A DNA stretch of 64,000 bases from the NCBI GenBank assembly GCA_030272155.1, contig CP126198.1:2046001-2110000 (forward strand), read 5' to 3'. How positions within the stretch are numbered: position 1 is the stretch's first letter; every line of letters starts with the position of its first letter. A program made the translations under genes and the position numbers. The notes beneath the pieces are model-generated. The model saw only the letters and a program-made list of their open reading frames with translations, was not told where the DNA came from and did not search any database. Below are positions 1 to 64,000 of this stretch, in pieces. Source of the stretch: Tetradesmus obliquus (lineage: Eukaryota; Chlorophyta; Chlorophyceae; Sphaeropleales; Scenedesmaceae).

Positions 1-1206
1 AATACGGAAGTGCCTAGCTCGACAAGAGCATGTAGGCATGCAGTATGCCTGTTGCATGCACGCTGACTAGGGCTGCCTGCTGGTGCTGCTGCTCACGTTC
101 CATGTAACAAACCCATCACCATCAGTTGTGATTCAAGTGTGAGCAGCAGACCTGAACAGTGCCCGTTCCCACAGCACTGCCTAGCTCGACAAGAGCATGC
201 GGGCTTGCAATGTGCAGATTGCATGCCTGCTGATCAGGGCTGATTGCTGATGCTGCTGCTCACGCCTCATGCAACTAAACCCATCACCATCATCGTGGCT
301 GCAAATGCGAGCAGCAGGCCTGACCCATGTCCTGCCAATAGTGCCCATTCCCCAGTATGCATCTCACAGCATCACACCGGCCCTTTGTCGACTCACCTGC
401 ATGCCTCTCAGGCAGCCGCTGCTCTTGTTGTAGTACATCGTGACAGCACTGATGCGGCCCTTGCCCACCATAGGCACCTGGTCCATGTACTTGCTCATGA
501 GCGTCTTGGTGCCAAAGTAACGCGACATGCTGGTCACTTTGTCGCTGCACGTCATCTCAGCCGCGCTGCAGTTGAGCGCCTCTGGAGCCTGATCCAGCTG
601 GAGAGGTGTGCTGACAGCAGCAGTACTGCTGTTTGTGCTGTGCGTGGCGCTTGTGTTGTTGGCCACCTGCTGTGTGGGCTGCTGCTGCGGCTGCTGCTGT
701 GGCGGCGCTGGCACCGTCTGCTGCTCAGGTGCCGGGGATGGCTGCTGCGGCACAGGCGACAGCTGAACCGCTGGGACTGGCTGCGGCGAGGGCTGCGGGG
801 ACGAGGGGGTTGCTGCTGCTGCTTGTTGCTGCTGCTGTGGTGGCTGCTGCACAACCGGCTGCGTCACTGCCGGTTGCTGCACCACTGGCTGCTGCACCAA
901 TGGCTGCTGTACTGCTGGCTGCTGTACCTCTGCCTGCTGTAGCTGCTGCTGCTGTTGCTGCTGCTGGAAAAACTGCTGCTCTTGTGCCAGCCGCTGCTGC
1001 TGCTGCAACAGCTCGTGCACAGACTCCTGCAGCTGCTGCTCCTCCTGCTCGTCTTGTGGACCCAGCGTATCATCAGCACCAGCAGCGGGCGGGAAACTTG
1101 CTGTTGTCACCCCACCGCCTGGCTGGCCAGGGGCAAGATCAGATGTGATCACTGGCAGCACAGGAGTGGGCGAAGAGGGTGCAAGAGGCTTGGCTGCCGC
1201 TGCATT

Positions 1207-1249
<43 letters not shown>

Positions 1250-3676
1250 TTGCTGCTGCTGCCAGGCAGAGCGGGCTTTGGGCTGGGGCTGGGAAGTGGG
1301 GTCGTGCCTGAGCTGGGCACCTGCTGCTGCTGCTGGGGTACTTGTGTGGTCCCTGTCGAGTTGCCAGGTGAGGCGCTGCCATTGCTGCTGCTGCCCGTGG
1401 TGTTGCTGCTGCCCGTGGTGTTGCTGCTGAGGCTGCTGCCGCTGGTGCTATTGCCTGGTGCCGGCAGCAGCTTCCCAGTGGCTGCATCAAGCAGTTCCTG
1501 CTGCTGCTGGGTGGTACTGCCGCTGCCGCTGTCTGCATAGCTTCCCATCTCCGGCTTCAGCACCTCTCCGCTGCTGCTGCTGCTGCCCTTGGCCCAATCC
1601 ACCATGCCAAAGAAGTCTGGCTGTGGTGAAGCTGGCGCTGCAGCAGGTGGCAGCAGCAGGGGTGAGCTAGGCGGCCCCAAAGGCCGGTCAACCATGCTGA
1701 AGTAGTCAGCACCAGCTGCTGCGGGGCTTGCAGGAGAGCCAGAGCTCACACCTCCTGCGCTGCCCCCAGCATCACCACCATTGCTGCTGCTGCTGCTGCT
1801 GTCATCCGGCAGCCACTCGGCAAACTGGCTGCCGCTCTTGCTGCTGCTGCTGCTGCTGCTGCCGCTGCTGTTGGCTGGTGAGCTGGGAGCCCTGCCTGGC
1901 GGTGCTGGTGCTGGCACTGGTGATGCAGCGGGCTTTGCAGCTGGCGCAGGTGCAGGGGCTGGTATTGCCGGTTTGGCAGCTGGCTGTGCAGGTGCTGCTG
2001 CAGGTGCTGGCGCCTTAGCAGGTGCTGCTGCCGGTGCTGGTGCAGGTGCAGGTGCAGGTATAGGTGCAGGCCACTTTACAGGCGCTGCTGCTGCTGCTGC
2101 TGGTGTTGCTGCAGGTGCAGTTGCTGGTGCTGGAGCGGGTGTGCTGCTCCTGCCAATGATAGGTGGGCCTGCAGGCGGTGGTGTTATGGTAATCACCGCT
2201 GCTGATGGCGCTGCAGGCGTGGCAGGTGCAGCTGGGATGCTGGGCCGTGTCAGCACCTGTGCTGGTGCCGGTGCAGTGCTGGGGTCAAACGGAGGATATG
2301 CGTTCTGCGCAAACTGCTTCGGGTTGTATTTGAAACTGCAGGTACAGCAGCAAGCACACGCGCCAGGAGCCGCAGGTCACAAGGAGCGTTCAATGTGTGA
2401 CTAGAGGTATGATATGGGGTGCCTCTGCTTGGTAAACAAGTGTACTGTTGTTGCCGCATGATTGTGCTCCAGCTTCTGATCACTTGCCAGCCAGCAGGCC
2501 ACTGTCCTGCACCGGTCCTGCAAGCTGTTTAGCGTGCCAAAGCTGCTGCCGCTGATGCAATTCTACTCTAAGTCTCATACTTCGCTTGCAGCTGTCCTCT
2601 GACAGCTGCTGCTACTGCTGTCCTGCAAGCCACTCATCCGCAGACATGCTGCCCAAAGGCTGCTGCTGCTGCTGCCGTTCCTGCAAGCCATGCGTCACCC
2701 ATACTGCTGAGTCCTGCTGAGATTCCAGCAGTTTGGCACAATGCTTGTTGCATAAATGCTGCTGCCACTGACCAGTGCCACTGTTGAACTGCTGTGCTTG
2801 GTTTCTGCTGCCGCAGTGTCTGGCAACCTGAACACGATCAGCTGCTGCTGCATCTATTTGGCAAACGCACACCTGCAAAGCTGTGCACTTACGTTTTATG
2901 ATACAGGTTTCCGGAATGGTCCACACGTATCACTGCCACTTGGACGAGGGATGCATCTGCAGCATCTGCACTGGCTGCTGCATCTGCTGCGTCTGCCACA
3001 TCTGTTGAATCTGTGGCATCAACAGCTGATACTGCAGTGAAAGCATCAGCTGAAGCTGCCACCTCCACTGCTGCTGTGCTCTCTTTTACGAACATAGGGG
3101 ACCTCGAGAGCGCCACCCTGCCTCTGTAAGTATACCCTTCCTTGTGGAACCTGTTGATGACAGCATGGCTGATGACAGCTGCTGAATCCCGAGGCACTCG
3201 CAGGTTGGATGCTGGATGCTGCGATGTGCCGCTGCTGCTTGCTCCTGCCTTGATGAATCTAAACTTCTCCCCTGCAATTCAAGTGTTATCAGGGCAGCAT
3301 CGTTTGCTTTCTTTACTGCTGTGCTGTCGCTGCTGCAGCACCACTTGCTGCTGGTGCTGTTTTTGCTGCTTGATGTTTGAACACTTCAATGCAACCCATG
3401 CATGCTGCAGAATAAGTTTTAGAAACTGTTTCCCTTGTGCCTGGCGAAGGCCAGTTATGAGGTGAACTGATCACCAGGCACTTTGAAACTGAAGCAGCTG
3501 CCCGCACCTGAGCAGTAGCCCGGCTTCGACACATCCACACCAGCGCAGCTGGCAAGGCATCGATTTGCGTACGTTCTACCATCTTTTCCACACACTGCTT
3601 CCACATCAGCAGAGCAGGCGCTGGAGCATACCGGTGCTGAGTTTGCCCGCCATACTGCCCCTGTCCGGGTGCCCAA
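1..3676 (-). CDS. Kazal-domain, Pro/Ala/Ser/Gln-rich protein (partial, open at left edge)
   Basis: Three exons join in phase: about 3676-3475, 3271-2893 and 2335-397; the last ends at a good GT donor, so the gene runs on past the left edge. The first exon carries a Kazal-type protease-inhibitor signature: spaced cysteines around VCGKDGRTYANRC followed by C-x(n)-GYC. Kazal domains act outside the cell or in the secretory pathway, so a cell-wall or secreted role is an inference. The middle exon has an Ala/Asp-rich repeat stretch. The 646-codon third exon is low complexity (poly-Ala-Pro, poly-Ser, poly-Gln) with two related motifs, ADYFSMVD and PDFFGMVD. It ends in a more ordered segment with cysteines (CSAAEMTCSD and a YYNKSSGCLRGMQ motif). 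No start codon was found; the 5' end lies to the right of 3676. The family of the C-terminal part is not recognised. Confidence 0.6.
13..348. repeat. 168-bp tandem duplication in the 3' part of the Kazal gene
   Basis: The 11-mer CCTAGCTCGAC recurs at 13 and 181, and sequence similarity continues through both units, including the GCTGCTGCTCACG and ACCCATCACCATCA segments. It lies just downstream (gene sense) of the donor at 396, that is in an intron or an unrecognised exon. Confidence 0.8.
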
Positions 3677-5572
3677 GAATCAATCGGTCAGCTAAGGAGC
3701 AGTGCAGCTTGTACACTAAAGTTAATGTAGAAGATGCGTATTTCATGGAGACAGCCCTCTGCGGTGCTCACCATGTGCCAGAAAAAGCAGCCAAAGAAGC
3801 CAGAGCGTGCTGCCCTTCACAGTAGTCCTGCTGCAGCCCATTTGAGGGCGTACTACTGCCAGACTACTAGTTCGCCGGGTCTCATGGGTTCCATGTAGAC
3901 AGCAGCTGCCAGCAATGCACGACGGATTGCATGCTGGTCCAGCATCCGTGCAATCCTTATAAAACTATAAGCACATAGCCACTTTGCATGTTAAGCACGA
4001 GAACCATGGATGCTGTGCGTCACACCCCAGAAGAACCACGAGTGACCTACGGGAAAGTGAACAAGTGACACCCATTTGTTGCGCCTGCTGTCATGAAGGT
4101 TGTTTGTTTGGTATACGGATGTTTTGTTTCCTGCTGCCAGCATGCCCATACATCATACTTGGCCTTCCAGTATGGCTGAAGTACAGCAAGAAACGAAAGC
4201 AGAGCCCAGGAGCTGGTCAGAATACCTAAACACATATAGAAACGTTTGTGGCAGCCGTGCTTACTCGACTGCGTCGAGTGAATCCCAAGTCAGGTGCAAC
4301 TTGGCTGGACCTGCGGACTGTCCTGACAAGCAGTGCATGCACCTGAGCCAAGACATGCATGCCCATTGCTACATCGAAAGCGTCTCAGCTGAGCCCAATC
4401 ATTTCATTACATGCTGAAGCATGAACAGAGAGCCTTGAATGCAGCAAATGCATGGCATTCGGCCGCAGCAGCAGGGCCGCATAGGACCTCAGCTTTGATG
4501 CATGCAGCATGTTCTGCTGCAGCAGTAGGTAGTCATCAACCAGTGCTGGGTGTCTGCTGTGTGACCCCTTCTCTTGAGCAGGTTCACACGCAGTGTCGCT
4601 GGCATATGCCCATTGGCGGAGATCAAGCATCCTCTGTACAGCAGTGGCGCTGCAGGCACCCACACTCTCAGTGAGCTGGCAATGGCTTGCAGCATGCTGT
4701 TACACCAGATTTAGCAAGTGCAGCAACAGCAGCAGCAGCAGAGTCGAGAGCAACAGAAGCTTCAGCGGCAGGAAAGCTGGACAAAGAAGTACCATCAGAT
4801 AGCAAAGTCAGGCGTCATGCATGCTTGCTTGTACTTTTTGTTTACCACAGACAAGCTTGCCAGCGCAGCACATCTGCCGCCAGCAGCAGACAGGATACAT
4901 GCGTAAGGCATCTATGGTGCAAATCAGCAGCAGACACATGCGGCTGTCTTTGTCCTGCAATGATGCAATGCTACGGCTTGCCGCTGTGTTGCAGGCGCTG
5001 CAGATGGCAGCTATCAGCGCGCGCAGTGGCATGGCTGGGGTGATGTGTCGCTGCTGAAGGAGGAAGGATACCAAGGTAAAACAGCTGCAGCAATTGGCCA
5101 CCCCTGGGTTGGCTGGAGCCAGCACTGCTTAGCAACTGGCTGGTGCAGCTTGGTGCAGCACTGCACAGCAGCTGGCTGCTGCAGCACTGCATAGCAAATG
5201 GCTGGTGCAGCACTGCATAGCAGCTGGCTAGTGCAGCACTTGAGATCAGCCTGCAGGAGCCACTGTGGTGACTCAGCAACTGCCATCTACAATGATGTAG
5301 CAGACAAAGCAGCTTGCAGGAAACGCATGTGCGGGTCAGCTCAGCATCAGCGGGACAAAAGCTGCGCAGCTCAATGGCGCAGCACCATCATCTTGCGCTG
5401 ACAGCTGGGTCAGAAGATAATTCCCCCAGTTCTTGTCGCCCTCCTGCAGCGAGTCGCTGGTGGGTGCAGCAAGCAAAGCATTGCTATCCGACACATAGCA
5501 TCGCCAACAAGCAGCAGCAATGAAATGTAACATCACACTAAAGCTATGCTGCTACACCACATGTGCCTGCAG
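3677..5572. other. region without a supported gene
   Basis: No exon could be supported here. The 5' end of the Kazal gene and the first exon(s) of the WIGN-motif gene should both lie in or near this interval, because each gene lacks an initiator in its recognised exons. The interval contains CAG-rich runs and a minisatellite at 5112-5240. Confidence 0.5.
5112..5240. repeat. minisatellite, imperfect units of about 25-35 bp
   Basis: Imperfect units built on CTGGCTGGTGCAGCACTGCA are repeated about four times. Both strands stay open through it, so it gives misleading open frames. Confidence 0.7.
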
Positions 5573-7775
5573 GCCAGCTCCACCCAAGGGGCATCCCCAA
5601 AGCAGCAGAGGGCAAGAAGCCAGTGCAGCAGCCACTAGGCAAGGATGGCAGGAAAGGCCTGTTTGGGCTGCTGCAGTGCACTGAGGCCGGCGGCGTGGAC
5701 TCCTGGATAGGCAACATGCTCATTGACCCAACCAAAGGCAAGCGCGCTGTCAGTGCGCCGACAGACGAGAAGCGCTCTGTAGGGCTGACCCAGCTGCTGG
5801 CGCAGACAGCACCAGGTGCGTGGTGGTAGCAGCAGCAGAAGCTGGAGCAGCCACAGCAGAGGTCGTGTATAGATACCCAGCAACAGGAGTTGTACAGAAC
5901 AGCAGCTGCTGCAGAAGCAGCAGTTCCAGCAGCACATGAAGATCCTTCAACTTCTTGCTGCACAACACTGCTCATGCACAGCTGTCACAACACAGTGGTC
6001 TCCACTGAAAGTGCATGTCACTAACTAACAGGATGGGGTGTCAACTATAAAGCGGCCTAAACCCTAAACCCTAAACCCTCCCTGAACCTGCGTCCACATT
6101 ACTGACCACTGCTCATGCTCATGTGCCACTGTGCCTGCATGTCTGTGTATGTGTGTCAAACAGGCAGTCCTGCGAGTGATGCATGGATTGGCAACATATC
6201 AATCGATCCTGCAAAGGGCAAAGGGCGCTGCCCAGACCCCTCCAGCCTGCGGGGCAGGCCAGACCTCTTTGCAGTGCTGCAGCAGCAGGTGCTGCAGACG
6301 CAGCCAGCAGGTGGCAGCGCTGGCAGCTTGAGTGCAGCAGCACAAGCTGATGCTTGGATTGGGAACAGGTGAGCTGGCAGGCCAGAAGCAGGCCAACAGC
6401 AGCAGCAGAAGCAGCCTAGCTTCTACTGCATGCGCGTCAGCACCTTGATTGAAGCGATTCCTTCAGCACAGATGAGCCAGTATACTACAGGCCGCTGAGG
6501 CAGCAATTCTGTCGTAAATTCTGCAGCAACAGCGCGGGCATCGCTGGGATGATGCGAACACCGTTCACCGCACATGCTGCTGCCATAGTGCTGCAAGGCA
6601 ACGCCCTCCTACCACTGCTGCTGCTGCTGCTACTGCTGCAGGCTGATCCAGCCCAACAAGGGCAAGAAGCCAGTGGAGCTGCCTGAGGGCTTCCAGGACC
6701 ACCTGCACGCAGCAACCTTCAAGGCGGGCCCGCCAATTGACGGCTGCTTCTCAGACCTGCCGCCAGTCGGCAAGCGCCCGCTGCAGCCGCCGTCTAATGC
6801 AGCTGGCTTCGTCACCGCCAAGCAGGCCATGCGGATCATGGTGCGAAGCTGTCGGCGTTGCACAGCTGAAGCCCTGGGGGCTGCATGCGTGCAGTTCCAA
6901 AATGTTGTTAGCTGCTAAGTCCGTAGCGCAGCAGAGGTGCAGCGCCAGCAGTATTCCTGCAAGTTCCTGCAATTTCCTGCAAGTTCCTGCAAGCAGAAGT
7001 GACGGTGGACGTGCTATGAAACCTGACTGCGTTCTGCAGGAGCCGCTGCCGCCTGGGGCTGTGCTGGGCATCGGCAAGCCCTCAGGCAAGGGCCTGGTGC
7101 CTGACCCGTACAACACCAGCAGCAAGCCGCAGCATGTGGACATCTACTCTGTCATGACGTACCAGCCGCTGACAGAGTATGAGCAGCAGAGGTGAGAAGG
7201 CGACAGTGTTTTGATTTTGATATTGTGTTCACTGTTGCTGGTTCAGCATCTGGTGCAGGCCGGGCTGGCATGCTGTGCTGCTGTGCACTGCAACAAGCTA
7301 TGTTTGCGTATTGACAGCCAGGCCAGCGGTTGGAGAGCACCTGGAGATGGGTCGGATGGTTGGCTGGCCTGGGTGAATAGCGGATGGTGCACACCCGAAA
7401 ACCAATGACATTGCGATGCCACGTTTGCCATACAGGTACCAGCATGCTTGGAATGACGCAGCAGCCCAGCACAAGAAGAAGCTGCTGCCAACTGCAGCAG
7501 CAGCAGGCAGCTCGCTGGCGAAGCAGCAGCAGGGGCAGCCGCCGGGCAGCATACGCTACATCCCGTATGGAGGCATCGCGCAGGAGAAGGGCATGACGAT
7601 GGATACGATCGTGGCCAACCGCAGCCAGGGCAGGCAGCTGAGCGGATCTGGAGCAGCAGGCAGCAGCAGCGGCATCATGGATGGCAGCATGGGTGGCAGT
7701 GGCCGCAGCAAGCAGCAGCAGAGCAGCATGGGCGGCTCAAAGCGGGGCTCCAAGGGAGGGGGCAAGCAGCGGTAG
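5573..7775 (+). CDS. protein with repeated WIGN motifs (5' end missing)
   Basis: Five exons fit in phase with consensus splice sites: 5573-5815, 6164-6368, 6642-6840, 7040-7191 and 7436-7775, ending at TAG. The recognised part is about 345 residues. It starts in the middle of a codon, so at least one exon lies upstream. Its hallmark is a repeated block of roughly 45-60 residues, seen three times: (S/A)WIGN, then I-D/Q-P-x-K-G-K, then a basic spacer. The C-terminus is Ser/Gly/Lys-rich. A central DPYNTS...YEQQRYQHAWND segment is probably ordered. The pattern (glycine-rich GLF near the start, DP-rich repeats) weakly recalls CFAP96/DUF4586 ciliary proteins, but I cannot confirm that. Function unknown. 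Confidence 0.7.
6056..6079 (+). repeat. interstitial telomeric repeat (CCCTAAA, about 3.4 units)
   Basis: CCTAAA, two full CCCTAAA units and CCCT occur without interruption inside the intron 5816-6163 of the WIGN-motif gene. This is the Arabidopsis-type telomere repeat, written on its C-rich strand. Confidence 0.95.
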
Positions 7776-8668
7776 CATTGCAGCACAGTGCCGCTCTGTT
7801 GATGATCTGCGGAAGTGCCAGCGGCCTGGATGTTGCTAGCACCTTCTAGGTGCTTTGCAGCACATCTGTGGCAATGGACGAAATCAAATGTTTGTGTATT
7901 TTCTTTTTCGTGATCTGGTCCAAGGCGGCTGGTGTTACAAAGTTACGGGGGCATGCTCTCACCAACGTGGCTCTAGATCCAGCCAGGAGTCAGTGTACGT
8001 GCTGCAGAGCCAGCGCCTTTGTTGCAGACAACTCTGTACACTGGTGCCATTTAAAAGCAAACTGCTGATGCCACACGTTAACCTGCTGTCACCCGTCAGA
8101 CCAGGGGAGCTACGCCCAGCACCGTTCTGGCGGTCAGGTTGCGTTGTTATGACCCCAACTTCAGGCATGCAAAACAATGCACAGCACAGCTGCGTATTGC
8201 ACACAGCCCTGGAACTCTGCAGTTGGAAACCCAATGTGATCGATCACCCAGGGACGGGGCCCTGATGCATACATACACTGTGCTTTGACATTCCAGCGAG
8301 AACTAGGTCACCAATTACCAATTACAGACATACAGCAATATGTTACTGTGCATAGCCAGTGCACTACTGGTACTTGCACACTGGCGCAAGTGCTGACTCC
8401 TGCCGTCCACCGTGGACAGTGTGGGCCCACACACTGAGACAGTGCGGGCCCACACACTGAGACAGTGCGGGCCCACACACAATTTAGGCTTGCCCTGAGC
8501 CGTGGTGCTGGCCCTGCTGCACAACAGACTTGATAGCCAGTAACCTCATAGGCAGCAAACGCAGCACAGCATCTCTCTTTATACAGCCGGCAGGAAGTAT
8601 GCGCAGCTGCCGTCCGTCAGACTCTGCAAGTGAAAGCAAGCAAAGCAGAATCAAAGCAGAAAAGGAGC
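7776..8668. other. intergenic region between convergent genes
   Basis: No coding exon is supported. It should hold the 3' UTRs of the WIGN-motif gene (+) and of the membrane-protein gene (-). A 23-bp tandem repeat lies at 8417-8480. Confidence 0.5.
8417..8480. repeat. 23-bp tandem repeat, 2.8 units
   Basis: The unit CAGTG(T/C)GGGCCCACACAC plus TGAGA occurs at 8417, 8440 and 8463 (last one partial). Each unit has a palindromic GTG(T/C)GGGCCCACAC core that could form a small hairpin. Confidence 0.9.
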
Positions 8669-11600
8669 TCAGGTGCAGCTTAATGCTTTTGCCACTGCTT
8701 GACAGCCAACTACCATTAACGCGCTCACTGGGGCCATTAGGAACTGTAACAGTGGCATTGCAGTTTGGCGACTGCAGTACATGTACTGCAGTACACTGCC
8801 AAACCTACAGTAGGCGGCAGCTGCCACCTCCACTCTGCTGTGCTGCAGCTGCAGGATGCCATCTACAAAGCATACAGCTCAGCCCAATGCTTCCGTGTTT
8901 TACTTTGCATCACCCTTTGCATCACTGCCCAAAACCCACCTGTGTGATGTTCATGTGGTAGCTTGACTGCAGCGCATCCTGCATGGCGCAGTAGCCCAGC
9001 TTGGCGGCACCCCAGCAGCTGTCGCTGGCTGCCTTGCCTGAGCAGGTGTCGCCAGCCTGCATGTGGTACGCGTAGCACTGGCGGCACTCTGCAGGATGGC
9101 AGCAGCAGGCAGCAGCAGGCAGCAGCAGCAGGCAGCAGCAGGCAGCAACAGGCAGCAGCAGGCAGCAGCGGGCAGCAGCATTGAAGCCAGGATGCATACT
9201 CCAGTGTGCACCGTGCAAAGCAGTCAGAGCTTCTAAAGGCAGGAGTGTATGCTGCTCAGAAGGAGTGAAGTAAGGTCTGGCTGTCACTCACCCAGGATGC
9301 CGTAGCGGTCCCTGTCGCTGATGTCGCGCGCAAACATGAGGAACCACAGAGCGTACGCCTCCACAGCCAGCACAGTGAAGAAGCACAGCAGCCCCACCAC
9401 AGCCATGCCAAAGAAGTACAGCCGGTCAGCAGCATACGGCCACAGGCTGGCGGCAGCGCGGTCGGCGCCAGACCTGCACGCAGCAGTACAGGCAGTACAG
9501 GCAGTACAGCCGGGTCAGTAGCAGCCGGTTAAAGCAGTACAGCTGGTTTGCAGCAGCCGGTACACCCGGTACATCAGCCTGCAGCAGCCGGTACAGCCGG
9601 TCAGCAGCATATGGCCACAGGCTGGCGACCGCACGGTCGGCGCCAGACCTGCGCGCAGCAGATCAGGCAGTACAGGCAGTACAGGCAGCACAGCCGGTCA
9701 GTAGCAGCCGGTTAGACCGAGTGCAACAAGCAGCAGCCGGTAGAAGCGGTACAGTCAGCACAGCCGGTCAGCGGCATGCGGCTACAGGCTGGTGGCCAGC
9801 GCCAGACCTGCACGCAGACCCGAAGGTAGAGGTGGGAAATACAGCGCTGGCCAAAGAGCTGTAATGGGTATACACCAGGCAACGACAGGTGATGGGGACA
9901 AAAGCCTGTGGCCCCACACCCGCAATGGACGGTTACACGTGTTTGCGTTTGCAAACACCTTCACGCCATGCTGAAGGTGGCAACAGTGCCAACACAGCAA
10001 CTCCATACCACAACAACATTTGCCAGACCAAGCAGCAAGCTTTCATGGCTCAGCTACAGCGTACAACAACAAAATGCTGCAAAAGGAAACCCACAAAAAC
10101 ATACCTGCGCCAGCGGACGAAGTGCAGCGAGAAGACATACTCCATGCAAAAGTTCCAGGCGTACAGCTTGCGCAGCGTCAGATCCTCCAGCCACTCCCAA
10201 AGGTCATGCAGCCAGCCGCAGCAGCCCGGCTGCTCCTCCTCCTCACCCACTGCAGATGCAGCAGCCTCCTCCTGCAGGCATGGAGCAGCAGCAGCAGCAG
10301 CAGCCCGCTAAGAGTACACAGCTCAAAGCTAGGTCTGCAGATGGTGTTGTGCACCTGTTGCTTCACCATTGACTTCAAACAAGAAAAGCATGCCGCCATG
10401 CTAGGATCAAGGACCACAAACCTGGACGCAGAACCCCACCTGGCCGGCCCTGTTGCGTGCCGTCTTGCGCAGCGCCAGCAGGTCAAAAAAGGCAGCCGGA
10501 CCGCAGCCGGTCTGCAGCAGCTCGCGCCCCGCCTCGTCCTGCTGCAGGCCGCTCATCTTGCGGAAGGCGCGCATGCGCTTGTAGGCCTTGCGCAGCACCG
10601 CCTTGAGCTCGTGCTCGGTCACCACGTCGCAGCGCGTGATGAGCTCCTGCGGTGCAGCGAGTTGGAATGGCAGGTTGGGACAGCAAGTGGGAACGGCAGC
10701 TTACATCCTCTACAGCGTGCAATTGCTCGGTCACGACGTCGCAGCGCGTGATGAGCTCCTGCGGTGTGTTTTTGCTGGGAAGGCAGGCCAGCTTAGCAAG
10801 TGCGCTGAAGCCATGTTGAATCATGTCAGCATGACTAACCCAAACCTGATCTGATGCACATGCAACTTCTCTGTTGCTAGCATGTGGTGGCAAATGCATG
10901 GATTGAGTGTCGCTGGGTCATACATTGCTGCTGCAATGCCTGCCAAATTAAACAGCGTGTGCATGGTGTGTCACCTTCGCGCTGGAGGGCCAGTTCTCAA
11001 TGAACTTGTTGAGGGGCACTAGCTGCTCCTCCATAGACACCAGGTTCAGCCTGCAGCGGCAGCAGCAGCAGCCGGTGTGGAGGCAGTGTCAGATGGTGAG
11101 CACCTGAGCGCCTAGTTCAATGTCAATGCAGCCACAGCACAGAGTCAACTGTGCAGCGCAGTTCTGACTGCTCCTTGGACCCCAACCAGTAACCTAAACA
11201 CGTATTGCAACACAAACAGAATCTCACAAAGAGACTGCAACTGCAGCAACTTATATCAACTGCCTCAGGCGCTCACCAGTACATGAACAGCAGCATGCCC
11301 CAACACCAACCTAATACCATGCACACCGTCCAATTGGCAGCAATGATGTCATAAAGGGCGCCGCAGCGGCCTCACCATTACATGAACAGCAGCAGGCTCT
11401 GTAGCAACAACTCAACACCCATGCAAAGAGTGCGATTGGCAGCAAGTTGCAAGGCATATGCAGTGCCGCGGCCTCACCAGTACATGAACAGCAGCAGGCT
11501 CTGCAGCACCATGATGGACCACTGCGGGAACACGCTGCTGGTCTTGTCGTCGCGCGTGAGCACGCCCGCGTACAGGCTGTACACGTTGATCAGCACAAAG

Positions 11601-12625
11601 CTGGCAGCAAAGTAGGCAAAGAACCACAGCCGGTAGAAGGGCGTGTTCTTCCAGTCAACAATGATCTGCAGAAGGAGAAGCAGCAGCAGTTGCAGCAAGG
11701 ACAGCACGTGGTGACTAGGAGCTGCTTGTCCTAAGCATGGTATGATGCTGCATGCACAGCACACAGGCAGTAGGCTTGGCCGTACGTGCAGTACTGCTGT
11801 GCTTTTCAAAACGCTGCAGCCGCCCCACCTGCAGCGACATCAGCCAGTGGTACATGAAGCGCTGGCCATGACCGTACTGCTGCACAGCCACACATTGCCA
11901 CACAACCCGTTTCCTGTGCTACTTGTGCAGCCAACTCACCTGCAGCGACATCAGCCGGTAGTACATGCAGCACTGTCATGGCAGTACTGCTGCACAGCAA
12001 CACATTGCCATATAACCCGCCTCCAGTGCTACTAGTACAGCCGCCCCACCTGCAGCGACATCAGCCGGTAGTACATGAAGCGCCGCACCGCCATCTCGTT
12101 GTTGCTGAGGATGACCAGCAGCAGCGTGATCATTGGGTAGGACAGGAACAGCGTGAACATGAGCGCCTGGAAGGTGGACACCTGGCCCGACATGCTCCAG
12201 TAGCGCTGCAGGGCGTGCTGAGTCACCATCAGCGCCACCTGCAGCCGCCAGCAGAAGCAGCAGCCAGCGTGGTGATGTATCTCAGAAACCTGCTGTGGCT
12301 TATATAGGGCAGGACTGCTCACATTGGATTATCAATTTGCGATTAGGGCGGCACGCTGGTTGGCTGCCTGCAACTGCATTGGACAAATCAAGCACTTGAA
12401 AGTGGTTGTGCAGCGCAACACTCGCAGCTGCATCAGTCGTGCGTGCAAGGTAGCATGGTTACTTCAATAACAGCAGCAGCAGCCCCCACCATGATGGTGA
12501 TGACGTACTGGAAGACCTTGAAGGCCCCCGAAAGCATGGTGGTGGCGTACGTGAAGAACACCGGCGGCTGGAAAGGCAGAGGGCTCAGCTCTTCCTTGCT
12601 GTACACCTGCGCAGCCGCAGCAGCC

Positions 12626-12662
<37 letters not shown>

Positions 12663-14039
12663 CAACGCAACATGGAAATTGCTTTGTGAGCAATGTACCT
12701 CATCGTCAAATTGAGCTCACGCCAAGCATTGTTTGTTGCTCATCCATGGCGTCCAAGCGGGGCTAGGTGTTGCTGCTGGGGCACTTGCTATAGCCACGTG
12801 TCCATGATGGGCAAGAACGATCAGCTGTGTGGCAGCAGGAGCATTCGCTGCTGGCTGCTGCGCACCTGTTTGGCCTGCATTGTTTTGATTTGAACTAGAT
12901 GCCAGCTGTGTTGCACTAGTGGTACTCCTGTTTCCTGCATTGTTCCTGTGTTCAACCTGTGTTCAACCTGTTGTGGCTCATACCATCCAAGATGGTGCCA
13001 GGACCCACATGTAACTATCCTCTCGCATTGTGTGCCGCTGCGCACCTGCTTTGCCTTATTGAAGCTGTCGATGGTTATGCCGCTGCGCCAGCCGCCAGCC
13101 TCCTGCAAGGCCAAGCGGCACATTCAAACATACAACTTTGTCAGTCAACACAATGTCGACACATCAAGAGCGTTTGTAAGTATTCAACTGCAAACATTGT
13201 GTGCTGCTGGTGCACTTGGGTTGACGCTGCACCCAATACTGCTGCTCAAACAGCCGCCAGCCTCCTGCAAGGGCCATGCAGCACAACACAACCTTTTATA
13301 CTTAGAGGGTTATTACAATTGCAGTTACTACGGCAGGCAACGTTTTGGGCCATTTGTACAGCATCCACTTATTGAATAAACATCAGGTGCATGTAAATGT
13401 TGGTTGTAAGGAGGTGGCATGCTGCCCATGCATTTTACTTATCCCCCTATGAGCCTCTCCCCCTATGAGCCTCTCGTTGGCTCCTGACTGGGGTTCCCAT
13501 TCCTCGTTGAGTGGAGCATGTAATGTAATGTAATGTACTTATGCTGAGTGCCTGTGCCAAGCAGCTGGCAGCCATTTGTACAGCAGCAGCTGCTGTCCTG
13601 CAAGTGAGATCTTACACTGGGCAAAGGCATTCTGTGTGCTAGGGATAGTACACATGGTGTTCAGCTTTCAGGTGCTTTATGATCTTGGCATGGCTTGGTT
13701 TGAGGACTCCATCTCCTGCAAAGTACCAGCCATTACCTGCGCATGTGCTTTACCAAGCCTGATTTTCGTGGCAGCAGCACCTGCTGCAGCTGTTGCCGCT
13801 GGGCCATGTGAGGTCGATGAAGCCAGTACAACCTCAGCAGTTGGCTCTGCATACGCTGCTGCTGGTGCTGCTGCAGCTGACTCCAAGCACCGCTGCTCCA
13901 CATCACCCTCTGCAGAGCATTTAGCAATGCAAACACTTCTGTAAAGAGGTGCAGTGCCGCAAGTGTTTGCTGCATTACACCTCTGATCAGAAGTATGCCA
14001 GTTTATAACGGGCGCTGTAATGCCCAGTAGCGCTATCAT
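8669..14039 (-). CDS. unidentified multi-pass membrane protein
   Basis: Nine core exons join in phase with consensus splice sites: 13102-13046, 12606-12490, 12238-12050, 11665-11478, 11050-10975, 10646-10440, 10271-10105, 9473-9292 and 9088-8940. They give 444 residues. A candidate first exon (14039-13737, ATG at 14039) and last exon (8848-8669, TGA) keep the frame but are tentative. At least five or six hydrophobic spans are visible (for example FQALMFTLFLSYPMITLLLV and LYFFGMAVVGLLCFF). A basic, charged cytosolic-looking segment (about 69 residues from 10646) and a Glu-rich stretch separate the early spans from the last one. A cysteine-rich stretch follows (CRQC, DTCSG, SCWG, GYCAM). A channel or transporter is possible but no family was recognised. 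Four or five of its exon edges are duplicated in tandem. Confidence 0.6.
9417..9790. repeat. tandem triplication of an acceptor-side exon edge (about 170 bp unit)
   Basis: Three copies of a CAGCCGGTCAGCAGCAT...GGCGCCAGACCTGC segment start near 9417, 9592 and 9759. The first holds the real start of exon 9473-9292. The others lie in the upstream intron and repeat the exon start and its acceptor. Confidence 0.85.
10618..10772. repeat. tandem duplication of an acceptor-side exon edge (about 113 bp)
   Basis: A segment of about 38 bp around CGTCGCAGCGCGTGATGAGC occurs near 10618 and 10731. In gene sense it is the acceptor plus the ELITRCDVVTE coding start of exon 10646-10440. The second copy lies upstream in the intron. 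Confidence 0.9.
11271..11500. repeat. tandem triplication of a donor-side exon edge (about 100 bp)
   Basis: The segment CTCACCAGTACATGAACAGC and its flank recurs near 11272, 11371 and 11473. In gene sense it encodes LLLFMY(W) followed by a GTGAG donor. Only the copy at 11473 joins the full exon (11665-11478). Confidence 0.9.
11820..12075. repeat. tandem triplication of a donor-side exon edge (110 bp)
   Basis: Three near-identical units begin at about 11821, 11931 and 12041, each with CACCTGCAGCGACATCAGCC. In gene sense this is YYRLMSLQ followed by the donor. The copy at 12041 belongs to exon 12238-12050. Confidence 0.95.
12966..13011 (+). repeat. dispersed repeat, inverted partner of 17189-17232
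   Basis: About 45 bp containing CATCCAAGATGGTGCCAGG match the reverse complement of 17189-17232 with few differences. The core ACCATC-CAA-GATGGT is palindromic. Both copies lie in introns or intergenic DNA. Confidence 0.8.
13089..13275. repeat. tandem duplication of an acceptor-side exon edge (about 160 bp)
   Basis: CAGCCGCCAGCCTCCTGCAA occurs near 13090 and 13250. In gene sense it is the acceptor and first codons (EAGGW) of exon 13102-13046, with the extra copy in the upstream intron. Confidence 0.8.
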
Positions 14040-15174
14040 TGGCTATGCTGCATGCAGTGCACCAACCAGCATGCTAGAGGATGTGGCGGCGCATCATCTC
14101 CCTGCTCCTCAAGTGCTGCTGCTATGCAAGTGCAGCACTGCGCACCTTCCCCAGCAATGACATTGAAATCAGGCCCGTTCATGAAGGCCATGGCAGCTGC
14201 ATAGCAGCCTGCATGCAGGGACAGCAGCGAGCTTGTAGTTTAGTTAGCAGGCTGCAGTATGCGCTACTGTACTGCTGTATGTACTGCTGCATGGGAGGTG
14301 AGCATGGCTGCACTACGTGGGGTGCAGCACACCTCGCTTTTCAGTCTCCGCAGTGGCATTTGCTATTTTACTCATCGCAAAAGCCCAAGCACAACAAAAA
14401 CTAGACGAACACGCTGCGGTGACACGACTGCAGCCCAAACGTTGCGTGCTAGCACGCTGACGACTAAGCAATCATCATCCTATCAGCATAGAAAAATGTG
14501 CAAAACATTGCAAGTCGCAGACGCCCGCACGCTTCACCTAACAATGCCCAGCTGTAGCAGCTGTAGCTCAGTAGCTAGCTGTGCTGATGTGGTCCAGGCT
14601 CAGCGTTGTACGTGGAGGAGCTCGTTCCCAAGTTGTGCCTCAAATGCTCCATGTGGCTTCAATCCACCACAAAGTGCTGCTCTGCAGCAGCAGGCACGTT
14701 GCTGCAGCCAGCAGGCCAGCATTGCTGCAACGTGCACATGAAGGGAGCGATGCTGGCATTGAGCTACACTGTGCAGGACAGCAACTCTCTTATGACCACT
14801 GGCTTGCAAGGAGAGCAACATCAACGCTGTACATAGTCTCTTTGTCCAGCCACAAAGGTGCAGAGACACATTCACTGGCAGTAAATCATGAAGGTTTTGA
14901 GGGTGCAGGGTTTACCCGGTTACCCTTGTGGCTGTACCCTGTACCCTGACAGGGAGCTGTGCAATAACCCCACACAATTAACCCGACTATTGCGAACTTG
15001 ACCCAAAGCACGCTCTGCTCTGTTGCGTTCTCGTCAAACAAAGCAGACATGCCAAGTTGCCACACCCACCCACTCAATGAGGGGGCCTGCAGCTTTATGC
15101 AAGGATATGCCGGTGAGTCAAAGGAAAACAAAACTTTTGATACCCCGCAGTCTCAGTCGTCATTTGGCTGTACG
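14040..15174. other. intergenic region
   Basis: No exon is supported. It lies between the head of the membrane-protein gene and the 3' end of the amino-acid transporter gene and should hold the promoter of the former and the 3' UTR of the latter. Open frames here are short and rich in Cys/Ser/Ala, as expected from CTG-rich DNA. Confidence 0.5.
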
Positions 15175-15466
15175 CTACAAGCGCTGCCACATGCCGTTTG
15201 CAAACAACATCACACCCAGCAACACCACGAACCCACTCAGCGCAACATAAACAGCTCCACAGGCAGTTGTCACACTGCCCTGCTTGAATACAAGCACCAT
15301 AGCAATCATTCCAGGGAGCATGAACGCCTGGGTAGTGCAAGCCAGGTCACCAATCAAACTCAGGGCTGCCCAAATTGACGGCACAAGCACAGCCACCAGC
15401 ACCATTGACAGCAGCAGGCCATATGTTAGCGTGTAATACCACCGCTGCTCCAGCTGCTGCCAGCGG

Positions 15467-15499
<33 letters not shown>

Positions 15500-18400
15500 A
15501 TGGCTGCATCAGGCTGGTCTGCTGCCACTGTGCAAGCATCACCCTCGCCGTGCTGCTGCCCCTGGTTGTGAAGTTCATTGTGAAGTGCTCCAGTTTCTTG
15601 CCCTGCCTCTGCGGCACCTGCCCAGTAAGCAGGCTGGCAGCTGTCATTGCTGCCTACAATCAACACAACTGCAGCATCCGCAGACACAGCGCTGCTGCTG
15701 CTGCTGCCGTGCACACTTGCCTCCTCAGCAGTACCACTTGATGCGCGGCACCTTGCAGCATCCTGAGGAGCATCTTCAATCGCCGCTCCACCCTCACAGC
15801 TACTCGCCCACAACACCTCAGCCAGGCAAGACCTCAGCGGGTGCATGTACAGCAGCAAACTGCCTAGCACGCTCACCAAATACCCTCCACGCACCACCCA
15901 ACTCAATACATCTGCCCAGACATGTCCAACAAGAGGATTCAGCTCATCCGCAGAGAAGTTATTGAGCACGTTTGTCTCCAATTCCTCAATACCAAACGCA
16001 AGAGACGAGCCAACAGACAGGAGTACAAACACGCTTGCGGATATGGCAAGGGCAACTGCCAACACGCCACACATGCGGCCGGGGCTGTAGGGCCGCAGGA
16101 GTGGCATTGCCGGGTGCAGGTTCTACAGAAGGAGAGGGGTGGGATAACAGCCGTAACAGCAGCAACAGAATATGGGCAGGTCATCACAGAGCTAACGTGA
16201 CAATGGTGAAGCGGCAGAGATGAGTGGCTGAAGTGGGTTGCTTTGCGGCTGCAGCATGCCCGGCCGTGCAGTTCTGTTTCAGGTGCAACAGCACGTATGC
16301 TGCAGCACCGCAGCACACATCCCATCATGGCAGTGCAACCTGTCGTTCTCCAAACATACGCTGTTCTTTAGATCCCTTATTTCAACCAGACTGCAAGGCT
16401 ACATCCCTAAACAACCAAATCCTTGGGTCTCACCTGATGCATGACATATGAAGCCAGAATCACAGGCAGCACGCCAGCAAGTGCCTCCAACTGGGCTGCC
16501 TTATCCGGCCCCAGCAGCTGCCACTGCGGCAGCATAGGGATGCCATGTGCAACGCCATCGGCTACTGCTGTTGCCCCCAGCAGGGCAGCCACTGCTGCCA
16601 GCAGGACAACAGCAGCCAGACCAACCACATTGATAAATGCCAAGCTGTCCATTGACCTGCAGATGCAGCAGGAAGCAAGCACTGAGCAAAGACAACGTAC
16701 TGAGTAATTTGCCACGCTGCTGTTCCCCCTAGCAGGGCAGCCACTGCTGCCAGCAGGACAACAGCTGTGAGTCGTACCACATTGAGGAATGCCAAGCTGT
16801 TGACGGGAACATGCAGCAAGGCAACAAGCAAGCATGCAAACATAGTCACAGATAGCGCTCTGTGGCATTCAGCACTATGGTTGCAATGCTGCTTTATGAT
16901 ACACATGCTCCTAGTCCGTAAAGTAGCAAATCATGCTCAAACGATGTGTGCCTGCAGCAACCTCACCTCAGCAGCAGCAGCGGGGCGCATATCAGCAGCG
17001 CCACAGCAGCAATGACCAGCCGAGGATCAGCCAGGGCCCCTGAGGGGTCCAGCCCCAGCAGCTCACACAGCAGGCCGTTGCAGTGGGGCGGACTGCCCAG
17101 CAGCAAATCACGGATGACCACCTGCAGATGTATCAACGATGAGCATTTTCAGGAGCAGTATCAGAGGTTTTGTGAGAGATGGAGTTAAATGTGGGTCCTG
17201 GCACCATCTTGGATGGTGTAGCCACAACAGGGTGGATACATGAAGTTTGAAAGCTGTAGGGTAGGACAACAGCCAATGCAGTGGGGCGGGCTGCCCAGCA
17301 GACATTCCCTGATCACAGCCCGCAAGGTAGCATTCAGCAAGCACATGATGCGCCGAGGAAAGATCATGGTCTCTATTCTGATTTCAACTAAATGCAAATT
17401 CTTTGCTGGATTGCCGGCATATGCCATACTGGTGATGTTCGTCCTCTCATCGTACTTGCTGGTGCATTTCAAGCATCAGCAGCGCCAGCATGCAGCAGAA
17501 ACCCCTTCCCATCATCATATACATCGCTGACAAGCTTCAACCCCACTCACCAGGTACACCACTGAGAAGCCAAAACAGAAGCTGAGCACTGACAGCTGCA
17601 GCACCTTGGTAGCAACATGCCCACAGGTCACCTGCACCAGCTGGCTGTATGTGGCAGCACCAGTCTGCGCAGAGCCGTGCACAAGCACCGCCAGAGTGAA
17701 GTATGTCAAGGCAGCCTGGCGTAGCAAGCAGCATCACACAGCAACAGGTCAGGCAGTGTTTGCAGAGCTGCTCAGTGTCCTGTGGTAAGATCTTAAGGGC
17801 CAGTGAATGCAACACAAGGCGATATGTGACTCAAAGTATGAATGACGGCAGCTGCAGGCTACATGGCCAACAACCATACTGTCATACTGTGACATGCTAA
17901 AATGTTTGACGCAGCTGTTGTCGTTGTGAACCTTATGTATTGTACTTGCGCGCAGGCACTGTCCTAGCTGTGTTGCTGGCTGCTGCACTAGCATGTTCCA
18001 GCTATACCAGACCAGCAGCTGCCATCTCACCACGCCAAGCAGCATGACGGTGCCTAGCAGCCAGCCAACTTGCAGATATGCTCTGGGCACTGCCATCATA
18101 CCAGCACCTGCAGGTGGTGTGTAGACACGACTAAGACATGGCAGGGTTTTCTTAACTTGTAGTGCACTGCTGGCTGGTGTCATTCAGCACCTTGTACATC
18201 AGTCAAGGACCTTGTGGTATGCGGTTTTCACGTGAGTAGCAACACATGTGTGCAGTGGTATCACGGCAGCAGAGCACGTCAGCGGTTTTGTGCAGCTGGC
18301 CAGGGCACATGCTGTGGGCTGCCAACCAGTGGCTGGTCTCTGGCATGCAATGCTGACCCAAGCTTGTCGATGAAAATGATGGAATTTTCAAACAATGTCG

Positions 18401-18580
18401 GACCGCAACGCCTGTCTACCACGTACCTGTGACAACCTTTGCAAGATTGAAGGCACATGGCCAGAATGTATCTTTGCACTGCTGCTGCTGCTGTTGCTGC
18501 TGCTGCTCCCCGTCCTCCTGTCGTTGGTACTCATGTAACAATCTTTCCTCCAGCAACGATTTATCATGTCTTGGCTTCAT
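15175..18580 (-). CDS. amino acid transporter, AAAP/SLC38-type
   Basis: Six exons keep frame from ATG at 18580 to TAG at 15175: 18580-18427, 18107-18031, 17715-17551, 17121-16967, 16656-16434 and 16122-15175 (573 aa). The start of the core is diagnostic: FNLAKVVTGAGMMAVPRAYL, the first membrane span of the amino acid/auxin permease superfamily, assembled across exons 1 and 2. TGAATYSQLV and repeated 20-residue hydrophobic spans follow, giving about 10-11 spans. Members move neutral or cationic amino acids with protons or sodium at the plasma or vacuolar membrane; the substrate cannot be read here. The N-terminus is hydrophilic with a poly-Gln run. The last exon has a long Ala/Ser/Gln-rich loop (about residues 355-470) with a CAG-encoded poly-Gln. 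Fragments of exons 4 and 5 are duplicated in the introns. Confidence 0.88.
16570..16830. repeat. tandem copy of the start of transporter exon 5
   Basis: Sequence 16715-16805 repeats the beginning of exon 5 (16656-16570) at a spacing of about 145 bp. It encodes NSLAFLNVV-LTAVVLLAAV, against DSLAFINVVGLAAVVLLAAV in the exon. The copy has its own upstream region but diverges after about 30 codons. Confidence 0.85.
17075..17330. repeat. tandem copy of the start of transporter exon 4
   Basis: Around 17270-17320 the sequence encodes AVIRECLLGSPPHCIG on the minus strand, a diverged copy of VVIRDLLLGSPPHCNG at the start of exon 4 (17121). It lies about 190 bp upstream in the intron. A copy of the dispersed repeat at 12966 sits between them (17189-17232). 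Confidence 0.8.
17189..17232 (-). repeat. dispersed repeat, inverted partner of 12966-13011
   Basis: On the opposite strand this segment carries the same CATCCAAGATGGTGCCAGG core as 12966-13011, about 4.2 kb away. It lies between the two copies of the transporter exon 4 start. Confidence 0.8.
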
Positions 18581-18965
18581 TGCCGCAAGAGCTGTCGACT
18601 GCAGATCGCTGGCTGTCGGAAAGACGTGACCGTGAGCTGACTGAACTAGGGTTGACGGCAAGCACAGCTCTGCATCTATTGCTGAAAGATCGCGACAAAT
18701 CAACTTATATTGTGCTTTGCGTTTGGTGTAGTCAGGTAAGCAGTACGAGACAGCCTCTGCTCAATGTTCGTGCACGCGTTCCACGACAGGTCATGTGCTG
18801 CACGTGCGGTGACTGTGTTGCATCTATTCTCAGGTAAAGGAGCAGTAGAGAGGATGTCAGGAACTTTGTCAAGAACCTGACTCGTTGCAGCTTCCAAAAC
18901 CCTAGCCCATATGCATGTACCAGCTTCACATCACCATGCCAGTGACAGTGACAAGCATATGATCT

Positions 18966-21900
18966 TTAAACCACGGTCGCCGCAACCGCCGGCAGCACCC
19001 GCTGCCAGATGCACTTCTTGTCGATCCACTCGTGGCAGTCAAACAGCCAGCGTTGACCGCTGTGCACATGCACAACCTCAACCAGCCTCAAGTGCCAGGG
19101 AGCAAACATGCCGCTGCCATCACAGCCCACCCTCAGCTGATGTAACTGGCCAAGGTATGGAAGGCGTGGGTATAAGAAGGAGTCTGTGTGGCCTCGTGAG
19201 AACTGCCCTGGTTGGCTGGTGGCATACACCACACCTGCAGGTAGAGGGGGAAGAGCAGTGAATAATGTGCGGGGCAACAGCATGCAGCAGCATGGGATGT
19301 GGGTTTTAAGCTTGGCAAAGGATCGGCAAGCACATGCTGGAAAGCCATGCTACAAAGCCAACGCAGCAGCCTTCTGCAACGCAATGTGTGTGGAGAACTG
19401 GCTGGAGGTGAAACACAAAAGCGCAAATTGAACAGTTGCATGTCCTCTGCCATCTGCTATACAGCATCACAGCCCCATCGTGCACTAGCACTGTACATTC
19501 CAAGGTGTGCAACTGTCTGCTGTGTCTGGTGGCAGGGATCCAGCCACCCCACCTGATGAGCCATGTTCCCCAATCAGCTCAAAGAACACCTGCAGGAAGC
19601 AAAGTATCCGGTGCATGAGACATGTTGATGTTTCTGGTAGTGACACAGCTCACTCTGCTGGTGTGCAAACCTCTGCTGAAGCACATCGCTGGTTCTGCCA
19701 GCTACAAGTCAAACGGTGCACCAACACATGCACTGGACATGCAGGAGTGCAGCAGCAGATAAGTCGCAATGTGCTGGCCGATGCAGTTGTGTGAATCATG
19801 TGCAGTGCACGAACACATGCACTGCACACATGCACTGCAAACATCAACACCACACCAGGCTCACCCTTGCAGCAGTGCCAGCACCCATGATGTTGCTTGT
19901 GGTGAACACCACAGTGTACCCCGGCTGCCCCAGCTTGCTGGTGTGCAGCCACGCCTTGGTCAGCTTCATTGCACCAGCAGCAGCAGCATCCTCCCTTGCC
20001 CCAAACAAGCCGCTGCGGCCCCCAAGCTGCCCCGGCTGCTGCTGCTGCTGCTCTGCGGCTCCTCCTGCTGCTGCTGAGGTGTCTGGTGTGGCTGGCAGCT
20101 GCATCCAGGTGTTGCTGCCAGGCAGGGTTGCATCCAGCCATGTGTTGGCAGTGAACAACGCTCTGTCACCGGTGGCCAGGTTGACCACGCGCACCCAAGC
20201 GAGGTGCCAGGCTGCAGGCAAACCAGCAGCACAGTGCGCAGGACCCCTCAGCCGGCACTCACAACACATTGGTGGAAGGTGAACATGCTGCTTAAGGATT
20301 TGCTGTCATATGGGGTTGCTGATCAAACATACCGACAGTGCATCATGCACACTGCCCGTTGAATGAGATGCCACCACATCATCTGAAAATTGACGCTATC
20401 AGCCAGCTTCCCCTCTGCACATGTGCTATCTACAGCTATGCCACTGCAACAGTTGATTTGCATCCATGTGCCGCCAGGGCTCATGCCGTACCTGGGTGTG
20501 TGCCACTGCCATCATGGCCGATGAGCAGGTGTGTCAGGGCCCCAACATCAGGCAGCCCCCGCAGGATGAACACATCCAGGGAGCCGCGCTGGAACAGCGC
20601 CCTGCAACGGGTGGCAGCAGAAGCAGCAGCAGCAGCACGCACGCATTACGCATGCTTAGAGCGTGAGACTCCGTTTTTGACAATGCCAATCATGTGCCTG
20701 TGAGCCGCAAGCAGCCAGCCATCAGCAGGCTGGCAAGGTCGAATGGAGGGTTGCACAAAAGCATGCACCAGTGTGTGCAGCGTTCCACAATGTCAGCCAG
20801 AGCCTCACCTTGCATTTATTCTGGTGCTGCTGCTGCCAGCCGCCTGCAGCTGCATGGCCTCACTCTCCCCCTGTGCCCCGGCCAGCTGCACAAACACAGC
20901 AGCATCCGTGCCGGCACCCTCCACATCACTCGTCTGGATCTCCAGCTGGTAGCTGCAGCTGCTGAGGCCACCCCCTGCACCCTGCTTGCCTAACAACCCC
21001 TGGCCCTGCTGCTGCTGCACAGCCTTGAGCGTCCTGCTGCAGCCACTCTGCACATCCAGCCACGCTGAAACCTTAAACACATACTTGGCGCCGCTGCTCA
21101 GGTTTTGCAGCTCTAAGCCCTGCAGGAACCACGCTGGGCCGAGTCCAAGGTTGTTGTGGCCGATGACAACTTCCTGCAAGTCGCCGAGCTCGGGTGTTGA
21201 TAGCTTGAACTTGTCGCGGCAGCCGGTTTCAAAGGCCTCTGGCCCTGCTGGCAGCGTGTATGGGCCGAAGCTGCTGCTGCTGCCTTTCAGGGTGATGAAG
21301 ACGTCTGCGTCGGTGCCAGCACCCAAAACCTTGCCTGCAGGACAAGTCAGCGCGTGCAAAATGTAGGATACAGCAACAATGTGCTGGGCAGGTGCTGGCA
21401 GAAAGGTGCCAGCAGGCACATGTTAATGCATCACACCCTGGTCGAACAGCACAGCAGGTGACTTGGAGCCACTGCCCCATGGAAGTATTGTGCTGTCTGT
21501 GACTTGCAGCCTGTAAACCGCAACACGTACCTGTTATGACCACCAGCTCCCATTCTACTGCCCCTTGGCTGCTGTCTGCAGGTTGTGCCTCTGCTGCCTG
21601 CTGCTGCCCTGGTGTATCAGGCCATAGCTCGCACTGCAAGCTGCCCCCTGGCCGCTTGGCATCCAGCCACCTGCACACAAGCAACCAGCGCAGAAATCAA
21701 CCCAAGTAAGCAGGAGCAGGAGCTCAGGGCAAACCACCGAATGCCAGCACAGCATCTATGTTGGACAGCACGACCTACCCCACCTGCCATCCCAACTGCA
21801 GGTCAATTTCAGTAGTCCCAGCAACCCCACAAAACGGCCTGGACCGGAAGTCCCTGCTGCTCACCTGTTCACTGTGAACTTCAGCAGCTGCCCAGTGCCC

Positions 21901-22802
21901 ATGTGCTGCATTTCAAGCTCAGCCACATGCCAGGCCGGGCACATCAAGCAATACAGGCTGCAAACAGACCTGCAACACAGCCTCACTTGTTCACTGTGAA
22001 CTTCGGCAGCTGCCCACTGCCCATGTGCTGCACCTCAAGCTCAGCCAAGTGCCAGGCTGGGCACACCAAGCAGAACAGGCTGCAAACAGACCTGCAACAC
22101 AGCCTCACTTGTTCACGATGAACTTCAGCAGCTGCCCTGTCCCCATGTGCTGCACTTCAAGCTCAGCCACATGCCAGGCAGGGCCCAGCCCGCTGCCTTC
22201 ATGCCCCAGCACCACGTGGCTCATCGCACCCACGTCAGCTCCAGACACAACAAACTCGTCCCGCCGCCTGCAGAGCAGCGAGCCAGACATTGCCCGACCG
22301 TTGTGTTAGGGCCTATAAATATGGTTGGTTGAAAAACACGGAGTAAACCGCCATATGCGCCTCGCCGCACTGCCGTACCCGCGCCAATCGCCCTGATGCA
22401 TTACGTAGACCCAGCCCCTGCTGCTGTTGGGCAGCCGGCTGTAGACAGAGCATGCAGTAGCGAACATCTCACAGCTGAAACACAACATCTGTGAGCACAA
22501 AGCTGCTGTTTCAACCCTCTTATGCTAGATATACTCACCCCCGTTCAAAGCAGTTGTGGCCCTGTTTGGCCAGCGCCTTCTGCCCAGTGTCCCCCTGGTT
22601 GCCGTGGATGACGATGTGTACATTGGCATCAGTGCCAGCTCCCCGCACATTGGCGGTGGTGACAGCAACACGATACTTGCACTGCAGGCTTGCAGGATCA
22701 AAGCTGCGTGCTGCCTTGAGCGTCCTGCGGGTGGCGCCATCGCCCTGGCTGCTGTCTAGCCACTGGTTGCAAGGGAAGTACCACACCTGCACAGCAGCAG
22801 CC

Positions 22803-22843
<41 letters not shown>

Positions 22844-24894
22844 GCAGGTTCGAGAGATGCTGGGGTGTTGGCCTGCCTGAAAGACAAAGCAGGCATGTGA
22901 GCCCCAGATGAGCAACCAGCAGCAGCAGCAGCACCAGCAGCAGCAGCTGCGTGTTTGCTGTTGTACATCTGACTCACATGCCCCAATTACCAAGGTCACC
23001 AGCAGCACACAACTGTCACTGCGCGACGAACCACCAGCCTTGGACCACACCAACAAAACAGCTCTCAAACAACGCTCCAAGCCTAAGGGTTCAGAATCCT
23101 TGGCAGATGAGTGGGTGCGCTTGCTACCCAGAACCCATTTATCCTACAGTACAATACATGCACTCACCTGGCTGCTGGGTGTATGCTGCACCTCCACATA
23201 CGCCAGGTTCCATCCGCTGCCCATCCCGCTGCCATCATGCCACACCACCAGCTCAGACAGCTCCCCAAGCTCCCTGCAAGCCACCTCAAACCTGTCTGCC
23301 TGGCCACGCTCAAAGCAGTTGCTGCTGCTGCTGCTGGTGGGGATGGGCTTGCTGAGAGCTTGTGGGCCGCTGCGGCAGGCACTGCCTTGCAGGTCGATGT
23401 ACACACGTGTGTCGGTGCCGGCGTTGCGCACATCACCTGTGTGCACTGTCACCTGCAGCATGCATAGACACAGCTGGCGTCAGCATTGTGTGGTTGCGCA
23501 TGAAGCAAAGCCATCCGTTTGTGACACACAGGTGACAATGTTTCCATCAGCATCATCAGTGGTGCGGCCAGTTGGTCGCAGCGTGAAACAGGTGCAAGCC
23601 AGCTCCTTCGCAGACATGCATGGCATCTGCACACACTGACCATATCTTCACACTATGCCGCGGCAGCAGTAGCAGCAGCACCACCAACCTTGTACGTGAC
23701 CAGCTGCCCCCTGACGTCACCATTGCTGCCCTCTAGCTCAGCCTCCAGGCCAGCTGCAGCCCCCAGCCACCTGCCGGCATAGAACCAGCTGATGCCGCCG
23801 CTGGACTTGGCTGTGACGCTGATGGTGTCCAGCAGCCAGCCGGATGTTGCGCGGCCAGAGCCGTCAACCGCAACCTGCAGACACAACAAGCAGCGTGTGA
23901 ACAGCCATGATAAGTGATGCAGCGCTGCAGTTCATGGTGTCCAGCAGCCAGCCTGATTTTGAGCTGCCAGAGGCGTCAACCGCAACCTGCAGACACAACA
24001 TGCAGCGTATATGAACAGCCATAAGAACGGATGCAGTGCTGCAGTTCATGGTGCCCAAGAGCCAGCCCAATTGTGTGCTGCCAAAGCTGTCACTCGGAAC
24101 CTACAGACACACCGCGCAGTTTATGCACAGCCATCAGTCGCACTGCAGCGCTGCTGTACATGGAGTCCATGCCAAAACGCTGCTCAAACCACGTGCAAAC
24201 CACATGTATGCATGTAAACTTATCAGCGCATTGCCGCAGCTGCCTGAAAATGTGGCTAGGCTTTGATCTGGCAAGTAATGGCAGCAGGTGTGGGATTGGG
24301 CCTGCAGGCCTGCCCTGCAGAACACATGCATCAAACAGTGTACCCACACGGCATATCACCTTGAGCCGCAGCAGCTGCCCCAGCTTGCCGCCTGCCTTGA
24401 TGCTGAACACGTCACAGCCGCCCTGCTCGAAGCAGCTGCAGCCGGGTGCAGAGAGTTTGAAGGGCCCGGCAGCGCCAGCAGCACCGTACAGGGTGATGGA
24501 CACAGCTGCATCAGTGCCTGCAAGCAGCAGCCATGCAGCAGCAAGAGGCCAGCGTCAGTACGGCCGCAGCACAGGCTATGGTTGCAGCAAACAGCACGAG
24601 TGCTGACAAGCCCATGTGATGCACGCCAATGTGCTTGTTGCAGGCAGTGCTGCAGCGTATGGGGCGTGGTGCAGAGCCTGAAGCTCAAAAGCCTATGTGT
24701 GTTCCCACTGGATGGGCCAAACCCACCTGCTTTTGGCACGTTTGCTGTGTACACTGCCACTGTGAGCTCCTCCTGCTGCTGCTGTTGCTGCTCCAGCTGC
24801 AGCTGCCGGCACATGCCGTCCAAGCTTGGCGCAGGATACAACAGCAGCTGGGGTCCTGCAGCACCAGCACCAGCACCTGCTGCAGCAGCAATCT

Positions 24895-24926
<32 letters not shown>

Positions 24927-27900
24927 GACAGCCACGAGTTGCAGGGGAAGAGCCAACACTCCCCTGTTTGGACGCAAAGCACCTCCAGGTGCTGGCAGTG
25001 CCATGAGCAGCGCTCACCCTGCAAGTCAAGTCAGCAAGCGCGAATGCGTAAGGGAGTGAGGTACACAGGCGCTGTCAACCAGGCCAAAGCAGGCAGCACC
25101 AGGCTGCAGCAGAAACACTGCTATGCTCACGCCCCACCCTCCATTGCGTGGGTAAAACGTAATTCGCCGCTTTGCGGGTGTCCTCACCGTGACACTCTCC
25201 AGCTCAAGGGTGAGCTGCCGCAGCTGCCCCAGGGAACGCATGCTGGGCAGCGTGACACTGACAGCACTGCCCTCCCCAAGGCCGCCTGCCCTGCCGCCAC
25301 GCAGCTCATGGCGGCCACTGCTACGCCAGCCTGCTGCTGCTGCAGCGGCGGCAGCAGCACCACTGCTGGGAGATGCTGCCTTCTCTGGTTGCTGTTGCTG
25401 GCGCTGTGCTGGGCTGGCTGTGCCGGTGCTGCTGCCAGCTGGTGCGGAGGTGATGGGCAGGCCCTGACTACCGTGCAGTGTGGCGTACACAGCGCCATCT
25501 GTTCCTGCACCCTCACGTTTACTGGTGTACACAGTCACCTGCAGCACACAACAGTGCCAATGTCTGCAGCGCCAGTTTGCAACGTAGGTCCATATGCAAT
25601 ATAGTGCATCCACATCATCCGCAGTCTTTGCTGCCGGGGCCAGCAGCCGAGCATTGTTGCCTTGCTTGAACAGCACAATCATCGATCAGCCAGACCCAAG
25701 GCACCAGATGTGTCTCAAGCTGCCCCCTCAGCTCACCTGGTAGGTCTTCCTATCAGCGAGTGGATTGTTGCTGCTGGCAATCAACAGGCGCTCAGCACGC
25801 CCAGCGCTACCCTGCCCTGCTGCTGCTGCATCCAGCCAGCAGTCAGCTTCAAAGTACCAGGTCCTGCCAGCAGCCACGTCAGTCACCTCCACCTGCATAG
25901 CATCGCACACAGCTAAGCTACTACAACCAAACTCACAACTGCAGCTAATTCATGTGTCAAGATCCGCCGGTGTTCTGCCACGCATCCACCTCGCAATCAC
26001 GTTCACAAGGTCGCAGCAAAGCAGCGCTGCCACACAATGCAAAATGAGCCAGCCAGCAGCGAAACTACTGCACACCTGCAGCAGGTGCCAAGCAGGGTGC
26101 CGTGCCCCGCTGCCATCCAGCAGCACCCTCAGCTGCTGCAGCTCCCCCAGCCCCTGCCCCAGCAGCAGTCTGAACTCATCAGTGCTGCCGCGCTCAAAGG
26201 CTTGGGGCCCTGATGCAATGAGGGGCTGCAGGCCGCCGCTGCTGCCGCCGTCCCCGATGAGCTCGATGTGTACGGCAGCGTCGGTGGCTGCGCCGCGTAC
26301 GTCACTGGTGCGGGTGACCACCTGTATGAGAAAAGGGAGGAGGGCCAGTCCAGGGCAGCAGCAGTATGACTCTGTAGCTGATGCACTGGCTGTGTGGCCT
26401 GCGCATGGTAGTATGTACAGCTGCGAGCAACAGCAAGCTGCATCATCAACACAAGTGCCGCATGTCCACGGCTCAGCAGAAGCAGTCGCTCACCTTGTAC
26501 TCCCTCAGCTGCTGCCGAGGGTCTTCCCTGCTGCCCAGCAGCTCCATCGGCTGCGCTGCAGTGCCCAGCACGCCACCCTCGCTGCTGCCAGCCGTCGCCA
26601 TGCGCAGCCAAGTGTTGCATGGGAAATACGTCACATCACCTGCATGCATGTTTCACAGACAAACTTCCAGTCATAGCATGCCCATCAACATGTCCTGCAG
26701 GCAGGGCATTGCTTCGAGAGCACGTTCTGCTGGCGGCTTGCAAGGGTCTTTTGTACACCGCATGCTGTTCTACGCTTTTCAAAGTCAAAGGCGCTCACCA
26801 TCAGGCCCTGTGAACAGCAGCAGCTGCAGGTGCCAGGGGCTGCCGGGGCCCTCCAGCGACCCCCGGGTGCATAAATATAGACACTACACAGCCACAGTTC
26901 AAACATGCACTCACCGTCAGGGCCAGTCACTACCACCAGCTGCAGGTGCCAGGGGCTGCCTGGGCCCTCCAGCCACAGCCGCGCCTTGGCCAGCGCACCC
27001 AGCCGCGGCAGCTGCAGGCTGAAGGCATCGCCAGACCCTGCGGAGAGCCCACCACAACACCAGCCAACAGTGCATGTTTAACTCATCTGCTGTATGACAA
27101 CTAGTGATGGACGTGCCTGGCGATACGGATCTCCTGTGGACGAGTAATACCACCATGCTTTCTGATTGTTGGCAAGTAGGAGGTACCGACTTGACCCACA
27201 AGCAAGATGCTATGCTGCTGCTCCTGCTGCTGTACGCTGACGGCATTCACGAAATGCACGCTCCATTGGGGCGCGGGGCCGATGGTGTTGATGCTATGGT
27301 TTGATCGCTAACATGATGATTATGGCATTCACTAAATGCACCTGCCAAACCTCGTTGAAGCTGCCGCTGATGCCTCAGCAGTGCACGTACCTCTGAGGAA
27401 GCAGTCTGCAGGTGCGGCTGCATCCTGCAGCTCCAGTGGGCTGCTGCTGCCTTTGTCGCCCAGCAGCTGCAGCATCACGCGCGCATCAGTGCCGGCATTC
27501 CTGCACACAGCACAGCGCGGCACATGGCCTCAGCTGGACTGCGTACGTCTAGCTCACATTGCAATGCGCAAGTACATCGGCAGGTGTTCAACGACACAAG
27601 CGACTAGCACTGCTTCAACCGGGTTGTAGCTGCAAAGAACTGCTGTGCTTGCAAACATGAAAGTGGTGTGCATGCACTCTACTACTGCTGTTATTGCTCA
27701 CTTCAAGTCTGACGTGTACACCTCCACTCCATACGCCACCAGACTCTTGGCAGGGTCGCTGCCCTGGGCCTCCAGCAGCACCTCAAGCCCATGCGCAGCA
27801 TCTAGCCACCTCCTTGCCACAAACCACACCGGCTGCCCGTTGTGCCCAAAACCACCAGCACTAGCAGCTGGTGCTGCTGCCGCAGCAGCACCCAGCGCTG

Positions 27901-28200
27901 CCGACCCTGCTGGCAGCAGCTGCAGGTGGCTGCTGGTGTTGCTGCCTCGCGGCGTGCTGCAGGTGGCTGCAGTGAAGCTGGCATTGCGACTGACCTGGCG
28001 GCTTGCAGCAGCAGCGGCAGCGCCAGCACCTAGCCTCAAGCCGTGGCTGCCGCTGCTGCTGGCTGCTGCTGCTGGTTGTGGTGGCATGATGCAAACCTTA
28101 TCCAGGTGCCAGGCTGGGCCCTCCCCTGCGCCGTCTGACTTGAGGGCGAGGTGCGTGAGGGGGCCCAGGTCTGGCAGCTTCAGAGTGAAGCAGTCCTCCT

Positions 28201-28241
<41 letters not shown>

Positions 28242-31200
28242 TGTTAGATCTGGCTGGTCAATGCGGTGCTACAGTCCCAGCATAACAAACTCGGCGCCTG
28301 CATGCACTGCAGCCGCCTTGCAATGCAGACAAAGTGTTGCACAAGTTACACAGCAAAGAAACCCACCTGGCCTCGCTCAAAGCTGTCCTGCCGCGCGCGC
28401 AGCTGCTGCCAGCCGCTGTGCCCTTTAAGGCCCATCACGTTGACAGAGATGTTGGCATCAGTGCCCGCACCCTTCACATCTGATGTGAACACCTTGACCA
28501 CATATGGCAGCTGGCCTTCATCGGGCCGCCCTGGGGGCCTGCTGCTGCAGGGCAGGCTTGCTGAGAAGCCATGAGCAGCATCAAACCACCTGCAGGAACA
28601 GCAGCACAAGGAACAAAAACATACACATGGTCTTGTGCATCGTCTCTAATCTACAACAGCATGAGCACAGCTATCGTGTATGAACCGCCACCAGCAATTT
28701 GCATTTGCATGTTTGTTTTGCATCATGCAGCCGGAGCATAGGAGACAACGACACAGAGCGTGGTGCGCAACTCGCCTCCGTGTCAATTCTCTCGTCCAAG
28801 TTAGTGCGCATACACAGGAAGCAGCCCGCATGCACGTTCAGATTCACAGCATCAGCTCCTCTGAAGAGTGCCATCCAACAAGTAGCAATCGCACAACACA
28901 TGCCACTGCCACCTGGGTGTAAGCACCGCACCTTTCAGCATTGAAGTACCACTTCTGCCCCTCACTGCCCTCCTCCCCTTCCAGCACAGTGCACATCACA
29001 TGGCTCAGGTGCCAATCTGGGTTCAGGGAGGCCCCCTGCAGCTCCACTTTCAGCGCTGAAGGCTGCACCACCTCAAGCCCCCTTACCACAAAGCTATCAG
29101 TGCGGCCCCGCGCAAAGGCACCCGGCCGGTCAAGGCACCACGGCCCTGCTGAGGCTGGCGTACTGCCTGCTGCTGTACTGCCTTGTGTTGTACTGCCTGA
29201 TGCAGCGGGGTTAGAGCCGAGCAGCTCGATCGAGAGGGCTCCGTCGGTGCCGGCGCCACGCACGTTGCTGGTGATGACATCGAAACGGTACCTGCGTGCA
29301 ACAAGGCAGGCTTGTGTTGCGTAACAACGAACACAAGAGGAGTGCTAACGCAGTAGAACTACAGGGCCCAAACATGCAAGGGTTCTCAATTGCTGCACCA
29401 GCCGAATGCACATCTTGCTACTCACCTGGTAAGGCCTGCTGCATGCCCAGGCTGCAGCTCCACCTTCAGCTGGCTCTCAACCGACAGCCAGCGGCCACAT
29501 GGGAACGTCACCACCTGCACCAGCACCAAGCACAACATCAGCAGCAAATTGCACCTGTGACAATTTTGACAGCATGACGAGCTAAACTTCTGCACAGCAT
29601 GCTTTCAGCGGTGATAGATTGCCCAGAAACCCTTCCTGAGCTGCCTTGCGCCTCACCTGCTGTTCCCTGCTGCTGCTGACTTCCACTGCCTCAAGGTGCC
29701 AGGGGCCCCGGCCGCCAGCAGCACCGCTGTTGTCGTGCCACACTGCCAGCCGCTGCAGCTGGCCCAGCCAGGGCAAGGAGTAGCTGAAGCTGTCACTGCC
29801 GCCTGCAGGCACATGCACGCACTGTTGGTTGCATCCAGGACGTGCGTTTTGAATGAGGCGGCCCGACCATCAACCAGCACGATTGTTTGGTGAGGACGCC
29901 CGCCACCACCACCAAAAGGCAACAATTGCAATCAAATTGCTGGTTGTCCTTGTTGGAGAAAGCAGACAGCATCAAGCTGCGATCATGGACAGCATACCGC
30001 CTCAAACATTGCCCTACACCACATTCTGCGGCATGCACACACAACCCGCCACACACCAGCCTGCTCCAAGTCCCGCCACACACCGCACCTCGCTCGAAGG
30101 CCTCCCGCCCTGCAGCCACCTTGGTGGGGCCGCTGCTGCCACGATCGCCATGCAGCTCAAAGTGAACCGTGGAGTCTGTGCCAGAGCCGCGCAGCTGGCT
30201 GGTCAGGAAGCACAGCTGCAGGCGACGCAGCCCACAGCATGCGAACAGCAATCTTCAGCATCACGTGTATGCATACTGGATCTGCTTGACAAGCCAGCAC
30301 GCTGGCAGCTTGCGCTGCCATGTTTTGCCGCAGCGCTGGCAGTGCACATGCAGGTGTCTAGCTATAGCAGTCTGCTGGGTGCAGTGTGCCACGACTGCGG
30401 CTGCTGCTGCAAATGCAGGCTGCTGCTGCTGCTCCCACCTGGTACTCCACCAGCGCCCTGCGCGGGTCAACTGAGCTGGCAGTGAGCGTCACCTCGCTCA
30501 ACCCGTCACCAGACGCAGCACCCAGCCACCTGCAAGCATAACACACGATGACAGCTTGCTGTGCATCCGAATTGCCAGTGAATAGACACAACACGCTGCG
30601 CAACCGAAGCATATGAAAAGCTCCTGTGCAAGCGATCAAAAGCGCCGCACATGCAGTCTGATGTATCCTGCCTGGCACTGCTGTAGCCTCTGTCAAATGT
30701 GCTGCTGGCAGTTAGGTGACTTATACTTCAGCCACACAATAATGCTGCAATGATGAGCATACCCACCTGTCTGCTGCAAAGTAGGTCACCCTGCCAGTGG
30801 CCTCTTCCACCACCTCTACCAGTGACAAGTGCCAGCTGGGGGAGTCACCCAGCCCGTTGTGCCCAATCAGCAGCTTCTCCAAGCGACCCAGGGGTGCCAG
30901 CTGCAGCCTGCACAGCAATCAGGCAGCAACAGGCGAGGCAGGCAGGCAGGCAAAGTTGGTTGGAGCTTGCTTAAGCCAACCAATGCTGCTGCTGCGCCAT
31001 GCCTCGCCAGACGAACGCCATCCACGCGATGCAAGACAGCTAGCGCTGCTGTGGTTGCCTCGATGCCAACTGACAGAGTATCTGGCACCTATCTGGATGT
31101 CATCACGTCCCGTGAGCAGCATTGCAGCAGACAGCAAGTGTGCTGTCTAAACAATGTTTAGCGGACCTGAAGGTGTCCCTGCTGCCCCGCTCAAAGTGCT

Positions 31201-34200
31201 CCGGCTTGCTGGGAAGTTGAACCCTGTCGCTGCTGCCTTCAGAGCCCACAAGCACCACATGCACGTCTGCATCTGTGCCAGCGCCGCGCACATCAGATGT
31301 GCTGATGTGAAGCGTGTACCAAACCTTGGACCCCAGGGCACTGCATGGCAGACAACAGCATATGCACAACCAGGATATACCTTTAGCAGGCAGCAGTTCA
31401 AGTATGGGGTGTGCGTGGGGTGTCAAGGTGGGCGCTGGTGGTCTCTATGAGGTGGCATTGCTGCCAGCATGTAACAGGCTGACGTGCACAGGCTGCAGTG
31501 TGAGCAACGCCTGCTGCCTGTGCACTGCGTCAAGTGTCCCAGCAGCATTAAGTATGTGCGAATGTGTAGTTTAGAGCAGCACTCACGTGGCAGCCTGCAG
31601 CCGCCGTTCTGTCTTGCCATCCCCAAGGCGCTCGTCCAGCCAGGCATCACAAGGGAACAGGTACGTCACCCCTGCCTTGGCATTCACGCCTGCCAATGCA
31701 ACCACAATTTGAACCCCAGCAGTACCAAGACCAGGACTGCCTGACATGCCTGTCCTTTGGGCCATGCTGCTGTTGGCAAGCGGGCCCAAGCTGCCTTGCT
31801 GACTGCTGCGAGTCATGCTGAGCCTCAGAGGGCTGTGCAAAGTGCTCTTGGGGCTGCCGCAGCTGTTGCTGTTGCTGCCGCTGCAGCTGAAGTTACTGGT
31901 GCCCGTAGGGTTCTGTGTGCTGTTGGGGTTTGACGGCAGCGGTGTGACCTCCACATGGCTGAGGTGCCAGCTGCTGCTGTTGCCGCTGCTGTCATGACCG
32001 ATGGTGATGGCAGTGAGCTCACCCAGGTCGCTGTCCTCAACATGAAACTCGTTGATGCCACCCCTGCAAGCATTAGCATCCATTGTTCAAATAGCCAAGG
32101 ACAAACAAGCAGCGGGGAAGGGAAATCAAGGGAACGCGGTGTCTGTTACACCATGAAGGCATAGCCCTGGCCGCAGGTTTGCTGCTGCTGTGCCACACCA
32201 CGCAGCTGGGCAACACCTTGGTAAGTGACACAGTAAGGATCATGAAACCGCAGTAGCCCAGCTGTCACACCCAGAAGCCTACAACTTCAGACATGCTGTG
32301 ACAGGGAGCCAACAACCCGCCCGCCATCTCACCTGCCAAAGTCATTTGGGCCCCCCACCAGCTGCTGCCTCAGGCCATCACCCAGCAGCCCGTGCAGCTG
32401 CACATATACGCCAGCATCTGTGCCAGCGCCCCGCAGGTCCGAGGTATGCGTCACCACTTGGTATGTCACAAGTGGCCTGCTGGCACCTGCCATGAGCTCC
32501 CTGCAGATGCGCCCATCGTCCAGCTGGGTTGACAGCCACCTTCAAGCACCAGCAGAAACACACAGCACATTTGATAAGATGTGTGACTGTTTGTTTTGAG
32601 CTGAGCCCTGTTATGGTAGCGGGGCGCATGCGGCTGCATTGTATCCTCTTCCTGTGCATGTTGTAGCACAGCTAACATGCGCACAGTTGCAGCAGCCGTC
32701 CCTGCCCCAAAAAACACTCCTGCAAGACCCCAGAAAACAGCCAATGCTACAGCCCACCTGTTGCACGGGAAGCACACCCAGTCCTTGGAGCCCTTCTTGC
32801 GCACTTTGACTTCCGCCAAGAACCAGTCTGGGTGACACCCAGTGTTATCGTGCCACACTTTGAGCCTTGCAGGAAGCCCGACATTGTGGCACAGCACAGT
32901 GAAGCTGTCTGCGGCTCCTTTTTGGAACGGCTTCGCGTGAGAGTCAATGTCAAACAGGCGGACCTCGCCACCCCCACCACAGCAGTCCATGACGCCAGCC
33001 AAGCCAGCAGATATGCCAGCAGCTGACGCGCCGTACTGCTGTTGCTGTGTTTGCTGCATGTGCACTCCTGCTGTCATTCCTGCTGCTGCAGCTGCGGTGG
33101 GTGAAGCACAGAAGTCAGGCCCATACAGCTCGATGTAAACACGTGCATCTGTTGCTGCTCCCTTCATAGACCCTGTCTTCACCAGCACCTCATATGTGGC
33201 TGCATTGACCAGCTTGGACTCCAGCACCTGGTTCTTAGCCTTTTCCTCCACCCATTTTCTGCAAGCAGACACAACAGGCAGCATCAGCAGCCGGCAGCAC
33301 AGAGCAGCAAGACCCACATGCCACAGCAACTGCCAAGGCCTGGAAGAGGCAGCTGGCTGCTAGCACCAACTCTCAGATGCAAAGCGCCCATAGTTCAGCT
33401 TCTGCTCTAGAAGAGACATTGTGGCATCAACTGCAGCCAGTCAATGTGAATATACCAGCAGCTGCTGTGTGATCAACAGCCGCACCTCCAGTACTCTGAG
33501 TCTGTCTCAGCTACTTTTTGGTTGAGCTCCTGGATGCTCTCCCGCAGCTGAGCATTCTCCGCCAGCAGCCGCTGTGAAACAACTGCGCCGCTGCTGCCAG
33601 CAACAGCGCCAGTGCTGCGTGCCGTGTGGCTGAAGCAGTGCAGCCAGCACTCCCGCACAGCTGTCACCCACTGCTGGGCCTCCCGCAGGGTCTCAGCTGC
33701 CAAGTAGTGTGTGTGGCTGCCTGCTACCAGAGAAAACACTGTGCGCGTGGGGCTGCTGGCTGGCTGCCCTGTCAACACCCTGCAGCAATCAATCAGCAAA
33801 GCGCTCATTGTCAAAGTTTTCCTGTTGCAACAAGCTCAAACAGGGTGTACTCCCATCTGAGCACCTGCTGCACTGTCTAGTTCACTACTGCCGACAACAG
33901 AACAGATCACAGCACTCCACCTGTACTGCTGATGCACGCGCCCAGCAGCAACATAGCACGCTTCAAACTACTGCTGCTGGTGCTGCTGCTGTTAGCGGTG
34001 CTGCTTGACAGCGCACCTCGCATCAATGATTGCAACTCCTACGTCTGGGTGGCTCCTGTGCATGGGATCTAAAGCGTGCTGCCGATGCGGCAGCGGCCGT
34101 ACAGGGATCCTGTCTAGCGGTATATACTTGACATGCCCAGCTGCCAGGGCAGCAGACGAGCTGCTGGTGCTACTGAGCCCTGCTGCTGCTGCATTGCGCA

Positions 34201-35235
34201 TAGACATCCCAAAGGATGTGAATGCTGGGGAGCTGCTGGGCCGATTGCTGCTGCCGCTGCTGCTGCTGCTGCCTGCTGCATCCGCTTGGCAGTAGCAGAG
34301 CCTGTCATCTTCCAGATAGAACTGCAAGCAATGACACAGGGTGTGTACATTTGGGAGTGCAAACATGTGTGGCAAATTGCAAGTGCTGGTACAGCAAGTG
34401 CTTGTACAGCAAGCAGGGGTTGTGCAGGCCTAGTGAGTGTGCTTTTTACATTGACCAGATGTGTGCAATGACACGCACTGCTGTGTCGCTGTTGCTTCTG
34501 CTATTGCTGTTGCTGCTGCTACTGCGCCTGCTGGTCGTGTGCATGTGCTCAATGGTCTGCTGTCAGCCACCGCTGCCAATGACAATGAGAGCAGCTGCTG
34601 TCACCTACCCACAGCCGCTTCCACTTGGTTTTGTGTCCAGGCCCAAAGCGCTTCCACAGCCAGCCTGCATGCTTTACTCCTGACTGAAATGTGCTGGGCT
34701 CCTCATTCAACGCATGTGCCTGCAGGTGGCAGGATAGTGTCAATGCTTTTGCTTGCAGGAACATGTTAAGCATAGCACAGCCAGAGTAGTTGTCTTTGCA
34801 GCTAGCCCTGCTGCACCTTGCCCTTTGCTGCAACACTGGCTCTGTACTACTGCTGGAACTCTTGTTGCAGCAAGCCATTGCATGCGTGCTGCAGGGGAAG
34901 TAACAAGGGTTTTGAACACGCTTGCAGCGAAGAGTACGCCCTGTGAGTCTGACCTGCTGGTGCTGCTGTTGAAAGTGTCTGCTGCTTGTCCCAGCCAGCG
35001 ACAGCGGCGACTCAGAGCGCGCTGCTTCTGGGTAGCTTGTGAACATCAGCGGCGAGTTGCTTCGCTGCAGCATGGCATCTGACCCTACACTGCCTGCAGC
35101 CCAGGTAGTGGTGCTCGCTGCTGCTGGGCCGGGCGATGTAGTGCGCTGCAAGCCGCTGCTACTATCCCATGCTGCTGCATGGCCAACTGCTGCTGCAGGT
35201 GATGAAGGGGCACTGTAACTGTAGTTGCCCTGCAT
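18966..35235 (-). CDS. LOXHD1-like protein: PH domain plus 15 PLAT repeats
   Basis: Thirty-four exons can be chained from ATG 35235 to the stop at 18966 with every splice phase agreeing (7914 nt, 2637 aa). After a Ser-rich N-terminus (residues 1-95), a PH domain is split over three exons: GWLWKRFGPGHKTKWKRLW near 34660, FYLEDDRLCYC near 34300, and FSLVAGSHTHYLAAETLREA near 33720. A short coiled coil (LLAENAQLRESIQELNQKV) follows. Then come 15 PLAT/LH2 domains, each with a GAGTDA-x-V signature, an F-x-R-G turn, HD/HN-x-SG and a W-H-L strand, ending in an aromatic-PCxxWL motif. PLAT domains bind membranes or lipids and partner proteins. Human LOXHD1 of hair-cell stereocilia also has 15 PLAT repeats, but the PH domain is not part of that protein. 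A membrane- or cilium-associated scaffold is inferred. Three exon edges are duplicated in tandem. Confidence 0.88.
21862..22160. repeat. tandem triplication of a PLAT exon 3' edge (about 122 bp)
   Basis: Three units ending near 21985, 22107 and 22229 each encode, on the minus strand, ELEVQHMG(T/S)GQLLKF-VNK followed by a GTGAG donor. The rightmost copy belongs to exon 22267-22109. The other two lie in the next intron and keep intact coding frames. Confidence 0.95.
23825..24105. repeat. tandem triplication of a PLAT exon 5' edge (about 115 bp)
   Basis: The start of exon 23874-23689 (VAVDGSGRATSGWLLDT, with acceptor) is repeated upstream near 23990 as VAVDASGSSKSGWLLDTMN. A third, more diverged copy near 24100 reads as -DSFGSTQLGWLLGTMN. 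The intron flank is repeated with them. Confidence 0.9.
26797..26995. repeat. duplicated PLAT exon 3' edge (about 120 bp)
   Basis: Minus-strand sequence at about 26862-26797 encodes LEGPGSPWHLQLLLFTGPDG followed by a GTGAG donor. It copies LEGPGSPWHLQLVVVTGPDG at the end of exon 27037-26915. The extra copy has no obvious acceptor of its own. Confidence 0.9.
28201..28240. repeat. (CAG)n tract next to a splice acceptor
   Basis: About 13 CAG/CTG units form the end of the intron immediately upstream (gene sense) of PLAT-gene exon 28198-27702. Similar tracts occur at about 22797-22843 in the same gene and at 12620-12660 in the membrane-protein gene. Confidence 0.85.
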
Positions 35236-36771
35236 GTTGATAGCATGCCAGGCGCTGCTGCGCCAGGCTCATGCGTCACTGGACATCTGCATGGCACGGG
35301 TGCGCAGCAGGCGTGTCCGGAACCTATGCCTGTTATCAGGTGACTCGCGTTCACTTGATGGCCATGGATTAACTGATTCAAAAAAGCTTGAATGTGCAGA
35401 GAGCTGAAGATGCAGCTGCAGCACTGGACTGACCTGGGTTACTGTCCTGCTGTAGTGCCTTCAGCCACACTGTCACACGCGCTCCGTTTGTACTGCAGCA
35501 CGGCAAACACGTTTGAGATACCTATAGCCTTGTTTCCAACAACTTGAACGCCGATGTCTGCTCGTGCAGGTTGTCGAAGCAGATGTAGCACGGACGTGCA
35601 GGACTTCGCAGCGATGCTCTTTCACTTCAATCTGCACCAACAGAAGCGCTTCGTTTGTAATCGCGCAGCCCCAGCGTACTTGACATGCTACCAAACAGCC
35701 CTAGTTTTTGACACTCGGCTGTAGCTCAAAGCAGGTGAGCTGAGCTGAGCTCGAAGAGTGATGCACTCTTAGGGGCGTTCAGAAGAGCTGACCACGTCAT
35801 GTTTGGTCGCCTGGCTGATGCCGGTGTTTCTTGCACAGTTCAATAGCAACCCCGCCCACTGCCTTGTGCCTGTGATGTGACAGTAGATGTGCTGCCCGGC
35901 TGTTCCTTTCCTCCCACAATGACGATGTGGTGCTTTGAGTGTATGTGTACGGGCATACCACCAAACAGGTATTCAACTCTGTAAGCCTATAAAGGTCTTT
36001 GTGAATTAGCGTTTACGTTACCGTCAGCTGAATGAATGATGGCTGCGCGTGGCACAGCACAGCATGCACGTGTGAGCCTGCACCAAAACAATATGCCGCA
36101 AGCGTGAGCTCAACTGCTGTCTGCCACGCAGCCACACACAACTTGCTACCTATTGATCTGGACTGCAGCTGTATCAGCCATATGGTTCGGAATCATACCC
36201 ATAGCGGCATGCATGCTCTGGTCAAAGTTTGACCTGCACCTGCACCATCCCTGCAGCCTCAAAAATGCCAAGGAAGAATTGTACCACGATGGTCCTATTG
36301 GTTGCCCAATGCAGACCCACCGTCGCCACACCCAGCAGCTTTTAATCCAGTACATAATCCATACTTTGCAATATGCTAGCAACATCCTAATGCCTGGCGA
36401 GCATTCCTGCAATGGCTGAAGAGCTAGAACACTGCGCAAGGGCCTGCTGATGCTGCAAAACATGCGCCTTTCAGCCTTCATATAGAAGGTGTTGGCAGCT
36501 GCTCCTGCCTGCTGCTGCAAAAACGCCTACCATCAACGCGTAGCACACTGAAGCAGTAGCTGATGACAAATTGTCAGCTTGAGCTGAGCTGCCGACTCAG
36601 CTGCCACCGTCACTGGAGGACCAGGTCGCGCTGATGCCCTGCAGCAACTGGCTGCCCAGCACAGGACTGCCCAATGTTCTGCCTGGCTGCTGCTGCTGCC
36701 GCTGCTTCTGCGGCATCCACAGCATCAATGCCAGCTGCTGACTCCACCTGCGCAATCAGCTGACAGCCACC
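35236..36771. other. intergenic region, PLAT gene promoter side
   Basis: About 1.5 kb without a supported exon between the start of the PLAT gene and the 3' end of the SSNA1 gene. It should hold the upstream region of the former and the 3' UTR of the latter. No repeat array was noticed. Confidence 0.5.
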
Positions 36772-37727
36772 TCAGCTGCCTGCCTGGCGCTTCTTCTGGA
36801 TGTTTACTGACTCCCGCTTGAGCACTGTCAGCAGTGTCTGCGAGCTCTCCAGAATCTTGAGGTAAGCTGCCTCTGTCTCAACAATGACCTTGTCATACTC
36901 GTTCTTGGTGTCAATCTGTGTTGACAGCACAGTATGTTGCGCGGTTTCTAAACTGGTGGTGTGCAAGTGTTGCTGGCATATCGCAGCAGCAGGTGCTCAT
37001 CATGCCAACTGGCTTGCATGGTTCTTGCAGAATTCTGACCTGCTACTGTTCTATATCAAGCATCATTCAGCAAACGAGTGCAAGTGATTGATACAGGTGC
37101 TTTTCAGAAAAGGTGCAAACGTCTTGCAGTGCTGCCGAAGCTGAACGGATGTGTCCTGACAATGTAGTACAATATGTCCAGCCAATTGCTGTGAACATGG
37201 CTAGGTCGCTGTCACTAAGCACTGCAGCTGTAACTTTCTTATGAAGTATCAGCTGCCTCTCCTTGCCGCAAGTTCAGAAGTATCTGTATGAGCAGAACTC
37301 ACCTTCCTTGCGAGCGACTCATTGACACGTGACAGGCGCTGTGTTAAGGCCGCCAGCTCTTGCTGTATCCTCTGCTTCTCCATCTCCTCATCTTGTATCT
37401 GCTTCAGAATTTGCTCACGCTTCTCCCTGAGGTCCTCAATACCTGCAGCAAGTGCAATCATCTGCATGCGTGAGCTGCACTGCATGCTGAACTTTTGTGC
37501 TGTACGCGTCTGCATCCTCCGGCGTCATGTGTCCCATCACTGCTTCAGTTGCAGCTATGTACAGGTGCTGCTGCTGTCTGCTACATGGCTGTCAAGCAAT
37601 TCGTCAATTATACTGATGTACTGCTGCCAGTGGGTGCTTGGGCAATGTGGCATTTCGCCCTTTAAGCTGGCTCACATTTGACAAGCTCGTTATTATGATT
37701 TTGCAGCGCTGCACCCTGAGCAGCCAT
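36772..37727 (-). CDS. SSNA1: SSNA1/DIP13 family microtubule-associated coiled-coil protein
   Basis: Three exons, 37727-37676, 37442-37303 and 36915-36772, join in phase to a complete 111-residue protein. It starts [20 protein letters not shown] and continues with a coiled coil ([20 protein letters not shown]) and [12 protein letters not shown]. It ends with the family signature [20 protein letters not shown] and a Lys-rich tail. The order, length and signature match human SSNA1/NA14 and Chlamydomonas DIP13, which form microtubule-associated fibrils at centrioles, basal bodies and axonemes and help microtubule branching and flagellar function. The spliced codon for Cys18 (T|GT) spans intron 1. 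The gene is divergent from the SR-factor gene, whose ATG lies 331 bp away. The identification is firm; the cellular role in this alga is inferred. Confidence 0.95.
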
Positions 37728-38057
37728 GCTGCCTCGTGCTGGTTTCGGTCGTTGCACTCGCTGTCTGTTTTCTTCTCTTCTTTTGACCAGATGTCAAAAA
37801 GCACGTGCAGCTGCAAAGTAAGGTGATTATTCAGTTTGTTCATCTATCACCCAAGAAAGCAGGATAATATAGCTTTGGAAGGCTGTCACTTGGGGTTGAC
37901 CCGTTCGGCTGAGCCCGCTTGCTTTGTCGCAATGGCCGTTTTGATTTCGACGTTGTTTTAACTCTCTTGCTTCAATCACTTTAGCTGCTGTTACGACATT
38001 GAGCGAGGACTGCCGGCGCGAGATCACCGTGCTTCCCTCTATCCTTCTGCAGGCATC
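37728..38057. promoter_or_regulatory. shared intergenic region of two divergent genes
   Basis: Only about 330 bp separate the ATG of the SSNA1 gene (-) from the ATG of the SR-factor gene (+). Both 5' UTRs and both core promoters must fit here or within the first introns. No clear TATA box or known element could be assigned. Confidence 0.55.
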
Positions 38058-40956
38058 ATGAGCTACTATAGAGAGCGTGATCGTGTGGATAAGGGCTTTT
38101 ACAGGGAGCGCCCTGAGCGCCGTGTCTCCATCATGGTCAGGAACCTGCCAAAAAGCATCAGGTGGGTGCAGGTGTTCATGTCTGTAAGCTATGACGTATA
38201 TCAAGCAGCAGATGTTGCATACTCATATGCATTTATCTTCTTGGATCACCTCCCAACACGCTTGTGCGGCCTGATCTGTGCTACCACCCTTCACATTGCT
38301 GCTGTGGCTTGTGCTGCTGCACCACTGCCCAGCTTGGTCACTGACATATGGCATGTCTGCTTGTTTCATCTCTCGTTATGCAGCCCTGATGACCTGAAGT
38401 ATTATGCAGGTACGCCAGCTGCGGCGCACGCTCTGCACAGCAGCTTTAAGACTGTCTGCGGCTGAGCCATTGGCGTGGTAACATCAGGCCTGCATGCTTG
38501 AGTATTGCTGCCCCGCATGATGCTGAGATCTGTTGCTGCCATGCTTGCAGAGAAGTATGGGCCAGTCAAGGATGTGTATCTGCCCAAGGATTTCTACACA
38601 GGGTAAGCAGCAGCACAATTGTGGATTTTGGTCGTCAGGCAAGAGTGTGACACTGCTGGCCTGCAGCAAGTCGTCGTGCATCTTGCAAGGAATGCACGTT
38701 GTGTGATGGTTGCCTAGGCACGCTGCCTCCCCCACGCAGCCTCGCGCAGTGCACCAACGCATCACGGCAGCATACACGCATGCCACAGCTGCTGCTGCTG
38801 CTCCGCCTCTCGTTTCGCTGCATGTTGTTGCCTTGCCTGCAGGGACCCTCGTGGGATTGGCTTTGTTGAGTTCCAAGATGAGCGGGATGCAGCAGATGCT
38901 GTGCGGGGCCTGGACGGCATGATGCTGGGCGGACGCGAGGTGCGCAACAGCCCAAGCAGCAGCGAAACGCCATGCAGCACTTGCAGCAGAAGCACTTGCG
39001 CATCAGTGGCAGCGGCAGCAGCACATCCAAGTGCAGCTCAGCAGCAGCAAGTGGTATGGCAAGAGCTTTGGGAGCAACAGCAGGACACAGGAGTGGCTGT
39101 GGTGGGATGGGCGTAGTAGCGGGCACACCACTTCCAGCAGCACGGGCAGGAGCAGCAGCGGTGGCAGCTTGTACCAGGGTGAGCTCAGGATTTAATGGCA
39201 GCTGTGGCAGGGAGACCACATCCAGAGGCTAGAGCACCAGAACATGGCTGCAGCAGTCGCACTGATGCACTGTGGTTTTTTCAGCGATGTGTCATCGTGT
39301 GTGTGCAGATCAACTCCAACTTTGCCCTGCAGGGCCGCAAGCGGCCAGACGACTTCAGGCGTGGTAAGTTACATGCTGAGGCTGGCAAGGCAGTTTGTGC
39401 TTTCAGCTGCCAGGAAGCCCTGCCAGCAGCGGCAGCAGCAAGGACGGCACCCTCCTTGTGCAGTGCATGTGCCATAGACTGCTGTACATATGCTCAGCAC
39501 ATGCATGTTCGAAGCTGTGACAGAACTCTGCTTTAATGCTGTTGGTGGTACCAGGTGATGCAGTGCACATTGCAAACGTTTCGCTTCGCACACACTGTGC
39601 ATTTACATCTGCTGCACTGACCGTGCGCTTCCGGCTGCTGCTGGTGCTGTGATAGGTGGCGGCGGCGGCGGCGGTGGTGGTTACGGACGTGACAGGGATC
39701 GTGGCGGGTATGGTGACAGGCGGGGCGGCTATGGTGACAGGGATCGCGGCTATGGTGGCGATCGTGACAGGGGGTATGAGTACAGGTGAGAGCTGACCAA
39801 ACGCTGCTTGCTATTTGCCAACAAGTTGCTCGCAAGCTGTCTAGCATGTTCCTGCATGTTCCTGCTGGCACTGATGTTTGCACTGCACTGGACTGTTGCT
39901 GCTGTGTTGCAGTGCGTTCAGTGTCGTCTTGTGTGTGAGGTGCATCGCAGCAGGTTGTGGTAGTGGCCTGGCGAAGGCTTCTGACCAGGCGCTCAGCAGC
40001 CACTGCCTGGGCCACAGCCCTCACTGCTTGCTGCTGCTTTGTGTGCTGCTGCTTTGTGTGCTGCTGCTTTTGTGCTGCTGCTTTATGTGCTGCTGCGTTG
40101 TGTGCTGCAGGGAGCGCGAGCGTGAGAGGGAGCGTGGCAGGGACCGCAGCCGCAGCAGGAGCCGCAGCCGCAGCGACAGGGGCCGCAGCCCGCCACGCGA
40201 CCGCAGCCCCAGCCGCAGCGTCAGCAGGGGCAGGGACAGGTCCCGCAGCCGCAGCAGGAGCGACAGGGGCCGCAGCGCGTCTCCTGCAAGGCGCGAGCGC
40301 AGGTGCGGCGGTCAAACTGATGACAGATCCGTGTGTTTTTTTATTTTATTTTTCGAAAAGCTGGCAGCAGCGTGGTGATGATACGGTTTGTATTGTGTTC
40401 AAAGCATGCCTGGGTCAACAGCAAGCTGTCATACAATGCTCTGCACGGGTGCTGCTAGACATGCGGCGCAACATCATGCTGTGAGGCATTACACCGACGC
40501 ACATCACCGTCACGCTGCGTGTTTTGTCCATGCAGCGCTGCGCCCAGGCGTGACGATGGCGCCAGGGACCCCAGCCGCAGCCGTAGCCGCAGCCCCACTC
40601 TGCTGCGCTGTTTGTTTATCTCCCTGCAGCGCTTCACCCAGGCGTGACAATGGCGCAGTTGGACATTCAATGCAACCATCAAAGTTTGTGCATAGTATTG
40701 ACGCACGACTCTGCCGCGCTGCCTGTTGTCCATGCAGCGCTTCACCCAGGCGTGACGATGGCGCAGTTAGACGTTTGATGCAACCATCAAAAGTTTGTGC
40801 ATGTTATTAGTGCACATTATTGATGCACACCTCTGCTGCGCTGCCTGTTGTTCTCTATGCAGCGCTTCGCCCAGGCGTGACGATGGAGCCAGGGACCCCA
40901 GCCGCAGCCGTAGCCGCAGCCCTGCCGGGGAGCGGGCCCGCTCGCCAGCAGAGTGA
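38058..40956 (+). CDS. SR splicing factor (SC35/SCL-like): RRM, Gly-rich, RS domain
   Basis: Eight exons keep phase from ATG 38058 to TGA 40954-40956: 38058-38161, 38384-38409, 38551-38602, 38843-38939, 39309-39363, 39656-39785, 40111-40302 and 40863-40956 (249 aa). One RRM spans about residues 22-98, with RNP2 (VSIMVRNLP) and RNP1 (RGIGFVEF). A glycine/arginine hinge ([21 protein letters not shown]) follows at about 107-150. An RS domain of SR and RD repeats ([20 protein letters not shown]) runs to the end, SPAE. Such proteins bind exonic enhancers and recruit the spliceosome in nuclear speckles. Exon 2 is only 26 nt. The terminal RS exon exists in four tandem copies, so alternative C-termini are possible. 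Confidence 0.9.
40533..40900 (+). repeat. four tandem copies of the SR-factor terminal exon start
   Basis: Acceptor-like GCAG followed by CGCTTCGCCCAGGCGTGACG or a near copy begins at about 40536, 40630, 40738 and 40863. Spacings are 94, 108 and 125 bp. The first and last copies keep the [11 protein letters not shown] coding block; the middle two diverge after about 20 nt. All four could accept the exon 7 donor in the same frame. Confidence 0.95.
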
Positions 40957-43180
40957 TCAGCTGCAAACTGCTGCAGACTGCTGCGCGGCTGTTTCGCCAG
41001 GCACAACCTTCGAAGGCAGAAGCCAGGTTGCAGCGCTGCTGCTGGCTGTTTGCGGCTGTCTCCTGGGCAATTGAGACCTAGTTTGCAGCAGCTGTCTGCG
41101 CAACAGCGTGCTTGCACAGGGGCTTGCTTGTGCAGCTGATCCTGCAGTTTGGAACGGTGGGCCGGGCTGGGGCAGGACCTGTTAGGGGCAGCAGTACCTG
41201 GCAGCATGTGCCAAGCATGTGCTGCGCCTTTGCACGTACATACTGCACACCTGCGGGTTGCCTTTGCACGCATCTGCATGTATGCCTGCATGCTTGCATG
41301 CATCAGCAGCTCTGCCAGTGCGTGTACACTGCCACAGGAGTAAGCCTGCCCTCCTGTGGCTCTGTTGCAGCGCTGCAGGTTCTCCTGATTGAAGGTATTG
41401 AGGAGAAGTTTGAGGATTGAAGGGGAGGGTGCGCAGCAATGCGGAGTGCTGTGAAGGTTGCAGTCATGAAGGACGAAGGCTCTTGGCCTGAAGGTTGAAG
41501 TGAAGGGTTGAAGTGTGTGCTTGAAGGTTTGAAGGGATGACGTGCTTGCCTGAAGGTTGAAGTGCATGCTTGAAGGTTGAAGTGAAGTGATGCATGAAGA
41601 GGAGGCTGGAAGGCGGAAGGCTGGTGATGGATTTGGCGCTGGCTTTGCGGGCATGACATTGTGCGATGTATGCTTTTGAGGTGGAGGCAGCTGCACCCGT
41701 GCAACTCGCGTTGCATGTGCTTGGAAGTGTAACAACTGATGCTGTACAGGACATGTCTGACCTAAAACGGCTGCGTCTGCATGCGGGTTCATCAAACCTT
41801 ATAGGGATTTGCCAATCTGCTCCTATGTACCCCTCACAGAGCACCTAGGCGCACAGCAGGGCTGCTGTGCCAGGCAAGCACACACAGCCGCTGGGAGCAG
41901 TGCGTGTGATCGCCAGCTTCAACAAGCTTGCTTCTCTTGTTGAACAGTTGCTGCCATGCGAGTGAACTGATGTGTTTGCAGAACAATGCTGTCATTGCAT
42001 GCTCAGCTGCACCTTACACTATGGCGTAATCACCGACTAAGGGATCAGGCAAGAACGGATCAGATCAGTTGGTGGCTTACACTTATGAGAATTGAGTTGA
42101 GCTCACACTCTCCTCAAGGCATACATATCAAGACATGCCTCGCTCAAGCGCCATTACTAATTAGTAAACGGCTGCCAATACAATGAAACGAAACTCCCAG
42201 TAGCGGGGTATGAGGGTAAGATGCCTGAACACTTAGCTCAGGATGGTGGTTTCAATACTCACATGGTGGCAAGACAACAGCCACACACTCCCTCAACTGG
42301 CTGACCACCACCTGCTGCAACCCCTGAGAAGGTAAAGCTCTTAAGAGTCTGCAAAATGGGGCACTGATACAACATACGCTTTCATCATGCTTGAGATTGA
42401 TGCTGCTGTCATCTCCATAGCAAGTAGTGTGCACACAATACTGCTGCCTGGTGACAAAAAAAGAACTTCAGTGCGTTGATCAATACATGGATGGAAGCCT
42501 GCTTCAAAGTGAGTGATCAAAGTGAGTGATGGCCAACCCCCTTGCCTTCAAATGCAGCTGCCTGTAAACACAGATAGGACACAAACAGCCGCTGGCAGAA
42601 GGCCTTGCAGCTGCCTCAGTGCTGCCACTATCAAAATTACGCAGACAATTGCGTGCAACAGGGACATGCCATGGCGATGCAGCAGCCACGCCCTGTGAGA
42701 TAGCAGCGAATCCATTCTCTCCATCATCGCTGCTTCAGCCGTCACCAGTAACAAGTGTTTTTCCGCAAACGTCCTGCAGCTGTATCACGCTGTGCGTTGT
42801 GCACTGTCGCAGCACGAGGAGCGCATGCGCATGCAGGCGTGCATAACCCATTACACTACAATACATGCAGCAAGAACACACCGACAATGAAGACACACAA
42901 ACACACACACTCCCCTGTTAACCAGCCACTGCCACCACCAGCCTGAAACCAAATGGCATTATCTATGTTTATGCATCGCACAGGGTCACAAGGTGCTTAT
43001 GGCATGCGATGCAGCACAGCACCTGAACCATATCCATAACCATGCAAACACCTCCGTGCAGCATGCCCAACATCACAACCGCAAACCCACCATGCTGCAC
43101 GAGTGACACCACCATGCAGCAACCCACCCACCACCATGCCCACCGCTTCTTCGCCGCAGCCAGCATCACCAGCCACCGCT
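40957..43180. other. intergenic region between convergent genes
   Basis: No exon is supported in about 2.2 kb between the 3' ends of the SR-factor gene and the hydrogenase gene. It holds a TTGAAGG-type minisatellite at 41450-41600. A TGTAA motif, the usual green-algal polyadenylation signal, lies on the minus strand near 42855 and could serve the hydrogenase, though that would imply a 3' UTR of over 300 nt. Confidence 0.5.
41450..41600. repeat. degenerate TGAAGGTTGAAG minisatellite
   Basis: Units of 12-25 bp based on TGAAGGTTGAAGTG are repeated about eight times with CGTGCTTGC spacers. Confidence 0.8.
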
Positions 43181-45879
43181 TCACTTCTCATCGGGCACGC
43201 CGCCGGCCACGTAGTGCGTGTGCAGCAGCTCGTGCGCCTTGTGGCCGTTGGGCTCGCCCAGGAACTTCTCATACAGCGCGCCAATCAGCGGGTTCTCGTG
43301 GCTGCGCCGGATCACCGCGCGTTCGTCCAGGTCGTACATGGCCGCCTGGCGCTTCTGCAGGATCTGCTTGTCCGCGCTGCGCGGCTGGCCGCCGCCGCCG
43401 ATGCAGCCGCCGGGGCAGGCCATGACCTCGATGAAGTCGTACTTGCTCTCGCCTGCAGCCAGCTGCTTGATGAGCTTCTTGGCGTTGCCGAGGCCGTTGG
43501 CGACCGCGATGTTGAGGGTGATGCCGGTGCCGTCTGCGCCTGCAAAGGCCTTGAAGGGGCTGGTGGGGCCTGGGGTGAGGTGCAGCGTGGACTCCTTGAT
43601 GCCCTCCAGGCCGCGCACGTCCTCAAAGACGATGCGGTCCAAAGGCTTCTGTGTGACCTGCGGTGCAGCAGAGGTGCGTGGAGATGCACAACACGGCAGC
43701 AGAAAGCGTCAACGTCTGGCACTGTCTAGGGCTAGTGCAGCAGGAGAGATTATTACGGGTGGCGGGTATGGTGAAAGGCAAGGCAGTAGATCAGCAGCAG
43801 CAGTATGCAGAAGTGCACGCTTCTGCAGATGGCGCCTCTATGCGAACCCAGCTCACATCCAACACAGGTGGGCGCAACTCTGCGCATGCCAGCACATGCT
43901 GCACTACTGCCAAATGCGCAAACTGCTGCTGCGATACAACCCACAGCTGCCGCCACACTGACACTCACCACTTCGTACACGGTGCGCAGCGCCGCCTCCA
44001 TCACGCCTCCAGTGGTGCCGAACAGCAGGCCGCCGCCGCTGCCCTCGCCGACGGGGTTGTCAAAGGGCGACTCCTGCAGGTCGTTCAGCTTGATACCGCG
44101 CTCCACAAAGATCTTGCCCAGCTCTGCAGTTGTCATAACGTGGTCCACGTCGCGCGCCAGCCCTGTGGTGTTGAACCACTCGCGGTCGGCCTCGCCCTGC
44201 TTGCGCACGCATGGCATCACGCTCACGTTGCAGATGTCCTCAGGCTTGGCGCCGGCCTCGGCAGCGAAGTAGTTCTTGATGACTGCGCCCAGCATCATCT
44301 GGGGCGACTTGCAGGAAGACAGGTAGGGGATGAGCTCGGGGTTGGACTTCTCCACCATGGCCACCCAGCCAGGGCAGCAGCTGGTGAACATGGGCAGCGG
44401 CTCCTCCTTGTTGGGGTGCTGCTCCAGGTGGTCCTGCAAGCAGCAAGCAGCAAGAGATGTGTTTGAAAACACCGTGGATGACATCAGACTGATTGTTGTC
44501 GACATCCCTGGTGTGGCTGGCGCTAGTGTGCAGCACTGTCAGCACAAGGAGACAGGGGAGCAAAGGGATGCATGCATGAATGCTGCTGCCTGCTGCAGGA
44601 TATGTGCTGCAGGATATGCATCCACCTGTCGCTGCAGCTACCGCCAGTAACTACAAGTGTGAGCTGTTGATGGCAACAGCAAAGTCCCTCATGGCATAAT
44701 GAACACAGCAGTACACCATCACCACTGACCTGAAGCCTGTGCAGTAGCTCTGTGCCCTCCTCCATGATGGTGAGGTCAGCACCAAACAGCGTGTCTGCAA
44801 GCAGCAGATGCACCAGCAGCAGCAGTAGATGAGTCACAGCAAAACAAATAACATGCATGGAACAGGAGCCAAACATAAACACAGAAAGCGGCTGCTCACC
44901 AGCCAAGCACCAAAACAGCACCAAGCACATGCACACGCTGGCAGCAGCTGGTTAGGCCACATGCATGAGACGCACGCATGAACAAACCACATGATACAGC
45001 GCTCACTGTTGTTGACTAGCCCACTCCGGACGCTAAAAAACAGTGTAAGACGTCCAGCTGGATATCCCAGGCCCAAAGGATCAACATCAACTAGCACAAG
45101 CTGCTCTGGACTGCTGCAGCACTAAACACTGTGTAACTCACCAAACACATAATCAAAGCCCAGCATGCGCAGGCCGGTCACCATCTGGCCAACTGTCACA
45201 TCCCCAGGGTTGAGTCCCATGGTCTCTGCAATAGCCACGCGCACTGCTGGTGCGATCTGGGCGATCATCACCTTGCGCTGCTCCTTAGGCTTGGCTGCAG
45301 GACAGCAGAAGCACAGCAGCAGTATGTGTCAGCCCACATGCTGCTGCTTGAACACGGCAAGCTGCTGCAAACCTGCCCACAAATGACCCACACGAGCCCT
45401 GCTTCTTGGCACTTGATTCCGGATGTCAGCATGCACAGAGAGCAGTTGCGGACACCTGACTTCCAATGTCACGCAGCTCACCTAGCTCATCCAGAGTCTG
45501 CTGCCAGTGCGGGGCCTTGGGCGCGGGAGCTGGTGGGCAATCACATTCTGCTGTTGGGCCAGCTGCCCGCACAACAAGGCGCCTGCGCTCTGCAGCGGCA
45601 AGAAGCAACGTGGAGGGTCCGGGGTCAACAGGCGCCAAGGCAAGCACGTGGCGCACCACAGCTCCACGAGAGCAATATAGTACATATTATTGCTCCGAGC
45701 AACCCAAAATAGGCCGGCATGCACTGCCCGAAACAGCCCTAGCTGCCCTTCAGAAGAAGCGCACCTGCTGCCACCACAGCCCGCCTGTTCACTGGCGGGC
45801 GGACAGAAACAGCATACCGAACCTCCCGGTTGCCACTCAGGCATACCGAGCGCTGCTTGAGAAGCAATCCGCTCGCCAT
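43181..45879 (-). CDS. HydA: [FeFe]-hydrogenase, chloroplast
   Basis: Six exons join in phase from ATG 45879 to TGA 43181: 45879-45765, 45550-45482, 45294-45142, 44794-44730, 44433-43969 and 43657-43181 (447 aa, the usual length of green-algal HydA). The enzyme reduces protons to H2 with ferredoxin electrons in anoxic chloroplasts. All H-cluster motifs are intact: FTSCCPGW (Cys153/154, the second being the proton-relay position), MPCVRKQGEADR (Cys209) and EVMACPGGCIGGGGQP (Cys370, Cys374). No N-terminal ferredoxin-like cluster domain is present, as expected for chlorophyte enzymes. The N-terminus (MASGLLLKQRSVCLSGNREV, then basic SVRPPVNRRAVVAA) looks like a chloroplast transit peptide. The PAPKAPHWQQTLDEL block after it is very like the Scenedesmus obliquus protein as I remember it. 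HydE/F/G maturases are not in the window. Confidence 0.96.
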
Positions 45880-47453
45880 CACGTTTGGGTCGCAGCTACT
45901 CCGACACTGTCGGTCTAGGGTGATTTCGTTAGGGTAAAGGTAGTCTCGTTGCAGCTATGAAGTATCTCTAACGCTCTGTTGTGCACGGGTACTCCCACAG
46001 CAGGGAATATGTAGGCCCAAGGCGCACGTAGAGGGCGCTTGTCAGTGACAAACGTAATCACCTGGTGATCGTTGACCTGTCGATGCACTCCTTTGATGAT
46101 CATGATGTTTTGCTGTCAATCGAAACGGGTAAACATTTCTTGGACGTGCGCCCACAACAGTGTGGATCCCTTATGCAAAATCACCTCGCTACTCGCAGCT
46201 CCGGAGGTGTATTTCTGTTTCATCTAAAACAATCTTACAGTATCGAGCGCTGAATGGCGCCCTTACACCGTCCCTGGCAGTTTTCCCGCCACTTAAGGGC
46301 ATGCTGCTCGGAGCCGGTTGGGGCTGCGTAAGCTTACAGCGCAGTTCTGTTCGGACGGCATGGAGGACCGCTTGATCAGAAGCACATATATCACAGTAAC
46401 CATGCGGGGATGAAGCTGACAGCGCTGTACTGCCTTGGCTTCAAACCGCAATGGCCAGCTGCCAGCACACCAGTGGTGTCACACCTTCAAGTTGAACACC
46501 TGGAGGCTGTGTTGCCTGAAGCAGAGCAAGCAGGAACCGCACAACACCGACTTTGCATGCATCGGCGGCTGCAGATGCGCGATGTTGCAAGGTTGTGGCC
46601 ATGGCTTATCTCGTGGTTGCTAGCAGCCGCTGCTAAAGTTTGGCAAACTTTGGCACGGTGCTGTCGAACGCCCTGACATCGTCCAATCCAATCATTCCCG
46701 TGGATCCCAGCACAAGGTTCTGCAGCCGATATTGCTCGTGGGCCTTGCATGGGCGTCACAATTGTGACAATTGCAACGAATACCAGTCGGCTTCTGGAAT
46801 GTTGTACACCAGCTACAATGCAAGCTGCCAGTGCGCAGCTTGACTGCACTGCTGAGCGATGATCAGCTGCAGCAGCATCTTCTGTATGAGCATGCCCTGC
46901 AGTTGCGCCCCTGGTTGCTCACCCTGTAGAGCCACGAGTGCATTTTTCCAGAAAGGCAGGGTGGAGCTGAAGGGTTTAGGCCTGAAGAATTTTCCATGAG
47001 CTGAAGGTGAGCTCAATCTAATCGTGTGTATGGATTGTTCTAGAACAGCAACAGCAACAGCAACATGTGATGAAGTGTAATGTAATGCAACTTGACAAGG
47101 GCGATGTGTCATGGTGTCCTGGCGTTGATGCTATGGCGTTGATGCTATGGCTTGATGAGTAACATGATGATGATGATGATGGTGTCCTACCTGGAAGCCT
47201 TGAAACACGCTTTCTGTATCTGGCTGCTGCTGCAATGTCTGGGCGTGTACCGCCTGTGCCAAGGGTGTGCGGGCCTGCACGGCGCATTGCGCACGTGTAT
47301 GGCTGGTGCTCCATTTCACCTTGCTCCTGTCCTGCTGCTCCTGCGCCTCATCATCATCTGTTACCATTTCAGCCATAGCAGCCATCGCCATCTGCCCCGC
47401 GCCCCACAGGAGCGGCTGAAAGAACAGGAGCAGGGGAAGGGCTGCTCCTGCCC

Positions 47454-47502
<49 letters not shown>

Positions 47503-48669
47503 GTCGGCGGCGGCGGCGGCGGCAGCGGCAGCGGCAGCGGCAGTGGCAGCATGCGCGGGCGCTTTGCGCTGGGTAGGCAGTCTGGCTGTTGCACATTGTA
47601 GCAACGCCGCTGGCGCATTTTGTCAGCAACTGCAGGAGATGGCCTTGCCATGGCGCAGTCATGTTGACATGCACGGTTGGCCCAACCGTTCAGAGTCTGA
47701 ACCAGACCACGCTAGTGCAGTGCTGCTGCCCTTTGAGTATCATTGTGTACTGCTCAGACTAGTCAATGGCTGTCCCAAGGCTGGCGTGCTACCTGAGAAT
47801 ATCTCATGGTGTCGTCGACACAGAAAACCGTTGCTGAGCCAACAGGCAGCCGGAGCGTCTGGCAGGGTAAGTCATGCATGGCTTGTAAAGATGGACAGTC
47901 TAGCATGAGAAATGCAAAGCTGCGTACCTTCAAACATTGCTTGTCCAGGAGACCCCCCGCCCAAGGTTCCTCGGCGCTCCAAGTGGGCTGTCCACTTGCT
48001 TGTGTTATTTCTGGCAGAACCCTAGTGTGACCCACCACGTCACTGACGGTGAGCCACTAATACAAGCTGGGCGCCACAAGCCATGGCCTTATACGGTGCT
48101 GTGGTTGTGAGTGCAATTGTGGGGGTATGCTATGAGCTATGCAGTGCTGCTGGTTGCCACGTTGTTGGTCAGCAGGGGCTGGGGCAAATTACAACCAACA
48201 AACAGCAGCTTATCATGCGCTTAAGCATTACAACTGCAGGACGGGGCTGTTGAATGTCTTCTGTTAGAACCGCTGACGTGTGGATTGCTCCAGAAAAGGT
48301 GTGACACGCTCTCTGTCGGCAACGGCCGTGCACCAGTGCTGCTGCTCATCGAAACCCTTCCGATCGTAGGCCCACGCGTTGTTTGGCAGCACAACGAACA
48401 ACACCGTCACCTTCGAGTCTGGTGCTTCAATATGGGTAAGACTAGGCGAGGGAAGGAGTGCTGTCCAGCAGTAAGAGAAGCAGTACAACCTGACCAGATG
48501 CTGATACGCTGCCTGGTTCCTCATGCCTGGTTGATCTATCCTGCATCAATTCAGAAAACAGTACTGGAAACCAAGGCTTTTTTTTCTTTATTCAGGCGTC
48601 AGCAATACTGCCAATGAGCCGCAACTTTACACACAACAAAACGCCTGCCACGTCTGCACACTTTTGCAG
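45880..48669. other. intergenic region, hydrogenase promoter side and upstream of the PIN-nuclease gene
   Basis: About 2.8 kb without a convincing exon. The first few hundred bases should contain the hydrogenase promoter; no anaerobic-response element could be recognised with confidence. A (CTG)n/(GGC)n block lies at 47457-47552. Fragments similar to sequences at 27287 and 63246 occur near 47125 and 47908. The missing first exon(s) of the PIN-nuclease gene may be in the right part. Confidence 0.5.
47457..47552. repeat. (CTG)n followed by (GGC)n and GGCAGC repeats
   Basis: About 15 uninterrupted CTG units are followed by GGC and GGCAGC runs. The tract is open in several frames (poly-Ala, poly-Cys, poly-Gln), so open frames here are not evidence for a gene. 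Confidence 0.9.
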
Positions 48670-49304
48670 GTGCCTGCTTGCCCAGACGAGCATATGCTGA
48701 GGGGCTGCAGATACACAGCCACAGGCACGCAGCTGCAGCTGCAGCAACTTGCTGCCAAGCTGATAGACCAAGCGCTGGGGCCAGCAGCCATTGAAGCAGA
48801 CGCTGATGTCAAGCAGTGGTGCTACTTGAATGAGCAGGTGTGTTGCTGCACTTTCATGGGTAGACAGAACCTTCAGATGTTGCTGGTGTCCATTGCATAT
48901 GTTGGACCTGCTTGTTTGGAGGTGCGTTAGCTGAGATCTAGTTGCTGCCTGGGGCGGCAGCAGCTGTCCTGCAAGCACTGAACAGCACAAGAAGCGGTGA
49001 GCTTATGTTTGCGCCGCTGCACTGCTCGCTGTCAACTTGCAGGACGAGCAGTTTGGGCCCTTCAGCGGCAGGCAGCTGGGCAGGTTCAATGCCAGTGGCG
49101 TGTGGCAGCAGGACTTTCCAATCTGCCACGCCCCTGCTGCAGTATGGCTGCCAATCTGGCTCGTCCTTGTGCTGCTGGGATTGCCAGCAGCAGCACCAGC
49201 TAGGCAGGCCACAGCAGCAACAGATGCACCGCCCCCCAATGGACAGCAGTCTTCTGGGGGACGAGCAACAGCAGGTGCCAGCAGGCACAGCACAGGCGCG
49301 GCTG

Positions 49305-49341
<37 letters not shown>

Positions 49342-52300
49342 GCGCGAGGCCAGCAGCGCAACTGTTGCACATGCAGGCGATGCAGTCATGTCTGACAGTG
49401 AAGAGGCCGCTGCTGCGCTGCTGGCGCAAGTGGCGCTGCTGCGCCAGGATACTGCTTACATAGAGGAGCTGAGCAGGGCAGTAGATATGGACATAGATGA
49501 GGCAGATGGCTGGCAGCAGCAGCAACAGCAGACAGGGGACCTTTCTGAGCTGCCTGCCACACAGCTGTCCACCCTACATGGCGGCTTCGGCAGCAGCAGC
49601 ACCAGCTCCACAGCGCAGCAGCAGCAGCAGCAGCAGCTGGTGCTTGTGCTGGACACAAACGTGCTGCTGGATGCGCGGGGGCTGGCGCTGCTGCAGCAAC
49701 TGGAGGGCTTGCAGGAAAGCTGCTGCGTGTGGCTGCAGCTGCTGCTGCTGCTGCCGTGGACAGTGCTGGTGGAGCTGGATCGGCTCAAGTCAAGTAAGTG
49801 GGCCTGACCATGAAGCAGATTGTGTAAAGCTGCAATGGCACCTGGCGTGGAGTTGAGCACCACTGTCTACTGCTGCTGCACTGTGCATGCCTGCTGCTGT
49901 GCCCTCATTCTTCGGCCAACTGAGCATGCCAGTTGCTTGCCTGGCAGCATGTTGCAAGCTTGTGCTGTTGGCATGCATGCTGCTTGCAAGCACAGGCGAC
50001 GCCCAGTGCTCTCACTTGCAGGACATAGCAGCCAACTTGTCCGTGGCTTGTTCGAGCTGCTGCTGTGTTTAAGCACTCGGAAGCTGTTGTTCCTGCAGGT
50101 TCGATAGCCTGATGCTGCTGCATGCACGTTGTCTGACTGAAGGCTGGTGATGTGTGTGACGCTGCTGGCAACTACAGGGCACGACGCATCTGGTCATGAC
50201 GGCCTGTCAGTTGCTGGGCAGGCTCGTGCTGCCCTGAGGCACCTGCAGGCAGCCATGGCACAGAGCAGCAGGCACAGCCACATGTACAGAGCCCAGAGCA
50301 TACAGGTGGGCAGAATGGTAGCTACAGTAGGAGCTGTTAAAATCTATGCTGGTGGCAGCGACTGCAGCTGCACGCATGTACAAACATACGCCGTTGCGTA
50401 TGTGTGCTGTCTCTGCAGTTGAGACTGTGCAGGCCAAGACAAACGAGAACAACCTTGCGGAGGGATCCTGATGTATGGTATGCTCCAGCAACTTCCTGTT
50501 GTTGATTCACTCCATCAACGACAATACTGCCACGCTGTCGGTCAAACCTGTCATGTCTTTCCTGCAACTGCAACAGGAGTTCAGGGATGCTGCGCGGCAG
50601 CACAGCCTGGGAGAAGGAGACAGGGACCTAGTGGCAGACGACCGCATACTGCAGTGCGCCATGCACGCTCAGCAGCAGCAGCAGCAGCAGGCGCGTGGAA
50701 ATGCTGCAGCTGGGCTTGTGCTGCTTACAAACGACTTGGTGCTGCAGCTTAAGGTGAGCAGTGCTGCTGCACGCTGCACTACAGCCAGCGAAGTAATAGC
50801 GCAAGGTGCCAGCACATCATTCTGCTGCTGCTGCGGCTGCTGCTTGCTGCTGCGGCTGCTGCCGAAAAGCATCTTGCCAGAGCCGAGGGGAACAGCACTG
50901 CTTAGTCACTATATATGCTTGCAACGTCAAGAGCCTGGGTGTCGGTGGGCTGGTGATGATTATGCTCTGCAGTCGAATACTGTCACATTACTAAAGTTGA
51001 GTGTGCTACCAGCGCACAACCTCTATGTAGCAGCAGCAACAGCAGGGGCAGCGAGCGACGTGGTGTGAGTGCTTCCTGTCTGCTACTTTACTTGCATGCA
51101 GGCGAAGGCCAACTCAGTCCCAACCGCCAGCCTAAAGCAGCTAACAGGGGTGCCTGCAGCACAGCAGCCGCAGCAGCAGCAGCAGGTGCACACTGTTCTG
51201 TCCAAGCTGATGCAGGTGGCCGGCATGAACCCTACACACAGCAGCTCTGCTCTGGCAAGCCCTGCAGCCGCCACCGCATCCACCGCCGCCGCCGCAGCAG
51301 CAGCAGCAGCACAGCAGCCAGGCCTCCACCAGCTTGACGAGCAGCTGCTGCAGCAGCAGCAGCAGCAGCAGCAGGGAAGCCAATCCGCTGCCGACATTGC
51401 TGCTGCTGCGCTGGGCCTCATCCGGCGGCTGCGGCGGGAGCTTGCTGACAAGGTTGAGGCTGTCCTGCGGGAGGAGTTTGAGGAGGTGTGGCTGGATGTG
51501 GTGTGCAGGAAGCCGCCTTGGAGTGACGGTGACTTCCTGGCTGTGCTGCACAAGCACTGGCGCTCCGCAATGCAGGTGAAGCGGGCGGGGTCAATTGGTG
51601 GTTTAATACAGTGTGAATGTACAGGTCAGGTTTTGTGTGTGTTGAGCGGTGAGTGGTGGCGTGGCGGACGGGTGTTCTTTTATGTTGTGTGTTGTTTGGG
51701 TAGGGCATTGCAGGTTGAGTTTGTGGAGGTGTGGCTGGATGTGGTGTGCAGGAGGCCACCTTGGAGTGATGGCGACTTCCTGGCTGTGCTGCACAAGCAC
51801 TGGCGCTCCGCGCTGCAGGTGAGACGCGATGCAGGTGAGCTGTGATGCCGCCCAACGTGCTGCGGCCCTGCAAAGCAAAGTGGCTGTGTTGCACACTACA
51901 GTGGGGATGTTGTGCAGTTGCATTTTGGGCTGTAGTGGCAATGGTGGTGTGGGAGCAGGGCACTGGGTGATGTGCTGGCAGAGTAGGGCTAGATGGCGAG
52001 GAGGGGTCTTGTTTCGCGTTCGGTCATCGATTGAGTGATGCATAGGTCGCTAGCTGTGTGTGCAATATATGGTGACATGCTGTGTTGGGGTTGGAGTGCA
52101 GCGTGAAGCATGGCAAGGATGCGCAGGAGGAACGTGGCGAGGAGCAGCAGCCATTGGCTGACTGCATTGTGCAGGCAGCTGCCGTAGAGGCCTGCCAAAG
52201 CTCGCGGCTGGTGCGTTGTCAACCTCGCTTCATCGCCTTAGTGCAAGTCACTATCTTTTGCGTGCCACCACCTAACTCAACAAACTTGTGCTAACACACT

Positions 52301-53583
52301 GCGTTTGTGATCACCGATTGGTGTGGGCTGCTGTCTTGCAGGGCCACCTGGTCAGCTCAGCCAGGCGCAGCAGCAGGCAGCTGGAGGAGTCAGCCAAGAG
52401 CCTCATGGAGGCACACAGGCAGCTGCTGAAGCTGAGCCGCAAAAGCAGTGCACAGCAGCAGCAGCAGCAGCAGCTGCAGCGCATGGAAGCTGACGTGGCA
52501 GTGCATGTGATGCAGCTCCTGCAAGCATTTGGGGCAGATGCTGCTGCACAAGATGTGGCAGCAGCAGCAGCAGCAGGAGGGTCAGGGGCTGGCACCAGAG
52601 CTCATGCTCCAGCAACAGCAACAGCAGCAGACGGCAGCAGAGGGGAAGCATTTCGCAGACAGGTGCTGGCAGCTGCAGATTCACGGCAGTCAGGGGAGAA
52701 GCGTAGGTCTAGCACAACAGCAGCAGCAGCAGCAGCAGCACCGCAGGCAGAGGCAGCACCACCTGCCACACCCAGAGCATCAGCCAGTGCGTCAGAGAGC
52801 ATAGGTAGCCTACGCACTGCACAACGCGCCAGCTCCTCGTCTCAAAAGGCACTGCAATGTGCTGGCGAGCAAAGCAATAAAAGGCAGCGCCTTGCTACAG
52901 ATGAAGTGCAGCAGCAACAGCAGCAGCAGCAGCAGCAGCAGAGTCCGCAGGAAGTTCACACAATAGGTCCCGTTGCGCTGCTGGCGGCAGCAGCTGCTGC
53001 TGTGCCGGCACCTGCCTTGCAGGGGCCATGCTTGCGGCTGCAGCAGCTGCTGCAGTATGCCTTGGCGCTGCTGGGTGCGGTAATGCCTCCCTTGCAAGCA
53101 GCCCTCTCTCAAGGTGCAGCGGCAGCGTATGCAGCAGCCGCCACAATTGAGCAGCCGATCAAGCAGGCAGCCCTGCTTCTACAGCACATCATGCAGCAGC
53201 TGCAGCAGCAGCTACCAAGTGTCATGCAGCAGGGCAATGATCAGCTTTTAGCAGCAGTTGCAGCGGCGGCGCCGCTGCAACTGCACGAGTCAGCGCTGCA
53301 ACTTGGGCTGCAGCTGGTGCAGCTCTGTGCACTGCTGCTGCATGATGCTGCCGCAGGTGCTGCAGTGGCAGCTCAGCTGACTGCAAACGCAGCCGAATTC
53401 ACCGCAGACGCGCTGACGTTCCTAGAGCAGAGTCAGTATGGTTCAGGGCTACAGATCTCCAATGAAGCAGCGTCAATGCTGCAGCAGCTGACAGCTGCAG
53501 CGCAGCACCTGCAGGCGCTGCTGGCACATGCGGCTGCTGCTCACCCTGTGCAGGTGCCTGGGCCTGCACTGGGGGCGACATAG
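48670..53583 (+). CDS. SWT1-like PIN-domain endoribonuclease with an N-terminal GYF-like domain
   Basis: Exons 48670-48837, 49043-49793, 50178-50305, 50419-50472, 50577-50753, 51102-51575, 51714-51818, 52109-52210 and 52342-53583 join in phase; a start may be ATG 48694 or an unseen upstream exon. A GYF-like domain spans exons 1-2 (KQWCYLNEQ then FGPFSGRQLGRFNASGVW); GYF domains bind proline-rich peptides. A PIN nuclease domain follows, with its acidic residues in LVLVLDTNVLL, VADDRIL and LLTNDLVLQLK, as in SWT1, a nuclear mRNA quality-control nuclease. After poly-Ala/Gln linkers comes a helical EEVWLDVVCRKPPWSDGDFL segment and a long Ala/Gln/Leu-rich helical C-terminus, where SWT1 has an HEPN-like region. 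The segment around 51714 is a duplicate of the end of exon 51102-51575 and may be an alternative exon. Splice start 52109 is the least certain. Confidence 0.78.
51471..51822 (+). repeat. tandem duplication of a coding exon end in the PIN-nuclease gene (105 nt coding)
   Basis: 51714-51818 encodes VEFVEVWLDVVCRRPPWSDG and on to HWRSALQ, nearly identical to the last 35 codons of exon 51102-51575 (EEFEEVWLDVVCRKPPWSDG to HWRSAMQ). Spacing is about 243 bp. The copy has a GCAG acceptor and a GTGAGA donor and is 105 nt, so it can be spliced in without a frame change. Confidence 0.93.
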
Positions 53584-54188
53584 CTGCTGCTGAGAATGCC
53601 AGAGGCGGCTGGCCGCACCACAAGGAAGCAAAGCGGTGCTGCTTGGGGCCGTGCGTTTCCCATGCTTGCGTATTGCAAAAGGCATGCTGGCCAAGCACTT
53701 GACAGGCTCGGAAGGCTGGCTCATTGGAGAGTTTGACAAGGCGTGCATGCAGAACATTCTGGCAGCAGCAGCAGCAGCAGCAGCAGCTGCAACAGCAACA
53801 ACAGCAGAGGCGGCAGCAACAGCAGCAGCAGCAGCGGTCCTTCTCACGACCGTCGCGCGGGCCTGAACGCACTGGGCTCAGCGTGCTGGACCCACCAGCA
53901 CAGGCTCAGCCTTTCCCAGTCAGCTTCGAGCGCGAGGAAGATGCTTGGCAGCGGCTGCTAGCCAGGCAGCAAGCGCAGTTAATAGCCCAGCTGGAGAACA
54001 CAGCGGTGCACTCAGACGACGACACGCCTTCTACAAGTGATGACAAGTATGACATCTACGAGATGGCAGCGAAGTACGAGAGCGCAGCTGCCTGGCTAGA
54101 GGATGAGGGTGTGCTGGTCAGCTCAGATGACATAGATGTCATTCCTGACAGTGACAGTGAGTATGAAGAGCTTGTTGAGGTGGCCTGA
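53584..54188 (+). CDS. Gln-rich, acidic C-terminal coding exon (tail of the PIN-nuclease gene, or separate)
   Basis: From about 53764 to TGA 54188 a frame encodes a CAG-encoded poly-Gln run and a basic RSFSRPSRGPERTG block. A helical EREEDAWQRLLARQQAQLIA segment and a strongly acidic Ser/Asp-rich tail (SDDDTPSTSDDKYD, SSDDIDVIPDSDSEYEE) follow. Composition and amino-acid order look like real coding sequence. No ATG opens the frame. It could be the true last exon of the PIN-nuclease gene, if the donor at about 53553 (CAG|GTGCCT) joins an acceptor near 53763 and so skips the TAG at 53581. It could instead be the end of a separate small gene beginning near ATG 53596. The exact model is undecided. 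Confidence 0.45.
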
Positions 54189-55765
54189 CTTATGATGATG
54201 GCGGTTATTGAAATGACGTGGTATGGGCCCCTGCAGCTGGTGCTTTGCAGTATGCTGGTGAAAATGCACGGTACTGCGCGCCACAATCAATGCATGCACT
54301 CATATGGTTGTGCAGCTGTTCCAGCCAGTTACGTGAGTCTGGCGTTGGCACGTTTTCCCTCATTAGATGAGTCGGTTATTGGTTGGGTTGTTGGCGCAAT
54401 TGTTGAAGCCGTTATTGGCGCCGTGCATGGAGCTGCAGTGGGGGCAGTTCTGACAGGTTTGGCGCTAGTGAGATGCGCCAGGGTTTGCGCAGCTCTCTCT
54501 GTCCATTTTTTCACAAGCTTGCACTTATAGACTCTTTTATTGGGGCGGCTAACACTGAGTGTTGGTCGGGTGTGTGCGGCATGCAATTGAGCTGTAGCAC
54601 ACCAAGGGGGTGTGGGGGTTCAACTCCCCCGCTTTATTTTTTGGTCCGGGCGCTGGGCACCTCTTGTATAGGGTGTTGTGACGTGTTCTGCTGGTGAGGC
54701 ACTGCCTCCCGCTCCCGGCAATTGGGCTTGCTCAATTGTGCTGTGGTAGCGAGCCAGTGGGATTCCGTCCCCCCTGGTAACACAAAAAAGAACATTCTGG
54801 CGTTTGAGGTGTGGCTTTAGTGCTAGGTGAGGAGGGTGTGTAGAGCAAGGGGACAGCTTGGACAGCTTGGTGACATTGGACAGGGAATGACGCGCTGTGA
54901 TGTGCAATTGGAACTGATTTGCTGTGCCCGCTCCAGGTCCACAGCGGTGTTTGGAGCGCTTAGCACGCTGTTTGCTCGTGCTCTGTCATGTTTGTATGCT
55001 GCTGATAGTTTTGAGCGCTCTCTTGTTGCTGCTGCACTCCGCTGCGCCACAGGGGTGAAGAGGATTCCTTATGGTCCCACAAGCGCCGTGCAAGCGCCCT
55101 TTCAGCAGACATCAGCTCAGTAGACAGTTTCATTCAAGCGAAATGAGTGGAGGAAGCGGCAGCAGCAGCAGCCGTGGTATGCTGGGTTCATGGCTGTGCC
55201 AGTGCCAGCATAGTCAAGTGCGTGATGCTAGGTATCATGGTGGAAGAGTCACATCATCATGTGACACTGATGTTACAGCGTGGTCACAATCACATATATA
55301 TAGCGACACACTGCGCACGCGGACAGCTGATTGATGAACGAAGTGTAACAACACAATGCATGATCAAGTTGTGGCACCCGTAATGACTCAATGCCCTCTC
55401 TTTAGCAAAAGCAGCCTTTCACTTGGAGAAAAAAACTTGGGACTGCTGGTCGCATTGCCGTCACCACTGCAAAGTAAACCACAACGCAGAGTTGTGTAGG
55501 CTGCAGCACCCAGAACAAGCGATACTCTGCGGCAGATTGTGCCGTGACAGCCCTGCACCCCACACCATGCAGATCACCAGCACCGGCTGCCTGCTGCCAC
55601 CAACCCACCAGCACACACTCAGCATGCCACCATCACACTCTCAACCCGGTTGGGCCAATACTGTACTGCTTGCAACTGCTGCCATCGATGGCAGACACTC
55701 GCCATGCAACAAAGAAACGCTCACCCTCACCCACTGCTACTGCACAGTAACGACGCAGTAAGGGT
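54189..55765. other. region without a supported gene
   Basis: No exon is supported between the acidic tail exon and the repeated 3' end of the FAD-oxidoreductase gene. Around 54627-54643 a 5-bp stem with a 7-base TTCAACT loop is followed by a T-run. It matches a pol III B box, but no full tRNA fold or A box could be drawn. Confidence 0.5.
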
Positions 55766-56430
55766 TCAAGCAGATGCCTGCAGCACTGCCCGGCTGCCGA
55801 CCGCTGCAGCCGCCCGCTGCCCTTCCTGCTCTCGCAGCATTGCCTCAGCGGCACGCCTGCCTGGCCTCAGCCATAGCCAACCAAGCAATGTCTTGCTGGT
55901 GACCTGCAGCAGCTGCTTGCTGTCAGCAACCAGAACACACTCGCCAAAATGGTGCCGCATGCATGTTTGCATGCTGTAACAAAGTCTTGCTGTTGCGCAC
56001 AAGCGCACTGGCACACTCAGAGTGTCTCAAGCATTCGCCTGCACCACTGCCCGGCTGCCGCCTGCAGCAGCAGCCCCCGCCCCTCCCTGCTCCTGCAACA
56101 GTGCCTCGGCTGCCCTCCTGCCTGACCTCAGCGCAGCATCGAAGGTGGCACTGTCCCTGTGGTCCCCTGCTACGTACAGCCCAGCACCCACCCAACCCTC
56201 ATCTACTACCGCACTGCTGCCATCGCCTGGGACACTCTCGCCATGCGACAAACCTCACCCTCACACATAACACCACTAGTCGGGTACTGCCTCTCACACG
56301 AGCCTCACGCGGATGCCTGTACCACTGCCCGGCTGCCACCAGCAGCAGCCCCCGCCCCTCCCTGCTCCTGCAGTAGAGCCTCAGCAGCCCTCCTGCCTGA
56401 CCTCAGCGCAGCATCAAATGTGGCACTGTC
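55766..56430. repeat. three tandem copies of the FAD-oxidoreductase terminal exon end (about 260-280 bp)
   Basis: Minus-strand stops at 56305, 56027 and 55766 each end a copy of GRRAAEALLQEQGG... SRAVVQA(S/N)A. The second copy keeps GAGLYVAGDHRDSATFDAAL intact. The third is more diverged. The downstream flank (CTGCCATCG, CTCGCCATGC, AACCTCACCCTCAC-type sequence) is repeated too, so the unit includes 3' flanking DNA. Confidence 0.95.
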
Positions 56431-57946
56431 CCTATGGTCACCAGCCACATACAGCCCAGCCCCTAGTGCCACTGGCCTGCTGAAGTTAGTGGGAGGATTT
56501 TGGTTGGGCTGTGCAAAGGGGATGCGGTAGGTGCGCAGGTGGCTCCAGGTAGAGACCTGCTGCTGGCCAAACCATGCTGACAGCTCCTGCTTGACTGCAT
56601 CGATCAGCTGCTGCTCGGAGAGGTCTGGCTGCGTGCCGATGGTGGAGACTGACACCAGTGCCTGCAGGAGATGCAGCCCAGGGTGCAGGTCAGGGCAAGG
56701 TTTGCGCGTCAATGTCAGCAGCGTGTTGCCAGTCAAGCCACGCTGACACTACAGAAGGTGGCAAGCGCGTGAGCACAAGCAGCACATGCAAAGTCCGATG
56801 TATGATCTACAAATCACTGCCTTTTTCTGAGAAGCAGCAGTGGTCCACAAGGCTGCTGCCGTAGTGTTGCTAAATTCATCGAAGGACAATGCCACAAAAT
56901 AAAAAGTTCCATTGGCACTCAATCCCCGCACCTGGCCCGGTGGCGTTTACCTTTGCGCCGTGGATGGTATGTAGCAGTTGTCAGCCAGGCTGCTGACACA
57001 GCATGCCACAACATGAAACAAGTGACAAACCACGTGACACGGCACTCCAATCCCGCACCTACAGACCTCTCTCACCTGCCCTGCTGGCGCGTAGCTCGGA
57101 GCCACAGTGGATGGGAAGCAGCAGTTGTTGACCAGGCCGCTGACACAGCATGCCACATAACAATAGAAGTGACAAAATAACACGTTAAAACGACAGCAGC
57201 AGGCCTCACCTGCCCTGCTGGCGCGTAGCTTGGTGCCACCGTGGATGGGAAGCAGCAGTTGTTGACCAGGCCGCTGCCGGTACCATTGAGGTACAGAACA
57301 TTGTCTGGTGACGGCGGCTGGGGTGCCTTGAAGTACAGGTTGCATGTGCCCACGCCAGCCTCCGTCTTGGAGGGAGCAGCCTGTTTGTTTGCAAAAGATA
57401 CGTAGCAGCAGAGCAGCGGGAACGGATTAATGCCAGATGCAGGGAACAAGCACAAGCTGCTTGCAGCTGTAGATGCCTGGAAGCGACGGATGGAATGAAT
57501 GATTTAATGAATGAGCTACGCGTCGTGTAGCGACGGGTTGTGTCTAGTGCCTACGATCCTGGAGCTTGTGTATGCAAGCTGCAAGTCGTTGGACCGGATA
57601 CACACAGAACAGAGAGGAACAGGCAGCTATGCACGACATCTCCAGCCAGCTGCCTCCCATGCTTAGGCTCGTAGCCAGATGTACTACAAGCACTCAACAC
57701 AGCCGACAGCAGCACTGCAATGCACCCCACTCACATCCAGTGCCCCTCCCAGCAGCCGTGCTGCTTCAGGCCCTTCAACCGCCACCACCACGCCCTTGGA
57801 GGCTGTGATGCTGCTGCCATCAGCCAGCTGCACGCGCGCAGGGCTGCCGCCAGCTGCACCAAACACCTGCTGCACGCGCACATCTGCGCAGAGGTAGTGG
57901 GCAGGCAGGGCGGCCAGCGGGCAGGCAGGCAGGCAAGCAAGGAATA

Positions 57947-58001
<55 letters not shown>

Positions 58002-60451
58002 CATGCAGGCGGGCGGGCATGCAGGCAGGCGGGCAGGCAGGCAGGTAATGAGCAACGCATAAGCACAGGCAGAGGACCAGCAAGAGACGAGAGCATTATG
58101 CATGCTTGCGCGTTGTGTGGATAGGCATGATTGCAGTGGGCAAGCGCGCTGCCGTGGCGCACCTGTGTAGATGCTGTCGGCAGGCAGCCGTGCCTCCAGC
58201 TGCTGCGCCATGGCGCCTATGCCAGCAGCAGGCAGGCAATTCTGCCCTGTTGCCAGCATGCGCATCACAAACTCAAACAGCCTGCGAAGCATCAACATTA
58301 CATTACATTACATTACATTACATTACATTACATTACATTACATTACAACATTAGAAGCGGCAGAACAGGTTTGCAGGATTGCTGCAACAATGCGTGAGGT
58401 GGCTCAGCCTGCACTTGTCAGGACTCTGCTACGCCAGCAGTTGATGGACGCTGGCATGAAGTGCAGAAGCGCACTCATGTGTGACGCAGATGCGCGACTA
58501 TTTCGGAGGGTGCTACCTGCCGCAAGTGTTGCCGAAGATGAGCTGGTTGCAATCCGACATGCAGGGCTTTTCAACATCTCTGCTTCTTTATCGAGCTGGC
58601 TGAGGTGGTTCACTATCATCTGCCACATGTGCCCACATGTGCCATTCATATCGGTGCTGTGTCCTTGCTGTGCCACTGCTGCTTGCTGACTGGTCTACTA
58701 TGCTCACAACGCATCGCTTGCTTACCTGCTGCTGGTGGTCAGCTGCGTGTTGAAGAAAATGCCGCCCAGGAAAGGCCTGAAGAAGCGGTCAATGATGGCC
58801 TCTGAAAAGCCCTCGGCCTGCACGCGTTTCAAAAGTGCCGTAACAGTCTAATTCTGCAGCCTGCTGGCATCTAAACACACCGTGTGAATGCGAGGCAGCA
58901 GGCATGGGCAAGGGGCCACAACTGGCAGCAAAAGCACACAACATGGCATACTAGCTGACAACACAAGCACTGCTGCTGCTGCTGCTGCTGACTCAAGGGC
59001 ATACAGTCTCCAACAAAGCTGTCTGGCACTGCTCCAGGCTGCCTATCACACCCTATCCCTTACAGCCTTACAGCCTCACCCTGAGCCGTTCCAGGATCGT
59101 AGTCTCTGGCTTTTCAAAGATGGCATCCAGCGGGCCTATCAGTGTCTTGAGCCTGAACAGGCCCACATTGACTTTGTCAACCACGCTGCCGACGGGGTTG
59201 GTCAGTGACAGCAGCCCATCAGCAAAGTGACGCAGCGGGTCTGCAACGGTGTGGAACTGGCCGTTGTACCACACGCGGGCACCTGCAAGGCGCAGCAGCA
59301 CAGCGTCAACGTAACATCATGACAACTGACACCTGATGTTACAAGCAGTCGTATGCGTACACCCTTGACAACTGCGCGGCGATGCGGGTTGGGCACAAAT
59401 GCACAGTACACTTTGAAGCCGGTTGCACCAGACATGCAGTGCCTGCTTGTAGCAGCAGTCCACACCACGCCAGGCTTAGGCCGAAAAGTTATGACGAGGC
59501 AGTACAGAGTAGTTCAAATCTGTCTTGCTACATTGCAAGTGCAACCCTGTCTGCACTTCAGTGTCACACTGGCTGACACCCCACCTCATGCCATGCAGCA
59601 AACCCTGGTACTTGCAGTGCTGTTGCCATACACTGCTGTTGGCAAGGCAGCTGACATGCAGTTTTACACTACTAGCCTGTCGTGTCAACACAACATGCGC
59701 AGTGCTGCCAGCTGGCTGCCAGTTACGAGCCATTGGCACCTGTGCAGCATGCTGCTGCTTTATAAAGAACCATCTGCACCATTCACATCACCCACTACAG
59801 CATCCCATACTCCCTGCTGTAACAACATGGCACATTTTGTGCCTGGCTGCGCAAGCAAACTATCAGGCCCGCCCACCTGCGTAGAAGGGCTGCAGCTGCA
59901 GCGCTTCAAACTTCGCTGCCTGCTGCTGCTGCTGCAGATTGCTAAGCACTACCCGGTACCGAATGCATCCCCCAGACGCGCACTCCCATGTGCAGAGCAG
60001 CTGCTGTCAAATGTTGAGCAACTCAGCCAGTTGAACTGCCAGGCACCCACCCACCTGCATAGAAGGGCTGCAGCTGCAGCGCCTCAAAGTCCAGGGTTTC
60101 CCGCGCCTCTGGGTAGCCAGTCAGAAAGATCTGAAAGCCCCGATCCAGCAAAAACCCGTCCACTACATCTGTGCGGGTACGCCCACCAACACCATCGCCT
60201 GCCTCCAGGATTACTGGTGCTAGCCCTCGCTTGCGCAGCACTGCTGCTGCGTTCAGCCCTGCCAAGCCAGCACCAACCACCACTACGTCTGCCTCTGATG
60301 GCAGCTGCTTGCTAGATGCTGCAGCAGCACATGGGGTGAGGCGCACCCTGCGTGTGGTGAAGGCCCTGCTGCAGCAGCGCTGGGTACTGCTGGATGCTAG
60401 GCCGGCCCTGCTGGCACGTGAATGCCCAGCTACGCTCGTGCTAGACAACAT
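56305..60451 (-). CDS. FAD-dependent amine-oxidase/phytoene-desaturase-like oxidoreductase, probably plastidial
   Basis: Seven exons chain in phase from ATG 60451 to TGA 56305: 60451-60055, 59282-59080, 58817-58726, 58281-58163, 57883-57735, 57380-57210 and 56661-56305 (495 aa, typical for the family). Residues 1-50 are Ser/Arg/Ala-rich, like a chloroplast transit peptide. An ADP-binding Rossmann motif follows (VVVVGAGLAGLNAA, then E32-type ILEAGDGVGGRT), and then LDRGFQIFLTGYPEA. The C-terminus has the FAD-binding GAGLYVAGDHRDSATFDAAL and a helix AALRSGRRAAEALL. The family includes carotenoid desaturases/isomerases and amine oxidases. The FLLDRGFQ variant is seen in uncharacterised plant and cyanobacterial members, so the substrate is unknown. 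Introns hold a CATTA microsatellite, a GGCA repeat and three exon-edge duplications. Confidence 0.88.
56948..57280. repeat. three tandem copies of an FAD-oxidoreductase exon 3' edge (about 130 bp)
   Basis: Minus-strand copies encode SGLVNNCCFPSTVAPSYAPA near 57270 (in exon 57380-57210) and GLVNNCCFPSTVAPSYAP near 57140. A diverged LADNCYIPST copy lies near 57000. Each of the first two is followed by a GTGAG-type donor. Confidence 0.95.
57920..58048. repeat. (GGCA)n tetranucleotide repeat
   Basis: A long GGCA/CAGG tract with a few interruptions fills much of the intron between exons 58281-58163 and 57883-57735 of the FAD-oxidoreductase gene. Confidence 0.95.
58296..58346. repeat. (CATTA)10 pentanucleotide microsatellite
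   Basis: Ten uninterrupted CATTA units lie just upstream (gene sense) of the acceptor of exon 58281-58163. A short relative, four TAATG units on the plus strand, occurs near 13523. Confidence 0.97.
59860..60075. repeat. tandem copy of the FAD-oxidoreductase exon 1 3' edge (about 180 bp)
   Basis: Minus-strand FEALQLQPFYAG followed by a GTGGGC donor occurs at the end of exon 1 (60055) and again near 59880 in intron 1. The upstream GTTGAGCAACTC-type flank is not clearly shared. Confidence 0.9.
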
Positions 60452-60799
60452 AGTGGCTTTTGAGCCGTCCTGCAAGCGAATGTGGGTATTAGTGAGCAGC
60501 TGTGGACGGTGTTTGCTTTGGTACAAGATCGGACTTGTGCGTTGTGCAGAGTTGTTCAATGACGGAACAAGTGAAATGTAAAGCGTTGCATGGCCAGTAA
60601 CGCGTACAATGCCAGCATGCTGCGTGCAGCGAGTGCCCACCTGATGCCCATCAGTCATCCCAAGTAACAAGTCCTTGCCGGAGCCTTTGAACGCTTTGGC
60701 ATCATCAGTCAAGCTTTTGGGCGAATGCCAAGTACGCCTTTCACCGATCTGCCGTCAAAATTATATTGTTCAGTGTGAACGTTTGACTCAGCGGCCGTG
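60452..60799. promoter_or_regulatory. shared upstream region of two divergent genes
   Basis: About 350 bp separate the ATG of the FAD-oxidoreductase gene (-) from the ATG of the Lys-rich protein gene (+). Both promoters should lie here. An AT-richer stretch (CAAAATTATATTGTTC) near 60755-60772 is the most promoter-like part. Confidence 0.5.
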
Positions 60800-61510
60800 A
60801 TGCAGCGCACTTTCCTGCGCATAAGGCCTCTAAAGAGGCGGTCGTGCACTGCAGAAGAGGCAGCAGCAGTAGTTCTAGAACAAAAGGCCCGTGAGCGGGA
60901 GTTGCGGCCAGGCCTGGGCCATGTCCTGCAGCTGTGCTGGCTGGTGCTACAGGGCCACCCTGCCCCTCTGCCAGGAGAAGACCTGTCAGTCATTGAAGAC
61001 CTCGTTAACGAGGCTCTAGGCAGGACTGAAGGAGATACACTAGGGCACGAGCAGCCAGATGACGCAGCAGCAGTGACGCCAGCTGCAGACGCAGCAGCAG
61101 AAGCAGCAGCAGCAGCAGCCGGCGGCAAGAAGCGCAAACGGCAGCAGCAAGAAGATGCAGCAGCAGATGCAGCAGCAGATGCAGAGGTGCCTTTAGAAGG
61201 TGCAGATGCTGCTGTAGAAGGCGGCAAGAGCACAAAAAAGAGCAAACACAAGAAGCAGCTCGAGCAACCAGACAACACGCCTGAGCAGGCAGCAGCAGCA
61301 GCAGCAGGCAATGGCGAGACTCCAGGCAAAAAGGACAAGAAGAGCAAAAGAAAGAGCAAAGCAACTGAAGCAGAAGCAGCAGCAGAGCCGCAACAAGAGC
61401 AGCAAGCAAACGGCAGCATACAGCACGACCAGCAGCAGCAGTTGAAGACACCCAAGTCTGAGGGTGGTGGCAGAAAGAAGAAGGAAAAGAAGGTGCCCAA
61501 CACAGCACCC

Positions 61511-61542
<32 letters not shown>

Positions 61543-61603
61543 CCAGGCAGCCAAGGAGCCCAGCAGCAAGAAGAAGAGCAAAAAGAAGGATAAGGCAAGC
61601 TAG
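60800..61603 (+). CDS. Lys/Ala-rich basic protein, intronless
   Basis: A single exon runs from ATG 60800 to TAG 61603 (267 aa). The first 75 residues look ordered: MQRTFLRIRPLKRRSCTAEE, then a helix AAAVVLEQKARERELRPGLG and a hydrophobic LQLCWLVLQGHP segment. The rest alternates poly-Ala with lysine clusters (GGKKRKRQQQ, KSTKKSKHKK, KKDKKSKRKSK, ending KKKSKKKDKAS). Such clusters act as nuclear or nucleolar localisation signals in many proteins, so a nucleolar role is plausible but not shown. It is the only intronless gene in the window. No domain was recognised. Confidence 0.75.
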
Positions 61604-63454
61604 GGCAGGCTAGCAGCAGGCACTTAGGCAATGCTGCATCTGCATGGGATGCTGCTGCCACCAGCACACACCAAGTTGTCTTGTGACATACAGCAACAGG
61701 TTGAGCTGCTGCAACAGTCGCTAGGCCTGCCAGGTTGGCTGTGGCTGGCCTGCTGGGCTGGCTGCAGCAATTGCCAAGCCTGTGGTCGGCTGTAGCAGTT
61801 GAAACGCTTGCGGGGTTGGCTGTAGCAGTTGCCAGGGCTGCCAGAATCGTCACCGGCCAGCCAGCCAACCAGCCAGCCAGCTTGTGGAGTTTTGCTCAAA
61901 CCTGCATATGCATGTTGCGTATTAATCACAATGCTGCATAGCCGCTGCCCTACTGGGCCTGGCACAGGGCTGCCTGGTGCTTGCCAGCTGACAGCTGTTT
62001 GGTTGCGGTTGTGTTGGGCAGGGCCTCCACGCGTACACTTCAGGCATGGCGTGATTAGCGGCGTGCCTTTGGCGTCCACTGCATATGAGGCAGGCGTGTT
62101 AACGGCATGCACACGTCGCTGCTGGGGCTCTTTTGACGTTGCGTTAACGGTTAAGGGGGAAGGATGGTATTAGAGTTCCTGAGCCATTAGAAGCCTGCTG
62201 GCTGTATAGTTTGTTACCACATGTTATACTATATGGATACAACCCTATCAATGCTGAGCCATAGTTTGAAGGTGGGACTCGTACCGTGGACTCACTGGAG
62301 TCAGTGCCTTGCAGCTGTTGCCAGCAGTACCACTGTCAAACGTCGACAGCTGCTGTAGTAGTCTGAGACGCCTTGGGGCTTCAGCCAACAGTCGCAACAT
62401 CTATAAAAGCATAATATATAACTGATAAAGGCTTTCAAGCGTTCCATGTGCTGCCTGTGATGCTCACCGAGAGGCGTTCCGTCATCACAGGCCTCCTGTC
62501 GCGCCAAAAATTACCGAATTGCACGCCAGCCGACAAATAGGTCATTTAGCTTTGAAGGATTACTGTGCTGAAGTGCTGCTCGATCCTATTTGGCCAGAGT
62601 TCCAGGCCGTGTTTCATGCACTGGGATCGGATAGAGCAAGTCTGGCCGAATAGGATGGCCTCAGCGTCTCAGAGTAACTTAGTACACCCCCAATGATTAC
62701 TACTCTGCGATTGCAGGCCGAACGGTAACTTTTTGACGCCGCTGCCCATGTCTACTGTCATGCATGTAGCAGGTTTCAGCCAGCCTGACCAGTGCCTAGA
62801 CCCCGGTCCCATTGACCTTTGGCGCCGAATAGGCATCAATACATATGTTATCTTTGATTATATATGTGCAGTTGCCGCGCTTGTGCCAGGGATTGTGTTT
62901 CCCAGCACCCCAGTTAATACCATCTTTCCCCATCTTGGCAGGCTGCACTGGGTGACTCCTCAACTGCAGTGTGCGCCACACAGCGGCTGCCTTACAAACG
63001 GTAACCATGTGGAGCCTTGTCGTGTTACATGTGATGAGGTTGACTCTTTCAGACCACCGCCACTCAGCAGCTGGCTGTCACAAACACCCAATGCAAGCAT
63101 GCATACATAGGCAGATTCTTTTGTAAGGGCAACCTTGGGACAGGCTGTGGCAAGCACAGATTTGGCAGTCTGCTGTACGTCACGTACGGCGTATAGACCA
63201 GCTGTAATACAAGTACAGCTATGTGAAAAGGCAGTTTTAGGCATGGTAAATGCACAACTGCGCGCGTTCAAGCAATGCTGGACCAGCAGCTCCCTGCCCA
63301 AAGGCTCCTGGCGCTCCAAATGGGCTATGTGTTCCTGGAGCCGTACAAATTCGTCCCTTTACATCACCAACACTACGATCACGCTTGCTTGAATCCTTGG
63401 CCAGCAATCTGCGCCCAGCACCTGCTCAGCCCCTCTACTGCTGCTGCTGCTGCC
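61604..63454. other. intergenic region
   Basis: No supported exon in about 1.85 kb. Short imperfect repeats of GGCTGTAGCAGTTG occur at 61788-61835 and GCCAGCCAACCAGCCAGC-type repeats at 61855-61880. A segment at 63246-63330 resembles 47908-47990. Confidence 0.5.
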
Positions 63455-64000
63455 GCTGCCTCATTCCTCTTTGGCGCCCGCTGCTGCCGATTCCAGTCCT
63501 GGCGGCAGCCGCTGAGCGGGCTTGACTGCTGCTGCCCTTTGGTGGAAACTGCTGCCTTGCTTGACCTGCTAGAAAACAACAGCTGCTGCTGAGCCAGCAC
63601 AGCCACCTTCGCTGCTGCGTCACTCCTCCTTTGCGCCCGCTGCTGCTGCTTTGAGCCCTGGCTGCAGCCGCCGTACCGGCTTCGCTGCTGCTGCCTCTGC
63701 CGGCTTGAGCAGCAGCCTGTACAGCAGGCCCCCAAGCATCGCCCCAACAAAGGGTGCCAGCCAGTAGCTGCCAGCTGTGGCCCTTGATTAAAATTGCTGC
63801 CTTGCTTCCAAACTTCCAAACTAAGGTACAACAGCTGCTGTTAGCCGGCCCAGCGGCCTCTGCTGCCGCTGCTGCATCACTCCTCCTTGGTGCCAACTGC
63901 TGCTGCTTTGAGCCCTGGCGGCAGCCGCCGCACCGGTTTCGCTGCTGCTGCCTCTGCCGGTTTGAGCAGCAGCCTGTACAGCAGCCCTCCAAGCATCGCC
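63455..64000. repeat. three tandem copies of an aquaporin terminal exon end
   Basis: Minus-strand stop codons at 63877, 63620 and 63461 each end a copy of KPAEAAAKPVRRLPPGLKAA... AKEE. The middle copy extends furthest into the conserved part (SYWLAPFVGAMLGGLLYRLL). Spacings are 257 and 159 bp. A CTTCC/AAACTTCC flank is partly shared. Confidence 0.93.
63877..64000 (-). CDS. probable aquaporin (MIP family), C-terminal end only
   Basis: The frame enters from the right edge and ends at TGA 63877: AMLGGLLYRLLLKPAEAAAK, then a basic tail ending GTKEE. The tandem copy at 63757-63620 shows what precedes it: SYWLAPFVGAMLGGLLYRLL. This is the pattern of the last membrane span of major intrinsic proteins (YW-x-x-P-x-x-GA-x-x-x-x-L-x-Y). 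Family membership is likely, but the NPA motifs lie outside the window. The tail is Lys/Ala-rich and cytosolic. Confidence 0.6.
   Translation of the reverse strand, partial: AMLGGLLYRLLLKPAEAAAAKPVRRLPPGLKAAAVGTKEE

Follow-up and report, generated by a model that had tools for sequence, protein, structure and literature searches.

Why should the edge of a single exon, together with its splice site, be repeated in tandem within the adjoining intron? The question is raised by a stretch of 64,000 nt of the Tetradesmus obliquus genome (CP126198.1, positions 2,046,001–2,110,000; hereafter the window), in which an earlier note made from the sequence had listed 16 arrays of this kind. We analysed these arrays, their counterparts elsewhere in the genome and the evidence for how they arose and whether the extra edges are used.

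Sequences and gene models

The genome has a size of 104.66 Mb in 17 contigs. The DNA analysed consisted of the window and 20 loci of 10 kb (264 kb in total) and five smaller loci. Seventeen of the 10-kb loci (L011–L027) were fixed blind at round coordinates, L009 and L010 flank the window, and L008 was picked for repeated hydrogenase matches; L028–L032 were picked for their Pfam match pattern. Repeats were detected by ungapped self-comparison with low-complexity sequence masked, at offsets of 40–700 in the window and 40–1500 in the 264 kb.

Gene models were obtained with a home-made, unsupervised two-strand HMM trained on the same loci that were analysed. The model converged on a donor CAG/GTGAG and an acceptor TTGCAG/G, with a median exon of 117 bp and a median intron of 281 bp, and it recovered the hydrogenase gene HydA1. 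Extra copies were often called exons by the HMM, and the real edges were therefore curated: 199 of 216 candidate exons were kept and the other 17 were dropped as being copies themselves. L024, which has repeats of another kind, was excluded from the curated edge, spacer-homology and unique-change counts. Partial copies were also counted by Pfam homology for chaperonin, kinesin (150 of 155 matches taken in) and tRNA-synthetase; sugar-transporter matches (9 rows) were too few and stayed outside this count.

Direct repeats at exon edges

Self-comparison of the 264 kb gave 439 direct-repeat hits with a score of at least 20, whereas five block-shuffled versions averaged 3.6; the 439 include satellites (as in L020) and minisatellites, and filtering of the latter left 80 arrays. 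All 16 coordinates listed earlier for the window proved to be local direct repeats, with 77–100% identity over the best ungapped stretch. Thirteen of them overlap an HMM splice junction, as had been proposed for all; those at 16565 and 40522 lie in intron only, and that at 63465 covers exon and flank. The arrays of the window, a further repeat and the array-free HydA1 gene are as follows.

4–322, minus strand: two-copy direct repeat with a spacing of 167, absent from the earlier list; overlaps a model exon edge
9416–9820, minus strand: extra acceptor-side copies at 9648 and 9807, upstream in sense; the real exon starts at 9473
10612–10766, minus strand: extra acceptor-side copy at 10758; the real exon starts at 10646
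11272–11511, minus strand: extra donor-side copies at 11376 and 11277, downstream in sense; the real exon ends at 11478
11815–12081, minus strand: three copies with a spacing of about 110; overlaps a model exon edge
13089–13272, minus strand: two copies with a spacing of 162, ungapped core just 22 bp; overlaps a model exon edge
16565–16800, minus strand: two copies with a spacing of 152; intron only in the model
17074–17324, minus strand: extra acceptor-side copy at 17319, with AG lost; the real exon starts at 17121
21860–22187, minus strand: extra donor-side copies at 21987 and 21865 in the PLAT-domain gene (Pfam PLAT); the real exon ends at 22109
23822–24169, minus strand: three similar DNA units forming an acceptor-side array in the PLAT-domain gene; on curation, the real exon starts at 23874 and one extra copy lies at 23986
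26791–26981, minus strand: extra donor-side copy at 26821 in the PLAT-domain gene; the real exon ends at 26937
40522–40922, plus strand: four copies with spacings of 94, 108 and 125 in an RRM/RS-type gene (Pfam RRM_1); intron only in the model
43181–45294, minus strand: HydA1 hydrogenase exons, no array found
51466–51822, plus strand: extra donor-side copy ending at 51818; the real exon ends at 51575
55766–56463, minus strand: three similar units, placed on the donor side by the model, with an extra copy at 56065; the real exon ends at 56340
56958–57276, minus strand: extra donor-side copy at 57076 and third similar unit at about 56960 in an amine-oxidase-like gene (Pfam Amino_oxidase); the real exon ends at 57210
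59868–60088, minus strand: extra donor-side copy at 59877 in the amine-oxidase-like gene; the real exon ends at 60055
63465–64000, minus strand: three similar units with spacings of 159 and 257; exon and flank in the model

Two to four copies at spacings of 90–280 bp had been described, which agrees with the window; in other genes an edge has up to six extra copies. Copying of a terminal exon with its stop codon, also claimed, was not confirmed as such. Under the stricter rules used for curation, 11 of 100 tested edges in the window have extra copies, 14 copies in total. Assembly error was rejected as an unlikely source of the repeats, most copies diverging by several percent or more.

Frequency among genes

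Over the window and the loci together, extra copies were found in the adjoining intron at 74 of 337 curated edges (37 acceptors and 37 donors), amounting to 133 copies. The suggestion that the habit is genome-wide was borne out at the blind-picked loci, where 22 of 150 edges (15 loci) have extra copies, with significant differences between loci (permutation P 0.0096). In the full set, 18 of 21 edges in L028, which carries CCT1, and 12 of 21 in L008, which carries a HydA-like gene, have copies, compared with 11 of 100 in the window and none in eight loci. HydA1 in the window gave no array in the self-comparison while its HydA-like relative in L008 is saturated; a related gene can thus be free of arrays.

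Segments taken from exon edges matched the adjoining intron in 38 of 316 cases, deeper exon segments in 3 of 245 and edge-adjoining intron segments in 11 of 213. When exon and intron segments were compared with the introns of other sequences, the rate was 0.0 at a score of 40 for all six query types. Pfam homology, which is independent of the gene models, gave 28 partial copies among the 293 matches counted in 54 gene clusters: 12 were acceptor-side copies lying upstream and 11 donor-side copies lying downstream, with one on the wrong side, two whole-exon copies and two others. Among the matches counted, partial copies occurred in 5 of 11 chaperonin, 2 of 35 kinesin and 3 of 8 tRNA-synthetase clusters, the clearest case being a kinesin exon with six acceptor-side copies. 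We conclude that the duplication of exon edges with their splice sites is real and occurs genome-wide.

Structure of the duplicated unit

The copies are direct at 74 of the 337 edges and inverted at one. Consecutive spacings range from 88 to 449 bp (median 132, mostly 100–250), with none of the 133 below 88 bp, and the copied part of the exon is about 50–65 bp long (medians 52 and 64.5). The spacers are related within arrays, with a median local score of 43 against 20 between genes, and 26 of 33 arrays with several spacers contain a spacer pair above the 95% null. Since spacers within an array are homologous, the duplicated unit consists of part of the exon, the splice site and part of the intron. 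In 16 exons that have copies at either end, the acceptor-side and donor-side breaks often fall near each other in mid-exon. Introns with copies have a median length of 644.5 bp (n = 62), compared with 342 bp for introns without copies (n = 209).

Several other accounts of the unit were considered and rejected. Selection on unit length for reading frame was dismissed as consecutive spacings fall evenly into the three classes modulo 3 (46, 41 and 46 of 133); the multiples of three in the kinesin array derive from its CTG tract. Short templated insertions do not fit homologous spacers and the near absence of inverted copies, and insertion of an introner or transposon does not fit the finding that no element is common to different genes.

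Position relative to exon edges and the intron-gain model

Arrays hit exon edges more often than after random relocation (46 edge arrays against 29.4 expected, and 11 intron-only arrays against 23.8), and with the window and L008 left out there were still 23 edge arrays against 14.2 expected (P 0.003). The relocation test is biased, because the intron part of an array becomes unrecognisable sooner than its exon part: when detection relied on the intron part alone, 12 of the 46 edge arrays survived, compared with 10 of the 11 intron arrays. Under a placement null, 31% of random units contain a single edge and 51% fall in intron only; for exon sequence to be placed in an intron with the exon left whole, the unit must hold exactly one edge. 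The earlier argument that ordinary tandem duplication should not track exon edges is therefore not supported, as geometry and the faster decay of intron sequence explain much of the pattern and leave no clear excess. The edge excess may be largely a product of tolerance and decay. Of the two mechanisms proposed at the time, selection that tolerates copies hidden in introns fits these data, and a splice-linked mechanism, though conceivable, is not needed.

The same note had suggested that the arrays may show the AGGT model of intron gain in action. AGGT occurred at none of the 124 exon breaks (0.00), compared with 0.04 at exon positions drawn at random, and just 2 of the 80 arrays are exonic on both sides, the copies sitting in introns beside a complete exon. 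The data show existing introns growing, and intron gain through AGGT is not supported. The region that forms a 465-bp exon in HydA1 is interrupted by four introns in the HydA-like gene, which is compatible with either gain or loss.

Splice sites in use

Joining the outermost splice sites of CCT1 in L028 produced 469 residues that are found verbatim in P0240, the annotated CCT1 protein, in which no extra copy is included; a CCT1 protein of Tetradesmus obliquus is named OEZ86_010546. P0241 is the CCT1 protein with one residue changed and comes from contigs of at most 1853 bp. Residues 79–547 of CCT1 span 8.8 kb in L028, far more than these contigs, so P0241 was presumably derived from spliced RNA. 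For the HydA-like gene, the protein obtained from the outermost sites aligned with the homologue P0001 over 364 residues (76%) with one gap position. The identity of the CCT1 protein and the homology of the HydA-like protein support the conclusion that the outermost pair, that is the last acceptor and the first donor, is normally spliced.

One exception was found. P0242, an annotated CCT1 isoform, equals P0240 plus nine residues repeating the end of exon 8, and it was obtained verbatim once the 27 nt at L028:7891–7917, a piece of an extra donor-side copy, were added. This piece is followed by GT and, unlike the three other matching copies, preceded by AG. Inner ends generally showed no complementary splice site above background: a donor was present at the inner end of 4% of acceptor-side copies against 8.5% in controls, and an acceptor at that of 34% of donor-side copies against 31%, which counts against use of most copies. 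Complete alternative half-exons that could be combined were rejected on the same ground. Among the copies, L028:7891–7917 is one exception in having both an acceptor and a donor.

Possible constraint on the extra copies

The AG or GT is kept in 115 of the 133 extra copies and lost in 18. Extra donors match the real donor at frequencies of.85,.86,.76,.62,.86 and.50 from +1 to +6 and at about.3 from position +14 onwards, and of the 51 that have GT, 49 have G at +5. Median splice-site scores of extra and real sites are 5.8 and 7.0 for acceptors, and 6.8 and 7.1 for donors.

Among 163 changes unique to one extra copy, 76 were synonymous (bootstrap interval 0.34–0.52), against 0.22 expected from their own spectrum and 0.29 under cruder weights, with the caveat that a change scored as unique to an old copy may have arisen on the real exon and so mimic constraint. 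The corresponding count for real edges was 38 of 44. By position in the array, synonymous changes made up 27 of 56 in the nearest, 18 of 33 in the middle and 31 of 74 in the farthest copies. The share was 0.60 in L018, 0.53 in L028 and 0.50 in L008; there was no excess in the window (0.17, n = 6), L021 (0.21), L023 (0.25) or L010 (0.25). In-frame stops, present in 5 of 133 extra copies, were not clearly rarer than chance among the 163 unique changes (2 against 4.1 expected). Between two extra copies, the exon side showed 12% mismatches and 0.64 gaps per 40 bp and the intron side 23% and 3.85, figures that serve as support only, since some arrays with false inner edges (several in L008, for example) are included. 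Judged from these sequence statistics, the extra copies seem partly constrained in some genes, and unevenly so between genes.

Origin and maintenance of the arrays

The best explanation, which we regard as probable, is border-crossing tandem duplication that is tolerated, with the extra edges used now and then and under weak selection. Stretches of about 90–250 bp across one splice site are duplicated in direct tandem, as seen in the arrays, so that the copy in the intron possesses one exon end but lacks the other, upstream for acceptor-side and downstream for donor-side copies. With the outermost splice pair normally used, such a duplication would just lengthen the intron and could be tolerated. 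Arrays expand further, up to the saturation observed in some genes. The extra edges would remain visible to the spliceosome and be used occasionally, and this use may place weak selection on the splice motif and the reading frame; a single base change creating an AG could finally turn a copy into an in-frame micro-exon, as the annotated CCT1 isoform suggests. A further-reaching possibility, on which we are doubtful, is that the extra edges form a genome-wide reserve of live secondary splice sites in hundreds of genes, kept by selection. Ends with only a donor or only an acceptor might then bind the splicing machinery and aid exon definition or serve low-level use, and single base changes might yield in-frame micro-exons, with exon birth on view at several stages. 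In a human gene described in the available part of PMC5933811, U1 snRNP bound downstream of the natural 5′ splice site can strengthen exon definition; by analogy, extra donors could do likewise.

The most serious competitor of tolerated duplication with occasional use is a purely neutral process, in which duplications across exon borders occur at random and leave dead copies, and in which the history of the real exon and detection bias produce the apparent constraint. Placement geometry and the detectability of intron parts cover much of the edge tracking, in-frame stops (5/133) and lost splice dinucleotides (18/133) do exist, the farthest copies reach just 42% synonymous changes (31/74), and several loci have no synonymous excess. 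The nearest and middle copies, however, are the least exposed to confusion with changes on the real exon, and there 45 of 89 unique changes are synonymous; the exon side is also less diverged between extra copies than the intron side (12% against 23% mismatches), and +5 is kept in extra donors while +4 and +6 drift. We consider neutrality rather unlikely. Unequal recombination between diverged haplotypes, which would bring foreign exon ends next to one another and by which most differences would predate the duplication and be already under coding constraint, would jointly explain the bias towards third codon positions, the marked divergence of the introns and the scarcity of indels in exon parts. 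It appears improbable, as HydA1 and CCT1 proteins annotated or assembled from T. obliquus agree with those of this genome at about 99–100% identity, while between extra copies and real edges there are 69 nonsynonymous and 96 synonymous changes over 1776 sites. Very little weight is left for a duplication process linked to splicing (through R-loops, microhomology of splice sites or CAG/CTG slippage) that would place copies preferentially at exon edges. The edge arrays in excess of random placement, the absence of spacings below 88 bp among 133 and the CTG tract forming the intron part of each unit of the kinesin array are in keeping with it, as is a slight rise of CTG (0.52 against 0.41) and CTGC (0.29 against 0.18) near breaks relative to random exon positions. 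Yet the excess largely vanishes when detection relies on intron parts alone, and break motifs are enriched mildly (CAG 0.39 against 0.35), all these motif figures being given without a significance test.

Comparison with known systems

Exon-like copies adjoining an exon are also a property of tandem duplicated mutually exclusive exons. The algal copies differ from these and from cassette exons in being one-sided, with no second splice site above background. They are direct, adjoin their source and comprise exon and intron sequence around one splice site, as expected of border-crossing duplications. A similar event is the border duplication in a potato RdRp gene, which, according to the available part of PMC4974935, resembles an acceptor-side copy in comprising an intron end and the start of the next exon, splice signals included. 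That event, as presented there, is a single case with a new intron and an inserted exonic piece, whereas the alga has one to six one-sided copies per edge in the existing introns of many genes, and its outermost splice sites appear to be used.

AGGT intron gain (Rogers 1989, as outlined in PMC4974935) likewise multiplies splice-site sequence by tandem duplication. Compared with that outline, the algal unit crosses an existing splice site, AGGT was not seen at the breaks and none of the intron positions is shown to be new. Internal gene duplications (Gao and Lynch 2009, in the same partial account in PMC4974935) are also within-gene events; those include whole introns or exon segments, while the algal copies are single exon ends inside introns. 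Introners, as far as covered by the part of PMC9860276 available, are comparable as a genome-wide process reshaping introns, whereas the algal copies match their own exon only and their spacers are unrelated between genes. Among the papers brought up by searches of the open PubMed Central library, which lacks most subscription papers, none presents exon-edge arrays in algae in its title or the opening of its abstract. The phenomenon appears to be a genome-wide form of border-crossing tandem duplication, by which introns become longer and splice sites more numerous; a new micro-exon is annotated in one case.

Significance for the alga

The mean intron of T. obliquus is 462 bp, against 230–302 bp in four other green algae, according to the available part of PMC5966456. 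The extra edges may mislead gene prediction, as the HMM used here took many of them for exons. If the spliceosome ignores the extra edges, with several near-identical donors or acceptors packed into a few hundred nucleotides, the alga provides a large set of natural tests of exon definition; if the extra edges are used at times, they show a route from partial exon duplication to new micro-exons. Should the extra edges indeed be a live reserve, they would be a natural experiment in which the spliceosome chooses the complete exon among near-identical partial ones. Either way, the duplications are a measurable cause of intron growth, copy-bearing introns being about twice as long as the others.

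Geometry of the exon-edge arrays

Across all curated arrays, none of the 133 consecutive spacings was below 88 bp; shorter repeats do exist in introns and between genes. In exons of the CCT1 locus (L028), the HydA-like locus (L008) and a smaller locus picked by its Pfam match pattern (L031), where an exon had copies of both kinds, the acceptor-side set and the donor-side set frequently broke close to a shared position in the middle of the exon. Satellite-like repeats were found in L020, a 10-kb locus set beforehand at round coordinates; in contrast to the exon-edge arrays, these were nearly identical across the entire unit.

L020:115-1600 and 2641-3306: satellite-like units roughly 312 and 338 bp long, lying between genes

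Other features of the window were as follows.

12032-34063, minus strand: long gene model that holds three exon-edge arrays and numerous PLAT/LH2-like stretches
63620-63739 and 63877-63996, minus strand: tandem pair of nearly identical 39-residue open segments, near the window end

A single 465-bp HydA1 exon (window 43969-44433) corresponds to a region with four introns in the HydA-like gene (L008:2923-6416), and either intron gain or intron loss is possible.

CCT1 in T. obliquus and Scenedesmus

An annotated micro-exon lies within one of the extra copies of the donor side of CCT1 exon 8.

L028:7891-7917 (G000:C16:4180291-4180317): cassette exon, 27 nt

Four copies matched at this piece, and only that at L028:7891-7917 had an AG immediately upstream. 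The telomere-like strings TTTAGGG, AGGGTTT and CCCTAAA were also present between copies in CCT1 introns (L028:900-1500 and 7370-8200).

In the CCT1 protein of Scenedesmus sp. NREL 46B-D3 (P0244), an exon end is substituted by an aberrant stretch, and the counterpart exon of T. obliquus bears donor-side copies. The aberrant stretch hints that exon-edge arrays also occur in Scenedesmus sp. NREL 46B-D3 and mislead gene prediction.
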